Below are positions 1 through 64,000 of a DNA stretch of 64,000 nt, one piece after another. The stretch comes from Siphonodentalium dalli (Eukaryota; Mollusca; Scaphopoda; Gadilida; Siphonodentaliidae). The stretch is taken from assembly GCA_032622095.1 (NCBI GenBank), contig CP136068.1, positions 3,077,314 through 3,141,313 of the forward strand, in the 5' to 3' direction. How positions within the stretch are numbered: the stretch's first letter is position 1; the number at the start of each line of letters is the position of its first letter. The notes under the pieces are model-generated. The model worked only from the letters and a program-made list of their open reading frames with translations. It did not search any database and had not been told where the DNA came from. The position numbers were made by a program, and so were the translations under genes.

Positions 1-168
1 ATAATTAATAAGTTAGATATCTGAATTCGATTTTTAATTTTTTTATATTATTTTAATATACAACTTAATCCAAGCTAGTTGGAACCTAACTTTCCCAATC
101 ATATCAATGACTATCATACCAGGGGGCAGGGGCTAGGCATTGTCATATTACAGTAGTAGGCGCTAGAA

Positions 169-444
169 CTAAAAGATATTAGAAGGAATTTTCGTCACTG
201 GGACCCCTTTCATTAACGCATTGCTAAAATTCCTCAGTTCACGTAATCTGTGCTCACTTCCATGCAGTAAATTAATGCACGTAACAGTGGTGACACATTT
301 GTTGTCATTATAATTTTTGTAAATAAGCCATGGAAAGACTTTCTGCCACGCTTGAACAGTTTTTATTTTTACGACAGAAATCTTTTTATTGTAAACAGAA
401 TACCACATGGTCCCATCAACCACTTTTGTTACAAATGATTTCAT
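169..444 (-). pseudogene. Possible zinc-finger remnant of a hAT-like protein
   Basis: A 91-codon open frame. The segment WQKVFPWLIYKN followed by C-x5-C and LRELRNFSNAL is reminiscent of the W-x-x-x-FPWL...C-x2-C zinc-finger start of hAT-derived (ZNF862/C17orf113-like) proteins. The spacing is not canonical and no His ligands are clear, so a chance open frame is possible. It lies beyond exon 12 and does not continue the RhoGAP domain. Confidence 0.25.
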
Positions 445-1112
445 TGGTTGTCAAGGAATGACCAACCAATCAGAATTGATTTAATATAGCTGCATTATAG
501 CATGGTCATGCTCGATGTGCATGAATACGCGCCACGTCAAATAATAGAGTTATGTCTCTTGCTTTATAAATTATATCGATCTCAGTCTGTTACGCTCTGT
601 ATTCTGCAAGCTGGCAATATGTGGACCGGATTGTGGGTTTTGCATGCAAACATCGTGTATCGCTATTCGCGAGAAGCAGGCTGACATTGCATCATCAAAC
701 CGGTATATTGTATCGCAAATAAATCGTGCCCTGGTCATTCGTAGCAATTTGACATTTATTTTGGAACTATGATCAGCACAAAATGTCAAGATCTGGCAGC
801 GGGCTCTATAACGTTGTTCAATATAATGGCGTCATGAAAAAAAAATCAGTTCTACCAGAGACAATGGAATGATTGTCTTGGTGTCCCTTATGCTCCAGAT
901 ATGGGATATATTGAGCAGCTCTCTGACCGAAATTGATAGTAAATTATTTATGACACTATGATTATGAAGCTAACAAGAAATTACATGCGTAAGCGACTAA
1001 ACCAGAGTGGATACATACTCTTTAATTATATATCATCGCTGGTAATATTATTGAGGGTGTTTATGTACTTTGTGTGGATTCATTATGATACCATAGTTGA
1101 TAGCGTCATAGG
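445..1112. other. Intron sequence, nothing recognised
   Basis: AT-rich sequence downstream of exon 12. Short open frames on both strands show no family resemblance, and the missing GAP exon is not here. Confidence 0.6.
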
Positions 1113-1198
1113 AAAGTATGTATGGCATATATTATTTATAAAGTACGTATGGCATATATTATTTATGAAGTACGTATGGCATATATTATTTATATTGT
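1113..1198. repeat. 27-bp tandem repeat, 3 copies
   Basis: Three near-identical units of GTATGGCATATATTATTTAT with a short linker, next to the donor side of exon 12. Confidence 0.85.
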
Positions 1199-1362
1199 AA
1201 ATAAGTGTATAAATATTGTGCTGTATATCATTTGTATATTTATGATGTAAATCACGTAAAACAATTTATTACATGTTATGTTAATACCTATGTATCATTT
1301 ATGGGTCGATGACATTAAACGAATTGAATTGACCAATCGAAGACACTGGAGGTGGAACATAC

Positions 1363-1526
1363 CTTGTTGTATGGACTGTACCTAGCCACTTTCTGTAAAT
1401 GCTCCGAAAGATGTTTGAACGTCTCAAAGTTATGTTCAGGAAGTTCATGGATGAGCCTCTTTAATTTCAGCTTTCTTGTGTCCGGCCGCTCAACCCGATT
1501 AGCGTTAATAAAGCACTGGTACAGAT
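1363..1526 (-). CDS. ARHGAP21/23-like: Exon 12: RhoGAP domain, middle helices
   Basis: A 164-nt exon. The acceptor is ACTCGTTACAG (AG 1527-1528) and the donor AAG-GTATGT from 1362. It reads LYQCFINANRVERPDTRK, then LKRLIHELPEHNFETFKH and LSEHLQKVARYSPYNK. This matches the vertebrate FIEANR...LKRLIHDLPEHHYETLKFL block. The following exon, with the N-L-A-x-x-F-G-P catalytic-support motif, must be below position 1. The first 66 bases with the acceptor are the seed of the 88-bp array that fills the next 8.8 kb upstream in the transcript. Confidence 0.94.
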
Positions 1527-4500
1527 CTGTAACGAGTTAATTAAGGTTTTAATTTCAGCTTTCTTGTGTCCGGCCGCTCAACCCGATTAGCGTTAATAAA
1601 GCACTGGTACAGATCTGTAACGAGTTAATTAAGGTTTTAATTTCAGCTTTCTTGTGTCCGGCCGCTCAACCCGATTAGCGTTAATAAAGCACTGGTACAG
1701 ATCTGTAACGAGTTAATTAAGGTTTTAATTTCAGCTTTCTTGTGTCCGGCCGCTCAACCCGATTAGCGTTAATAAAGCACTGGTACAGATCTGTAACGAG
1801 TTAATTAAGGTTTTAATTTCAGCTTTCTTGTGTCCGGCCGCTCAACCCGATTAGCGTTAATAAAGCACTGGTACAGATCTGTAACGAGTTAATTAAGGTT
1901 TTAATTTCAGCTTTCTTGTGTCCGGCCGCTCAACCCGATTAGCGTTAATAAAGCACTGGTACAGATCTGTAACGAGTTAATTAAGGTTTTAATTTCAGCT
2001 TTCTTGTGTCCGGCCGCTCAACCCGATTAGCGTTAATAAAGCACTGGTACAGATCTGTAACGAGTTAATTAAGGTTTTAATTTCAGCTTTCTTGTGTCCG
2101 GCCGCTCAACCCGATTAGCGTTAATAAAGCACTGGTATAGATCTGTAACGAGTTCATTAAGGTTTTAATTTCAGCTTTCTTGTGTCCGGCCGCTCAACCC
2201 GATTAGCGTTAATAAAGCACTGGTACAGATCTGTAACGAGTTAATTAAGGTTTTAATTTCAGCTTTCTTGTGTCCGGCCGCTCAACCCGATTAGCGTTAA
2301 TAAAGCACTGGTACAGATCTGTAACGAGTTAATTAAGGTTTTAATTTCAGCTTTCTTGTGTCCGGCCGCTCAACCCGATTAGCGTTAATAAAGCACTGGT
2401 ACAGATCTGTAACGAGTTAATTAAGGTTTTAATTTCAGCTTTCTTGTGTCCGGCCGCTCAACCCGATTAGCGTTAATAAAGCACTGGTACAGATCTGTAA
2501 CGAGTTAATTAAGGTTTTAATTTCAGCTTTCTTGTGTCCGGCCGCTCAACCCGATTAGCGTTAATAAAGCACTGGTACAGATCTGTAACGAGTTAATTAA
2601 GGTTTTAATTTCAGCTTTCTTGTGTCCGGCCGCTCAACCCGATTAGCGTTAATAAAGCACTGGTACAGATCTGTAACGAGTTAATTAAGGTTTTAATTTC
2701 AGCTTTCTTGTGTCCGGCCGCTCAACCCGATTAGCGTTAATAAAGCACTGGTACAGATCTGTAACGAGTTAATTAAGGTTTTAATTTCAGCTTTCTTGTG
2801 TCCGGCCGCTCAACCCGATTAGCGTTAATAAAGCACTGGTACAGATCTGTAACGAGTTAATTAAGGTTTTAATTTCAGCTTTCTTGTGTCCGGCCGCTCA
2901 ACCCGATTAGCGTTAATAAAGCACTGGTACAGATCTGTAACGAGTTAATTAAGGTTTTAATTTCAGCTTTCTTGTGTCCGGCCGCTCAACCCAATTAGCG
3001 TTAATAAAGCACTGGTATAGATCTGTAACGAGTTAATTAAGGTTTTAATTTCAGCTTTCTTGTGTCCGGCCGCTCAACCCGATTAGCGTTAATAAAGCAC
3101 TGGTACAGATCTGTAACGAGTTAATTAAGGTTTTAATTTCAGCTTTCTTGTGTCCGGCCGCTCAACCCGATTAGCGTTAATAAAGCACTGGTACAGATCT
3201 GTAACGAGTTAATTAAGGTTTTAATTTCAGCTTTCTTGTGTCCGGCCGCTCAACCCGATTAGCGTTAATAAAGCACTGGTATAGATCTGTAACGAGTTAA
3301 TTAAGGTTTTAATTTCAGCTTTCTTGTGTCCGGCCGCTCAACCCGATTAGCGTTAATAAAGCACTGGTACAGATCTGTAACGAGTTAATTAAGGTTTTAA
3401 TTTCAGCTTTCTTGTGTCCGGCCGCTCAACCCGATTAGCGTTAATAAAGCACTGGTATAGATCTGTAACGAGTTAATTAAGGTTTTAATTTCAGCTTTCT
3501 TGTGTCCGGCCGCTCAACCCGATTAGCGTTAATAAAGCACTGGTATAGATCTGTAACGAGTTAATTAAGGTTTTAATTTCAGCTTTCTTGTGTCCGGCCG
3601 CTCAACCCGATTAGCGTTAATAAAGCACTGGTACAGATCTGTAACGAGTTAATTAAGGTTTTAATTTCAGCTTTCTTGTGTCCGGCCGCTCAACCCGATT
3701 AGCGTTAATAAAGCACTGGTACAGATCTGTAACGAGTTAATTAAGGTTTTAATTTCAGCTTTCTTGTGTCCGGCCGCTCAACCCGATTAGCGTTAATAAA
3801 GCACTGGTACAGATCTGTAACGAGTTAATTAAGGTTTTAATTTCAGCTTTCTTGTGTCCGGCCGCTCAACCCGATTAGCGTTAATAAAGCACTGGTATAG
3901 ATCTGTAACGAGTTAATTAAGGTTTTAATTTCAGCTTTCTTGTGTCCGGCCGCTCAACCCGATTAGCGTTAATAAAGCACTGGTATAGATCTGTAACGAG
4001 TTAATTAAGGTTTTAATTTCAGCTTTCTTGTGTCCGGCCGCTCAACCCGATTAGCGTTAATAAAGCACTGGTACAGATCTGTAACGAGTTAATTAAGGTT
4101 TTAATTTCAGCTTTCTTGTGTCCGGCCGCTCAACCCGATTAGCGTTAATAAAGCACTGGTATAGATCTGTAACGAGTTAATTAAGGTTTTAATTTCAGCT
4201 TTCTTGTGTCCGGCCGCTCAACCCGATTAGCGTTAATAAAGCACTGGTACAGATCTGTAACGAGTTAATTAAGGTTTTAATTTCAGCTTTCTTGTGTCCG
4301 GGCCGCTCAACCCGATTAGCGTTAATAAAGCACTGGTACAGATCTGTAACGAGTTAATTAAGGTTTTAATTTCAGCTTTCTTGTGTCCGGCCGCTCAACC
4401 CGATTAGCGTTAATAAAGCACTGGTACAGATCTGTAACGAGTTAATTAAGGTTTTAATTTCAGCTTTCTTGTGTCCGGCCGCTCAACCCGATTAGCGTTA

Positions 4501-7500
4501 ATAAAGCACTGGTACAGATCTGTAACGAGTTAATTAAGGTTTTAATTTCAGCTTTCTTGTGTCCGGCCGCTCAACCCGATTAGCGTTAATAAAGCACTGG
4601 TATAGATCTGTAACGAGTTAATTAAGGTTTTAATTTCAGCTTTCTTGTGTCCGGCCGCTCAACCCGATTAGCGTTAATAAAGCACTGGTACAGATCTGTA
4701 ACGAGTTAATTAAGGTTTTAATTTCAGCTTTCTTGTGTCCGGCCGCTCAACCCGATTAGCGTTAATAAAGCACTGGTATAGATCTGTAACGAGTTAATTA
4801 AGGTTTTAATTTCAGCTTTCTTGTGTCCGGCCGCTCAACCCGATTAGCGTTAATAAAGCACTGGTACAGATCTGTAACGAGTTAATTAAGGTTTTAATTT
4901 CAGCTTTCTTGTGTCCGGCCGCTCAACCCGATTAGCGTTAATAAAGCACTGGTACAGATCTGTAACGAGTTAATTAAGGTTTTAATTTCAGCTTTCTTGT
5001 GTCCGGCCGCTCAACCCGATTAGCGTTAATAAAGCACTGGTACAGATCTGTAACGAGTTAATTAAGGTTTTAATTTCAGCTTTCTTGTGTCCGGCCGCTC
5101 AACCCGATTAGCGTTAATAAAGCACTGGTACAGATCTGTAACGAGTTAATTAAGGTTTTAATTTCAGCTTTCTTGTGTCCGGCCGCTCAACCCGATTAGC
5201 GTTAATAAAGCACTGGTACAGATCTGTAACGAGTTAATTAAGGTTTTAATTTCAGCTTTCTTGTGTCCGGCCGCTCAACCCGATTAGCGTTAATAAAGCA
5301 CTGGTACAGATCTGTAACGAGTTAATTAAGGTTTTAATTTCAGCTTTCTTGTGTCCGGCCGCTCAACCCGATTAGCGTTAATAAAGCACTGGTATAGATC
5401 TGTAACGAGTTAATTAAGGTTTTAATTTCAGCTTTCTTGTGTCCGGCCGCTCAACCCGATTAGCGTTAATAAAGCACTGGTATAGATCTGTAACGAGTTA
5501 ATTAAGGTTTTAATTTCAGCTTTCTTGTGTCCGGCCGCTCAACCCGATTAGCGTTAATAAAGCACTGGTACAGATCTGTAACGAGTTAATTAAGGTTTTA
5601 ATTTCAGCTTTCTTGTGTCCGGCCGCTCAACCCGATTAGCGTTAATAAAGCACTGGTATAGATCTGTAACGAGTTAATTAAGGTTTTAATTTCAGCTTTC
5701 TTGTGTCCGGCCGCTCAACCCGATTAGCGTTAATAAAGCACTGGTACAGATCTGTAACGAGTTAATTAAGGTTTTAATTTCAGCTTTCTTGTGTCCGGCC
5801 GCTCAACCCGATTAGCGTTAATAAAGCACTGGTACAGATCTGTAACGAGTTAATTAAGGTTTTAATTTCAGCTTTCTTGTGTCCGGCCGCTCAACCCGAT
5901 TAGCGTTAATAAAGCACTGGTACAGATCTGTAACGAGTTAATTAAGGTTTTAATTTCAGCTTTCTTGTGTCCGGCCGCTCAACCCGATTAGCGTTAATAA
6001 AGCACTGGTACAGATCTGTAACGAGTTAATTAAGGTTTTAATTTCAGCTTTCTTGTGTCCGGCCGCTCAACCCGATTAGCGTTAATAAAGCACTGGTATA
6101 GATCTGTAACGAGTTAATTAAGGTTTTAATTTCAGCTTTCTTGTGTCCGGCCGCTCAACCCGATTAGCGTTAATAAAGCACTGGTACAGATCTGTAACGA
6201 GTTAATTAAGGTTTTAATTTCAGCTTTCTTGTGTCCGGCCGCTCAACCCGATTAGCGTTAATAAAGCACTGGTATAGATCTGTAACGAGTTAATTAAGGT
6301 TTTAATTTCAGCTTTCTTGTGTCCGGCCGCTCAACCCGATTAGCGTTAATAAAGCACTGGTACAGATCTGTAACGAGTTAATTAAGGTTTTAATTTCAGC
6401 TTTCTTGTGTCCGGCCGCTCAACCCGATTAGCGTTAATAAAGCACTGGTACAGATCTGTAACGAGTTAATTAAGGTTTTAATTTCAGCTTTCTTGTGTCC
6501 GGCCGCTCAACCCGATTAGCGTTAATAAAGCACTGGTACAGATCTGTAACGAGTTAATTAAGGTTTTAATTTCAGCTTTCTTGTGTCCGGCCGCTCAACC
6601 CGATTAGCGTTAATAAAGCACTGGTACAGATCTGTAACGAGTTAATTAAGGTTTTAATTTCAGCTTTCTTGTGTCCGGCCGCTCAACCCGATTAGCGTTA
6701 ATAAAGCACTGGTACAGATCTGTAACGAGTTAATTAAGGTTTTAATTTCAGCTTTCTTGTGTCCGGCCGCTCAACCCGATTAGCGTTAATAAAGCACTGG
6801 TACAGATCTGTAACGAGTTAATTAAGGTTTTAATTTCAGCTTTCTTGTGTCCGGCCGCTCAACCCGATTAGCGTTAATAAAGCACTGGTACAGATCTGTA
6901 ACGAGTTAATTAAGGTTTTAATTTCAGCTTTCTTGTGTCCGGCCGCTCAACCCGATTAGCGTTAATAAAGCACTGGTATAGATCTGTAACGAGTTAATTA
7001 AGGTTTTAATTTCAGCTTTCTTGTGTCCGGCCGCTCAACCCGATTAGCGTTAATAAAGCACTGGTACAGATCTGTAACGAGTTAATTAAGGTTTTAATTT
7101 CAGCTTTCTTGTGTCCGGCCGCTCAACCCGATTAGCGTTAATAAAGCACTGGTACAGATCTGTAACGAGTTAATTAAGGTTTTAATTTCAGCTTTCTTGT
7201 GTCCGGCCGCTCAACCCGATTAGCGTTAATAAAGCACTGGTACAGATCTGTAACGAGTTAATTAAGGTTTTAATTTCAGCTTTCTTGTGTCCGGCCGCTC
7301 AACCCGATTAGCGTTAATAAAGCACTGGTACAGATCTGTAACGAGTTAATTAAGGTTTTAATTTCAGCTTTCTTGTGTCCGGCCGCTCAACCCGATTAGC
7401 GTTAATAAAGCACTGGTACAGATCTGTAACGAGTTAATTAAGGTTTTAATTTCAGCTTTCTTGTGTCCGGCCGCTCAACCCGATTAGCGTTAATAAAGCA

Positions 7501-10500
7501 CTGGTACAGATCTGTAACGAGTTAATTAAGGTTTTAATTTCAGCTTTCTTGTGTCCGGCCGCTCAACCCGATTAGCGTTAATAAAGCACTGGTACAGATC
7601 TGTAACGAGTTAATTAAGGTTTTAATTTCAGCTTTCTTGTGTCCGGCCGCTCAACCCGATTAGCGTTAATAAAGCACTGGTACAGATCTGTAACGAGTTA
7701 ATTAAGGTTTTAATTTCAGCTTTCTTGTGTCCGGCCGCTCAACCCGATTAGCGTTAATAAAGCACTGGTACAGATCTGTAACGAGTTAATTAAGGTTTTA
7801 ATTTCAGCTTTCTTGTGTCCGGCCGCTCAACCCGATTAGCGTTAATAAAGCACTGGTACAGATCTGTAACGAGTTAATTAAGGTTTTAATTTCAGCTTTC
7901 TTGTGTCCGGCCGCTCAACCCGATTAGCGTTAATAAAGCACTGGTACAGATCTGTAACGAGTTAATTAAGGTTTTAATTTCAGCTTTCTTGTGTCCGGCC
8001 GCTCAACCCGATTAGCGTTAATAAAGCACTGGTACAGATCTGTAACGAGTTAATTAAGGTTTTAATTTCAGCTTTCTTGTGTCCGGCCGCTCAACCCGAT
8101 TAGCGTTAATAAAGCACTGGTACAGATCTGTAACGAGTTAATTAAGGTTTTAATTTCAGCTTTCTTGTGTCCGGCCGCTCAACCCGATTAGCGTTAATAA
8201 AGCACTGGTACAGATCTGTAACGAGTTAATTAAGGTTTTAATTTCAGCTTTCTTGTGTCCGGCCGCTCAACCCGATTAGCGTTAATAAAGCACTGGTACA
8301 GATCTGTAACGAGTTAATTAAGGTTTTAATTTCAGCTTTCTTGTGTCCGGCCGCTCAACCCGATTAGCGTTAATAAAGCACTGGTACAGATCTGTAACGA
8401 GTTAATTAAGGTTTTAATTTCAGCTTTCTTGTGTCCGGCCGCTCAACCCGATTAGCGTTAATAAAGCACTGGTACAGATCTGTAACGAGTTAATTAAGGT
8501 TTTAATTTCAGCTTTCTTGTGTCCGGCCGCTCAACCCGATTAGCGTTAATAAAGCACTGGTACAGATCTGTAACGAGTTAATTAAGGTTTTAATTTCAGC
8601 TTTCTTGTGTCCGGCCGCTCAACCCGATTAGCGTTAATAAAGCACTGGTATAGATCTGTAACGAGTTAATTAAGGTTTTAATTTCAGCTTTCTTGTGTCC
8701 GGCCGCTCAACCCGATTAGCGTTAATAAAGCACTGGTATAGATCTGTAACGAGTTAATTAAGGTTTTAATTTCAGCTTTCTTGTGTCCGGCCGCTCAACC
8801 CGATTAGCGTTAATAAAGCACTGGTACAGATCTGTAACGAGTTAATTAAGGTTTTAATTTCAGCTTTCTTGTGTCCGGCCGCTCAACCCGATTAGCGTTA
8901 ATAAAGCACTGGTACAGATCTGTAACGAGTTAATTAAGGTTTTAATTTCAGCTTTCTTGTGTCCGGCCGCTCAACCCGATTAGCGTTAATAAAGCACTGG
9001 TACAGATCTGTAACGAGTTAATTAAGGTTTTAATTTCAGCTTTCTTGTGTCCGGCCGCTCAACCCGATTAGCGTTAATAAAGCACTGGTACAGATCTGTA
9101 ACGAGTTAATTAAGGTTTTAATTTCAGCTTTCTTGTGTCCGGCCGCTCAACCCGATTAGCGTTAATAAAGCACTGGTACAGATCTGTAACGAGTTAATTA
9201 AGGTTTTAATTTCAGCTTTCTTGTGTCCGGCCGCTCAACCCGATTAGCGTTAATAAAGCACTGGTACAGATCTGTAACGAGTTAATTAAGGTTTTAATTT
9301 CAGCTTTCTTGTGTCCGGCCGCTCAACCCGATTAGCGTTAATAAAGCACTGGTATAGATCTGTAACGAGTTAATTAAGGCTTTAATTTCAGCTTTCTTGT
9401 GTCCGGCCGCTCAACCCGATTAGCGTTAATAAAGCACTGGTACAGATCTGTAACGAGTTAATTAAGGTTTTAATTTCAGCTTTCTTGTGTCCGGCCGCTC
9501 AACCCGATTAGCGTTAATAAAGCACTGGTACAGATCTGTAACGAGTTAATTAAGGTTTTAATTTCAGCTTTCTTGTGTCCGGCCGCTCAACCCGATTAGC
9601 GTTAATAAAGCACTGGTACAGATCTGTAACGAGTTAATTAAGGCTTTAATTTCAGCTTTCTTGTGTCCGGCCGCTCAACCCGATTAGCGTTAATAAAGCA
9701 CTGGTACAGATCTGTAACGAGTTAATTAAGGTTTTAATTTCAGCTTTCTTGTGTCCGGCCGCTCAACCCGATTAGCGTTAATAAAGCACTGGTACAGATC
9801 TGTAACGAGTTAATTAAGGTTTTAATTTCAGCTTTCTTGTGTCCGGCCGCTCAACCCGATTAGCGTTAATAAAGCACTGGTACAGATCTGTAACGAGTTA
9901 ATTAAGGCTTTAATTTCAGCTTTCTTGTGTCCGGCCGCTCAACCCGATTAGCATTAATAAAGCACTGGTACAGATCTGTAACGAGTTAATTAAGGTTTTA
10001 ATTTCAGCTTTCTTGTGTCCGGCCGCTCAACCCGATTAGCGTTAATGAAGCACTGGTACAGATCTGTAACGAGTTAATTAAGGCTTTAATTTCAGCTTTC
10101 TTGTGTCCGGCCGCTCAACCCGATTAGCGTTAATGAAGCACTGGTACAGATCTGTAACGAGTTAATTAAGGTTTTAATTTCAGCTTTCTTGTGTCCGGCC
10201 GCTCAACCCGATTAGCGTTAATAAAGCACTGGTACAGATCTGTAACGAGTTAATTAAGGTTTTAATTTCAGCTTTCTTGTGTCCGGCGCTCAACCCGATT
10301 AGCGTTAATAAAGCACTGGTATAGATCTGTAACGAGTTCATTAAGGCTTTAATTTCAAGGGTGACTTGGGACCAGCCTAGATGGCGACTTGAGAGACAGG
10401 GACAAGCCAAGAAAGTGACTTTGGAGACAGGGACCAATCTGGAGGGGGACTCGGGAGACAGGGACCAGTTTAGAGGGCAAATTGGGAGACAGGTACCAGC

Positions 10501-13500
10501 CTTGCAGGCGACTTGAGAGCCAGGGGCCGGCCTAGAGGGGAACTTGTCGAAACAGATCGACCCAGAGTCAAATTTCCTTCGTGCTTTGAGAACAATTCGG
10601 CACTAAAAACTGATTGACAGAATGGAGAATTAGAGGGGTAGCTTTATTGACAGAATGGTGAATTAGAGCGATAGCTTTATTGACAGAATGGTGAATTAGA
10701 GCGATAGCTTTATTGACAGAACGGAGAATTAGAGCTGTAGCTTTGTTGACGATTTCCGCATGCTACTCAGCTAAATGGGAACCCTGATGTTTGCCGTCTA
10801 GCCTAGAGGGGGACAGGGACCAGCGTAGAGGGCGACTTGAAAGATAGGGACCAGCCTACAGGGCGACATCTTTTCCATAAAATGAGCCACTTCTACCTAT
10901 TTTTCTCTTAGGGAGAGGTAACTTCTCTCTTATATACCAGTATGCATATTTAAAAAAAAAACAGCATATTGGAAGTATATTTACTGATTAGGCCAAAAAA
11001 AAAAAGGGTTTTGATTCTCGGGCATAGCCGCGTCTGGAAAAAAGGCCTGCGTTGACCCTTTTTATTACGATTTTCAAATTTGACCACGCTGTCAAATGAT
11101 AACACGAAAATAGGAAACTAGAAAACAGAAATTAGTTATGTTTCAAACACCGAATATGATAGACATACAATGATATATGTGTTGGTATTCAAAAACAGAC
11201 ACTAGGTAACGATAACTACCAGGTATATTGTCACCACAAGGTGCCCAAACCCCAAGTTTATTGAGACAAATGTGTTCAAATATTTCGGTATTTTATCAAT
11301 TCGAAAAGGTAAACGCTAAACGGGAAACTATTCTGAGATTTACAATTTCGGGAACGCAAACCGGAAAGAAATATGGTGCGTATTGGCGATGTGTATGCTG
11401 GTTTAATCATCGATCTACACAATATACGTCGATGGTTTATTATTTGAAGTTGTTATGGCTGGCATGTATTGAGGTACATAATACTTATTCAGATACGGCA
11501 GAATAAGTCATTCTAGACTTTCTATGAAGATCACTATATATATCTTATTGTTTGTATTCAATTTCTGTATTTTTATTTGAGTAATTGAACCGGATATTTA
11601 GCTCTGTTTGTTGTTATTAAACATGCTTGTTACGAACAATATTAGAAACGCAAATATTATCTTCCCATTAAATGTGACAACAGGTGATAGAACGTTAGTA
11701 GACTGGTCCATCTACAACGTTGAGAACGATCTTATTATGGTCATTCTTTATAGTGGAATAATTAGTTCATAAAATTATATCAAAACAATGTTCACCTTAC
11801 ATTTTCTTAACCTGGGAAAGTATAACCCATGCTTTAAACTATGGGCATTATCCCCAAAACGAAAATAAAAAATAAAAATAAAACCCTCGCTCCCTCATCG
11901 ATTCTCCAAAAAAATTACCCGAGAATCAAAACACTTTTTTTCTTTGGCCTTATAATGGTATTATAAATGGGCTCTTGTATTGCATAAAACTTATTGGATG
12001 ATTGAAAGTAAATTGAACTTCAGCCTTTATGATTTCTCCATGATAACCGTCCCATTTCTCCCTAATAATCTAATGGGGTGAAGTGATTTCTCCATGATAA
12101 CCGTCCCATTTCTCCCTAATAATCTAATGGGGAGAAGAGACCACTAACCAGAACTAATTGAGAAATCTTACCTTCTGGTATAAGAGGTTCTTACCTTCTG
12201 GTATAAGAGGTTCTTACCTTCTGGTATAAGAGGTTCTTACCTTCTGGTATAAGAGGTTCTTACCTTCTGGTATAAGAGGTTCTTACCTTCTGGTATAAGA
12301 GGTTCTTACCTTCTGGTATAAGAGGTTCTGGCAGTTTTCTAAAGAACGCCTTCAGTAAACTGCTGATGACGTTAACATCAAACCATTTCTCGTTATCAGT
12401 ATCCAAGTGTTCCAGGCCCTGAAAAGCGAGATAAACAAAGAGAGGTAACTCTAAATAAAGAAAAGTTTATCTCAGGGATGTCGCCAATCATAAGGTGTAA
12501 ATTCCCGAAGTACTAGAAAACAATTGGACATCGCATCGCCATGACGATTATATGTCTTTAAACTAGATCAGTACATCGCATCGCCATGACGATTATATGT
12601 CTTTAAACGATATCAGTACATCGCATCGCCATGACGAATATATGTCTTTAAACGAGATCAGTTCATAACATCGCCATGACGATTATATGTCTTTAAACGA
12701 TATCAGTACATCACATCGCCATGACGATTATATGTCTTTAAACGATATCAGTACATCGCATCGCCATGACGATTATATGTCTTTAAACCAGATCAGTGCA
12801 TCGCCATGACGATTATATGTCTTTAATCGATATCAGTACATCACATCGCCATGACGATTATATGTCTTTAAACGATATCAGTACATCGCATCGCCATGAC
12901 GATTATATGTCTTTAAACCATATCAGTACATCGCATCGCCATGACGATTATATGTCTTTAAACGATATCAGTACATCGCATCGCCATGACGATTATATGT
13001 CTTTAAACGAGATCAGTTCATAACATCGCCATCACGATTATATGTCTTTAAACGATATCAGTACATCACATCGCCATGACGATTATATGTCTTTAAACCA
13101 GATCAGTACATCACATCGCCATGACGATTATATGTCTTTAAACGAGATCAGTACATCACATCGCCATGACGATTATATGTCTTTAAACTATATCAGTACA
13201 TCACATCGCCATGACGATTATATGTCTTTAAACGATATCAGTACATCACATCGACATGACGATTATATGTCTTTAAACGAGATCAGTACATCACATCGCC
13301 ATGACGATTATATGTCTTTAAACGATATCAGTACATCACATCGCCATGACGATTATATGTCTTTAAACGATATCAGTACATCACATCGCCATGACGATTA
13401 TATGTCTTTAAACGATATCAGTACATCACATCACCATGACGATTATATGTCTTTAAACCAGATAAGTACATAACATCGCCATTTAGATTATATGTCTTTA

Positions 13501-16500
13501 AACGATATCAGTACATCACATCGCCATGACGATTATATGTCTTTAAACCAGATCAGTACATCACATCGCCATTTAGATTATATGTCTTTAAACCAGATCA
13601 GTACATCACATCGCCATTTAGATTATATGTCTTTAAACCAGATAAGTACAAGCCTGAGTTTAGTGTGCCTGTCATGTGCAGAATGAGGTCCCCAGAGGGT
13701 GAATTTAGTGACGCTGTCCCACACAAGATTAATTTCCAGTCAAAATCGCTGATTCGAAGTTCAATAATTTACGGATGGGATATTTTTAATTTTTTTTATT
13801 ATATCTTTTCCATCTCTCCAGAGAATATTGCTACTATAGTTCAGTCAAAACTGAAGTATGGTTTAAGAAATGGATGTTGATAGGCTTGTGTTCCATAGAA
13901 AATGGATGCAAGTTGGTCAGGGTTCGTGCTGCCACTTGCCAATGGCAAAAATAATTCACATTTGGCAAAAAATATTTTCATTTGGCAAAAGTTTTGGCAA
14001 GTCACTTTTTAATTCCTCAATAATGAAAATATCAGTCAATGCCATTCATTTTAGGAAATTATTACAATGGAATTATATTAGTGGTGTTTAAAATGGTTTT
14101 GGAAAAGTTAACACCTCCATTAAGATGCAGTTAATATGGTAACATTATTATCGATGGGTGGAGGGATTACCAATATTGAGTGTGATGGTGGTGCTAATCC
14201 TCTTGTTTTTTTGTTAGTTTTTTTGTATATGCTTTATTCTCTGATCCAAGATATAATATATGGACATTGAGAAAACAAAAATGTAGTTATTTACAAAAGA
14301 TAGACAGCAAAAAATAAAGAAAGACATCACATATACCGGTATACAATATATACATCAACCCCCGGTTTCTTGCATTCAAGCAAATAATAATAACTTTCCT
14401 ATCGATAACAAACGTCGTTCAAGCCGTGAGTATCGAAACATAAAACTCAATCAAGATTGCAGAAAATGATACTCTCAGGGATGACATTTGGCAAATTCTA
14501 ATAGAATTTGGCAAAAAATATTTTCATTTGGCAAAAGTAAATTTCGGTCCAGCGCGGACCCTGAAGTTGGTCTGACATTTTGTGTGGAAAGCGAAAAGCA
14601 TTCCACAAATAAAAATTGCAGACCAATTTGCATCCATACTCCATGGAACCATCAAAATCAACATCTATTACTTATATTTACACTCAACAAAGTCTTCTGG
14701 CAGATTAAACTAGCATTAAATGCCCATTTACAATGTTATTCTCGTAGCTCATTGCAAGTTGCATCTACACCAAAATGGAAGCAAGTAGGGGTGTAGTGTG
14801 ACGTCACATGGCATAATTCCAACCAACCAACGTCCTGTATTCATGTTCCACAGCGCGTGTGAGTGTAAATATATTGATGTGCACACCTTTCTGAGTTCCT
14901 CTTGCATCATGGAGATTGCAGCTGAGTTACCAGGGACTCGGTAAACACCCGTCACTTCTAATCCTTTAGCCTCTACAATCCTCGTACACATGTCAACAAT
15001 CAACGGAAGAAACTGTAATGGAACAAGAGGACGTTAGGAAGTTGCAAAATACACCATAAAATACACCCGTGGTCATTCAAAATACACCCGTGGTCATTCC
15101 AACAAAATTTGCGGCGGAAACCAAATTTGAACGTGACCTGTATATTGAGCTAGTAAGCTCACATACCAAATTTCATTCCATTCAGTACGGACTTCCTTAA
15201 GTTATCATCCGGAAAAGAAAAAAAACGAATGTACAGAATGAAGGACGTACAGATGGACCATTAACATAATATGTCCCGTTTAAAAAACAACAGATATATA
15301 TAGAGAGCGACGACTGTTCATGGACTAGATATGGATGGTATTGACGGATACTCACTTAGTTCTTAGGTGAGGGGATAGTCTTCTAGAGACAGTCCGAAAG
15401 TTGAGGTAGGTGTTGATAAGTGGTGACTAGGTACAGATGTTGTCTACATATACTAAGGGATGGTGGGGGAGACTAGTTATGGAAACTATCGACGGATACT
15501 CACTTCATTGTTAGGGGAGGGGATACAGTCCTCTAGAGACAGTCCGAAAGCTGAGGTAGGTGTTGATAAGTGATGACTAGGTACTGATGCTGTCGACGGA
15601 TGCTTCTTGAAGATTCCTTTAATGCTCTTCAATCTGCTCAGATCAGCATCTGAATATAAATGATTTAATTCGTGAATTTGAGAAAAAACACAAATAAATA
15701 TAGTGGATAAAACAAGTGCAACGGCGAAATGTGAGGCGATTTAATTCGTGAGTTGGAACACATGGCGAAATGTGAGGCGATATAATTCATGAGTTTGAGC
15801 AAAAAATACAAATAAATTATAGTGGATAAAATAAGTGCAACGGCGAAATGTGAGGTGCTTTAATTCTTGAGTTTGAAAACACCCAAAAATAAATATAATG
15901 GATAAAACAAGTGCAGATTAATGCTGCACCTGTCATGAAAGGGTTAATGATAAACCACATGTTAAACTTTGACTGCTGAGCCTATCAGTGTAGTTTCCAG
16001 TAATTATTTGGGGACACCTGTTTATATGCCAGAGTCGTATCCGAAGGCCGCAGCCCTAAGTTGGGGAGGGTATGGGGTGGCCTCCCCCCTTGAACTACAT
16101 GTACATACTGCCATAAAATGAAAATTTATTGCTTTATTTGATGATTTAGTGTTAGTTGTGTTTGTTTTCTAGTAATAATGGTCAAAAAAACAATTATCTG
16201 AGGAATTTTTCTTCTTTCTAACTGTTTTTTGGGCGCCTGGAGTTTGGGCGCCCATACCTGTTACAGGTACCAAATCTGGCCTGGAAATTACCCTGGAGCC
16301 TATAGCAAACAATATATTGAATTTAAAATACTTCATAAGCTACATTTTTTTCATTGGGAACAGTTTTCTTTCGTAAGGGGGGGGGGGGGGGGGGGGGGGG
16401 GTGGGGGCTACGAATAGCCTTGAATTTCATCGATATTTACACTCGCTGAAGTCGTAATTGCTTCCAATCCTGTCATCAATCGATAAAAAAAGTGCAATGG

Positions 16501-19500
16501 CGAAATGTGAGAGAAATTGAGATTAATATCAGGCTTGGGGACATCAGCATGCAAACAGATTGCAAGCCAATTTGCTCATAAACTGTTTCCATAATCGAAT
16601 CCCTGATTATCCAATGAAACAGGGTAGGTTTATCTCCACTATAATCAATCAGCATCACATGCTAAGAAGTGAGGTCTCCCCTGGGTACATTTCATGACGG
16701 GAGCCATGCTGGTGCAGCATTATAGATTCTGTGCCAGTGCATTCTCTTATATATGTGAGTCTCCCACAGACTCGCATATATACGATAATGCATTGGCACA
16801 TGTTTTTCAAAATATTTCAGGTATGGACAGGTTAACAGTGACTACTGAATCTATAGCAAACAATATATTCAATTTACAATACTTCATGCGCTACCTTTTT
16901 CGTTGGGAACAGTTTTCTTTCGTCTGATGCTCGGCGAGTGTGGCACGTGAATCTTTGGTTTGAAGGATAGACTAGGCAGCGGACCTTTCTTCACTTTATG
17001 TGAAGTCTGCGGAGATGTTTTACTGATGCAGGCTCCCTGGTCATACAGGCTGCTTTTTCTCAGAATCAGGTCGGCACTGGCCACACCCTTATCCTGAAAA
17101 TATTATTAACGAATAAGGTCGGCACTGGCCACACCCTTATCCTGAAAATATTATTAACCCTTTGAGTGCCAGGGGCCGATCTCATCGTCCCTAAACCTAC
17201 AAAATAAGTCTGTTAAAGAATATAAGAATAAATTATTAAAATTGTAAAAAAATATAAAATAAAAAAAAAATTAGGTCAATGCATTCTCTTATATATGCGA
17301 GGCGACCTATGGTCGACTCGCATATATAAGAGAATGCATTGGCACAGGGTATATGGGTTGATACAAAAATCGGACCTGGCACTCAAAGGGTTAACGAATA
17401 AAGCCGAATAATAAATATTATTAAAGAATAAGGCCGAATAATAAATATTATTAACGAATAAGGCCGAATAATAAATATTATTAACGAACAAGGCCGAATA
17501 ATAAATATTATTAACAAATAAGGCCGAATAATAAATATTATTAACGAACAAGGCCGAATAATAAATATTATTTGAGTCTCAGACACCTATATATTGATGG
17601 GAATGATTTTTACAATTTGAGTTTCCTGAAAGTGGATCTCAGGCCTGCTTTATGCCTTATTTGGGACTTATGGAACCTGGGGATACTATCAACAGACATG
17701 GTGGGTGTGTATCAGTATATATATTAGGAATTCTAGGTTGGATGTACATGTACTGGCTATCTCCAGACAATGGGATGAAGTCTCATTGTGACGTCATCGC
17801 ATGACAACGACGTTTTAAATATTTATGCAAAAATTTGCAAATTATTTCTGTATTTTGACGTATTTCCAAAACAATGAAGGATATGGAGTGATCCAGCAAT
17901 ATACTATCTCGTCGCGGATAATATATATGTGAACTTTCTGAAACATATAGTAATATATTCGGAGAAAGAATATAATTACCTTGACGTCGCCTTACTTCGA
18001 GGGTGTGTGGCTGTTCTCAACCCGTTTGCAAGATGCCGGGTTGCGAAGATTGTGGTACTGGAACTAAGGTGAAATTCACACAAGGTGACCTATACTTGTG
18101 TACGCCATGTGAACGGAAAAGATTCAGTCTTTCATCGAGTGGTGGGAAAGAAGTGAAACAGGCGGAAGTTCGCAAAGATAAAGGTAACGTAGTTGCAGTG
18201 GATGCCAACGAATCAAAGCCAATTGTGATTAATGAACTCTTGTGCTTCTTGGTGAACAAGTTCGTGAAATTAACAACTGAGATGATGATAAAACTATGTT
18301 CTGAAACTTTTGATGAATCGGAAGTTGAACAGGCGAAACTGCTGTTGTTTGATTTGACCAGATAAAACCGTGAATAACTTGAGGGACATGCTTGCTTTGC
18401 TGCATGAAATAGATTTGGAGGATTTGCCGGTTTTCGTAGCATATGATTTGGGAAAATTGCCACCCATCAATATCGATCATGTGGATATCACAACATTATC
18501 GCGAGATATATCAAGCGTTAAAACACAAATTAAAGACATGAGGAGTGTGATCAGTGCTGATGTCTGTGAAGATATAAAGAAAAATGCGTTAGCGGAAATA
18601 AAGGACGATTTTGTAAGATCGATGAAAAAGGACTTGATAGCCGAAATAGGTAAAGCCGTGAAATCAGCGACAATGAACATGATGTCAACTGAACAAGTAT
18701 TACCAACTCTATCGGCGAAGGTGCCAATTCGCAAAGCCAACAACGATCAGAACGTCCCAGCTCGTCAACTTAGGGACGAATATTCGGCTCCGCCTCGACA
18801 AAATAACATGGTGGAATATGAGCAGATATCTCCACGCATACCAAACGTAGATGCTCGTAATTATATGCCAACATATGCTGAGACACTAAATGGCATGAGG
18901 AACAAACAACCTAACAGACCGGATACTTATGGAAATAATGAATTTCAAACAGTGCAACGAAAAAAGAACAAGAAACCTCCTGTTATTGGGACATCGAGCA
19001 ATTCGACATTAAAGACCGTGAAGACCAGTCCTCCCGGCTTGATATTCGTGTCGAGACTTGCACCGGGAACAGCTGAGAAAGAGGTGACAAATTACGTGAA
19101 TGACACATTCAACACGTCCGTTGTGAAATGTGTCAAATTGGACACCAAATATGACACATATTCATCCTTCAAACTTGAAGTTATAGACTGCGAAGTAATG
19201 AAGATGATATTAGACGCTAAGTTATGGCCCAAGAATACCCTGGTTCGGCCTTTTTTTTAGCGGAAATTTGGTAGCAGAAGCTGGGAACATGCCACAACAG
19301 AACCGTGGGCATAATAAGACACACTATGGAAAATATAAGACTGGCATCATATAATTGTAAATCGGTAAAGTCGTCTACTGTGGCTGTTAACGAGCTTTGT
19401 AATAAATGTGATATTATATTGCTGCAGGAACATTGGCTCTTGAGAAATGAACTACATTTATTACATTCAATTCACAATGATTTCGAGGCAGGCGGAGTGT

Positions 19501-22500
19501 CTGCTATTGACTGTGAACGGGATATCATGGTTGGTCGTCCATATGGCGGAACAGCTATAATGTGGAGGAAATCGTTTGCTGACAAGGCTTGTTTTGTTAC
19601 ATACGACGATCCGAGAATAGTGGGTCTCAACCTTAAATCTGGGTCTAGTTCAATGTTAATTCTCTGTGTTTATCTACCAACGGACGAAGAGAGTAATGCT
19701 GAGGTATTCATTGATTACCTTGGTAAACTTGATGCCATCATACAGGAGGCTGATACCAACAATGTTGTTGTTCTTGGCGATTTTAATGCATGTGCGATAA
19801 GAAATACAGGCAACATGAGTGAATTAACGGTTCTGTAAAGATTCATCTTTGATAATGTCGGATGTTAATTTTTTCGGACAGGCATCCAATACATTCACAT
19901 TCCTTAGTGCGGCACATGGCTCTGTGTCATGGTTAGATCACTGTATATGTACGACATCGATGGATTCCGCTGTTGTGACAATGGAGATAAATTACGATTA
20001 CCTGACCTCCGACCACTTTCCGTTAATTGTGTCGATAAAATCTTATCTTCTTCCTGTGTGTAGCCCATCTACTTCTGTTTCGACAACAAGACACAATATA
20101 AACTGGAAATGTACCAACTCAGCGCAAATGGATAAATATTGTTATTTATCCGGACAATTATTGAGAAAAGTTAATTTTGAAATATTAACGAATGACTCTG
20201 ATGGCAATCAGTTTCGAGACACCCATGATAAAAGCTCCATTATTGACAAAATATACGAACATATTATCGACGCCCTAAAGAAATCTTCCGGAACAGACAG
20301 ATTCAGTCCAATACCTGGATGGAATTTACATGTGAAGCGTTTGCACAGTGAAGCTAGGGAAATATTCTCTATATGGGTTAATCAAGGAAGACCTCGATAT
20401 GGATACATTTATGACACTATGTGTCGAAGACGATCGATATCCAAATCCGCTCTGAGAAAATGCAAATCGAACGTTGAGCAGATTAAGGCTGATGAACTAG
20501 CTAAGAACCTGTGTAGTAACAATATAAATGCATTTTGGAAATCTGTTTCAAAAGGAGCCAAATGTGGAAACGCAAACTCGATAGGTGGAGCAAATGGCGA
20601 GGCTGATATTACCGAGATGTGGGGCGAACATTTCAGAAACGTCTTTTCCAACAATGAAGAATCAGTGGACAACAAGTGCATAGGTACCAACGACAACAAT
20701 TTCGGGTCAACGCAAGGCGATGCAATCATAACTGTTACTGAAACTGATGTGATCGATGCGGTAAACAAACTTAAGACTGGTAAGTCTGCGGGACCAGATG
20801 ATATAACGGCTGAGCACTTAAAATTCTGCGACAGCCATATTTTCACGTGCCTTACCATAATCTTCAATGCTATAATCAAACATGGACACCTTCCCCCAAA
20901 TTTGTTGAAAGTGACCCTTGTGCCCATCTTGAAAAATAAAGCTGGGAATATTGCCGACAAAGACAACTACCGTCCAGTGGCGTTATCCTGTGTTATTTCA
21001 AAAGTAGTGGAAATGGTGTTATTCAATAAATGCTCTGAACAATTATATACCACAGACAACCAGTTTGGTTTTAAAAAAGATCATTCAACGGACGGCTGCA
21101 TATTTGCATTAAAAGAAGCGATACGACATTATAATTCTAAGGATAATCCTGTTTTCGTGTGCTTCTTGGACGCAAGTAAAGCGTTCGATCGTGTCAACCA
21201 TGAAATGCTACTACGACATCTAAAGCAACGATCAGGTGCATCAGCTATTATTCGGATCCTTAAGAACTGGTTTCTAAATCAGATGTATCATGTTCGCTGG
21301 GGACAGACATACTCGACATGCTTCCGGCCCACGACTGGTGTTAGACCAGGGCGGTATATTAAGCCCTTATTTATTTAATGTGTATATCAACGAGATTAGC
21401 GATAGACTGAATACATGTGACGTTGGGTGCATTGTTGGCAGTGCAAAAATCAATCATTTATGTTATGCTGATGATATGTGTATTATTGCACCATCTTTGG
21501 AGGGACTACGTCGTTTGTCTGAGAATATGTGAACACGAGGCTAAGAAGATTTATTTAACTTATAATATTATAAAATCTGTGGGGATGACTTTTATCCCTA
21601 AATCTCTTCATATTCCGGTCATTTCCAAAACTATACTTAATGGGCAATGAACTCAAGTTCGTGTCCTCCTATAAGTATCTCGGACATATACTCAACAACA
21701 AATTTTCCGATGATATGATATTATGCGCAATATCGGTCTATATGCTCACGCTCAAATATGCTTATTAGAAAGTTTTACAAATGTTCGCCTAATGTGAAAA
21801 TGTATTTATTTAAAATGTTCGTCATCTCATTATATTGTGCTCATCTTTGGATTAACTATACCAAACGTTGTTATAGAAAACTTACTGTTTGTTATAATAA
21901 TGCATATAGAAAAATTTATGGGTTATGAGAGATCCATGTAGTGCGAGTGGGATGTTTGTAGGTGACAGAATGTGTTCTCTGACAGTGCTGATTCGAAAGG
22001 GTGTGTATGGATTTCGTGTGAGAATTTATAAATCTTTAACAGTATTTTGAATGCTATTTGTAACTCAGATCTGATCTATCGGTCAAATCTATTCAATCAT
22101 TGGAATCAACTTCTTTATATTTAATTTGTAATTATATGTTGTATGTATGACTAGATATGGGCATATCTTGCCTGAAATAAATACAATACAATACAATACA
22201 GGTACCGGTGTAATGGCAGTATTATCTGTTCAATTCTCATAAAACGTTTGTGACATCAATTTCATGCCAAGTAATATAGGCAAAATTATGTAAATGCGGT
22301 ATGTGAATAACAAATCACACACTTAAGCATGAACCAAGTTAGATCTTTTATTCAATCTTAATATATATTTCCACATTGTTGTTCAAGCAATACTTTCCCC
22401 ATAACAGAGTTGGGATTTGGTCGAGGTAGTTCAATATTTCTGCAGCTGGATCAAAAATACAAAAAAACAAAAAATTCCCTACCTACCTACTTATACATGA

Positions 22501-25500
22501 ATACTGTGCATTATTCGATTCAATTATATTCAAATATTCGCAGGACTCTAAAAAAGGGTTAAAAATTTGCTAGGTATTTAATTACATCGAGATCAGGATT
22601 GTCGTCAGGTTTTCGATACATACATAGAGATCAGGATTGTCGTCAGGTTTTCGATACATATATAGATATGTAGGATTGTTCCTAGTTGTTTCATACATAC
22701 ATAGAGATCAGGATTGTTGCTAGTTGTTTGATACATACATAGAGATCAGGATTGTTGCTAGGTGTTTGATACATACATAGAGATCAGGATTGTTGCTAGT
22801 TGTTTTGATACATACATAGGGATCAGGTTTGATACAGACATAGAGATCAGGATTGTTCCTAGATGTTGATACACACATAGAGATCAGGATTGTTGCTAGG
22901 TGTTTGATACGCACATAGAGATCAGGATTGTTGCTAGGTGTTTGATACATACATCAAGATCAGGATTGTTCCTAGGTGTTTGATACATACATAGAGATCA
23001 GGATTGTTCCTAGATGTTGATACACACATAGAGATCAGGATTGTTCCTAGGTGTTTGATACATACATAGAGATCAGGATTGTTGCTAGGTGTTTGATACA
23101 CACATAGAGATCAGGATTGTTCCTAGATGTTGATACACACATAGAGATCAGGTTGTTCCCTAGGTGTTTGATACATACATAGAGATCAGGATTGTTCCTA
23201 GATGTTGATACACATAGAGATCAGGATTGTTCCTAGGTGTTTGATACATACATAGAGATCAGGATTGTTGCTAGGTGTTTGATACACACATAGAGATCAG
23301 GATTGTTCCTAGATGTTGATACACACATAGAGATCAGGATTGTTCCTAGGTGTTTGATACATACATAGAGATCAGGATTGTTGCTAGGTGTTTGATACAC
23401 ACATAGAGATCAGGATTGTTCCTAGATGTTGATACACACATAGAGATCAGGTTGTTCCTAGGTGTTTGATACATACATAGAGATCGGGATTGTTCCTAGA
23501 TGTTGATACACATAGAGATCAGGATTGTTCCTAGTTGTTTGATACATACATAGGGATCAGGATTTTTGCTAGGTGTTTGATACATACATAGAGATCAGGA
23601 TTGTTGCTAGGTGTTTGATACATACATAGAGATCAGGATTGTTGCTAGGTGTTTGATACATACATCAAGATCAGGATTGTTTATAGGTGTTTGATACATA
23701 CATAGAGCTCAGGATTGTTGCTAAGTGTTTGATACATACATCAAGATCAGGATTGTTGCTAGTTGTTTGATACATACATAGAGATCAGGTTTGATACAGA
23801 CATAGAGATCAGGATTGTTCTAGATGTTGATACACACATAGAGATCAGGATTGTTGCTAGGTGTTTGATACACACATAGAGATCAGGATTGTTGCTAGGT
23901 GTTTGATACATACATCAAGATCAGGATTGTTCCTAGGTGTTTGATACATACATAGAGATCAGGATTGTTCCTAGATGTTGATACACACATAGAGATCAGG
24001 ATTGTTCCTAGGTGTTTGATACATACATAGAGATCAGGATTGTTGCTAGGTGTTTGATACACACATAGAGATCAGGATTGTTCCTAGATGTTGATACACA
24101 CATAGAGATCAGGATTGTTCCTAGGTGTTTGATACATACATAGAGATCAGGATTGTTGCTAGGTGTTTGATACACACATAGAGATCAGGATTGTTCCTAG
24201 GTGTTTGATACATACATCAAGATCAGGATTGTTGTTTCTCTGGATTGCTTGAATCCAAGAAATCATCGTGTCTTGATCATCGGCTTGAAATAGAAATTCC
24301 GATCCATTGTATGTGATTAGCCGGAAAACATGCTTCTTCTTCGTGTAGTCATAAGCAATATCAACGATGCACGATTTGATTGATATAGGCTGATCATCAA
24401 GTGAGTACGGCATCTGAAACAGTTATAATTGATATAGGCTGATCATCAATTGAGTACGGCATCTGAAACAGTTTTAATTGATATAGGCTGATCATCAAGC
24501 TAGTACGGTATCTGAAACAGTTTTAATTGATATTGGTCATTACCAGCTTTGACACAAATCAAATTTCAAATTTTTTATTCAATGAATTTGAATTTGTAAA
24601 AGAGTCATAACTCAAAATGAGATATTATAGAATTGATTGACAATTGCAGTACACAATTACTTATTACAATTTTCGTTAAAATTATGAAATGAACCTGAAA
24701 GCATTCCTTTGATTTTGAGGCACACGATTGCTCTTGCACGCCATAGCACATCTGGAGTTCAAAAGTATCATGCAAAAAGTTGCTCGCCCCCCGATCTTGG
24801 TTACGTTTACTCATTGATCTAACCCTTTATCCAACAAACCGGCCAAAAAAACGGCCAAATAAAGCTGCAACAGCCTAAATTATCTTGGGTCTGTCTCAAT
24901 AAAACCATACAAATATGGATATCATTGGAACCGGCTCATTGACCACATTGTGATGGTTACAGTTATGCCCTGTGCCAATGCATTCTCTTATATATGCGAG
25001 TCGACCATATGTCGCCTCGCATATATAAGAGAATGCATTTGGCCTAAAAAAAATCTTTTTTTAACACTTTTTACCATTTTTTCTTACATTCTTTAACAAT
25101 TTTATAATTTTTAATGTGTTAAGCCAATGCATTCTCTTATATATGCGAGGCGACCTATGGTCGACTCGCATATATAAGAGAATGCATGGCACATGGCCGT
25201 TCTGTTGGGTAAAGGGTTAATAAAATGCAAAAACAGTAATGGTTGGGATAACAACGATCATCATAGAAGTCATAGCATCGAAGGTTATTACACACGAGTG
25301 TTTTTCAACCAGTAATGGTCTGTGCTTACTGTTCAATGCGTGTGTGTCGCAGGCAATCGAAGAGATCATCAACACAATTAAAGCGATGTTGTCAAAACAA
25401 TCAAATTTATTACGTCATCACTCAATACAGGTGTGCATGTGGTAATAGTTCAGAGTTACAATGGAACAGACAGCAGTCCTACTCCTTACGAAACAGGAAA

Positions 25501-28500
25501 AGAGTAAACAGTACGGATTACCAAATCGCCATCAGCCAGGAAATATATTCCCTCGTGTACATAATGATTCCATCAAAAAGACTCCATTAAATACATTCAT
25601 AAAGATTCCACACATAGAGACCCCCATGCAAATGAAAGCAGACGACACTCAGCAGACGCTTCCATCAATGTGAGGTTCACAAAAGGTTAAAACTAAGTTA
25701 AAACTCACGCTTGTGGTGTCTTTCCGATCTTTGAACAAATAGAGGGCGTGACCCTCTGAGCACGCACCACATGGGTTTCCACGATCGATCGCTCGACCCG
25801 CTTGCCGTCGGTGATAGCGGTTTTACAATGGAGTTGTCCTTCTTTAGTAATCTCCTGAATGGGGACTCGCGGAAGCTTGATCATAATGTTTCTCTGCTGC
25901 CTCAATGATTCTCGGAGTCTGAACAGAAAAGAGTCATCAGTTAGTATAAACCCATAGAGAGCCCCACATAGAGTTGAGCAGACGACACTCTGTAGTGCAT
26001 GCTTCCTTCTGTGTGGGGCTCTCTATGGGTTCGGATCATAATGTTTTCTCTGCTGCCTCAATGATTCTCGGAGTCTGAACAGAAAAAGAGTCATAAGTTA
26101 GTATAAACCCATAGAGAGCCCCACATAGAGTGGACCAGACGACACTCTGTAGTGCATGCTTCCATCTGTGTGGGGCTCTCTATGGGTTCGGATCATAATG
26201 TTTCTCTGCTGCCTCAATGATTCTCCGGAGTCTGAACAGAAAAGAGTCATCAGTTAGTATAAACCCATAGAGAGCCTCACATAGAGTGGAGCAGACGACA
26301 CTCTGTAGTGCATGCTTCCATATGTGTGGGGCTCTCTATGGGTTCGGATCATAATGTTTCTCTGCTGCCTCAATGATTCTCGGAGTCTGAATAGAAAAGA
26401 GTCATAAGTTAGTATAAACCCATAGAGAGCCCCACAGAGTGGAGCAGACGACACTCTGTAGTGCATGCTTCCATCTGTGTGGGGCTCTCTATGGGTTCGG
26501 ATCATAATGTTTCTCTGCTGCCTCAATGATTCTCGGAGTCTGTACAGAAAAGAGTCATAAGTTAGTATAAACCCATAGAGAGCCCCACAGAGTGGAGCAG
26601 ACGACACTCTGTAGTGCATGCTTCCATCTGTGTGGGGCTCTCTATGGGTTCGGATCATAATGTTTCTCTGCTGCCTCAATGATTCTCGGAGTCTGAACAG
26701 AAAAGAGTCATCAGTTAGTATAAACCCATAGAGAGCCTCACATAGAGTGGAGCAGACGACACTCTGTAGTGCATGCTTCCATCTGTGTGGGGCTCTCTAT
26801 GGGTTCGGATCATAATGTTTCTCTGCTGCCTCAATGATTCTCGGAGTCTGAACAAAAAAAAAGAGTCATAAGTTAGTATAAACCCATAGAGAGCCCCACA
26901 GAGTGGAGCAGACGACACTCTGTAGTGCATGCTTCCTTCTGTGTGGGGCCTCTCTATGGGTTCGGATCATAATGTTTCTCTGCTGCCTCAATGATTCTCG
27001 GAGTCTGAACAAAAAAAAAGAGTCATAAGTTAGTATAAACCCATAGAGAGCCCCACAGAGTGGAGCAGACGACACTCTGTAGTGCATGCTTCCCATCTGT
27101 GTGGGGGCTCCCTGTGGGATTGTATTTCAAGGCTTGCATGTGTGACTTGTTTATCGCAGAACAACTTGAACATGTGATAAGCTAATAAGAGGGAAGGAGA
27201 ACGATTCACAACATTTAATCAAAGATGAACCTTGACATTTCAAATGATGTTAATAACAAAATTATACTGGTATAATGATTTCCGGGAGCATGTGAAGTCA
27301 ACATTTATGGCTGGCACGTTATTCACATGTTAACATACCGCACTAACAAATAAAGATTTTTTTTTATAAAATTATATACCGCACTACTAAATTAAGAAAA
27401 AAAATACAAAAATTATATGACGTCCAACAGCATGTAAAGTAAATATCAAAGGCTGAGAAGTTATTCGCATGCTAACATACCGCACTACCAAAATCAGGAA
27501 AAAATTAAAAAACAAATTATATCACATCCAACAGCATGTAAAGGTAAATATCAATGGCTGGGAAGTTATTCGCATGTTAACATACCGCACTACCAAATCA
27601 AGAAATTAAAAAAAATTATATGACGTCCAACAGCATGTAAAGTAAATATCAATGGCTGGGAAGTTATTCGCATGTTAACATACCGCACTACAAATCAAGA
27701 AATTAAAAAAAAATATTATATGACGTCCAACATCATGTATTAAAAGCATAGCTGAAGTAGAGATTCAAGGCATGAACTACAGGCGAATATAACTTCCCAG
27801 CCATTGATAATGACCTGTAGAGATCATATTCTACCAGTATGTACATGGGAAGTTTTTGATGTTCTGACATTGAACAAACAAAACATGGAACATATTCCTT
27901 TGTTAACCCTTTGAGTGCCAGGTCAATTTTTGTATCAACCCATATACCCTGTGCCAATGCATTCTCTTATATATGCGAGTCGACCATAGGTCGCCTCGCA
28001 TATATAAGAGAATGCATTGGCCTAACAGTTTTTTTTTTTTTTTTTACAATTTTTTACAATTTTAATAATTTATTCTTATATTCTTTAACAGTCTTATTTT
28101 GTAGGTTTAGGGCCGATGAGATCGCCCCCTGGCACTCAAAGGGTTAATACGTGTTCTTTAATAATATACTTCACATTAGGGAGTGATCCCAGCTCAAAAT
28201 TACAGGTTTTTTTGTAAATTTTGTTCATATCACAATAAACATCTACATCTTAATATTATGATTTGTAAATTTTGTTCATATCGCAATAAACATCTACATC
28301 TTATTATTATGATTTGTATATCTTCATAAGAAGCACAGAGTCTGTACAGAAAAGGGTTAAACTAATCATTCTTTATTTGTTAACAAAACCCTGTGCCAAT
28401 GCATTCTCTTATATATGCGAGTCAACCATAAGTCGCCTCGCATATATAAGAGAATGCAATGGCCTAACAAATTTTATATTATTTTTTATAATTTAAAAAA

Positions 28501-31500
28501 AATGTAATAAAAAAATGATATTTTTTTTTTAAAGAATGTAAGAAATAATGATAAAAAATGATAAAAATTGTTAAAGAATGTAAGAAACAATGATTTTAAA
28601 AATGAAAGTGTCAATGACACTGTAGCTCAACTTAAGTAGGGGAATAATTTAATGGTTGACAGTAAATGGAGGAATAGGAAAGGTGCTAATTGAAATGTCT
28701 AACATGCGCCAAAGGATTTAGTGATGCAAAGAGTAAAATACAAGATGGCTGCTGGTGGCCATTTTTTTTGGCCAATTGACCCCAAAAGAACTCGTTCCCA
28801 TCTACGTATAATTGTTAACATCCATGACAAATTTTATGAAGATCTGACCAAAGCTACAACATACAAATTTCATGATGATCAGACGAACAGTACGACCTGT
28901 AGACCGCGCCAATGGATTGAATTTTGAAATCCAAGATGGCCACTGGCAGCCATGTTTTTTGGCCGAATGACCCCACAATGATTCGTTCCCATCTACATGT
29001 CAATGTCAACATTCATGACAAATTTAATAAAGATCAGACCAAAGGTATGACCTGTAGCCCACACCAAAGGATTTAGTCATGCAAAAAGTAAAATGCTGGT
29101 GGCAATGTTTTTTGACCGAATGACCCCAAAACGACTCGTTCCCATCTACATGTCATTGTTATAATTCATGACAAATTTCATGACCATCTGACCAAAGCTA
29201 CGACCTGTAGCCCGCACCAAAGGATTTAGTCATGCAAAGAGTAAAATCCAAGATGGCTGCTGGCGGCCATGTTTTTTGACCAAATGACCCCAAAACGACT
29301 CGATCCCATCTACATGTCATTGTTATCATTCATGACAAATTTCATGATGATCAGACGAACAGTACGACCTGTAGCCCGCACCAATGGATTGAATTTTGAA
29401 ATCCAAGATGGCCGCCAGCAGCCATGTTTTTTGGCCGAATGACCCGACAATGATTCGTTCCCATCTACATGTCAATGTCAACGTTCATGACAAATTTTAT
29501 AAAGATTAGACCAAAGGCAACCTATAGCCCGCGCCAAAGGATTTAGTCATGCAAAGAGTAAAATCCAAGATGGCTGCTGGCGGCCATGTTTTTTGGCCGA
29601 ACGACTCCAAAATCACTCGTTCCCATCTACATGTCAGTGTTAACATCCATGACAAATTTCATAAACTTCCGACCAACACAACGACCTGTAGCCCGCGCCA
29701 AAGGATTTAGTCATGCAAAGATTAAAATACAAGATGGCTGCTGGCGGCCATGTTTTTTGGCCGAACGACACCAAAATCACTCGTTCCCATCTACATGTCA
29801 TTATTAACATCAATGACAAATTTCATGATGATCAGACGAACAGTACGATCTGTAGCCCGCGCCAATGGATTGAATCTTGAAATCCAAGATGGCTGCCAGC
29901 GGCTATGTTTTTAGGCCGAATGACCCCAAAATGACTCGTTCCCATCTACATGTCAATGTCAACATTCATGACAAATTTCATAAAGATCAGACCAAAGGTA
30001 CGACCTGTAGCCCACGCCAAAGGATTTAGTCATGCAAAGAGTAAAATCCAAGATGGCTGCTGGCGGCCATGTTTTTCGGCCGAACAACTCCAAAATCACT
30101 CGTTCCCATCTACATGTCATTGTTAACATCCATGACAAATTTCATGATGTTCCGATCAAAGCTACGACCTGTAGCCCGCGCCAAAGGATTTAGTCATGCA
30201 AAGAGTAAAATCCAAGATGGCTGCTGGTGGCCATGTTTATTGGCCGAACGACCCCAAAATGACTCGTTCCCATCTACATGTCAATATTAACATCCATGAC
30301 AAATTTCATGATGATCAGATGAACAGTACGACCTGTAGCCCGCGCCAATGGATTGAATTTTGAAATCTAAGATGGCCACCAGCGGCCATATTTTTTGGCC
30401 GAATGACCCCACAATGATTCGTTCCCATCTACATGTCAATGTCAACATTCATGACAAATTTCATAAAGATTAGACCAAAGGTACAACCTGTAGCCCGCGC
30501 CAAAGGATTTAGTCATGCAAAGAGTAAAATCCAAGATGGCTGCTGGCGGCCATGTTTTTTGGCCGAACGACACCAAAATCACTCGTTGCCATCTACATAT
30601 CATTATTAACATCAATGACAAATTTCATGATGATCAGGCGAACAGTACGATCTGTAGCCCGCGCCAATGGATTGAATCTTGAAATCCAAGATGGCTGCCA
30701 GCGGCCATGTTTTTAGGCCGAATGACCCCAAAATGACTCGTTCCCATCTACATGTCAATGTCAACATTCATGACAAATTTCATAAAGATCAGACCAAAGG
30801 TACGACCTGTAGCCCGGGCCAAAGGATTTAGTCATACAAAGAGTAAAATCCAAGATGGCTGCTGGCGGCCATGTTTTTCGGCCGAACGACCCCAAAATCA
30901 CTCGTTCCCATCTACATGTCATTGTTAACATCCATGACCAATTTCATGATGTTCCGATCGAAGCTACGACCTGTAGCCCGCGCCAAAGGATTTAGTCATG
31001 CAAAGAGTAAAATCCAAGATGGCTGCTGGTGGCCATGTTTATTGGCCGAACAACCCCAAAATGACTCGTTCCCATCTACATGTCAATATTAACATCCATG
31101 ACAAATTTCATGATGATCAGACGAACAGTACGACCTGTAGCCCGCGCCAATGGATTGAATTTTGAAATCTAAGATGGCCGCCAGCGGCCATGTTTTTTGG
31201 CCGAATGACCCCACATTGATTCGTTCCCATCTACATGTCAATGTCAACATTCATGACAAATTTCATAAAGATTAGACCAAAGGTACAACCTGTAGCCCGC
31301 GCCAAAGGATTTAGTCATGCAAAGAGTAAAATCCAAGATGGCTGCTGGCGGCCATGTTTTTTGGCCGAACAACTTCAAAATCACTCGTTCCCATCTACAT
31401 GACAGTGTTAACATCCATGACAAATTTCATAAACTTCCGACCAAAACAACGACCTGTAGCCCGCGCCAAAGGATTTAGTCATGCAAAGAGTAAAATCCAA

Positions 31501-34500
31501 GATGGCTGCTGGCAGCCATGTTTTTTGGCCGAACGACCCCAAAATCACTCGTTCCCATCTACATGTCATTATTAACATCAATGACAAATTTCATGATGAT
31601 CAGATGAACAGTACGACCTGTAGGCCGCGCCAATGGATTGAATCTTGAAATCCAAGATGGCTGCCAGCGGCTATGTTTTTAGGCCGAATGACCCCAAAAT
31701 GACTCGTTCCCATCTACATGTCAATGTCAACATTCATGACAAATTTCATGAAGATCAGACCAAAGGTACAACCTGTAGCCCGCGCCAAAGGAAATTGTTG
31801 ACGGACACACGGACACACGGACACACGGACGACGGACGCCAAACCATGGCAATAGCTCAAACTTACAAGTAAGTTGAGCTAAAAATGACAAAATTGTTAA
31901 ATAATATAAGAAAAAAATATAAAAATTGTTATAGAATGTAAGAAAAAAATATAAAAAATTGTTAAAGAATGTAATAAAATATAAAAATTATAACAATTGT
32001 TAAAAACGGTAAGAAAAAATGATAAAGAATTGTTAGGGCAATGCAATCTCTTATATATATGAGGCGACCTATGGTTGACTCGCATATATAAGAGAATGCA
32101 TTGGTACAGGGTTTTCATAAAAAAAGATCTATTGACAGATACAATAATGCCCTAAATAATCACTTTTCACGATTTAGTCGGAAATATGGCTTGTTGCTAC
32201 AAGCCATATTTCCGGCTAAATCGTGAAAAGTCACCTATAATTCTGCTGTGTGGTTAAGGAGTCGATTATTTAGGGCATTACAGACATATCATGTGACTGA
32301 TGTCAACAGTAGATAAACAATACCGGTACTATCATGTGTATACACAGAAATTTGGGCAGTTTCATTGGAGTCTGGCATCTCCCGCTTACGAACTAAATTT
32401 AAATCACCAATTATAAATAAATTACCAGCCCTTATACATGTATATTCTTCTATGTTTTGTTGACAATTCATAAAGGCACTGTGCCGACGGCCGCAAGCCT
32501 GCAAATAGCGTGTCTGTCATTTGCAGAATGAGGTCCCCAGAGGGTGAATTTAGTGACGCTATCCCGCATAGCGGGCTAGCATCACTACATTCACCCTCTG
32601 GGGACCTCATTCTGCTTAGGCCCTCAACTTCTATGGTAGACCTAGGATCAGATTGAAGTTCCCCAGTTGAAGTTGGTGATGTTCACCCATTGGGCACCTC
32701 TATTATGCATTTTATCTTCTGCAAATTAGGTGATATAGAAACTTCCCAGAAGGGAAAGCGTAACTAAAAACAATGTTAATTTGAGACTATAGGTACTTCC
32801 CAGAATATGAGGCCTAAGCAGAATGAGGTCTCCAGAGGGTGAATTTGGTGATGCTAGCCCACTGTGCGGGATAGCATCACTAAATTCAATTTCACCCTCT
32901 GGGGACCTCATTCTGCAAATGACAGACACGCTGCTTGCAGGCTTGGTAAATTCAAAACATTTCTCTAATAAACATCAGCTGTGATGGTTTCAAATTTCAA
33001 ATCCATGATGGCTGCCGGCGGCCATGTTTTAAAACAAATTTCAGAATAAATTGACAGCTCCCATCTAGAGGTTATCCCAAAGATCCATATGAAGTTTGGT
33101 GATGATCAGATGAGGGAGGTGGCCTGTAGGCTGTGCCAAAGGATTTAGTCATACAAAGAGTAAAATGGCCACTGGTGGCCATTTTTTTCAACAAAATTTG
33201 GAAAAAATTACTGGCTCCCTAATAATCAACTAGATACAGTGAATGTTTGGCTGGGATGGGCCTACTGATGTGTGTATAAAGTACCTAGATAACTAAATAA
33301 CTGTGAATTTACTCACTTTTTCTCCAAAGAAAGACTTGAGTTTTTTAATACTGGCATGGCGAGGTGGTGTATCTCCCCTGTAAATAGTAAGATAAGAATT
33401 GAGTTTTTTAATACTGGCATGGCGAGGTGGGGTATCTCCTCTGTAAATAATAACATAAGACTTGAGTTTTTTAATACTGGCATGGCGAGGTGGTGTATCT
33501 CCCCTGTAAATAATAACATAAGACTTGAGTTTTTAAATAAAGAACATCTGCATTAAAAATGGATTATCCCTTTAAAGACATATTATGGACTTGTTCAGGT
33601 GCGTGAAACTGACAAGTTAGTATTCAGGAGCTATGTCAAGTGGAGGAATGTAGCATTCTACTAACATGGCCGAAAATCTCAAACAAAGTGACTTTACCAC
33701 TCCGTAGAAAACATCGCCCGAACTACGCTCAATTTTAAATATATACTACTCAATTCAGGACGCATCTATTGGTAATAAACTAACGAAAACGATTTCGCCA
33801 CCAGGAGTCAAAGCATTTAATTAACATATAAGAATGTCGGTGTGTGTTGTCAGTTTGTATATGATAATTGTAAAAATAACTACATTGAGCAAAAATATAT
33901 TCTCCATTTCTATTTGATCACCCTACTGAGTGTTTTCACATCACTTTAACCCTTTCAGTGCCAAGTCCGATTTTTATATTAACCCTTTGAGTGCCAGGGG
34001 CCGATCTCATCGGCCCTAAACCTACAAAATAAGTCTGTTAAAGAATATAAGAATAAATTATTAAATTGTAAAAAAAACAAAATAAGTCTGTTAACCCTTT
34101 ACCCAACAAACCGGCCAAATAAAGCTGCAACAGCCTAAATTATCTTGGGTCTGTCTCAATCAAACCATACAAATATGGATATCATTGGAACCGACTAATT
34201 GACCACATTGTGATGGTTACAGTTATGCCCTGTGCCAATGCATTCTCTTATATATGCGAGTCGACCATAGGTCGCCTCGCATATATAAGAGAATGCATTG
34301 GCCTAAAAAAAAATTTTTTTTAACACTTTTTACCATTTTTTCTTACATTCTTTAACAATTTTTTAATTTTTAATGTGTTAAGCCAATGCATTCTCTTATA
34401 TATGCGAGGCGACCTATGGTCGACTCGCATATATAAGAGAATGCATTGGCACAGGGCCCTTCTGTTGGGTAAAGGGTTAAAGAATATAAGAATAAATGAT

Positions 34501-37500
34501 TAAATTGTAAAAAATTGTAAAAAATTGTAAAAAAAAAACAAAAAATCGACCTGGCACTCAAAGGGTTAACCCATATTTCCTTGATCATTTTTCAAATTTA
34601 TTGATTATAACAATGTGATACATTAGAGCTCTTATTAGGGCTCTTACCATCAATGTATCACATTATACATGAGCAGACGACACTCTTCTATATGCTTCTA
34701 TATATGTGTGGGGCTCCCTGTAGGGTAATGGATGTTTTTTATTTTATGTCCTAAAAATTGTAAGAAACATTTATTTAAAAAAAAATGATAAAAATATTGT
34801 TAGGCCAATGCATTCTCTTATATATGCGAAGCGACCTATGGTCGACTCGCATATATAAGAGAATGCATTGGCACAGGATTTTTAAACTTAGAACTCTTTC
34901 CATCAATGTATCACATTGTTATAATCAATAAATTTGAAAAATGATCAAGGAAATATTGGTTGATAAAAAAAATTGTACTTGGCACTGAAAGGGTTAACCC
35001 TTTACCCAACAGAACGGCCCTGTGCCAATGCATTCTCTTATATATGCGAGTTGACCATAGGTCGCCTCGCATATATAAGAGAATGAATTGGCTTAACACA
35101 TATTAACGAGAGGCCGATCACGATCGGCAGATGTTTAACCCATACCTTGGCGATAGCGACTAGTCATAATTGATAATTTGTCAAAGATATGATCACAGGA
35201 ATTAATCCATATATCAGTACCCAACTTGAAATCAAAAGCTCAAATAATTTGTCTTAAGGAAGGGTTAAAGTATTTGGGGTGGGGAGGAGTAGTTTTAAAT
35301 CTCATAACTCTGTCCCTATTCACCCAAGGACCTCTCACTGTGAGATCCAATGGTTTAGTGATTTCGGAGGACATGTTTAGGAGTTTAAGTTAACTCATTG
35401 GAAGCAAAAGTGATAAATCCCTATCTTTAACACTTTTGACATGCCAGATATTCAAAATTTATTCACTTCTAAAGAGAAATTATAATTTGTTGACAAGCCA
35501 GACTGCTTAGAATGACATACATGTAGGGAATTCCATCTCATATTTAAATGGTACTTTAATTACCCCCCCCCCCTTCCCCCCAGTTATTTCTTTATCAAAC
35601 ATGGACAGATATAAGATCAGATCTGACCTGTGTATTAAATAAGATTAAGTGTTTCATAACAGGGGTGTATGCATGGTTTTCAAAAATATATGTAGTTTAT
35701 ACAATTCAAAAGTATTATCTATATAATGTTATACAGACATAATATGATGAGGATGCTTGCCCCTATGACCACTAAATCGTTCATATAAAAGAAAGTAAGT
35801 TAGCCCTCAATTAAATGGTTTCACACATTACAATGTTTTACAAGTAGCTTGGACACTAAAAGCCACAACCTTCAATGTTAATCTTCTAAGTGCTCTGTGG
35901 CCCCTAAAATTCAATCAACCATGAAAATATGAACAAATGGGAAAATAAGGTTCCTGGAAACACTAACATCTACCACATTGATTTTCAAAACAAGTCATCA
36001 CTTACAATAGTCATGTATATTTATCTGCCTGATTCCCATTGCATAGATAAATCATATTGGCCATCAGCTGTTATTTTAATTTCAAATTGAAAGCACATGT
36101 CTGAAGGGTTAATATATTTTTCAAAAATCAATTAATCAGTCAAAACCAAAATTGATATAAGTGAATAGTGTGCAAAGATACCCAACAGATATTAAGAGAT
36201 ATGAGGAAGAGTCCATGTACATTATAGCATGTGTCTATGGAAACCTTGGAAAGGGTTAATTATTTTTGAAGCAAATTAATGGAATTTAGAAGACACTAAG
36301 TCTTATATAGGTGAGTGGGGGCTCTTATCTCACCCTGTAATGCAATTTCAAGAATAGGATAAACAACAGTCTTATGCTGCCATAAATCAATTTGACAGTT
36401 AGAATAAACAAACAGCCAGCCACCAGTGTTGTTTATCTTGACCACCAGAGCTCTGTATAATATGTCATCACTCATTTCATAACAGATTTCACTTGGAATG
36501 ACAACATCTATAAAATGTCCTCTCATATACTCTGGATGTTCACATTGTAATTTATTGATATCATTATATTACATGAAACTATTGCAATAAAATCTTCATA
36601 TTTTCAAAACAGGATATCACACCTAATTAATCGTATAAAACTAAAATAAATGAAAGTGTCAATATTTTTTATTATTAAACTTTTTTTTTTATTGTTATTA
36701 AAGTTCAAACAAAATTTAATATTTGTATCTGTTTGTATATGCTAAATTTAGCAAGGAGCTAAATCTAAAAAAATCGAACTCGATCTGTATTTTGGGCTGT
36801 GAAACTCACATACCAAATTTGGTTCCAATCAGATAAAAAATGTTTGAGTTATGGCAGAATGCGTGAATTCTAAGTTGAAAAAGGGCCATAACTCTGTAAC
36901 AAAATCTCGGATCAAACCCAAATTCGAACTCGATCTGTATTTTGGACTGAGAAACCCATATACAAAATTTGGTTTCGATCGGATAGAAAATGTTTGAGTT
37001 ATCGCATTACTCGTAAAGTGTCTACGGACAGACAGACGGACAGACAGACAGACAGACAGACGGACGAACGACGAGTGGTCAATCCGGGCAACGACACTAT
37101 GTTTACCATACTATGGTATGGGTAAACATAAAAAATGTTAAAAAAAGAATTTTTTTAGGCCAATGCATTCTCTTACAGCTATGCTCTCAGTAAGCGACCT
37201 GTTTAACGAGGTTACGGGCCGGTACTTACCGCGGTGATACCACCAAACTACCGCGGTTATCATTCTATACCGCGACGGAGGGCGGTTGACCCGCGGTACT
37301 GGTACGGTATTTTTACCGTTGGTTACCGCATGTCACCGCGTTATTGGTGTTCGTTACCGCCATACACCGCATTATTTTTTTCGTAACCGCGTTCAAATTA
37401 CCGCTAACGGCCCTCCACCGCGGAGAGAACACGACTGAAACAAGGCGTCACACGGTAGGTAAATGATTATGAATAACTTTTGTATTGAATGAATACCTGT

Positions 37501-40237
37501 AATCTGCATGTAATTATATATACGTAATGAATATAAATGAATAATAATGCAATCGGATTACATATGAACATGTCGGGTTTACATGTAACATATTACAAAT
37601 GTACACGTACATCACGTTTAATCACGTCGGCGGTTTTTTAACTCAGCTATAGTTGCTTACGGCTTACGCAAAACACCGTGATGGAGTAATAGTTTTGTTA
37701 TTAGCATCTATCTTACATATCGTGAAATGATTTACGCACCCGATTCCTATATCGGTTCCACTCATGCGGAATTTTTTGTTTTGTTTGTGTTTCCGAAATC
37801 TAAATTTCTTATAAAATGGGAAAAGTAAATCCTCCATTTATCTGAATTAGGTCGAAACCAGCGGGGACGGTGCATTAGTAACACTGAGTCCGATTTTAGT
37901 CTTTGAGGCCAGGGCGGCGATCATTGCAGAAATATTCATATTCGTTCAAATCTATAGTTTTGTTCATATGCCAAACATAATCGGCGCGTAAATAGTATAT
38001 TGTCGCCAAGACGTATGATTGTATGCATGCGTGAAATAGTAAAGCAATTTACAAACATTTGCGCCTGAAGATTTCTTGTCGGTGGGAATAAAATGTATAA
38101 CTAAGAAAGCGTGTCACGTGTCATGCAGCAAAGTAAAGTTGTTATCATCACCAATGTCACACGCAAAACACCAAACATTGAAAGACACAACGTTGTCAAA
38201 TCAGTCTTTGATTTTGTTACGTGAACATTCATTGAGCTCACGAGTGCGTGTCGGGCGGCATCGTTTGATGTGAAATTGCAACTTTTGGCGAGGGCGTGCA
38301 CTTGTAGTTCTCGGTGGGTCGCAGTATAAATTATATCACATACTGATATTCCTATCTAATCGTTATTCGGAAGAAAACATGCATGGTGTTGGAAAGTTGA
38401 CCTCTAAATATGTTTGTTTGGTTATATACAGAGGTTAACATTGTAACATAATTATTTCAAGTGATCGAATTGGTGTGTTTTAGTCCTTGTTAGTTTATTC
38501 CCGATATGGTAGCAATAAAGAGCGTTTGTCTCACTTTTGTGCGACAAATATTTATAAATAGCTATTACGTGCACAACATTTTAAAGATCGAATGAGACTT
38601 GTCTGTTTAAAGCCACGTGGCGGTTCGCACATAATATTATTCGCAATACCAAAATAGATCGATAAATATCTGAACTACCTTCTGCGGGCAATATGTAAGC
38701 CTAACGGACGCATTGAGGAATGGAAATACAAGTGTCCAAAACACAAAATAGCAAATTCGCGCGTCACGTGTGTAGTTTTACTAATAGCACCATCAACAAA
38801 ACACAAATATTTATTTCACCCATTGAGGCCAGTTATAAAAAGACATGACGACATCTTAATTTAAGTTCCCCGTGCCCTATATTAACAAAGTCTGCCAGCT
38901 ACAGTATGACGTAATCAGTGACACGTGCTTTTGCGCAGAATGTGTTTTTTCCTGGATATACGGGAGTTCCACTTTGTGTCTTTTATTGCTAAGACAATAA
39001 TTCCTGTTATACGAACAAATGGTGTTTGTGATTTGCAGTTAATGAATGTCAATAAAGTTAATAACGATATTTATTCTGGGGACTATTTAAATAGTGTCGT
39101 TATCATTCAATTTAGGGATCACGTACATCTGAACATTGATATAAACTGTAGATACGGGATTTATCGAGCTGTCTAAAATGGCCGAAACATTTGTTCCCTT
39201 CCCGATAACCAACACTGATTACAACTAGTGTCATTAATAGGAATTTTAGGCAATAAAACGAGACTAGAAATGTTATTGTAATATTTTAATATTCACATCA
39301 ATTGAAAAATGACTTTCTCAAAGTAACTTATACTTACCTTTACTTAATCTGGAAGCCCGTTATAATGGGCATATTTCCCGATACTCGGCTTTCATCTATT
39401 TCAATATTTTAATAATACACTTCACGGTACAAAATCATGATCGGAGATCGTGAGAACGGCCCGTCCTATTTTGGAAGATTGACGGTCAACCATCGAATCC
39501 CGTCATTAACCTCGTTACAAAAATGCTACCCGCGTAGCGGTAATGTCACCCGCGTTTGTGCGGTGCATTACCGCGTGCCACCGCGCTACCAACATTCGTT
39601 ACAGCTGGTAGTGCGGTGGTACCGTGAACGTCGCGGTGGTACCCGCGGTACGCGCGTGGTAGTGCAACCGCGAATCGGCGGTATGTCGCGGTATTGCACC
39701 GCGGTATTAACGCATGTACACCTCGTTAAAACAGGTCGCTTAATTTGAGCAGTGCTGTATATATGCGAGGCGACCTATGGTCGACTCGCATATATAAGAG
39801 AATGCATTGGCACAGGGCATAACTGTAACCATCACAATGTGATCAATGAACGGTTCCAATTGAGACAGACCGAAGATATTTTAGGCTGTTGAAGCTTTAT
39901 TTGGGCGTTTTTGGCCGTTTTGTTGGGTAAAGGGTTAATCACTTATTTTCCATATTTAAAATAACCAATGAATGCAATTATAAAAGACGGTCATGAATAT
40001 CAGGGATCATTATCAAATGGCATAGAGGTATTTTATACAAAAAAAATCAAATTTAATTGATATACGCATTTCCCGAAAGGGGTCGTCGAGTCATATTTAT
40101 TATCTGGTACATAACCCCTTGTGGCATACCGCTTAGAGTGGGCATACCTATAACATATGCAGGGCTGTTGTCTGGTGCATAACCCCTTGTGGCATACCGC
40201 TTAGTGTGGGCATACCTATAACATATGCAGGGCAGGG

Positions 40238-40276
<39 letters not shown>

Positions 40277-43200
40277 GTATACCGGCACCAAAAGGGCATC
40301 ACACAATTAGTACACCAATAGTTAACGGCTTCATTTCACACTCTGGTGAGGTAGACATTAAATGAATGCAATGTAATGGGAGGGTGCAATGCGATGCAAA
40401 AACAATTCATATGAATGCAGAGTTACCAACAGTCAATAGTAACCACTTGATTTTCATGTTATCCCTCTTACATCTCCACAAATTAACAAACTTCAAAAAT
40501 CGATATCTGATCACTCTGAGCTTTGATAGGTGGGTTCCTTGACTCGAATCATATATTTTTTACACCGAAGCCAAAGAAATAGTAATTTAGGGGTGTTTAA
40601 TCGGATTGAGTTGCCATTCGACTGTGGTGACAACGTGGTTAAGTGTACACTTGTTGTGGTGATAAGGTGTATAATAAATAAAGAAACAACTCACTGTAGA
40701 CTGTCCTGAGTAACTTCTCCCACGGATGGGATGGGCGACATTGAATTGTTGAACTTGGGACTCTGTCCCGGAGTATTCTGCCTCTCTTTGGAAGTTGCCA
40801 TAAGATAAGAAGTCCGTCGGTGTAACTTGACAGTTTCATCCTCTGGAGACACTGAAATTTAAACAATGACAAAATAAATTTACAGATTATTAAAGGTCAA
40901 TCACAAATTCGTAATCAATTACTTTACATTCCCTTTGAACATAGACGTCCTAAATGTTAAATGGTCCCCACATCTGACGTAATATAGTGTTATTTAAAAA
41001 AATTGTTTTAACAAACTTACGAACCCAACATGACAGTGATTCTGATTGGCAATATTAACCCTTTGAGTGCCAGGTCCGATCAACCCATATACCCTGTGCC
41101 AATGCATTCTCTTATATATGCGAGTCGACCATAGGTCGCCTCGCATATATAAGAGAATGCATTGGCCTAACAATTTTTCATCATTTGTTATTATTTTTTA
41201 CAATTTTTTACAATTTTAATAATTGTTTCTTATATTCTTTAACAGGCTTATTTTGTAGGTTTAGGGCCAGGGAATCTTACGTTTTTCATGGGCATCAAAA
41301 TTATTACTATGAATACTTGGTGATAGTTTTGAGTTATAACATGCCCTATAGCATGCTTAAGCATACTCAAAAAAAAATAAAAAAAAAAAATAAAAAAAAA
41401 TATTCAAAAATAGGGCCGATTTTACAGAACGTAAATAAGGGCCAATGAGATCGGCCAGTGGCACTCAAAGGGTTAAGAACAATACCAAAATGACAATAAA
41501 CTGATGATGGTAGTAAAATTGAGCCCATGTTCCACTCAGAATGCTTTTTTTCGGATTTGTCATAGTAAAAAGCGCTGGAAATGATGAGGTTGGGAAAAAA
41601 AACACTGCTCCCCTCAGTGATACCAGTAGATTTATTGCAAATTAAACTGAAATGATTTTGATTAAAAGAGATAATTTAAATAAAGCTGGTAGCTATTAGG
41701 GCATTCAGTTTTTAATTCATGCACCAATGGTTCTGTGTAAAATAGTACTATACAAATTTAAAGACATATTATGGACTTGTTTGGGTTTGTGAATCTGATA
41801 AGTTAGTATTCAGGTTCTCTGCCAACTGGAGGAATGTAACATTCTACTAGCATCTCTGAAAATCTGAAGCAAATCGACCGTACGACTCCATAGAAAACAT
41901 TGTCTGAACTGCACTCAATTGTAAATATTTACTTCACGATTCGGGACATATCTATTGGTGATAAACTAACAAAAATGATTTCGCCATCGAGAGTTACTGC
42001 ATTTAATTTATATATAAGAATGATGGTGTGTGTTGTCAATTTGGATATAATATTTGTAAAAATTACTACTTTGAACGCGTTTATTCTCCGTTTATATTTG
42101 ATCACCCCACTGGAGTGTTTAACATCACTTTAAATATGAGTACAGTGTCTATCTTCATTAACCTCTTCACTGCTAATGCCATTATAACGCCAAGTGCTGG
42201 GATCCACATATACATGTACAGTAATGCCCTAAGTAATTGACCTCTTACGTTTTTCATTGGCATTATGACCTCTTCACTGCTAATGCCATTATAATGTCAA
42301 GTGCTGGGTCAATGACATTATGACCTATTCACTGCTAATGCCATTATAATGTCGAGTGCTGGGTCAATGACGTTATGGCAATTTTTGAGTGAAAAGATAT
42401 AAATCATTCAAAATCGTGGAACAACATACAGTTTGAAATGTCAAGATGCAGTTGTTCAGATGCATCAATCTCTGAGTTCCAGTTATGAATAATGGCCGAC
42501 TGCTAGTGTGCTGAAGTAGGTACTATGGACCATATATCACACGACGTGCACATGTGCTAAAGTAGGTCCGTATGCAGGTTAAAGTGATCATGTTGGGTGA
42601 TCAAATAGAAAGGAAGCATAATCATGCTCAAAATAGTTATTTTTACCAATATTAATCCAAATTGACAACACACACCGTCACTCTGATATATTAATTAAAT
42701 GCAATGACTCTCGATGGCAAAATCATTTGTGTTTGTTCATCGATGATAGTTGCGTCCCGAATCCAGATGTAAATATTTACAATTGAGCGTAGTTCAGACG
42801 ATGTTTTCTATGGAGTGGTATGGTCAATTTCTTTGAAATTTGTGGCGATGTAAGTAGAATGCTATATTTCCCAGGTTGGCATAACGCCTTAGTACCAACT
42901 TATCAGTTTCACGCACCCGAACAGGTCCACAATATGTCTTTAAACTTGGGCCTGCTTAGACCAATTCTACTTGGTCACTATACCTTTTTCTATCACGGTA
43001 TATGATGCATCATTTTGAAGACGATTAATCACTGAGATGTTAGATGATTAATCACATTCAGAGTTTACGTGAATGCCCGGGATCCACATATACATGTACA
43101 GTAATGCCCTAAGTAATTGACCTCTTAACCACAGCAGAATTATGGGTAACTTTTCAGGATTTAGTTGGAAATATGGCTTGTTGCCATTCATCGGAAAGCT

Positions 43201-46200
43201 CTCGGGGAGAGCTTTCCGATGAATGGCAACCAGCCATATTTCCGAGAGCTTTCCGATGAATGGCAACAAGCCATATTTCCGACTAAATCCTGAAAAGTTA
43301 CTCATAATTCTGCTGTGGTTAAGAGGTCGATTAATTAGAGCATTCCTGTACATGTAGTACGTCTCTTGAATGAAAGTACATTACATAAGAGCAACAGGGA
43401 CCTCATTTGCAGAATAAGGTCCCCGGAGGATGAATTTAGTGATGCTACCCCGCATAGCGGACTAGCATCACCAAATTCACCCTCTGGGGACCTCATTCTG
43501 CTGAGTTATAAGCAGAATGAGGTCCCAGAGGGTGAATTTGATGATGCTAACCCGCTATGCGGGGTAGCATCACTAAATTCACCCTCTGGGGACCTCATTC
43601 TGCAAATGACAGACACACTATTTCAAGGCTTGTCTGGGACCGGCTATGTACTACAGACCTGTATCAAGACTAACACATTTAGCTTGTATCAAGGAAAGTA
43701 AAATTACAGTCGTTAATATACACTCACGGTCCATAGGCTTAGTCCGCATGATGACTGGAGCATTCGCACACGGACTCATAATCGGTCGAGGTCCGTCGTC
43801 GGAGAGGTTACTCAAAGGTATCTCATCGATCGTCTTCTCTGGACTGTCGAATCGCACTGAAATAAAAATACATCAATGTTCATCAGTAACATCGCAGAGA
43901 TACATTGTAGGACAACAGTTAATGATCACACACCCTCACCCATTAGCTTCCTTAACCCTTTCAGTGCCAGGTCTGATTTTTGTATCAACCCATATACCCT
44001 GTGCCAATGCATTCTCTTATATATGCGAGTCGACCATAGGTCGCCTCGCATATATAAGAGAATGTATTGGCCTAACAATTTTTCATTATTTGTTATTATT
44101 TTTTACAATTTTTTACAATTTAAATAATTTTTTCTTATATTCTTTAACAGACTTATTTTGTAGGGATAGTACCAGGGAATCTTACATTTTTCATGGGCAT
44201 CAAAATTATTACTATGAATACTTGGTGATAGTTTTGAGTTGTAACATGCCCCAAAGGTTTTATCCAGTTTGTTTTTAAATTCGCTATAGCATGCTTAAGC
44301 ATACCCAACAGTTGTAGGACAACAGTTAATGATCACACACCCTCACCCATTAGCTTCCTTAACCCTTTACCCAACAGAACGGCCCTGTGCCAATGCATTC
44401 TCTTGTATATGCGAGTCGACCATAGGTCGCCTCGCATATATAAGCGAATGCATTGGCTTAACACATATTAAAAATGATAAAATTGTCAAAGAATGTAGAA
44501 AAATATTATAAAAATTGTTAAAAAATGTAAGAAAAAATTATAAAATTGTTAAAGAATGTAAGAAAAAATGGTAAAAAGTGTTATAAAATGATTTTTTTAG
44601 GCCAATGCATTCTCTTATATATGCGAGGCGACCATACATATATAAGAGAATGCATTGGCACAGGGCATAACTGTAACCATCACAATGTGGTCAATGAACC
44701 GGTTCCAATGATATCCATATTTGTATGGTGTTATTGAGACAGACGGAAGATATTTTAGGCTGTTGAAGCTTTATTTGGGCGTTTTTGGCCGCTTTGTTGG
44801 GTAAAGGGTTAAGAATCAGTATAAATCATGATAAACTTTTTCGACAGTTCAATTAAAGCAATAAACACCTATGTCACTTCAAGTCGGAGACTGCGTTGGA
44901 ATTTGAACAATATATGTTACTTACAATTATTGTAGTAGTTTTGAAAAATACTACAAATCTGTTCTACACTCCTTTTCATCATTTATATTGTTGCCATGGT
45001 TTCCACCATTCTACCAATTAAAGATGGGGGTATCTCATCCAGACCACAACATCAATTCCATAAAACCTGATTTCAAGTCTACAGTAAAGTCCTATTTAAT
45101 CAACTCCTTAACCACAGCGGAATTATGGGTAACTTTTCAGGATTTAGTCGGAAAAATGGCTTGTTGCCATTCATCAGAAAGCTCTCACTGAGAGTTAAAA
45201 AGTCGATTAATTAGGGCATTACTGTATATGCACATTTTTTTGGTGAGAAAACACAGATAAACCTGAAGAGGATCTATAACTCACCCCCAGTTAACCCTTT
45301 GAGTGCCAGGTCGATTTTTGTATCAACCCATATACCCTGTGCCAATGCATTCTCTTATATATGCGAGTCGACCATAGGTCGCCTCGCATATATAAGAGAA
45401 TGCATTGGCTTAACAATTTTTTTGGTTTTTGTTTTTGTTTTTGTTTTTTTACAATTTTAATATATTTTATTATATTCTTTAACAGACTTATTGTGTAGGT
45501 TTAGGGCCGATTAGATCGGTCCCTGGCACTTAAAGGGTTAATAGCGGAATTTACATAACCAGTCCAGTAAATTAGGTCGAGTTAACCACTTCATGACTGG
45601 AGCTTGGGGAAATTTTGCGAAAACCCTGTAGCAATGCATTCTCTTATATATGTGAGTTGACCATAGGGCGCCTCGCAAATATAAGAGAATGCATATACAA
45701 GTATTCGAGTCACCCATATGGCGCCTTGCATATATAAGAGAATGCATCCCAATTGGCTTACAATGTCAAGGTAAATATAGTAAGGCCAATGCATTCTCTC
45801 ATATATGCTGGGCTCACTATGAGAAACTTGCATATATAAGAGAATACATTGGCACAGCGTTTTCACAAAATATCAGGAAGTTCCAGTCATGCAGGGTTCC
45901 TGCAAGCAAGGACTGATCAAATTTAAGGCTATTCAAGGCCGTTTCGCGACAATTTTCAGCTATTTTCAAGGCCCTTTGATACCCAAATTCAAGGATTTTC
46001 AAGGCTCTAAAATAAATTAATCAGTATTCTATCACACATTGCCATGTTAGTAATTATTAACATTACTCAGGTTGGGTAATATAATACCTGGTACTTTTCC
46101 CAGCTTATTATACTCACACAATTCAATGCAGATTTTAGAGTCCGACTAAGAATGGAAATGGTAGCGTCTTTTTTTTGTCCTTCAAAACTTTAAGATGTTT

Positions 46201-49200
46201 GTCAGATTTCACATGGGAATCCAACGCGGCTTTTCCCCATGTTCGCCTCGCTAAATGTTTTCAGGCAAACTTTGCATTTTGCAGAATACCTGTCGCCCAG
46301 AACGATCATTAACCAGTCTTTGTAACTTTCGGAAGTTAACCAACAATCTTGGAATGTGCATTTCTCCATTTTTTATTGGTAATTATCGAAAACAATCATC
46401 GAAAAACAGTACACATACGACAACATTTTAGCAGACTGACACGACAGTCACATGCGATAATACGTCACGCTTTGCAATTGGCCAACGTCACTGCAACTAT
46501 CCAATGAGAATGCTCGATACATAGCTGCTCTATTATAATATAACTGCGCTATTTATATCTCGCTCCAATGCGGTCATTTACCGTAAACCCGGAAATGTAA
46601 GAGGTGATTAATTACAGATCATCGGCGTGTTGTTGTATCGCGAATATTCAAGGCTTTTCAAGGCCCATTGCCCATATTCCAGGATTTCAAGGCCTTGAAC
46701 CACACCTTGTCAAATTCAAGGCCGTTCCTTGAATCCAAGGCCCCGCAGGAACCCTGTCATGGAATAGTTAAAACTACCCTTATGGAGCCCCTCACATAAG
46801 TGAGCAGACGACACTCAGCAATACAAGCTGCCACATGTATGGGGCTCCCTAGAGGTTAAAATGATAAGTGTTTAGCTTGTAATACATTTCCCATGCCACA
46901 ACAAAAGTGATAAACAAACTCATGGAACAAAGGTGTTAAACAAACTCATGGAACACATAGTAATGCCCGAAATAAACGACTCCTTAACCACGGCAAAATT
47001 ATGGGTAACTTTTCAGAATTTAGTCGGAAATATGGCTTGTTGCCATTCATCAGAATGCCATATTTCCGACTAAATCCTGAAAAGTTACCCATAATTCTGT
47101 CGTGGTTAAGGAGTCGATTATTTAGGGCATTACTGTAGAACTGTGATGTCAGACAAAGCAGACGTTATTTTTCACCAGAGAATTTAGTCAAAAATATCAA
47201 ATAAATTTGAAGAAACCTACTCCCAATTCACGGATAATATTGTTAAGAAACTGAGTTAGAGACTAAAAATCAAATTAATTAACCCTTTACCCAACAAACC
47301 GGCCAAAACCGGCCAAATAAAGCTTCAACAGCCTAAAATATCTTCGGTCTGTCTCAATAGAACCATACAAATATGGATATCATTGGAACCGGCTCCTTGA
47401 CCACATTGTGATAGTTACAGTTATGCCCTGTGCCAATGCATTCTCTTATATATGCGAGTCGACCATAGGTCGCCTCGCATATATAAGAGAATGCATTGGC
47501 CTAAAAAAAATCTTTTTTTAACACTTTTTACCATTTTTTCTTACATTCTTTAACAATTTTATAATTTTTAATGTGTTAAGCCAATGCATTCTCTTATATA
47601 TGCGAGGCGACCTATGGTCGACTCGCATATATAAGAGAATGCATTGGCACAGGGCCGTTCTGTTGGGTAAAGGGTTAACCCTAGGTTTTCATTATGGGAG
47701 CTGCATCTGCTGATGCAGCATTAAAGATCCTGTACCAATTGGGGCTGCAACGATACACTTCCGTAACGATACGAATCACGATACATGATCAACGATATGA
47801 TACATATGACAATACACTAAATTAGTGTTTCCAAATTACTTTGATGGGTTATAGATGCGTCCAGATAGTAAATATTAACCAATTGAGCGTAGTTCAGACG
47901 ATGTTTTCCATGGAGTGGTATGATCGATTTGCATCGTTAGTAAAATGCTACATTCCTCCAGTTGGCACAGCCCCTAGATGCTAACTGATCAGTTTCACGC
48001 ATCCGAACAAGTACATAATGTCTTTAAGATAATATAATTAGTATTTTTTCTAACTTAACCCTTTACCCAACAGAAGGGCCCTGTGCCAATGCATTCTCTT
48101 ATATATGCGAGTCGACCATAGGTCGCCTCGCATATATAAGAGAATGCATTGGCTTAACACATTAAAAATTATAAAATTGTTAAAGAATGTAAGAAAAAAT
48201 GTTAAAAGTGTTTTTTAGGCCAATGCATTCTCTTATATATGCGAGGCGACCTATGGTCGACTCGCATATATAAGAGAATGCATTGGCACAGGGCATAACT
48301 GTAACTATCACAAAGTGGTCAAGGAGCCGGTTCCAATGATATCCATATTTGTAAGGTTCTATTGACTCGGAGACAGACCGAAGATATTTTAGGCTGTTGA
48401 AGCTTTATTTGGCCGGTTTTGGCCGGTTTGTTGGGTAAAGGGTTAACCTGTATTTTGTCATTGCAAAGAAGTATATATAAAATGTCATTGCATTCAGTTG
48501 AGACCTATAAAGTTATCAATCGGAAATCCGATGCAGACAGACGGACGGGAGACAGACGGATGGCGGACAGAGAAATTATTGACATACATGTATTGTATGC
48601 GTGTGGAGTCTGAAACTGAAACCTGAAATCAGCTAATTTCCATGAGTTTGTGACACGGTGCAAGAATAAAACAAAACAGTGCAAACCTGATCGTCTTAGC
48701 TGTCGGGTGATCTGATTGGATGAGCTTGTGTACTTGTTGCTATGATACGATGATGGTGAATGTTGGTGAATATCGGATGATTGATAGACGGAGCTTGGAC
48801 TGATGGCCTCGTCCGATTCCGACACGACTGGTTCCTGTGACGTATGCTCGAATACTGATGGTAGAAGTGGTTGTGTGTCTAGAACGAACATGCATTAAAA
48901 CAAGTGTTAGTAAGAAATAACACAATAACAGTAATGCCCTAAATAATCGACTCCTTAACAACAGCAGAACTATGGGTAACTTTTCAGGATTTAGTCGGAA
49001 ATATGGCTTGTTACACTGAGAGCTTTCCGATGAATTCCAACAAGCCATATTTCCGACTAAATTCTGAAAAATTACCCATAATTCTACTGTGGTTAAGAGT
49101 TTGATTATTTAGGGCATTACTGTCCCACACCAGAAAACATAGATCAGCATTATTAGTTAGGGCTCAAAACGGCCCAGAAAACATATACATGTATCAGCCT

Positions 49201-52200
49201 CAGGCCATGATAAATAATTAACTAGATTCTGTTCAAACTTTTTTTAACCCCTTAACCCTTTACCCAACAGAAGGGCCCTGTGCCAATGCATTCTCTTATA
49301 TATGCGAGTCGACCATAGGTCGCCTCGCATATATAACAGAATGCATTGGCTTAACACATTAAAGAAAAAATGGTAAAAAGTGTTAAAAAAAGATTTTTTT
49401 TAGGCCAATGCATTCTCTTATATATGCGAGGCGACCTATGGTCGACTCGCATATATAAAAGAATGCATTGACACAGGGCTAGCTGTAACCATCACAATGT
49501 GGTCAATGAGCCGGTTCCAATGATATCCATATTTGTATGGTTTTATTGAGACAGACCCAAGATAATTTAGGCTGTTGCAGCTTTATTTGGCCGTTTTTGG
49601 CCGGTTTGTTGGGTAAAGGGTTAATGATGGGAGCCGCGCTGATGCAGAGTAAATACCCTGAGCCAGAACATGTACATTATCTTACATATACGAGTCTCCC
49701 GTAGAGAGCCTCGCATATATAGAGAATACACTGGCTCACAAGGTCATGGCAAATATTGTTAAGCCAATGTATTCTCTTATATATGTGAGGCTTCCTATGG
49801 GCAACTCGCATATGTAAGAGAATACATTGGCACAGGGTTTTCACGAAATTTCAGGAAGCTCCAGTCATGGAAGAGTTAAAATAGACCATAGTATTAGATA
49901 CGTTAATGCCCTAAGTAATCAACTCTTTAACTACAGCAGAATTATGGGTAACTTTTCAGGATTTAGTCGAAAATATGGCTTGTTGCCATTCATCGGAAAG
50001 CTCTCGGGGAGAGCTTTCCGATGAATGGCAAGAAGCCATATTTCCGACTAAATCTTGAAAAGTTACCCATAATTCTGCTGTAGTTAAAGAGTCGATTACT
50101 TAGGGCATTACTGTATACATGATTATACACCATGATACATTAATGGGCACCCATTTTACAATCATTTTGTATTATGCCACTTTTAATATCAACGTGATAT
50201 AGTAATAACTATATTGAACTATAACAGAACATTGAATATAATATATATAATAATACCGTTACACTCTAGTTGAATACAGGATGTTCTAGCATTCAAGACT
50301 CAAACTATTCACACAAGTTTTCACCTGCCTCGAAAAAAAGTCACTAATAGTAAACTAGAGAAAATAAAACAAATTTCTTCATCAAAAATCCAACTGAAAC
50401 CGCCATTCATTTCTCAAATATCATCAACACTTAATGCTGATAGCGCTCATTTTAAAATACTTAAAAATAAAATCATTTGAAGATTATCGGTACATTAATA
50501 ATCAGTTATTTCGTGCAGACGAGTGCAATTGCTGCCATCTAAATCGACATTCTTTTATTTTCATGTGTTAACTCTTCCATGACTGGAGCTTCCTGAAATG
50601 CATATATGTGAGTTTCCCCATAGGGAGCCTGGTATATATAAGAGAATACATTCGCCTGAAAATATTTACCTTGACCTTTTAAGCCAGTGCATTCTCTTAT
50701 ATATGCGAGAAGCCTCCTATAGGAGACTCGTATATATACGTATATATAAGATAATGCACTGGCACAGGATCTTCAATGCTGCTCCAGAGAAGCTCCCATC
50801 ATGAAATGGTGTTCTCAACAAAATGGATTGTAAATTACTGGACCATCTGCTGAGAAGGGAGCTTTCCACGCATATCAATTAGTAGGAGGAGCTTACGGTT
50901 GCTAGGAGGCAATGGGTCTGCGGAGATAGCTAAGTTTTACAAAGTCCATCTATATCCTACCGCTATTCTCAAAGTAATTGACCAGAAAAACGGGGTGATA
51001 CCCCGGTCATGACCGCGGTGATACCGGTAATAAACGGTAGCGGTATCGAGACGGTCATGGAGTGGAGTTACGGTATTGGGCGATAATGATACCGTGGTCT
51101 TTTAGCGGGCACCGCATTAATTTTGTTGAATACCGTGGTGATTTTCATGGAACTCTTTTAGGGAAGGTATTTACTCACACATACTTGTTCGCGTTAACAA
51201 GCGGTATCAGTACCGCGGTATTGGAGGATACCGCGGTATAGTACCGCCATATTAACGGGGTGACACCACGTTATTGGTGGTCAATTACTTTAAGTATAGC
51301 GGTATTATACACCGAAGAACATATATTCTTTTCATCTTTAATTGTGAATATATGACTCGTGTCACCGTCACGTAAAATGAAAAATAGTGCAACATTGATT
51401 ATATTATGGGTGCAACCTAAACAAGCCTGGATATACATGTACCGCTATACTTAAAGTAATTGACCACCAATAACGTGGTGTCACCCCGTTAATACCGCAG
51501 TACTATACCGCGGTATCCTCCAATACCGCGGTACTGATATCGCTTGTTAATGCGAACAAGTATGTGTGAGTAAATACCTCCCCTCAAAGAGTTCCATGAA
51601 AATCACCGCGGTATTCAAAAAAATTAATGCAGTGCCCGCTAAAAGACCACGGTATCATTATCGCCCAATACCGTAACTCCACTCCATGACCATCTCGATA
51701 CCGTTACCGTTTATTACCGGTATCACCGCAGTCATGACCGGGGTATCACCCCGTTTTTCTGGTCAATTACTTTGAGAATAGCGGTACATATGTAGTGTGT
51801 CTGACATTTGTAGAATGATGTCCTCAGAGGGTGAATTTAGTGTCCCGCATTACGGGCTAGCATCATCAAATTAACCCTCTGGAAACATAATTCATTTAGG
51901 CCTTATCTTCTGGGAAGTATCTATAATTTCACATAATGGGTGAACATCGTGAACAACTTCAACTGTGGAAATTCAGTCTGACCCGTGGTCTCCCATAGCA
52001 ATTGAGGCCTAAGCAGAATGAGGTTCCCAGAGGGTGAATTTGGTGATGGATAGCCTGCCGTGCAGGGGAGCATCACTGAATTCACCCTCTGGGGACCTCA
52101 TTCTGCATTTGACAGACACACTATTTGCAGACTGGAATACACAATGTATAAGAGTGCTTGTAGTTCTCGATCTACATCTTCTTATTATGATCGGTTTATC

Positions 52201-55200
52201 TTCATAAGTTAGTATAAACCCATAGAGAGCCCCACATAGAGTGGAGCAGACGACACTCTGTAGTGCATGCTTCCATCTGTGTGGGGCTCCCTGTGGGTTC
52301 TCTATCTACATCTTCTTATTATGATTTGTTTATCTTCATAAGTTAGTATAAACAACAATAGTGCAAGTGCAATTAACAAAAACATGAATCGTTGAATCCT
52401 AAAATATAATGTTAAGAGAGACTAGCAGTTGCCGGGTATATCTCAAAGTGGATCAAATTTGTAAGATATAGATTGTAATTTAAGTTGAATACAGTAATGT
52501 CCTGAACAATCGACTCATTATAACTCATAAGTGATTGCATTTTATTATATTTAATTTATAATAATATTCATTAATAATTGATGCATTTACAGTAATGCCA
52601 TAAATAATCAACTTCTTAACCACAGCAGAATTATGAGGTACTAGTAAGCATACCTTGTTTAGTGGAATATTCAGAAATTCGAGCACAAAAACAGTTAGAT
52701 TAAGTCTTCTCTGTCAACAACAATTTGGGATATCGGATGGGTTGATGCTGTAACAGCTTGGGATATCGGTTGGGTTGATGCTGTAACAGCTTGGGATATC
52801 GGTTGGGTTGATGCTGTAACAGCTTGGGATATCGGTTGGGTTGATGCTGTAACAGCTTGGGATATCGGATGGGTTGATGCTGTAACAGCTTGGGATATCG
52901 GTTGGGTTGATGCTGTAACAGCTTAGGATATCGGTTGGGTTGATGCTGTAACAGCTTGGGATATCGGTTGGGTTGATGCTGTAACAGCTTGGGATATCGG
53001 TTGGGTTGATGCTGTAACAGCTTGGGATATCGGATGGGTTGATGCTGTAACAGCTTGGGATATCGGTTGGGTTGATGCTGTAACAGCTTGGGATATCGGT
53101 TGGGTTGATGCTGTAACAGCTTGGGATATCGGTTGGGTTGATGCTGTAACAGCTTGGGATATCGGTTGGGTTGATGCTGTAACAGCTTGGGATATCGGTT
53201 GGGTTGATGCTGTAACAGCTTGGGATATCGGTTGGGTTGATGCTGTAACAGCTTGGGATATCGGTTGGGTTGATGCTGTAACAGCTTGGGATATCGGATG
53301 GGTTGATGCTGTAACAGCTTGGGATATCGGTTGGGTTGATGCTGTAACAGCTTGGGATATCGGTTGGGTTGATGCTGTAACAGCTTGGGATATCGGTTGG
53401 GTTGATGCTGTAACAGCTTGGGATATCGGTTGGGTTGATGCTGTAACAGCTTGGGATATCGGATGGGTTGATGCTGTAACAGCTTGGGATATCGGTTGGG
53501 TTGATGCTGTAACAGCTTGGGATATCGGTTGGGTTGATGCTGTTTTGGGCCGACCTGTCCCGTTACTCTTCCATATCAGACATTATGCCCAGAATGGTGG
53601 GCGGGAGTGATCTTGCTTGTACCTGTATATCTTCGGATTAGGTCGAATGGAAGCTGTGCATATATGAACATAGAGGGCAGGCTTCCCAAGCATGATGACA
53701 TCAAACATGCATACATGTATGTAAGAGATCCATTAAATGTCAAAGCAAGAAATTTATAATGTTTTCCAGAGAATTCTTATTTGTCGCGCTATCAGAAAAT
53801 GCATGCATCCATTAAAAGATTTTATCATCACAAAACATTTTTCTATCACAGTAAATGATATATCATTTTGAAGACAGATTAATCGCGGACATGTCAGATG
53901 ATCAATCACATTGAGGGGTTTACGTGAATGCTGTGCTCCATGTGTACATGCAGAACGTCTTTTGAATGAAAGTTCATTAAAGAAGAGCAACAGGGCGGGA
54001 CTCTATCCAGCGTCATCCCAACTGATATCCCAGAGAAGACTTGGTCTAGAAAACAGTAAACTGGCTCATTTACGAAGTCTGTTATGCTCAAATATCCAAC
54101 AAAAAAGAGTATGTTTATCTTCTAATTGAAAAGTTCATTGTATAATAAATATTGCTTAGGCAAAAGAAAAAAATACTTATGGTTTGGGTTTCCCTACCTA
54201 CCCTATTTTAAACTCGCTACCCTAACGTTTTTTTCCATGTTTTTCAACAAATATTTCTGAAATGTTTTATAAAAAAAATATATGAGTTGTGATCTGTCAT
54301 TTTTTGAAGCATTGTTTTTATTACTGTTTATCCAAAGATGATCAAAATTACTGTTATCGAAATCTTGCACAAGATATGAAAATCCATAAGACATATGTCA
54401 AAATAAAAAAAATTAATTAAAAAGATCAACTTGTAAAGCCTACCGAACGACCCTATTTTTTCTTTGGCCTTATACATCTACCAGAAAATTTAAAATGTTG
54501 GAACATTCTAATATCACTGATTCAAAAGTGGAGTTGTTGGAAAGTTACCCGTCTTCTCTGAGTGTAATCTACATTTTTCCCAATCTGAGACCAATAAATC
54601 ACCGTCACCAGGCCTGAAAACATGCCGGACATTGCAGAATGAGGTCCCCAGAGGGTGAATTTAGTGACACTACCCTGCACAGCGAGCTAAAATCACCAAA
54701 TTCACCCTCTGGGGACCTCATTCTGTATGGCCCCCATCTGCTATGGGAGACTTAGACACAGATTTAAGTTCCCAGATGGTGAAGATGGTGATGTACATGG
54801 AGTGCATGGGAACATCTATGGGGAAAATAAATAAACACATAACTATGACTAGGACTGATTCACGCAGCCGCACTATGACAATTCTATATGACTAAGACCT
54901 AAGACTGATTCACGCAGCCACACTATGACGATTCACGCAACCGCACTTTGACAGGTCTATATGTGCAAAAATAATTCCCATTTAGCCTAATTTAGTGATA
55001 ATTATTTAAATTTAATAGTGGATCAAATTCAGGTGAACAGGAGAATTATGATGAGTCGTCAAATATTTACCAGTGTTAACGCTTTGATGATGGGAGCTAT
55101 ACTGGTGCAGCATTAAAGATCCTGTGCCAGTGCATTATTTTATATATGCAAGTTTCCCATAGGGAGCCTCACATATATAATGCATTGGCTTTCAAGTTCA

Positions 55201-58200
55201 ATGTAAATATTGTTAGGCCAATTTATTCTCTTATATATGAGAGAGAATCACATATATAAGAGAATGCATGGGTGCAGGGTTTTTGAAAAATTTCAGGAAG
55301 CTCCAGTCATGGAAGAGTTAAACTACCCTTATGGAGCCCCTCACAGATGGCACTCAGCAATACAAGCTGCCACCTGTATGGGGCTCCCTACGGGAAGCTC
55401 CAGTCATGAAAGGGTTAAACATGTTAAATAAACATTGAGAAGACAGGATAATATTAGCTAGAAATTCAAATTAAATCCAAACGACTCATTGCACCTGAAT
55501 GGTTAATGAAAAATATATTTCAAAATATTTCCATCTGAAAAATTTAATATATTGAACAGTAAAGCTAAGCTAAAAATGATCCAAAATATCCTGAATTTTA
55601 GTCTATTTTGGGACAATATTCTCATTTGGCATTAATTTTGACTAACAAAATGACACATTCTAATTCTAATTGTGCTTTTTTTTACACAAGCAAAGTGATA
55701 TGATGTCACTTACATAGTCTGCGATCATCGTGAACAGCTGTTGGGTAGCGAAAAATAGAATATGTGAAATAAATTTGATTTGAAGGCATGTATAGTGTTT
55801 GAAATTATTTTCTGACATTATCAATAACATTTAATGTGGAATACCCACCTTAGAAACAAATTGACCAGAAAATGACATAATAAAAGCAATGACAAAATTA
55901 CGACTAATGATCGACAAGTTCGCTACCGATACCCATTCAATTACATGCAAAAAGTACGAGAAATTATTTCCTGGTTTTTCCGGGCCCCATTCCCCCGACC
56001 CCTAACGGATACCCTGATTAACGGGATATATAACTCATTCAATATTTTTTTGGCTGAGTTATTAATATATAGATGAAAAAAATGATGATGTCTTTAATGT
56101 GAGACATCATGGTACCATTTTCTAACAAATTATGACATAGGTTTTCAGCAAACCTGGATTTAGTCCGACATTTGCATTGCAGAATGAGGTCCCCAGATGG
56201 CAGCGGGCTAGCATCACCAAATTCATCGTCTGGGCACCTCATTCTGCTTAGTCCTCATCTTCTGGGAAATATCTATGGTCTTATATTAACATTGTTTTTA
56301 ATTACTTTTTCCGTACTGTTCAGTTTCTATATCCCCAAATTTGCAGAAGATAAAATACATATTCGTGGTGACTAATGGGTGAACATCACCAACTTTAACT
56401 GGGGAACTTCATCCTGATCCTAGGTCTCCCATAGTAGTTGAGCCAAAGCAGAATGAGGTTCCCAGAGGGTGAATTTGGTGATACTAGCCCACCGTGTGGG
56501 ATAGAGTCACTACATTCACCCTCTGGGGACCTCATTCAGGAAATGACAAGACACTATTTCATGGCTGCAGCTACTCCAATGAGTGAAATAGCTCATGACT
56601 GTTTTACAGGTAACCCCCTGGGAGCTTCACATAGATGGAAGCATGTACAACGGAGTGTCGTCTGCTCCAGTTTATGTGAGGCTCTCTATGGGTGCAGATC
56701 CTATATCCAGGCATATATATCCTATATCCTACTCATGACTGTTTTACAGGTAACCCCCTGGGAGCCTCACATAGATGGAAGCATGTACAACGGAGTGTCG
56801 TCTGCTCCAGTTTATGTGAGGCTCTCTATGGGTGCAGATCCTATATCCAGGCATATATATCCTATATCCTACTCATGACTGTTTTACAGGTAACCCACTG
56901 GGAGCCTCACATAGATGGAAGCATGTACAACGGAGTGTCGTCTGCTCCAGTTTATGCGAGGCTCTCTATGGGTGCAGATCCTATATCCAGGCATATATAT
57001 CCTATATCCTACTCATGACTGTTTTACAGGTAACCCACTGGGAGCCTCACATAGATGGAAGCATGTACAACGGAGTGTCGTCTGCTCCAGTTTATGTGAG
57101 GCTCTCTATGGGTGCAGATCCTATATCCAGGCATATATATCCTATATCCTACTCATGACTGTTTTACAGGTAACCCACTGGGAGCCTCACATAGATGGAA
57201 GCATGTACAACGGAGTGTCGTCTGCTCCAGTTTATGCGAGGCTCTCTATGGGTGCAGATCCTATATCCAGGCATATATATCCTATATCCTACTCATGACT
57301 GTTTTACAGGTAACCCACTGGGAGCCTCACATAGATGGAAGCATGTACAACGGAGTGTCGTCTGCTCCAGTTTATGTGAGGCTCTCTATGGGTTCAAGCA
57401 AATTATGACACAGTTCCCGGCCATGAATTTTACTGCAAAAAATATAATAATTGCTCGTTCTACAGTCTCTTTGAAAAGCCGATGAATATCCTAACGGTTG
57501 TACGTCTCTAGAATTGTCCATTATATTTCATTTCTACGACAACGCAGCATTCCAAACATGACGTAACAAACCGTTTCCAAATATTGAGTGCATTGCTGGT
57601 GTAGTAAATATTTGTGAGAACCATAGTATTTAGAAATAGTTATGAACACAATATGCGAAAGAATAATCAGTCATGAATATCGTTATCGATTGATAAAAAC
57701 TCGAAGATGATGTCTCCTATATTGCGATTACTAAAATGAATTATGGATATGTCGCCTGTTATTCAGTTTTCCAACAATAGTTGAGTTAGATAATGCATTG
57801 GAAAATTGTCAACGCATCATTGACTTTACATCTGTGAAGTGATCTGTTATGGCATAAACCAATGAAATCACGCATAGTCTGCATCACTCTCCAATGAACC
57901 TAATTTTAACCCTTTACCCAACAGAAGGGCCCTGTGCCAATGCATTCTCTTATATATGCGAGTCGACCATAGGTCGCCTCGCATATATAAGAGAATGCAT
58001 TGGCTTAACACATTAAAAATTATAAAATTGTTAAAGAATGTAAGAAAAAATTGTAAAAAGTGTTAAAAAAAGATTTTTTTTAGGCCAATGCATTCTCTTA
58101 TATATGCGAGGCGACCTATGGTCGACTCGCATATATAAGAGAATGCATTGGCACAGGGCATAACTGTAACTATCACAATGTGGTCAATGAGCCGGTTCCA

Positions 58201-61200
58201 ATGATATCCATATTTGTATGGTTCTATTGAGACAGACCGGAGATATTTTAGGCTGTTGAAGCTTTATTTGGCCGGTTTTGGCCGTTTTGTTGGGTAAAGG
58301 GTTAATAGAGAATTCGAGAGACGTACATCCGATATATGATTTTCGTCGGCATTTCAAAGAGACCGCTCGTTCCAATACTTACATTTCGGAGCATTAACCG
58401 CAGTTAAGTAAGAGGTTTTTCTGATTGGCTTGACCGTCCTCTTATCGTCAGTTAAAGTGCCATCAACACACTCCTTCGCCTCGGGCATCTCCTGCGATAT
58501 CGGACTAGGTCCCGAAGGACTAGAACGACGATCGTCCCTAAACATTGGCACAATTTGCAAAATTGGTGTCGATGAAGAATCAGAATTATTTTGAGACACA
58601 AAAATCGTGATTGGAGCTTGCGAGTTTGGGTAAGCAGCACTTACAGGTGTACTCGTTTGGTTACTCTGGTTTTGCGGGAACGATTTAGTCATTAGTTCCG
58701 TTGATAACCTTCGAACTTTAGTTTGCGGTTGTGGTGGTGGAGAGGTGAGGGGCAGTTCAGGTTGATTAGGAGGCGATTCTGATGATCGCTTCTCATACCG
58801 AGCCGTCCTATCAGCGACAGTTTCAAATTTTTTGAAAGAAGTCATTTTTTCGATTTCGACTTTAAACCTGCTGTTTGGTGGGTTAACAACAGTTGTAGTT
58901 GGCACAACAACGGGAGGTTTAATATCTGTAGCACTTTCGAATTGTTTTAGCCGATGAGACACTAGCGGTCGAGTATTCTTCTGTACCTGAAAAGTCGTTG
59001 ATGACGTCACAATTGGCGAACGTTGTGTCAGCGCAAAAGCAGTTCCATAATTAGGAACTGCGTTCAACTGAGGCGTTGACTGAATTGTTGAGCCGGTTGA
59101 GCGCCGGTCTCCTATTTGAACAACAACCTGCGATCCTGAACGTGGAAATGACGATCGAACATTAATATTATCCATACTTGAAGATACTTTACCCGGTTTC
59201 GTACTCGGACACTGAGAAACGACTGGTATATAATGCCTATGTGGGGTCATGTTTTCGTCATCCTTTTTCAACGGAGAATTTAACATAGAAGAATACGCCT
59301 GACTTTGCGACGGCGTCATGTGAAGCCCAGAGGGCACGAGAACCCGTGGCGACTGGTCCGGAAAGCTGTGACGATTATGAGCCGTCCACGAATAACAATA
59401 CTGATTATTATCGGGCGTGTCCGCTGCAGCACCCTGCTGTGTTTTAAACCTATCGACTGAAGTCTGCGCGCGCATGTTGAGCAGGCTGGAAGAACTTGAC
59501 GTCGGTGTGTTGGCCGGAGCTATGTTCTCCTTAAGTAACTTCCCCATACTCTTTGATTGTGGCATCGTATCTTTTGCCTCCTGTCTCGAACTACCGACGG
59601 GAAAATAAAGCCCGAATGAATACGATGTCGATTTAGGAAGAGTTGGGTTCGACCCCACATTCTCCTGTGAAGTTGAACTATCGAATGGTTTCTTATAACT
59701 CATTTCCGAAAAATTCCCATAATTCTTATCGGAATATAATGGTTCTCTTTGAAGATTAACTCCTGACGTGAACGAAGTTGACTTAGTTACACCTTTATCG
59801 TAGTCTGGCGTCGAGTGGCGCCATCTGTTAGCACAATCCTGAGATCTCTGTGACTGTTCCACAGATGCAGCGGAACCGTATAAGTTACGGGAGTTTGAAG
59901 CGGAGTCCCGTGAGTAGGATTGTGGGATATTGTCTGGACTTTCAGCAGCCTGCCCTAACTGAGATGTGAAAGCAGTGTTTGGGTAGGCCTGTAAATACAG
60001 GAAAGCATTAATGATAACTGAGATGTGAAGGCAGTGTTTGGGTAGGCCTGTCAATACAGGAAAGCAGTGCCATTAGATTATAGAGGAATTGTGAATGCAG
60101 TGTTAGGGTATGCTTGTAAACAAGCCTGCAAATAGTGTGTCTGTCATTTGCAGAAGGGGGTCCCCAGAGGGTGAATTTAGTGATGCTATCCCGAACAGCA
60201 GGCTACCATCACCCAATTCACCCTCTATTAAGGCCTCATCTTGTGGGAAGTATCTATAGCCTCAAATTAACATTGATTTTAGTTACTTTTTCCCTTCTAT
60301 TCACTTTCTATATCCCATAATTATCAGAAAATAAAATGCATAATCGAGGTGACTAATGGGTGAACATCATCAACTTCAACTGGTGAACTTCAATCTCATC
60401 CTAGGTCTCCCACAGCATTTGAGGTCTAAGCAGAATGAGGTTCACAGAGGGTGAATTTGGTGATGCTAGCCTGCTTAGCAGATAGCGGCATTAAATTCAC
60501 CCTCTGGGGGACCTCATTCTGCAAATGACAGACACACTATTTGCAGGCTAGCTTGTAAAAAAAATGAAGTATTGGATAGCTGGGTTCACGCTGTTGGTGG
60601 CTAATGGCTAGATTTTTTAATTTTGTATTTATCAACCTATATGGATCCCAACACTTAAACATTCCATGACAGGAGTTACCTCCCTTATTAACCCTTCCAT
60701 GACAGGAGTTACCTCCCTTATTAACCCTTCCATGACTGGAGTTACCTCCCTTATTAACCCTTCCATGATGGAGTTACTGCCCTTATTAACCTTTCCATGA
60801 CTGGAGTGACCTCCCTTATTAACCCTTCCATGACTGGAGTTACCTCCCTCATTAACCCATCCATGACTGGAGTTACCTCCCTTAATTCATGCCATGACTG
60901 GAGTTACCTCCCTTAATAACCCTTCCATGACTGGAGTTACCTCCCTTAATAACCCTTCCATGACTGGAGTTACCTCCCTTAATAACCCTTCCATGACTGG
61001 AGTTACCTCCCTTATTAACCCTCCCATGACTGGAGTTACCTCCCTTATTAACCCTCCCATGACTGGAGTTACCTCCCTTATTAACCCTTCCATGACTGGA
61101 GTTACCTCCTTATTAACCCTTCCATGACTGGAGTTACCTCCCTTATTAACCCTCCCATGACTGGAGTTACCTCCCTTATTAACCCTCCCATGACTGGAGT

Positions 61201-61694
61201 TACCTCCCTTATTAACCCTTCCATGACTGGAGTTACCTCCCTTATTAACCCTTCCATGACCTCCCTTATTAACCCTTCCATGACTGGAGTTACCTCCCTT
61301 ATTAACTCTTCCATGATTGGAGCTACCTGAAATTTTGTGATCCTAGCATAGATAAGAGAATACATTGACCTAACAATATTTACCTTGACCTTGTAAGCTA
61401 GTGCATTCTCTTATATATGCAAGGCTCCCTATGGGAGACTTGTATATGTAAAGAGAATGCACTGGCACAGGATCTTTAATGATGCACCAGCGCTGCTCCC
61501 GTCATGAAAAAACAAAAGCTAGCAATTACCACGTTAATTAGAAAGATTACATGCCCCTTTAAGATAGTTTGTGACTTACCTCCCTTATTAACCCTTCCAT
61601 GACTGGAGTTACCTCCCTTTAAGTTAGTTTGTGACTTACCATTTGCAGAATGTCCTCATCTCTGGGAACGACAACAAGTTTCAATGTAGAACCG
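1363..61694 (-). CDS. ARHGAP21/23-like: ARHGAP21/23-like Rho GTPase-activating protein, partial (12 internal exons)
   Basis: The protein stimulates GTP hydrolysis on Rho-family GTPases; vertebrate ARHGAP21/23 act at Golgi, junction and cortical membranes through PDZ and PH domains. Exons in transcript order: 61640-61694, 58383-59988, 48687-48878, 43728-43856, 40695-40851, 25709-25918, 24216-24413, 16895-17093, 15504-15649, 14887-15012, 12310-12418, 1363-1526. Every junction is GT-AG and every phase pairs. The sum is 3291 nt; removing two extra G bases in 25709-25918 leaves one leading base plus 1096 whole codons. Diagnostic segments are VPRDEDILQM (PDZ end), RRTSYLMA, KEGQLHCK and SWKPMWCVLRG (PH), LPLIVDMCTRIVEAKG, TGVYRVPGNSAAIS (arginine finger) and VISSLLKAFFRKLPEPL (RhoGAP). 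The PDZ-disordered-PH-GAP order matches ARHGAP21/23 rather than other RhoGAPs. The N-terminus and the GAP end with its conserved Asn lie outside. I found no promoter or polyA site. Family assignment is sure; orthology to 21 versus 23 cannot be resolved and is probably a single pre-duplication gene. Confidence 0.93.
1461..10357. repeat. 88-bp minisatellite, about 101 units, built from the exon 12 acceptor
   Basis: The period is exactly 88 bp: acceptors sit at 1527-1528 and every 88 bp up to 10327-10328, with one +1 (near 4300) and one -1 (near 10287) indel. Read on the minus strand, each unit is about 20 nt of intron end (CTCGTTACAG) followed by the first 66 nt of the RhoGAP exon at 1363-1526, then the join to the next unit. 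Units are almost identical; the commonest variant is ATCTATACC versus ATCTGTACC just after the acceptor. Variants such as AAGGCTTT cluster at the 9.3-10.3 kb end. Only the unit nearest 1526 continues into the complete exon. The array is tandem, not CRISPR: it has no spacers. Confidence 0.97.
10353..10870. repeat. Degenerate ~34-bp and 39-bp minisatellites
   Basis: About seven diverged units of a GGCGACTTGGGAGACAGGGA motif lie at 10353-10545 and two more at 10795-10868. Four units of a 39-bp repeat (TTGACAGAATGGTGAATTAG) lie between, at 10612-10745. Confidence 0.8.
10991..11949. mobile_element. Harbinger-type non-autonomous element, 959 bp
   Basis: The ends are inverted: GGCCAAAAAAAAAAAGGGTT on the left and a matching reverse complement on the right, both continuing into TTTTGATTCTCGGG. 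Both sides are flanked by TTA, the usual PIF/Harbinger target duplication. The 92-codon open frame at 11228-11506 inside it is not recognised as a transposase. A shorter relative lies at 54159-54469. Confidence 0.6.
12033..12131. repeat. 48-bp direct repeat, 2 copies
   Basis: Two copies of a unit containing TTTCTCCATGATAACCGTCC, just inside the intron after exon 11. Confidence 0.85.
12168..12330. repeat. 23-bp tandem array of exon 11 donor, 7 copies
   Basis: On the minus strand each unit reads AACCTCTTATACCAGAAG then GTAAG, i.e. the last coding bases of exon 11 plus its 5' splice site. Seven GTAAGA donors result, at 12309, 12286, 12263, 12240, 12217, 12194 and 12171. The unit is not a multiple of three: one or two extra units shift the frame, and reading into the third meets TAA. 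Confidence 0.95.
12310..12418 (-). CDS. ARHGAP21/23-like: Exon 11: RhoGAP domain, LLKxFFRKLPEPL helix
   Basis: A 109-nt exon. The acceptor is CGCTTTTCAG (AG 12419-12420) and the donor GTAAGAACC from 12309. It reads GLEHLDTDNEKWFDVNVISS, then LLKAFFRKLPEPLIPE. The K-x-F-F-R-K-L-P-E-P-L block contacts the Rho switch regions and is the most conserved part of RhoGAP domains. It ends in phase 1 and pairs with AT of exon 12 to give Asp. The last 18 bases plus the donor are repeated seven times on the intron side; only the first donor keeps the frame. Confidence 0.93.
12528..13650. repeat. 45-bp minisatellite, about 25 units
   Basis: The unit contains CGCCATGACGATTATATGTC and is 45 bp, so it is open as a 15-residue repeat (HRHDDYMSLNDISTS) in one plus-strand frame. 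No signal or splice context supports translation. It lies in the intron between exons 10 and 11. Units at the high end carry CCATTTAGA in place of CCATGACGA. Confidence 0.93.
13651..13730. mobile_element. Fragment of AGAATGAGGTCCCC foldback element
   Basis: Carries TGCAGAATGAGGTCCCCAGA and the following stem start of the family seen complete at 32497-32945. Confidence 0.6.
13918..14563. mobile_element. hAT-type non-autonomous element, 646 bp
   Basis: The terminal inverted repeats are CAGGGTTCGTGCTG and, on the other strand, CAGGGTCCGCGCTG. An exact 8-bp target duplication AAGTTGGT lies at 13910-13917 and 14564-14571. Subterminal copies of TTTGGCAAAAAATATTTTCA occur at both ends. No transposase is present. 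Confidence 0.88.
14887..15012 (-). CDS. ARHGAP21/23-like: Exon 10: RhoGAP domain, arginine-finger segment
   Basis: A 126-nt exon, 42 codons, phase 0-0. The acceptor is TTCCATTACAG and the donor AAG-GTGTGC at 14886. It reads FLPLIVDMCTRIVEAKGLEV, then TGVYRVPGNSAAIS and MMQEELRK. The Arg in Y-R-V-P-G is the catalytic arginine finger that enters the GTPase active site, so the domain keeps its key residue. The sequence is near-identical to vertebrate ARHGAP21/23 at this point and distinct from other RhoGAP families, which read [LF]R-x-S[AG] here. The donor is GTGTGC, weaker than the others. No edge duplication is seen. Confidence 0.95.
15110..15262. repeat. Dispersed repeat with ACATACCAAATTTC motif
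   Basis: Resembles the middle part of the repeats at 36735-37125 and 62900-63110 (cell-independent motif CACATACCAAATTTCATTCC). Probably a SINE-like or RTE-derived 3' part; no ends are defined. Confidence 0.4.
15320..15616. repeat. 148-bp tandem duplication over the exon 9 donor
   Basis: The segment covering the last third of exon 9, its GTGAGTATC donor and intron start occurs twice. The copy at about 15322-15448 is diverged, keeps the donor (GT at 15354-15355), lacks an acceptor and acquires a stop. Confidence 0.88.
15504..15649 (-). CDS. ARHGAP21/23-like: Exon 9: linker leading into RhoGAP domain
   Basis: A 146-nt exon. The acceptor is TTATATTCAG (AG 15650-15651) and the donor GTGAGTATC from 15503. 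It reads ADLSRLKSIKGIFKKHPST, then TSAFGLSLEDCIPSPNNE. The [TA]FG[VL]-x-L-[ED]DC motif is the conserved lead-in to the RhoGAP fold in this family. It ends in phase 0 and joins exon 10 as ...NNE-FLPLIVDM. Its last third and donor are present again 148 bp downstream in the transcript direction as a degraded copy. Confidence 0.88.
15655..15925. repeat. ~75-bp degenerate tandem repeat, about 4 units
   Basis: Units share AGTGCAACGGCGAAATGTGA and GTGGATAAAACAAGTGCAAC. One more fragment lies at 16485-16512. The array starts right outside the exon 9 acceptor. Confidence 0.75.
16290..16376. repeat. Diverged copy of the exon 8 donor region
   Basis: Matches 16850-16925: both hold TGGGAACAGTTTTCTTTCGT and the flanking intron CAATATATTNAATTT. 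The splice GT is retained as GTAGC but the exon edge is altered. The copy runs straight into the G tract. Confidence 0.85.
16377..16401 (+). repeat. Poly-G tract (25 G)
   Basis: Twenty-five G, one T, then five more G. It may form a quadruplex and is a likely place for base-count error. Confidence 0.95.
16690..16806. mobile_element. Partial hairpin element with TGATGCAGC-type end
   Basis: Holds one copy of the palindrome GTGCATTCTCTTATATATG...and its complement with a GAGTCTCC loop, the form used by the CTTCCATGACTGGAG family. Confidence 0.6.
16895..17093 (-). CDS. ARHGAP21/23-like: Exon 8: PH-to-GAP linker
   Basis: A 199-nt exon. The acceptor is AATATTTTCAG (AG 17094-17095) and the donor AAG-GTAGCG from 16894. 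It reads DKGVASADLILRKSSLYDQG, then TSHKVKKGPLPSLS and HSPSIRRKKTVPNEK. The GV-x-x-x-DLI start matches the family segment just after the PH helix; the rest is a basic, Ser/Pro-rich linker. It starts in phase 0 and ends in phase 1, fitting exon 9. The donor is a weak match after +3. Both edges have diverged tandem copies (16300-16376 and 17098-17156). Confidence 0.85.
17098..17156. repeat. Duplicate of the exon 8 acceptor
   Basis: The 49-bp segment with AATATTTTCAG and the first 24 bases of exon 8 is repeated directly upstream in the transcript. The second copy is interrupted at its TTAA by a TTAA-type element. Confidence 0.9.
17158..17390. mobile_element. TTAA element, CCCTTTGAGTGCCAG family
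   Basis: Inverted ends CCCTTTGAGTGCCAG, with TTAA on both sides. It carries one 70-bp palindrome. Removing it restores TATTATTAACGAATAAG, the sequence of the neighbouring repeat, so it inserted after the array formed. Confidence 0.9.
17391..17572. repeat. 32-bp array continuing the exon 8 acceptor repeat
   Basis: About six units of GAATAAGGCCGAATAATAAA plus TATTATTAAC. The unit resembles the intron side of the exon 8 acceptor repeat (TATTATTAACGAATAAGGTC) and is probably a degenerate continuation of it. Confidence 0.8.
18033..19260 (+). pseudogene. LINE ORF1: Zn-finger / nucleic-acid-binding protein, frameshifted
   Basis: ATG at 18033. The N-terminus PGCEDCGTGTKVKF...CTPCERKRF has a C-x2-C...C-x2-C zinc-binding pattern. 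A helical segment (DISSVKTQIKDMRSVISADV) follows, which could form a coiled coil. The C-terminus PPGLIFVSRLAPGTAEKEV...DTYSSFKLEV...WPKNTLVRPFF is typical of the RNA-binding ORF1 of many invertebrate LINEs. The first frame stops at 18363; one extra base near 18358-18367 would join it to the second (DKTVNNLRDM...). The product would bind element RNA in a retrotransposition particle. Confidence 0.8.
19326..22130 (+). pseudogene. LINE ORF2: AP endonuclease and reverse transcriptase, frameshifted
   Basis: ATG at 19326. The endonuclease keeps SYNCKSV, LLQEHWLL, VYLPTDE, VVLGDFNA, SWLDHC and SDHFPL. The RT keeps KSAGPDDITAEH, NYRPVALSCVISK, FLDASKAFDRVNHEMLL, then GGILSPYLFNVYI and CYADDM (catalytic YADD). 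The tail continues as SYKYLGHILNN and RKFYKCSPNVKMYLFK. It shifts frame near 19826, 21346, 21525, 21650 and 21722, each best explained by one extra base. Without the shifts it would be a nearly full-length enzyme that nicks target DNA and copies element RNA. Confidence 0.85.
22202..22589. other. Intron sequence, nothing recognised
   Basis: AT-rich sequence between the LINE tail and the donor-derived array. Confidence 0.6.
22590..24233. repeat. 37/38-bp array seeded by the exon 7 donor, about 43 units
   Basis: On the minus strand each unit reads AACAATCCTGATCTCTAT then GTATGTATCAAACACC: the last codons of exon 7 plus its 5' splice site. Unit variants differ at GTTCCTAGATGTTGATACAC (37 bp), GTTCCTAGGTGTTTGATACA and GTTGCTAGGTGTTTGATACA (38 bp). 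They recur in A-B-C order over about 113 bp, for example 23000-23460 and 23940-24180, so there is higher-order structure. Confidence 0.93.
24216..24413 (-). CDS. ARHGAP21/23-like: Exon 7: second half of PH domain
   Basis: A 198-nt exon, 66 codons, phase 0-0. The acceptor is CTGTTTCAG (AG 24414-24415) and the donor GTATGTATC from 24215. It reads SLDDQPISIKSCIVDIAY, then KKKHVFRLIT, FLFQADDQDTMISWIQAIQR and NNNPDLD. The D-x-x-x-M-x-x-W-I-x-x-I-Q pattern is the C-terminal PH helix with its invariant Trp. It lines up block for block with the vertebrate ARHGAP21/23 PH domain. The acceptor edge is tripled at 24381-24530 and the donor edge is the seed of about 43 repeats at 22590-24233, so both ends of this exon are amplified. 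The exact donor is slightly uncertain because the repeats offer alternatives. Confidence 0.9.
24381..24530. repeat. Triplicated exon 7 acceptor (~60-bp units)
   Basis: Three copies of TTTCAG plus the first coding bases of exon 7 (GATGATCAGCCTATATCAAT on the minus strand) and 12-15 bases of intron. Only the copy at 24413 continues into the full exon. Confidence 0.92.
24823..25216. mobile_element. TTAA element, CCCTTTACCCAACA family (copy 1)
   Basis: Full-length, about 394 bp. Inverted ends CCCTTTAYCCAACA, right TTAA at 25217-25220, left site CTAA. It has two 70-bp palindromes in opposite loop orientation (24975-25042 and 25121-25190), separated by AT-rich sequence, and one arm holds TGGTTACAGTTATGCCCTGT. 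TTAA targets and CCC ends suggest piggyBac-type mobilisation; no transposase is present. Confidence 0.9.
25221..25700. other. Intron sequence, nothing recognised
   Basis: Three overlapping short plus-strand open frames show no family resemblance. Confidence 0.55.
25709..25918 (-). CDS. ARHGAP21/23-like: Exon 6: start of PH domain, with two +1 frameshifts
   Basis: A 210-nt exon. The acceptor is TTTTCTGTTCAG (AG 25919-25920) and the donor GTGAGT from 25708. The first frame gives LRESLRQQRNIMIK, then EITKEGQLHCKTAITDGKR. The next frame gives SWKPMWCVLRG and the third HALYLFKDRKDTTS. Together they are the first strands of the PH domain in correct family order. Each shift is one extra base and each sits at a GGG (CCC on the plus strand at 25797-25799 and 25752-25754). 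Removing one G from each restores a continuous frame and makes the exon end in phase 0, as exon 7 needs. If both are real, translation would stop in exon 7. Sequencing error is likelier than decay. The acceptor edge is repeated eight times upstream. Confidence 0.88.
25909..27110. repeat. ~155-bp array seeded by the exon 6 acceptor, 8 units
   Basis: Each minus-strand unit holds TTTTCTGTTCAG, the first 40 bases of exon 6 (ACTCCGAGAATCATTGAGGC to ATGATC) and a foldback hairpin of the CCCATAGAGAGCCCC family. Acceptor copies lie near 25919, 26073, 26228, 26387, 26541, 26693, 26851 and 27006. Some units have AACAAAAAAAAAG in place of AACAGAAAAG, which removes the CTGTTCAG acceptor. Confidence 0.93.
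27240..27745. repeat. ~108-bp tandem repeat, about 4 units
   Basis: Units share GTTAACATACCGCACTACCA and TTATATGACGTCCAACAGCA. Confidence 0.85.
27907..28143. mobile_element. TTAA element, CCCTTTGAGTGCCAG family
   Basis: Complete, about 237 bp, with flanking TTAA, one palindrome at 27952-28022, and an internal pair GGGCCGATGAGATCG. Confidence 0.9.
28386..32115. mobile_element. Hairpin element split by a tandem-core element
   Basis: A left palindrome at 28394-28465 and a right one at 32038-32107 with CCTGTGCC and GGTACAGGG outer parts look like halves of one element opened by the 3.3-kb insertion at 28621-31883. Confidence 0.5.
28621..31883. mobile_element. ~160-bp tandem-core element (pearl/BIV160-like), about 20 units
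   Basis: Short inverted ends TAGCTCAACTTA (28623-28634) and TAAGTTGAGCTA (31870-31881). The core is about 20 units near 160 bp, with CCAAGATGGCTGCTGGCGGC and TCGTTCCCATCTACATGTCA in each. It closes with an (ACGGACAC)n tract at 31800-31835. Tandem core, flanking arms and an ACGG-type microsatellite are the layout of bivalve pearl elements. Units alternate between a TTTAGTCATGCAAAGAGT and an ATTGAATTTTGAAATCC form, with larger duplications inside (compare 30018-30500 with 30820-31300). Confidence 0.6.
32142..32280. mobile_element. CAGTAATGCCCT foldback element
   Basis: A near-perfect palindrome with ends CAATAATGCCCTAAATAAT and the complement, and stem GATTTAGTCGGAAATATGGC. See 49901-50113 for the longest copy. 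Confidence 0.85.
32497..32945. mobile_element. AGAATGAGGTCCCC foldback element, complete
   Basis: Outer inverted repeats GCCTGCAAATAGCGTGTCTG; inside are two separate stem-loops, each AGAATGAGGTCCCCAGAGGG with its complement, around a core with GGTGATGTTCACCC. About 449 bp. Confidence 0.85.
32990..33230. repeat. Two diverged ~160-bp core units
   Basis: GATGGCTGCCGGCGGCCATG and AAGGATTTAGTCATACAAAG relate these to the array at 28621-31883. Confidence 0.75.
33320..33545. repeat. ~62-bp tandem repeat, 3.5 units
   Basis: Units share ATACTGGCATGGCGAGGTGG and TGTATCTCCCCTGTAAATA. Confidence 0.9.
33572..33945. mobile_element. ~375-bp dispersed element (AAAGACATATTATGGAC family)
   Basis: One of five copies (others 41756-42134, 42583-42960 inverted, 47866-48025 inverted and partial, 63505-64000). 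It starts AAAGACATATTATGGACTTG and ends TGTTTTCACATCACTTTAA. Coding capacity is absent; class unknown. Confidence 0.8.
33983..34565. mobile_element. TTAA element, CCCTTTGAGTGCCAG family, interrupted
   Basis: Ends match the family with TTAA flanks. Its body is opened at GTCTGTTAA by the element at 34095-34476; intact relatives read GTCTGTTAAAGAATATAAG. Confidence 0.88.
34095..34476. mobile_element. TTAA element, CCCTTTACCCAACA family (copy 2)
   Basis: 382 bp with TTAA on both sides and two palindromes (34232-34303, 34381-34452). The empty site is visible in related copies, which proves transposition at TTAA. Confidence 0.93.
34660..34735. mobile_element. GAGCAGACGACACTC hairpin fragment
   Basis: Short member of the CCCATAGAGAGCCCC hairpin family (GAGCAGACGACACTC and GTGGGGCTCCCTGT). 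Confidence 0.6.
34998..35105. mobile_element. Truncated CCCTTTACCCAACA element
   Basis: Left end and first palindrome (35024-35094) only; it shares the TTAA at 34994-34997 with the neighbour. Confidence 0.8.
35106..36734. other. Intron sequence, mostly unique
   Basis: No repeat family, exon or coding signal is recognised in 1.6 kb. The minus-strand open frame at 36296-36526 resembles nothing. A C10 run occurs at about 35563. Confidence 0.55.
36735..37125. repeat. Dispersed repeat with (GACA)n tract
   Basis: Two diverged internal copies of AATCGAACTCGATCTGTATT and AAATTTGGTTCCAATCAGAT, then GGACAGACAGACGGACAGAC and CATACTATGGTATGGGTAAA. Probably a SINE-like or Helitron-like short element. 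Confidence 0.5.
37176..39757. mobile_element. 2582-bp TA-target inverted-repeat element
   Basis: Imperfect ends CAGC...TGCTC...TAAGCGACCTGTTTAACGAGG and complement (37176-37211, 39721-39757). TA is duplicated at 37174-37175 and 39758-39759. Removing it rebuilds GCATTCTCTTATATATGCG, the stem of a TTAA-family palindrome. Both subterminal regions (to about 37440 and from about 39450) are packed with ACCGCGGTA-type motifs, possibly transposase-binding sites. The 2-kb interior has no recognised transposase; the largest open frame (38925-39176) is unknown. Confidence 0.85.
39758..39934. mobile_element. Right half of interrupted CCCTTTACCCAACA element
   Basis: Second palindrome remainder and right end TTGGGTAAAGGG with TTAA. 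The left part is at about 37126-37175. Confidence 0.85.
40110..40235. repeat. 62-bp direct repeat, 2 copies
   Basis: Both contain CATAACCCCTTGTGGCATAC and TATAACATATGCAGGGC; the second runs into the C tract. Confidence 0.9.
40239..40274 (+). repeat. Poly-C tract (36 C)
   Basis: Thirty-six C in a row; the true length is probably variable. Confidence 0.95.
40275..40690. other. Intron sequence, nothing recognised
   Basis: No repeat or exon is recognised downstream of exon 5. Confidence 0.55.
40695..40851 (-). CDS. ARHGAP21/23-like: Exon 5: linker with RRTSYLMA motif
   Basis: A 157-nt exon. The acceptor is AAATTTCAG at 40852 and the donor GTGAGTTG from 40694. It reads SPEDETVKLHRRTSYLMA and continues with a TSKERQNTPGQSPKF stretch, ending at TQDSLQ. 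The R-R-[ST]-S-Y-L pattern with ERQ/ERS behind it is a recognisable ARHGAP21/23 block (vertebrate RRSSYLLA...ERS). It ends phase 2 and pairs with the single leading base of exon 6. A longer open frame in another register overlaps this exon and is not coding. Confidence 0.88.
41059..41472. mobile_element. TTAA element, CCCTTTGAGTGCCAG family, with insert
   Basis: TTAA flanks, palindrome at 41095-41167, and about 170 bp of extra sequence (AATCTTACGTTTTTCATGGG to the A-rich tract at 41370-41402). The same insert occurs at 44175-44300. Confidence 0.85.
41756..42134. mobile_element. AAAGACATATTATGGAC dispersed element
   Basis: Full-length copy, same orientation as 33572-33945, moderately diverged. 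Confidence 0.8.
42155..42375. repeat. ~65-bp degenerate tandem repeat, 3 units
   Basis: Units share TTCACTGCTAATGCCATTAT and GTGCTGGGTCAATGAC. Confidence 0.8.
42583..42960. mobile_element. AAAGACATATTATGGAC element, inverted
   Basis: Reverse-oriented copy; forms a large inverted pair with 41756-42134. Confidence 0.8.
43099..43348. mobile_element. CAGTAATGCCCT foldback element with extra stem
   Basis: Ends CAGTAATGCCCTAAGTAAT; the inner GCTTTCCGATGAATGGCAAC stem is present three times, one more than normal. Confidence 0.85.
43395..43640. mobile_element. AGAATGAGGTCCCC foldback element, compact
   Basis: Two stem-loops in tandem with only a short linker; the central core found in other copies is missing. 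Confidence 0.8.
43728..43856 (-). CDS. ARHGAP21/23-like: Exon 4: linker with conserved acidic/proline segment
   Basis: A 129-nt exon, symmetric phase 1-1, so it could be skipped without changing frame. The acceptor is TATTTTTATTTCAG (AG 43857-43858) and the donor GTGAGTG from 43727. It encodes RFDSPEKTIDEIPLSN, then DDGPRPIMSP and a basic end MRTKPM. It resembles the segment in vertebrate homologues just before the RRSSYL motif. It has no catalytic role. Its edges are not duplicated. Confidence 0.78.
43908..44358. repeat. 43-bp direct repeat, each copy beside a different TTAA element
   Basis: AGGACAACAGTTAATGATCA through CATTAGCTTCC at 43909-43951 recurs at 44316-44358. The first is followed by a CCCTTTCAGTGCCAG element (from 43956, right end missing), the second by a CCCTTTACCCAACA element. 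Confidence 0.9.
44363..44808. mobile_element. TTAA element, CCCTTTACCCAACA family
   Basis: TTAA flanks. It has an expanded middle (three A-rich subrepeats) and a second palindrome with a deleted loop (44600-44660). Confidence 0.88.
45075..45225. mobile_element. CAGTAATGCCCT foldback element, degraded
   Basis: Contains TTAACCACAGCGGAATTATG and GGATTTAGTCGG; the right arm is mostly lost. Confidence 0.7.
45295..45537. mobile_element. TTAA element, CCCTTTGAGTGCCAG family
   Basis: Complete, TTAA flanks, palindrome 45343-45412. Confidence 0.9.
45892..46756. mobile_element. hAT-type element, 865 bp
   Basis: Ends CAGGGTTCCTGC and complement with a 5-bp TCATG duplication on each side. Many internal AAGGC/CAAGG motifs lie near the ends (TTCAAGGCTTTTCAAGGCCC). 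It holds a transposase first-exon remnant. Confidence 0.85.
46135..46369 (-). pseudogene. BED-type zinc finger of hAT transposase, frameshifted
   Basis: ATG at 46369. It reads CTFQDCWLTSESYKDWLMIV, then AKCKVCLKTFSEANMGKS; after one extra base it continues ALDSHVKSDKHLKVL. The C-x2-C...H-x5-H ligands fit a BED finger, the DNA-binding N-terminus of hAT transposases. The catalytic domain is missing, so it cannot transpose alone. Confidence 0.75.
46776..46855. mobile_element. CCCATAGAGAGCCCC-type hairpin
   Basis: Stem GGAGCCCCTCACAT... with GAGCAGACGACACTC loop. Related copies: 34660-34735, 52215-52305, 55322-55395 and two tandem arrays. Confidence 0.7.
46968..47135. mobile_element. CAGTAATGCCCT foldback element
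   Basis: Near-perfect 168-bp palindrome. Confidence 0.87.
47283..47674. mobile_element. TTAA element, CCCTTTACCCAACA family
   Basis: Complete, TTAA at 47279-47282 and 47675-47678; palindromes at 47435 and 47577. Confidence 0.92.
47866..48025. mobile_element. AAAGACATATTATGGAC element, inverted and partial
   Basis: Carries GAGCGTAGTTCAGACGATGT and TGATCAGTTTCACGCATCCG in reverse. Confidence 0.75.
48059..48442. mobile_element. TTAA element, CCCTTTACCCAACA family
   Basis: Complete, TTAA flanks, palindromes at 48084 and 48222. It ends only 240 bp from exon 3. Confidence 0.92.
48687..48878 (-). CDS. ARHGAP21/23-like: Exon 3: Ser-rich linker
   Basis: A 192-nt exon. The acceptor TTCGTTCTAG has a short tract, and the donor is AG-GTTTGC at 48686. 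Phases fit exons 2 and 4 (two leading bases, one trailing). It encodes a linker beginning TQPLLPSVFEHTSQEP, rich in Ser, Tyr and His, with an acidic SESDE patch and ending QITRQLRRS. There is no recognised domain. The open frame, splice sites and phase agreement are the evidence; the family is poorly conserved here. No tandem duplication is visible at either edge. Confidence 0.75.
48929..49122. mobile_element. CAGTAATGCCCT foldback element
   Basis: Starts just 50 bp upstream of the exon 3 acceptor; a strong hairpin so close could affect splicing. Confidence 0.85.
49256..49620. mobile_element. TTAA element, CCCTTTACCCAACA family
   Basis: Complete, short middle. The right TTAA (49621-49624) is shared with the next element. 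Confidence 0.92.
49625..49875. mobile_element. TTAA element, CTTCCATGACTGGAG family
   Basis: Starts TGATGGGAGC at a TTAA and ends CCAGTCATGGAAGAG-TTAA; two diverged palindromes. Confidence 0.8.
49901..50113. mobile_element. CAGTAATGCCCT foldback element, longest copy
   Basis: About 213 bp, almost fully self-complementary, with GAAAGCTCTCGGGGAGAGCTTTC at the centre split as GAAAGCTCTCGG and GGAGAGCTTTC. TA flanks suit a Tc1/mariner-type element. Confidence 0.87.
50114..50571. other. Intron sequence, nothing recognised
   Basis: AT-rich, no repeats noted. Confidence 0.6.
50572..50807. mobile_element. TTAA element, CTTCCATGACTGGAG family, right end lost
   Basis: TTAA plus CTCTTCCATGACTGGAG, two palindromes with AGCCTCC-type loops, and an ending GCTCCCATCATGAAATG without TTAA. 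Confidence 0.75.
50960..51784. mobile_element. 825-bp foldback element with TA target
   Basis: Inverted arms of about 343 bp (50960-51302 and 51442-51784), very similar, with a 139-bp spacer. Ends CCGCTATTCTCAAAGTAATT; TA at 50958-50959 and 51785-51786. Arms are full of ACCGCGGTA-type motifs like those in the element at 37176-39757, suggesting one transposase group. Confidence 0.9.
51795..52137. mobile_element. AGAATGAGGTCCCC foldback element
   Basis: Complete but diverged; outer GTGTGTCTGACATTTG and complement. Confidence 0.8.
52215..52305. mobile_element. CCCATAGAGAGCCCC hairpin, complete
   Basis: Same hairpin as in the exon 6 array, with GTTAGTATAAACCCATAGAG on the left. It shows the hairpin exists independently of that array. 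Confidence 0.8.
52717..53541. repeat. 33-bp minisatellite, about 25 units
   Basis: Units of GATATCGGTTGGGTTGATGC plus TGTAACAGCTTGG. Eleven codons per unit keep one frame open on each strand for the whole array, without ATG. Sporadic GGATGGG units recur at 4-8 unit intervals. Confidence 0.95.
53542..54158. other. Intron sequence, nothing recognised
   Basis: Short open frames on both strands without family resemblance. Confidence 0.55.
54159..54469. mobile_element. Harbinger-type MITE, 311 bp
   Basis: Ends GGCAAAAGAAAAAAATA and complement of GGCCAAAGAAAAAATAG, flanked by TTA. Relative of 10991-11949. Confidence 0.6.
54628..54730. mobile_element. AGAATGAGGTCCCC stem-loop, half element
   Basis: One stem-loop only, followed by a degraded core to about 54830. 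Confidence 0.7.
55080..55317. mobile_element. TTAA element, CTTCCATGACTGGAG family
   Basis: TTAA flanks, begins GCTTTGATGATGGGAGC, ends CCAGTCATGGAAGAG. The second palindrome is shortened. Confidence 0.8.
55322..55395. mobile_element. CCCATAGAGAGCCCC-type hairpin, short
   Basis: GGAGCCCCTCACAGATGG with its complement; directly abuts the preceding TTAA element. Confidence 0.65.
55396..56164. other. Intron sequence, nothing recognised
   Basis: AT-rich, no exon or repeat noted. Confidence 0.55.
56165..56560. mobile_element. AGAATGAGGTCCCC foldback element
   Basis: Two stem-loops and the usual core; the left loop is partly deleted. Confidence 0.78.
56592..57393. repeat. 140-bp array containing a foldback hairpin, 6 units
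   Basis: Unit starts at 56592, 56732, 56872, 57012, 57152 and 57292. Each holds CTCATGACTGTTTTACAGGT, the CCCATAGAGAGCCTC hairpin, and CCAGGCATATATATCCTATA. Open frames of 96-146 codons through it are repeat artefacts: the unit is 2 modulo 3, yet all frames happen to lack stops. Confidence 0.95.
57400..57909. other. Intron sequence, nothing recognised
   Basis: No repeat or exon noted. Confidence 0.55.
57910..58301. mobile_element. TTAA element, CCCTTTACCCAACA family
   Basis: Complete, TTAA flanks. It lies 80 bp inside the intron after exon 2. Confidence 0.93.
58383..59988 (-). CDS. ARHGAP21/23-like: Exon 2: large Ser/Pro-rich disordered region between PDZ and PH
   Basis: A 1606-nt exon encoding about 535 residues. 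The acceptor is TTTACAG at 59989-59995 and the donor is GTAAGTATT from 58382. The true reading starts AYPNTAF; the longer upstream open frame with an ATG at 60054 is only a read-through of a duplicated acceptor. Composition is Ser, Pro, Asn, Gln and Thr rich with no membrane segment or globular motif. Features include a Pro patch (LPLTSPPPQPQT) and, at the end, a basic RKTSYL motif that recurs as RRTSYL in exon 5. This matches the long unstructured stretch carried on a very large exon in ARHGAP21/23 genes. It ends phase 1. Codon use is unbiased and there is no internal frameshift. Confidence 0.9.
59957..60124. repeat. 59-bp tandem duplication of the exon 2 acceptor
   Basis: The first bases of exon 2 plus CTGTATTTACAG are repeated 59 bp upstream (CTGTATTGACAG) and, more diverged, near 60090-60124. 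Use of the distal acceptor would shift the frame and meet a stop within 31 codons. Confidence 0.92.
60122..60552. mobile_element. AGAATGAGGTCCCC foldback element
   Basis: Complete; outer GCCTGCAAATAGTGTGTCTG and complement. It abuts the third acceptor copy of exon 2. Confidence 0.82.
60660..61330. repeat. ~34-bp array of a TTAA-element terminus, about 19 units
   Basis: Units of CCTTCCATGACTGGAGTTAC plus CTCCCTTATTAAC. The unit equals the left end of the CTTCCATGACTGGAG element plus an insert, and the last unit leads into such an element at 61306. On the minus strand every unit carries GGGAGGTAACTCC, a donor-like sequence. Confidence 0.93.
61306..61510. mobile_element. TTAA element, CTTCCATGACTGGAG family, partial
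   Basis: Left end and palindrome from about 61405; the right end GCTCCCGTCATGAAA lacks TTAA. Confidence 0.7.
61558..61640. repeat. Duplicated exon 1 donor flank
   Basis: GATAGTTTGTGACTTACC (61567-61584) repeats the donor region TTAGTTTGTGACTTACC at 61624-61640, with two units of the 34-bp motif between them. The copy keeps GGTAAGTC. Confidence 0.85.
61640..61694 (-). CDS. ARHGAP21/23-like: Exon 1 of window: C-terminal edge of PDZ domain
   Basis: A 55-nt exon with a good polypyrimidine tract and CAG acceptor (AG at 61695-61696) and donor GTAAGTC at 61639. One base completes a codon from the previous exon, then 18 codons read GSTLKLVVVPRDEDILQM. This is the last beta strand of the PDZ domain and the conserved P-K/R-DEDIL tail seen in ARHGAP21/23. 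It ends in phase 0 and joins the next exon as ...LQM-AYPNTAF, which parallels the vertebrate LQ-LAYS junction. Earlier PDZ exons must lie beyond position 64000. The exon is too short for ORF finding; phase and family match support it. Confidence 0.85.
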
Positions 61695-61748
61695 CTGAAA
61701 AAACAAAACATGTGATATTAAAGACATATTAGATAGATAATTTTTTAA

Positions 61749-62140
61749 CCCTTTACCCAACAAACCGGCCAAAAACGGCCAAATAAAGCTGCAACAGCCT
61801 AAATTATCCTGGGTCTGTCTCAATAAAACCATACAAATATGGATATCATTGGAATCGGCTCATTGACCACATTGTGATGGTTATAGTTATGCCCTGTGCC
61901 AATGCATTCTCTTATATATGCGAGTCGACCATAGGTCGCCTCGCATATATAAGAGAATGCATTGGCCTAAAAAAAATCTTTTTTTAACACTTTTTACCAT
62001 TTTTTCTTACATTCTTTAACAATTTTATAATTTTTAATGTGTTAAGCCAATGCATTCTCTTATATATGCGAGGCGACCTATGGTCGACTCGCATATATAA
62101 GAGAATGCATTGGCACAGGGCCCTTCTGTTGGGTAAAGGG
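61749..62140. mobile_element. TTAA element, CCCTTTACCCAACA family
   Basis: Complete, TTAA flanks, palindromes at 61896 and 62046; it lies 55 bp upstream of exon 1. Confidence 0.93.
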
Positions 62141-62349
62141 TTAATGGCTAACAGATGCAAAATTTGCAGATAATTGAGCATAAGCATATATACAAAAGAG
62201 TAACACAGAGTGTGACATTCATATAGTATAAATATAAAAAGTATAGATATATAAATATAACAAGAATGCAGCTTGACAGTTCTGCAGAGGGACAAGACAG
62301 TGAATAAACCTAGCTTAGTAATGACTACTAAATAGATACTCATACCTTT

Positions 62350-63125
62350 ATATATATATACTAGAAGGTGACCCGACTTCGTCCGGGGTTTGACCTTGAA
62401 TTGTCTATTTTGAAGGCCAAGGTCAAGTGGGGTCACGATTTGACCCGTCCAAAACACTGCCCGAACAAAAGTACCCGAAAAAGTACCCGTCGAAATCCAT
62501 CCGGTTTTACCCGATTTGACCTTTTAACCCGATTTGATTTCCACTCAAGTATATAAACGCGCCTCATATACACACGCTCATTAATTATCAAGTTTCAACG
62601 TAAAGATAAATTACCATCGGTGCCCGAGATATCGCCAAGACGTCTGAAACAGTCAAATGCATCGGCCGGTTAAGCGTTAACGTGATCTAACGTTATGAAC
62701 TCTAACGACGTCATAGAAGTTACGCATTGTTTTTATCCCGATGGAAGATAGTACCATTTCTTCTTGATAATTGAGGCAGATAACTAAAACGGATACATAC
62801 GCATTATATATCGTTGGAAAGAGGAAACACGAAAGATTCTCAGTGTCATTATTATGACTGGCATTTTATTATTCGCGCTGTTTCGAATCGATTTGTAAGC
62901 ACCGAACTCAAATGAAAGTCCCGTAACACAGCGTAAAAACAGATTTGACCTCGGCACGTGAAAAGTTGACCTCGGATCTGAAAATTAATAGGCCTATGCC
63001 CGTTCCCGGCCGAAAATACCACCACATACCAAGTTTCATCGAAATTGGCTCGGTCGTTTTCGAGTCCATCGCGAACACACAGACACACACACACACACAC
63101 AGATCTTCCAAAATATATAATAGAT
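62350..63125. mobile_element. Dispersed element ending in ATATATA/(CA)n, SINE/RTE-like
   Basis: Begins ACTAGAAGGTGACCCGACTT after a TA run; ends with (CA)9 and AATATATAATAGATATATA. The middle holds CCACATACCAAGTTTCATCG and TTGGCTCGGTCGTTTTCGAG, the type of sequence seen in invertebrate RTE-derived repeats. No coding region. Confidence 0.5.
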
Positions 63126-63504
63126 ATATACAAACATGAATAATCAACCCGTGCCATCCCACCCTCCTCCCTCAACAGGACTGTCATATTGCTTAAGAAA
63201 TACTTGTAAGAGAAACAACAGCTCTTCGCCACCTGCATATACACACTGCTGCCATGTATGGCCGGCTTTGGACTGGCCTGTCCATGACCGAAAGATGGAA
63301 ACCCGAAATACAGGCAGCAGTGACAATATATGCAACTGGCCAAATACTGTCATCGTACATAGAAAGATAGAGAGAAAGATAGAGTAGTAGAATAGAAATA
63401 TACATATGAATAAGCTCGTCTGACAAGTCATGCCATCGATTGCCATCAAGGAGCGCACAGGAAAGCAAACCAAAGCTTGCTTATTTCCACTGTGGTCCTT
63501 AATG

Positions 63505-64000
63505 GTAACCGTCCACATGACCGACCGGACTTGTTCGGATGCAGGAAACTCAGTTTGTATTCATGTGCTATGCCATCTGGCGGAATGTGAAATTCTACTG
63601 GCATAGCCGAAAATATCAAGCAAATATGCAGTACCACTCCATAGAAAACATCATCTCAAATATGCTCAATTGTAAATATTTACTTTTTGATTTGGGACGT
63701 AACTATCGGTGATAAACAAACTAAAACGATTTCGCCATCGTAAGTCACTGCATTTAATTAACATATAAGCATGGGTGTGTATTGTCAATTTGTGAAAATA
63801 ACTACCTTGAGTAAGATTATGCTCAATTTCTATTTGATCACCGTATCGGAGTGTTTCACATCACTTTAATGATCACCGTACCGGAGTGTTTCACATCACT
63901 TTAATGATCACCGTACCGGAGTGTTTCGGATCACTGTACCGGAGTGTTTCACATCACTTTAATGATCACCGTACCGGAGTGTTTCACATCACTTTAATGA
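63505..64000. mobile_element. AAAGACATATTATGGAC-family copy with amplified end
   Basis: Carries CTGGCATAGCCGAAAATATC and TAAACGATTT-like blocks of the family. Its terminal GATCACCGTACCGGAGTGTT plus TCACATCACTTTAAT segment is repeated about five times (33 bp) from 63836 and runs off the window. Confidence 0.8.

Follow-up and report, generated by a model that had tools for sequence, protein, structure and literature searches.

Tandem repeats that straddle exon-intron boundaries are widespread in the genome of Siphonodentalium dalli, and one ARHGAP21-like gene is extreme in the degree of this phenomenon, not in its kind. These arrays are probably mirage minisatellites, the products of recurrent and tolerated local duplications with some excess at exon edges, the ARHGAP21-like gene being at the extreme of the range. 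A stretch of around 20-150 bp that reaches from the edge of an exon into the flanking intron would be duplicated in tandem; the exon-proximal copy would retain the true splice site and still work, and the remaining copies would become intron, so that the event would be close to neutral. The array would then grow or shrink by unequal exchange or slippage. The anatomy of the arrays, their occurrence in other genes and the copy-number differences between related copies are direct observations, as is the lack of clear constraint on the extra copies; the use of the exon-proximal copy in splicing and the way in which duplication proceeds we infer from the DNA.

As far as a literature search shows, the frequency of such arrays across one large genome, a gene this extreme and a measured, moderate excess at donors are new. 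With arrays at around 7% of the sampled junctions and at 36% of those in one gene, it becomes countable whether duplication prefers exon edges and why donors are favoured and, more generally, where and how small duplications arise and survive in the S. dalli genome. The arrays also offer natural tests of how the spliceosome selects a single site where as many as 101 near-identical acceptors are present, and of how introns grow or are gained through tandem duplication.

The ARHGAP21-like gene

The window, i.e. the whole stretch of 64,000 nucleotides that was analysed, corresponds to C8:3077314-3141313 (CP136068.1) of a genome of 2.23 Gb in 9 contigs. Judging by its domains (PDZ, PH and RhoGAP), much of an ARHGAP21-like gene lies on its minus strand. 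The joined exons 10-13 match RhoGAP with an E value of 4e-48 (Pfam), bearing out the first-pass annotation of a RhoGAP gene; PH and PDZ domains were also found (Pfam), and among solved structures the PH2 and PDZ exons score best against domains of ARHGAP21 (2dhj, 2yuy). Of the twelve exons annotated at first, 11 were placed in the window; the twelfth was not found there, and for this reason the original exon numbers 3-5 have no unambiguous one-to-one counterparts.

All placed exons of the window are on the minus strand. They are exon 1 of the window, at the end of the PDZ region (61640..61694); the large exon 2, which forms one long open frame (58383..59988); two exons without a detected junction-spanning repeat (48687..48878 and 40695..40851); the PH1 exon, originally numbered 6 (25709..25918); the PH2 exon, originally numbered 7 (24216..24413); exons 8 (16895..17093) and 9 (15504..15649); exon 10 (14887..15012), at which no junction-spanning repeat was found; exon 11 (12310..12418); and exon 12, which encodes part of the RhoGAP domain (1363..1526). 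Two further exons were placed upstream (L053 and L052) and exon 13 downstream (L050), making 28 junctions in total; this count stops at exon 13, and later exons are hinted at in L050.

Within the PH1 exon (25709-25918, minus strand) the reading frame shifts by +1 twice, around 45 bp apart, near three-G runs at around 25799 and 25755; these shifts reflect either remaining sequencing errors or damage to the gene. One intron harbors a LINE-like element (19275-21375, plus strand) with endonuclease (PF03372) and reverse transcriptase (PF00078) matches in separate frames.

Arrays crossing the junctions of this gene

Tandem copies comprising the coding edge, the splice dinucleotide and the intron flank cross eight of the 22 junctions in the window and two of the six outside it, i.e. 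10 of the 28 (36%) in the whole mapped gene. Five are acceptors and five are donors, so that 5' and 3' boundaries are affected alike. The acceptor arrays (all coordinates on the minus strand) consist of a 59-bp repeat at exon 2, with two copies and, as seen by eye, a degenerate third further upstream (59956..60066); 153 bp x8 at the PH1 exon (25879..27118); 49 bp x3.2 at the PH2 exon (24375..24533); 48 bp x2 at exon 8 (17063..17158); and 88 bp x101 at exon 12 (1460..10357), where each unit contains around 62-67 coding bases and the rest is intron. All five acceptors originally described as repeated (2, 6, 7, 8 and 12) are thus confirmed.

Among the donors originally listed (1, 7, 8, 9 and 11), three stand: that of the PH2 exon, with around 42 copies of 38 bp (41 extra copies tracked; 22583..24234, minus strand), that of exon 9, with around 150 bp x1.8 (15323..15594, minus strand), and that of exon 11, with 23 bp x7.1 (12166..12329, minus strand). 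At exon 1 the donor and around 25 following bases recur 60 bp downstream with few changes (61553..61641, minus strand), but the repeat carries around one exon base and the coding edge is therefore not copied; at the exon 8 donor no repeat was found. Outside the window, the donors of the PDZ exon (69 bp x2.3) and exon 13 (91 bp x7.5) are crossed, and the other four placed junctions have no crossing repeat. The ungapped detector alone missed two of the arrays, that of the PH1 acceptor and that of the exon 9 donor; TRF covers both. Units of the arrays at 25879-27118 and 56592-57393 both contain, by eye, a similar palindromic, MITE-like stretch.

When the repeat units were compared with one another (nine from this gene and 21 from the control genes below), the sole match between different units was that of a myosin paralog pair. 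The original statement that the unit sequences are unrelated therefore holds among the 30 units compared, and this, together with the presence of such arrays in other genes, supports independent events that share a type of location.

Arrays at the junctions of other genes

Because the window had been chosen for its oddness, we sampled 154 control exons of the RhoGAP, myosin, kinesin, CCT and UCH families from the same genome, with 600-700 bp flanks, and applied TRF plus ungapped self-alignment uniformly. The sample used 29 of the 35 match-list rows for RhoGAP, 16 of 85 for myosin, 39 of 123 for kinesin, 40 of 53 for CCT and 30 of 63 for UCH. Rows were chosen by eye with the sequence unseen, short open frames and one member per set of close paralogs being preferred; of the six omitted RhoGAP rows, three belong to the ARHGAP21-like gene or its second copy and the other three have long open frames. 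Junctions were predicted from the sequence by splice-site score; for L091 and L109 the donor was positioned manually after inspection, and L074 was inspected and left unchanged.

Such arrays are present at 21 of the 308 control junctions (6.8%), including junctions of CCT chaperonin genes. The first 138 exons gave 15/276 and the final 16, chosen after that result, 6/32. TRF alone detected 18 of the 21 arrays, and in these 18 the in-register copies mostly carry the GT or AG of the true site; 15 of the 21 were additionally read by eye. The count leaves aside the acceptor of L086 (where the array ends one base short), L150 and the paralogs L152-L155; it includes L170, which has an array in common with its paralog L043 and was dropped from the shifted-position test described below.

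At 10/28, the ARHGAP21-like gene lies far above the controls (21/308; Fisher P = 4e-5). Under a uniform rate, the binomial probability for a gene of this size is 9e-6, corresponding to around 0.2 genes among 25,000 (this number and equal gene size being assumed); an excess this far above the sampled rate would thus arise only rarely, which argues against a uniform neutral process. Three of 94 control gene groups have two or more arrays, the largest being a CCT gene on C2 (3/14), and clustering of arrays by gene in the controls was judged, by rough arithmetic only, to be near chance.

Several other features of the sampled loci were recorded. In the kinesin exon L086 (C7:209.49 Mb), a 37 bp x9 array occupies positions 1-332 (gene orientation) in the upstream intron; its unit resembles, by eye, the exon's own sequence, and the acceptor has a degenerate array. 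At C4:258.497-258.500 Mb (L074 and L076), the 90-bp unit that crosses a kinesin donor is found again close to the following exon, in an array of its own. RhoGAP matches at C4:269334816-269335253 and C5:117057229-117057621 lie within open frames as long as 471 and 476 aa, respectively, and are perhaps intronless retrocopies, and many similar myosin head exons are clustered at C4:274.2-275.5 Mb. One myosin exon has its highest-scoring structure matches in 2ec6 and 2os8, both from scallop, and vertebrate myosins follow closely.

Are junctions preferred?

A preference for junctions, mainly at donors, has moderate support. The first-pass annotation had proposed that junctions are the preferred location; among the 154 control exons the excess is indeed positive in direction, but its strength depends on the null model and it resides mainly at donors. 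When one unit of each control array was placed uniformly within 200-500 bp of the junction, 14.0 to 9.7 covered junctions were expected versus the 21 seen (P 0.02 to 0.0003); by type, there were 14 donors versus 5-7 expected, and 7 acceptors versus 5-7 expected. Target-size weighting gave ratios of 2.3-2.7 unmasked and of 3.5-4.1 once DNA shared between families was masked.

In the shifted-position test, junctions were compared with intron positions 120-360 bp away, the geometry being identical. Unmasked, 20/306 junctions versus 51/1224 shifted positions were covered (ratio 1.6, CI 0.86-2.7, P 0.058), and acceptors alone showed no excess (7/153 versus 25/612); with dispersed repeats masked, using the small sample at hand, the counts were 19/306 versus 11/656 (ratio 3.8, 95% 1.8-8.9, P 3e-4). 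With an earlier set of offsets, shifted positions gave 7, 8, 17, 13 and 13 of 308 per offset, versus 21 at the junctions. No gradient of arrays toward exons was seen by eye in the distances listed for the control exons.

The units lean into the exon, the mean exonic fraction being 0.63 (P 0.002), with 0.71 for donors and 0.52 for acceptors. Compared with intron arrays, junction arrays have a median identity of 93.5 (n 18) versus 89.5% (n 52; P 0.058) and 3.05 versus 2.2 copies (P 0.055). Junction arrays are thus no older than intron arrays, which speaks against mere longer survival; such survival is not favoured as the cause of the excess.

These results bear on a stronger form of the mirage explanation, not opposed to it, in which exon edges would be genuine hot spots: tandem duplication would strike coding or spliced DNA more often than intron DNA, exon-internal events would mostly be purged, and junction-crossing ones would survive. 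The masked shifted-position ratio, the donor excess, the lean of the units into the exon and the age comparison all point to such hot spots, whereas the unmasked ratio, the absence of an unmasked excess at acceptors alone and the small size of an exon sample picked by eye point the other way; we regard this as a serious contender while leaning slightly against it. We are a shade more hesitant about its quantitative version, that exon edges, above all donors, may be true mutational hot spots at which 20-150 bp tandem duplications are around four times denser than in non-repeat intron DNA, exons as a whole perhaps being the target. If the junction-crossing arrays now visible are what survives of a process aimed at exons, mirages would be a read-out of transcription- or splicing-linked duplication and also a standing supply for new introns.

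Chance placement alone, by which some arrays must land on junctions in a genome rich in tandem arrays, is an unlikely explanation. It would fit the unmasked shifted-position result and also a lax whole-array shuffle of the joined 74 kb of the ARHGAP21-like gene, in which 4.2 covered junctions were expected versus 9 seen (P 0.013). However, when the terminal unit was placed at random in the same 74 kb, only 0.98 were expected versus the 9 of 24 covered (P 1e-6), and in the controls both the masked ratio and the uniform-placement tests argue against chance.

Copy-number change and a further copy on C8

The 3' part of the gene occurs a second time, in the opposite orientation, on C8 near 1.22-1.23 Mb (C8:1222795-1229922 and beyond; L008 and L009). 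This second copy holds exon 12, part of the exon 12 array (at least 64 copies) and exon 13, and begins inside the array, adjoining a block repeated around every 1.4 kb. Aligned pieces of at least 470 bp are 96.7-99.0% identical to the gene, and one 413-bp piece is 87.9% identical. Either recent duplication produced the second copy, or it is a haplotype fragment set in the wrong place. The exon 13 array numbers 7.5 copies in the gene and 10.5 in the second copy, a difference for which haplotype and duplication are both possible sources. Array length also varies between paralogs, three kinesin paralogs having 442, 353 and 444 bp of one shared array, and two UCH paralogs at least 616 and 191 bp of array. 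The mirage of Adh3 is reportedly unstable in somatic tissue.

The start of the second copy within an array, where assemblies tend to fail, and the two frame shifts of the PH1 exon might suggest that the arrays are mis-assembled copies or that a dead gene is gathering repeats. This is very improbable, because like structures occur at the 21 junctions in other conserved genes, including those of CCT chaperonins, exon 2 is one long open frame, exons 10-13 join into a full RhoGAP match, and substitutions distinguish the copies in several arrays.

Constraint on the extra copies

The extra copies behave as if unconstrained, and their splice motifs do not appear to be specially conserved. In the nearest extra copies, 5/128 sites differ in splice motifs, versus 57/1249 in exon parts and 39/666 in intron parts (96/1915 for the rest together; P 0.38). 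Between the farthest extra copies and the working copy, differences number 0/76 at splice sites versus 48/1034 elsewhere (P 0.03), which hints weakly at constraint; when nearest copies are compared with farthest ones, they number 5/76 in splice motifs versus 37/1009 elsewhere. GT or AG is kept in 127/133 extra copies (at most 20 counted per array), as is to be expected since many arrays are homogeneous.

The unit length is divisible by three in 11 of 30 units, i.e. there is no frame bias, and in-frame use of the copies as alternative exons was rejected on this ground. At exon 12, the 101 acceptors are near-identical, and all 80 upstream copies that preserve the exon start exactly reach a stop within 90 codons; upstream acceptors would therefore end the protein, and the exon-proximal acceptor would be the one that gives it.

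The earlier suggestion of selection for splice-site redundancy, e.g. of rows of donors holding U1 snRNP on long introns, thus receives little support and is the least probable reading of all, since the favouring of donors, the retention of GT or AG and the invariant splice motifs of the farthest copies are outweighed by the homogeneity of many arrays, nearest-copy motifs that are no better kept than the rest, the nearest-versus-farthest counts and the absence of frame bias. The mirage explanation is supported by the arrays at control junctions, by unit lengths indifferent to frame and by varying copy number.

Comparison with known systems

A human interferon-gene minisatellite contains donor sites. 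Introners, i.e. introns or repeats made by transposons, were considered and rejected, since one sequence at many sites was not encountered: in 20 of the 21 control arrays, matches to loci of other families, to the window or to its neighbours cover less than half of the array (0 to 0.36), the remaining one (L159) reaching 0.88.

In human segmental duplications, tandem repeats at exon-intron boundaries are described as varying between paralogs; there, new introns and altered splicing in recent paralogs are reported (PMC2812944), whereas the product in S. dalli is likely unchanged. Intron gain by tandem duplication (the Rogers model; internal gene duplication), as cited in PMC3087553, resembles the S. 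dalli case in that a segment containing splice-competent sequence is duplicated locally. In the model as cited, however, a new intron is created in an exon, whereas in S. dalli existing introns are lengthened at their ends.

The closest counterparts are in amphioxus. The first-pass annotation knew of no described system of this kind, but such repeats have already been published as "mirages" in Adh3, the globins BflGb6 and BflGb9, troponin C and PGBD5 (PMC3087553, PMC3902484), lancelet PGBD5 and troponin C being described in like terms (PMC3902484). According to these accounts, amphioxus mirages show haplotype length differences (PMC3087553, PMC3902484), RT-PCR suggested undisturbed splicing, and the globin paper calls the mechanism of origin unclear (PMC3087553). 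A literature search for mirage-like reports in bivalves or molluscs found none by title or abstract start. Common to the amphioxus mirages, as described, and the S. dalli arrays are tandem repeats across 5' and 3' exon-intron boundaries and splice signals in many copies; the amphioxus units, given as around 10 to 160 bp, are similar in size. S. dalli differs in having arrays at many junctions of one gene, with up to 101 copies, in a 2.2 Gb genome, and it adds a rate sampled across genes.
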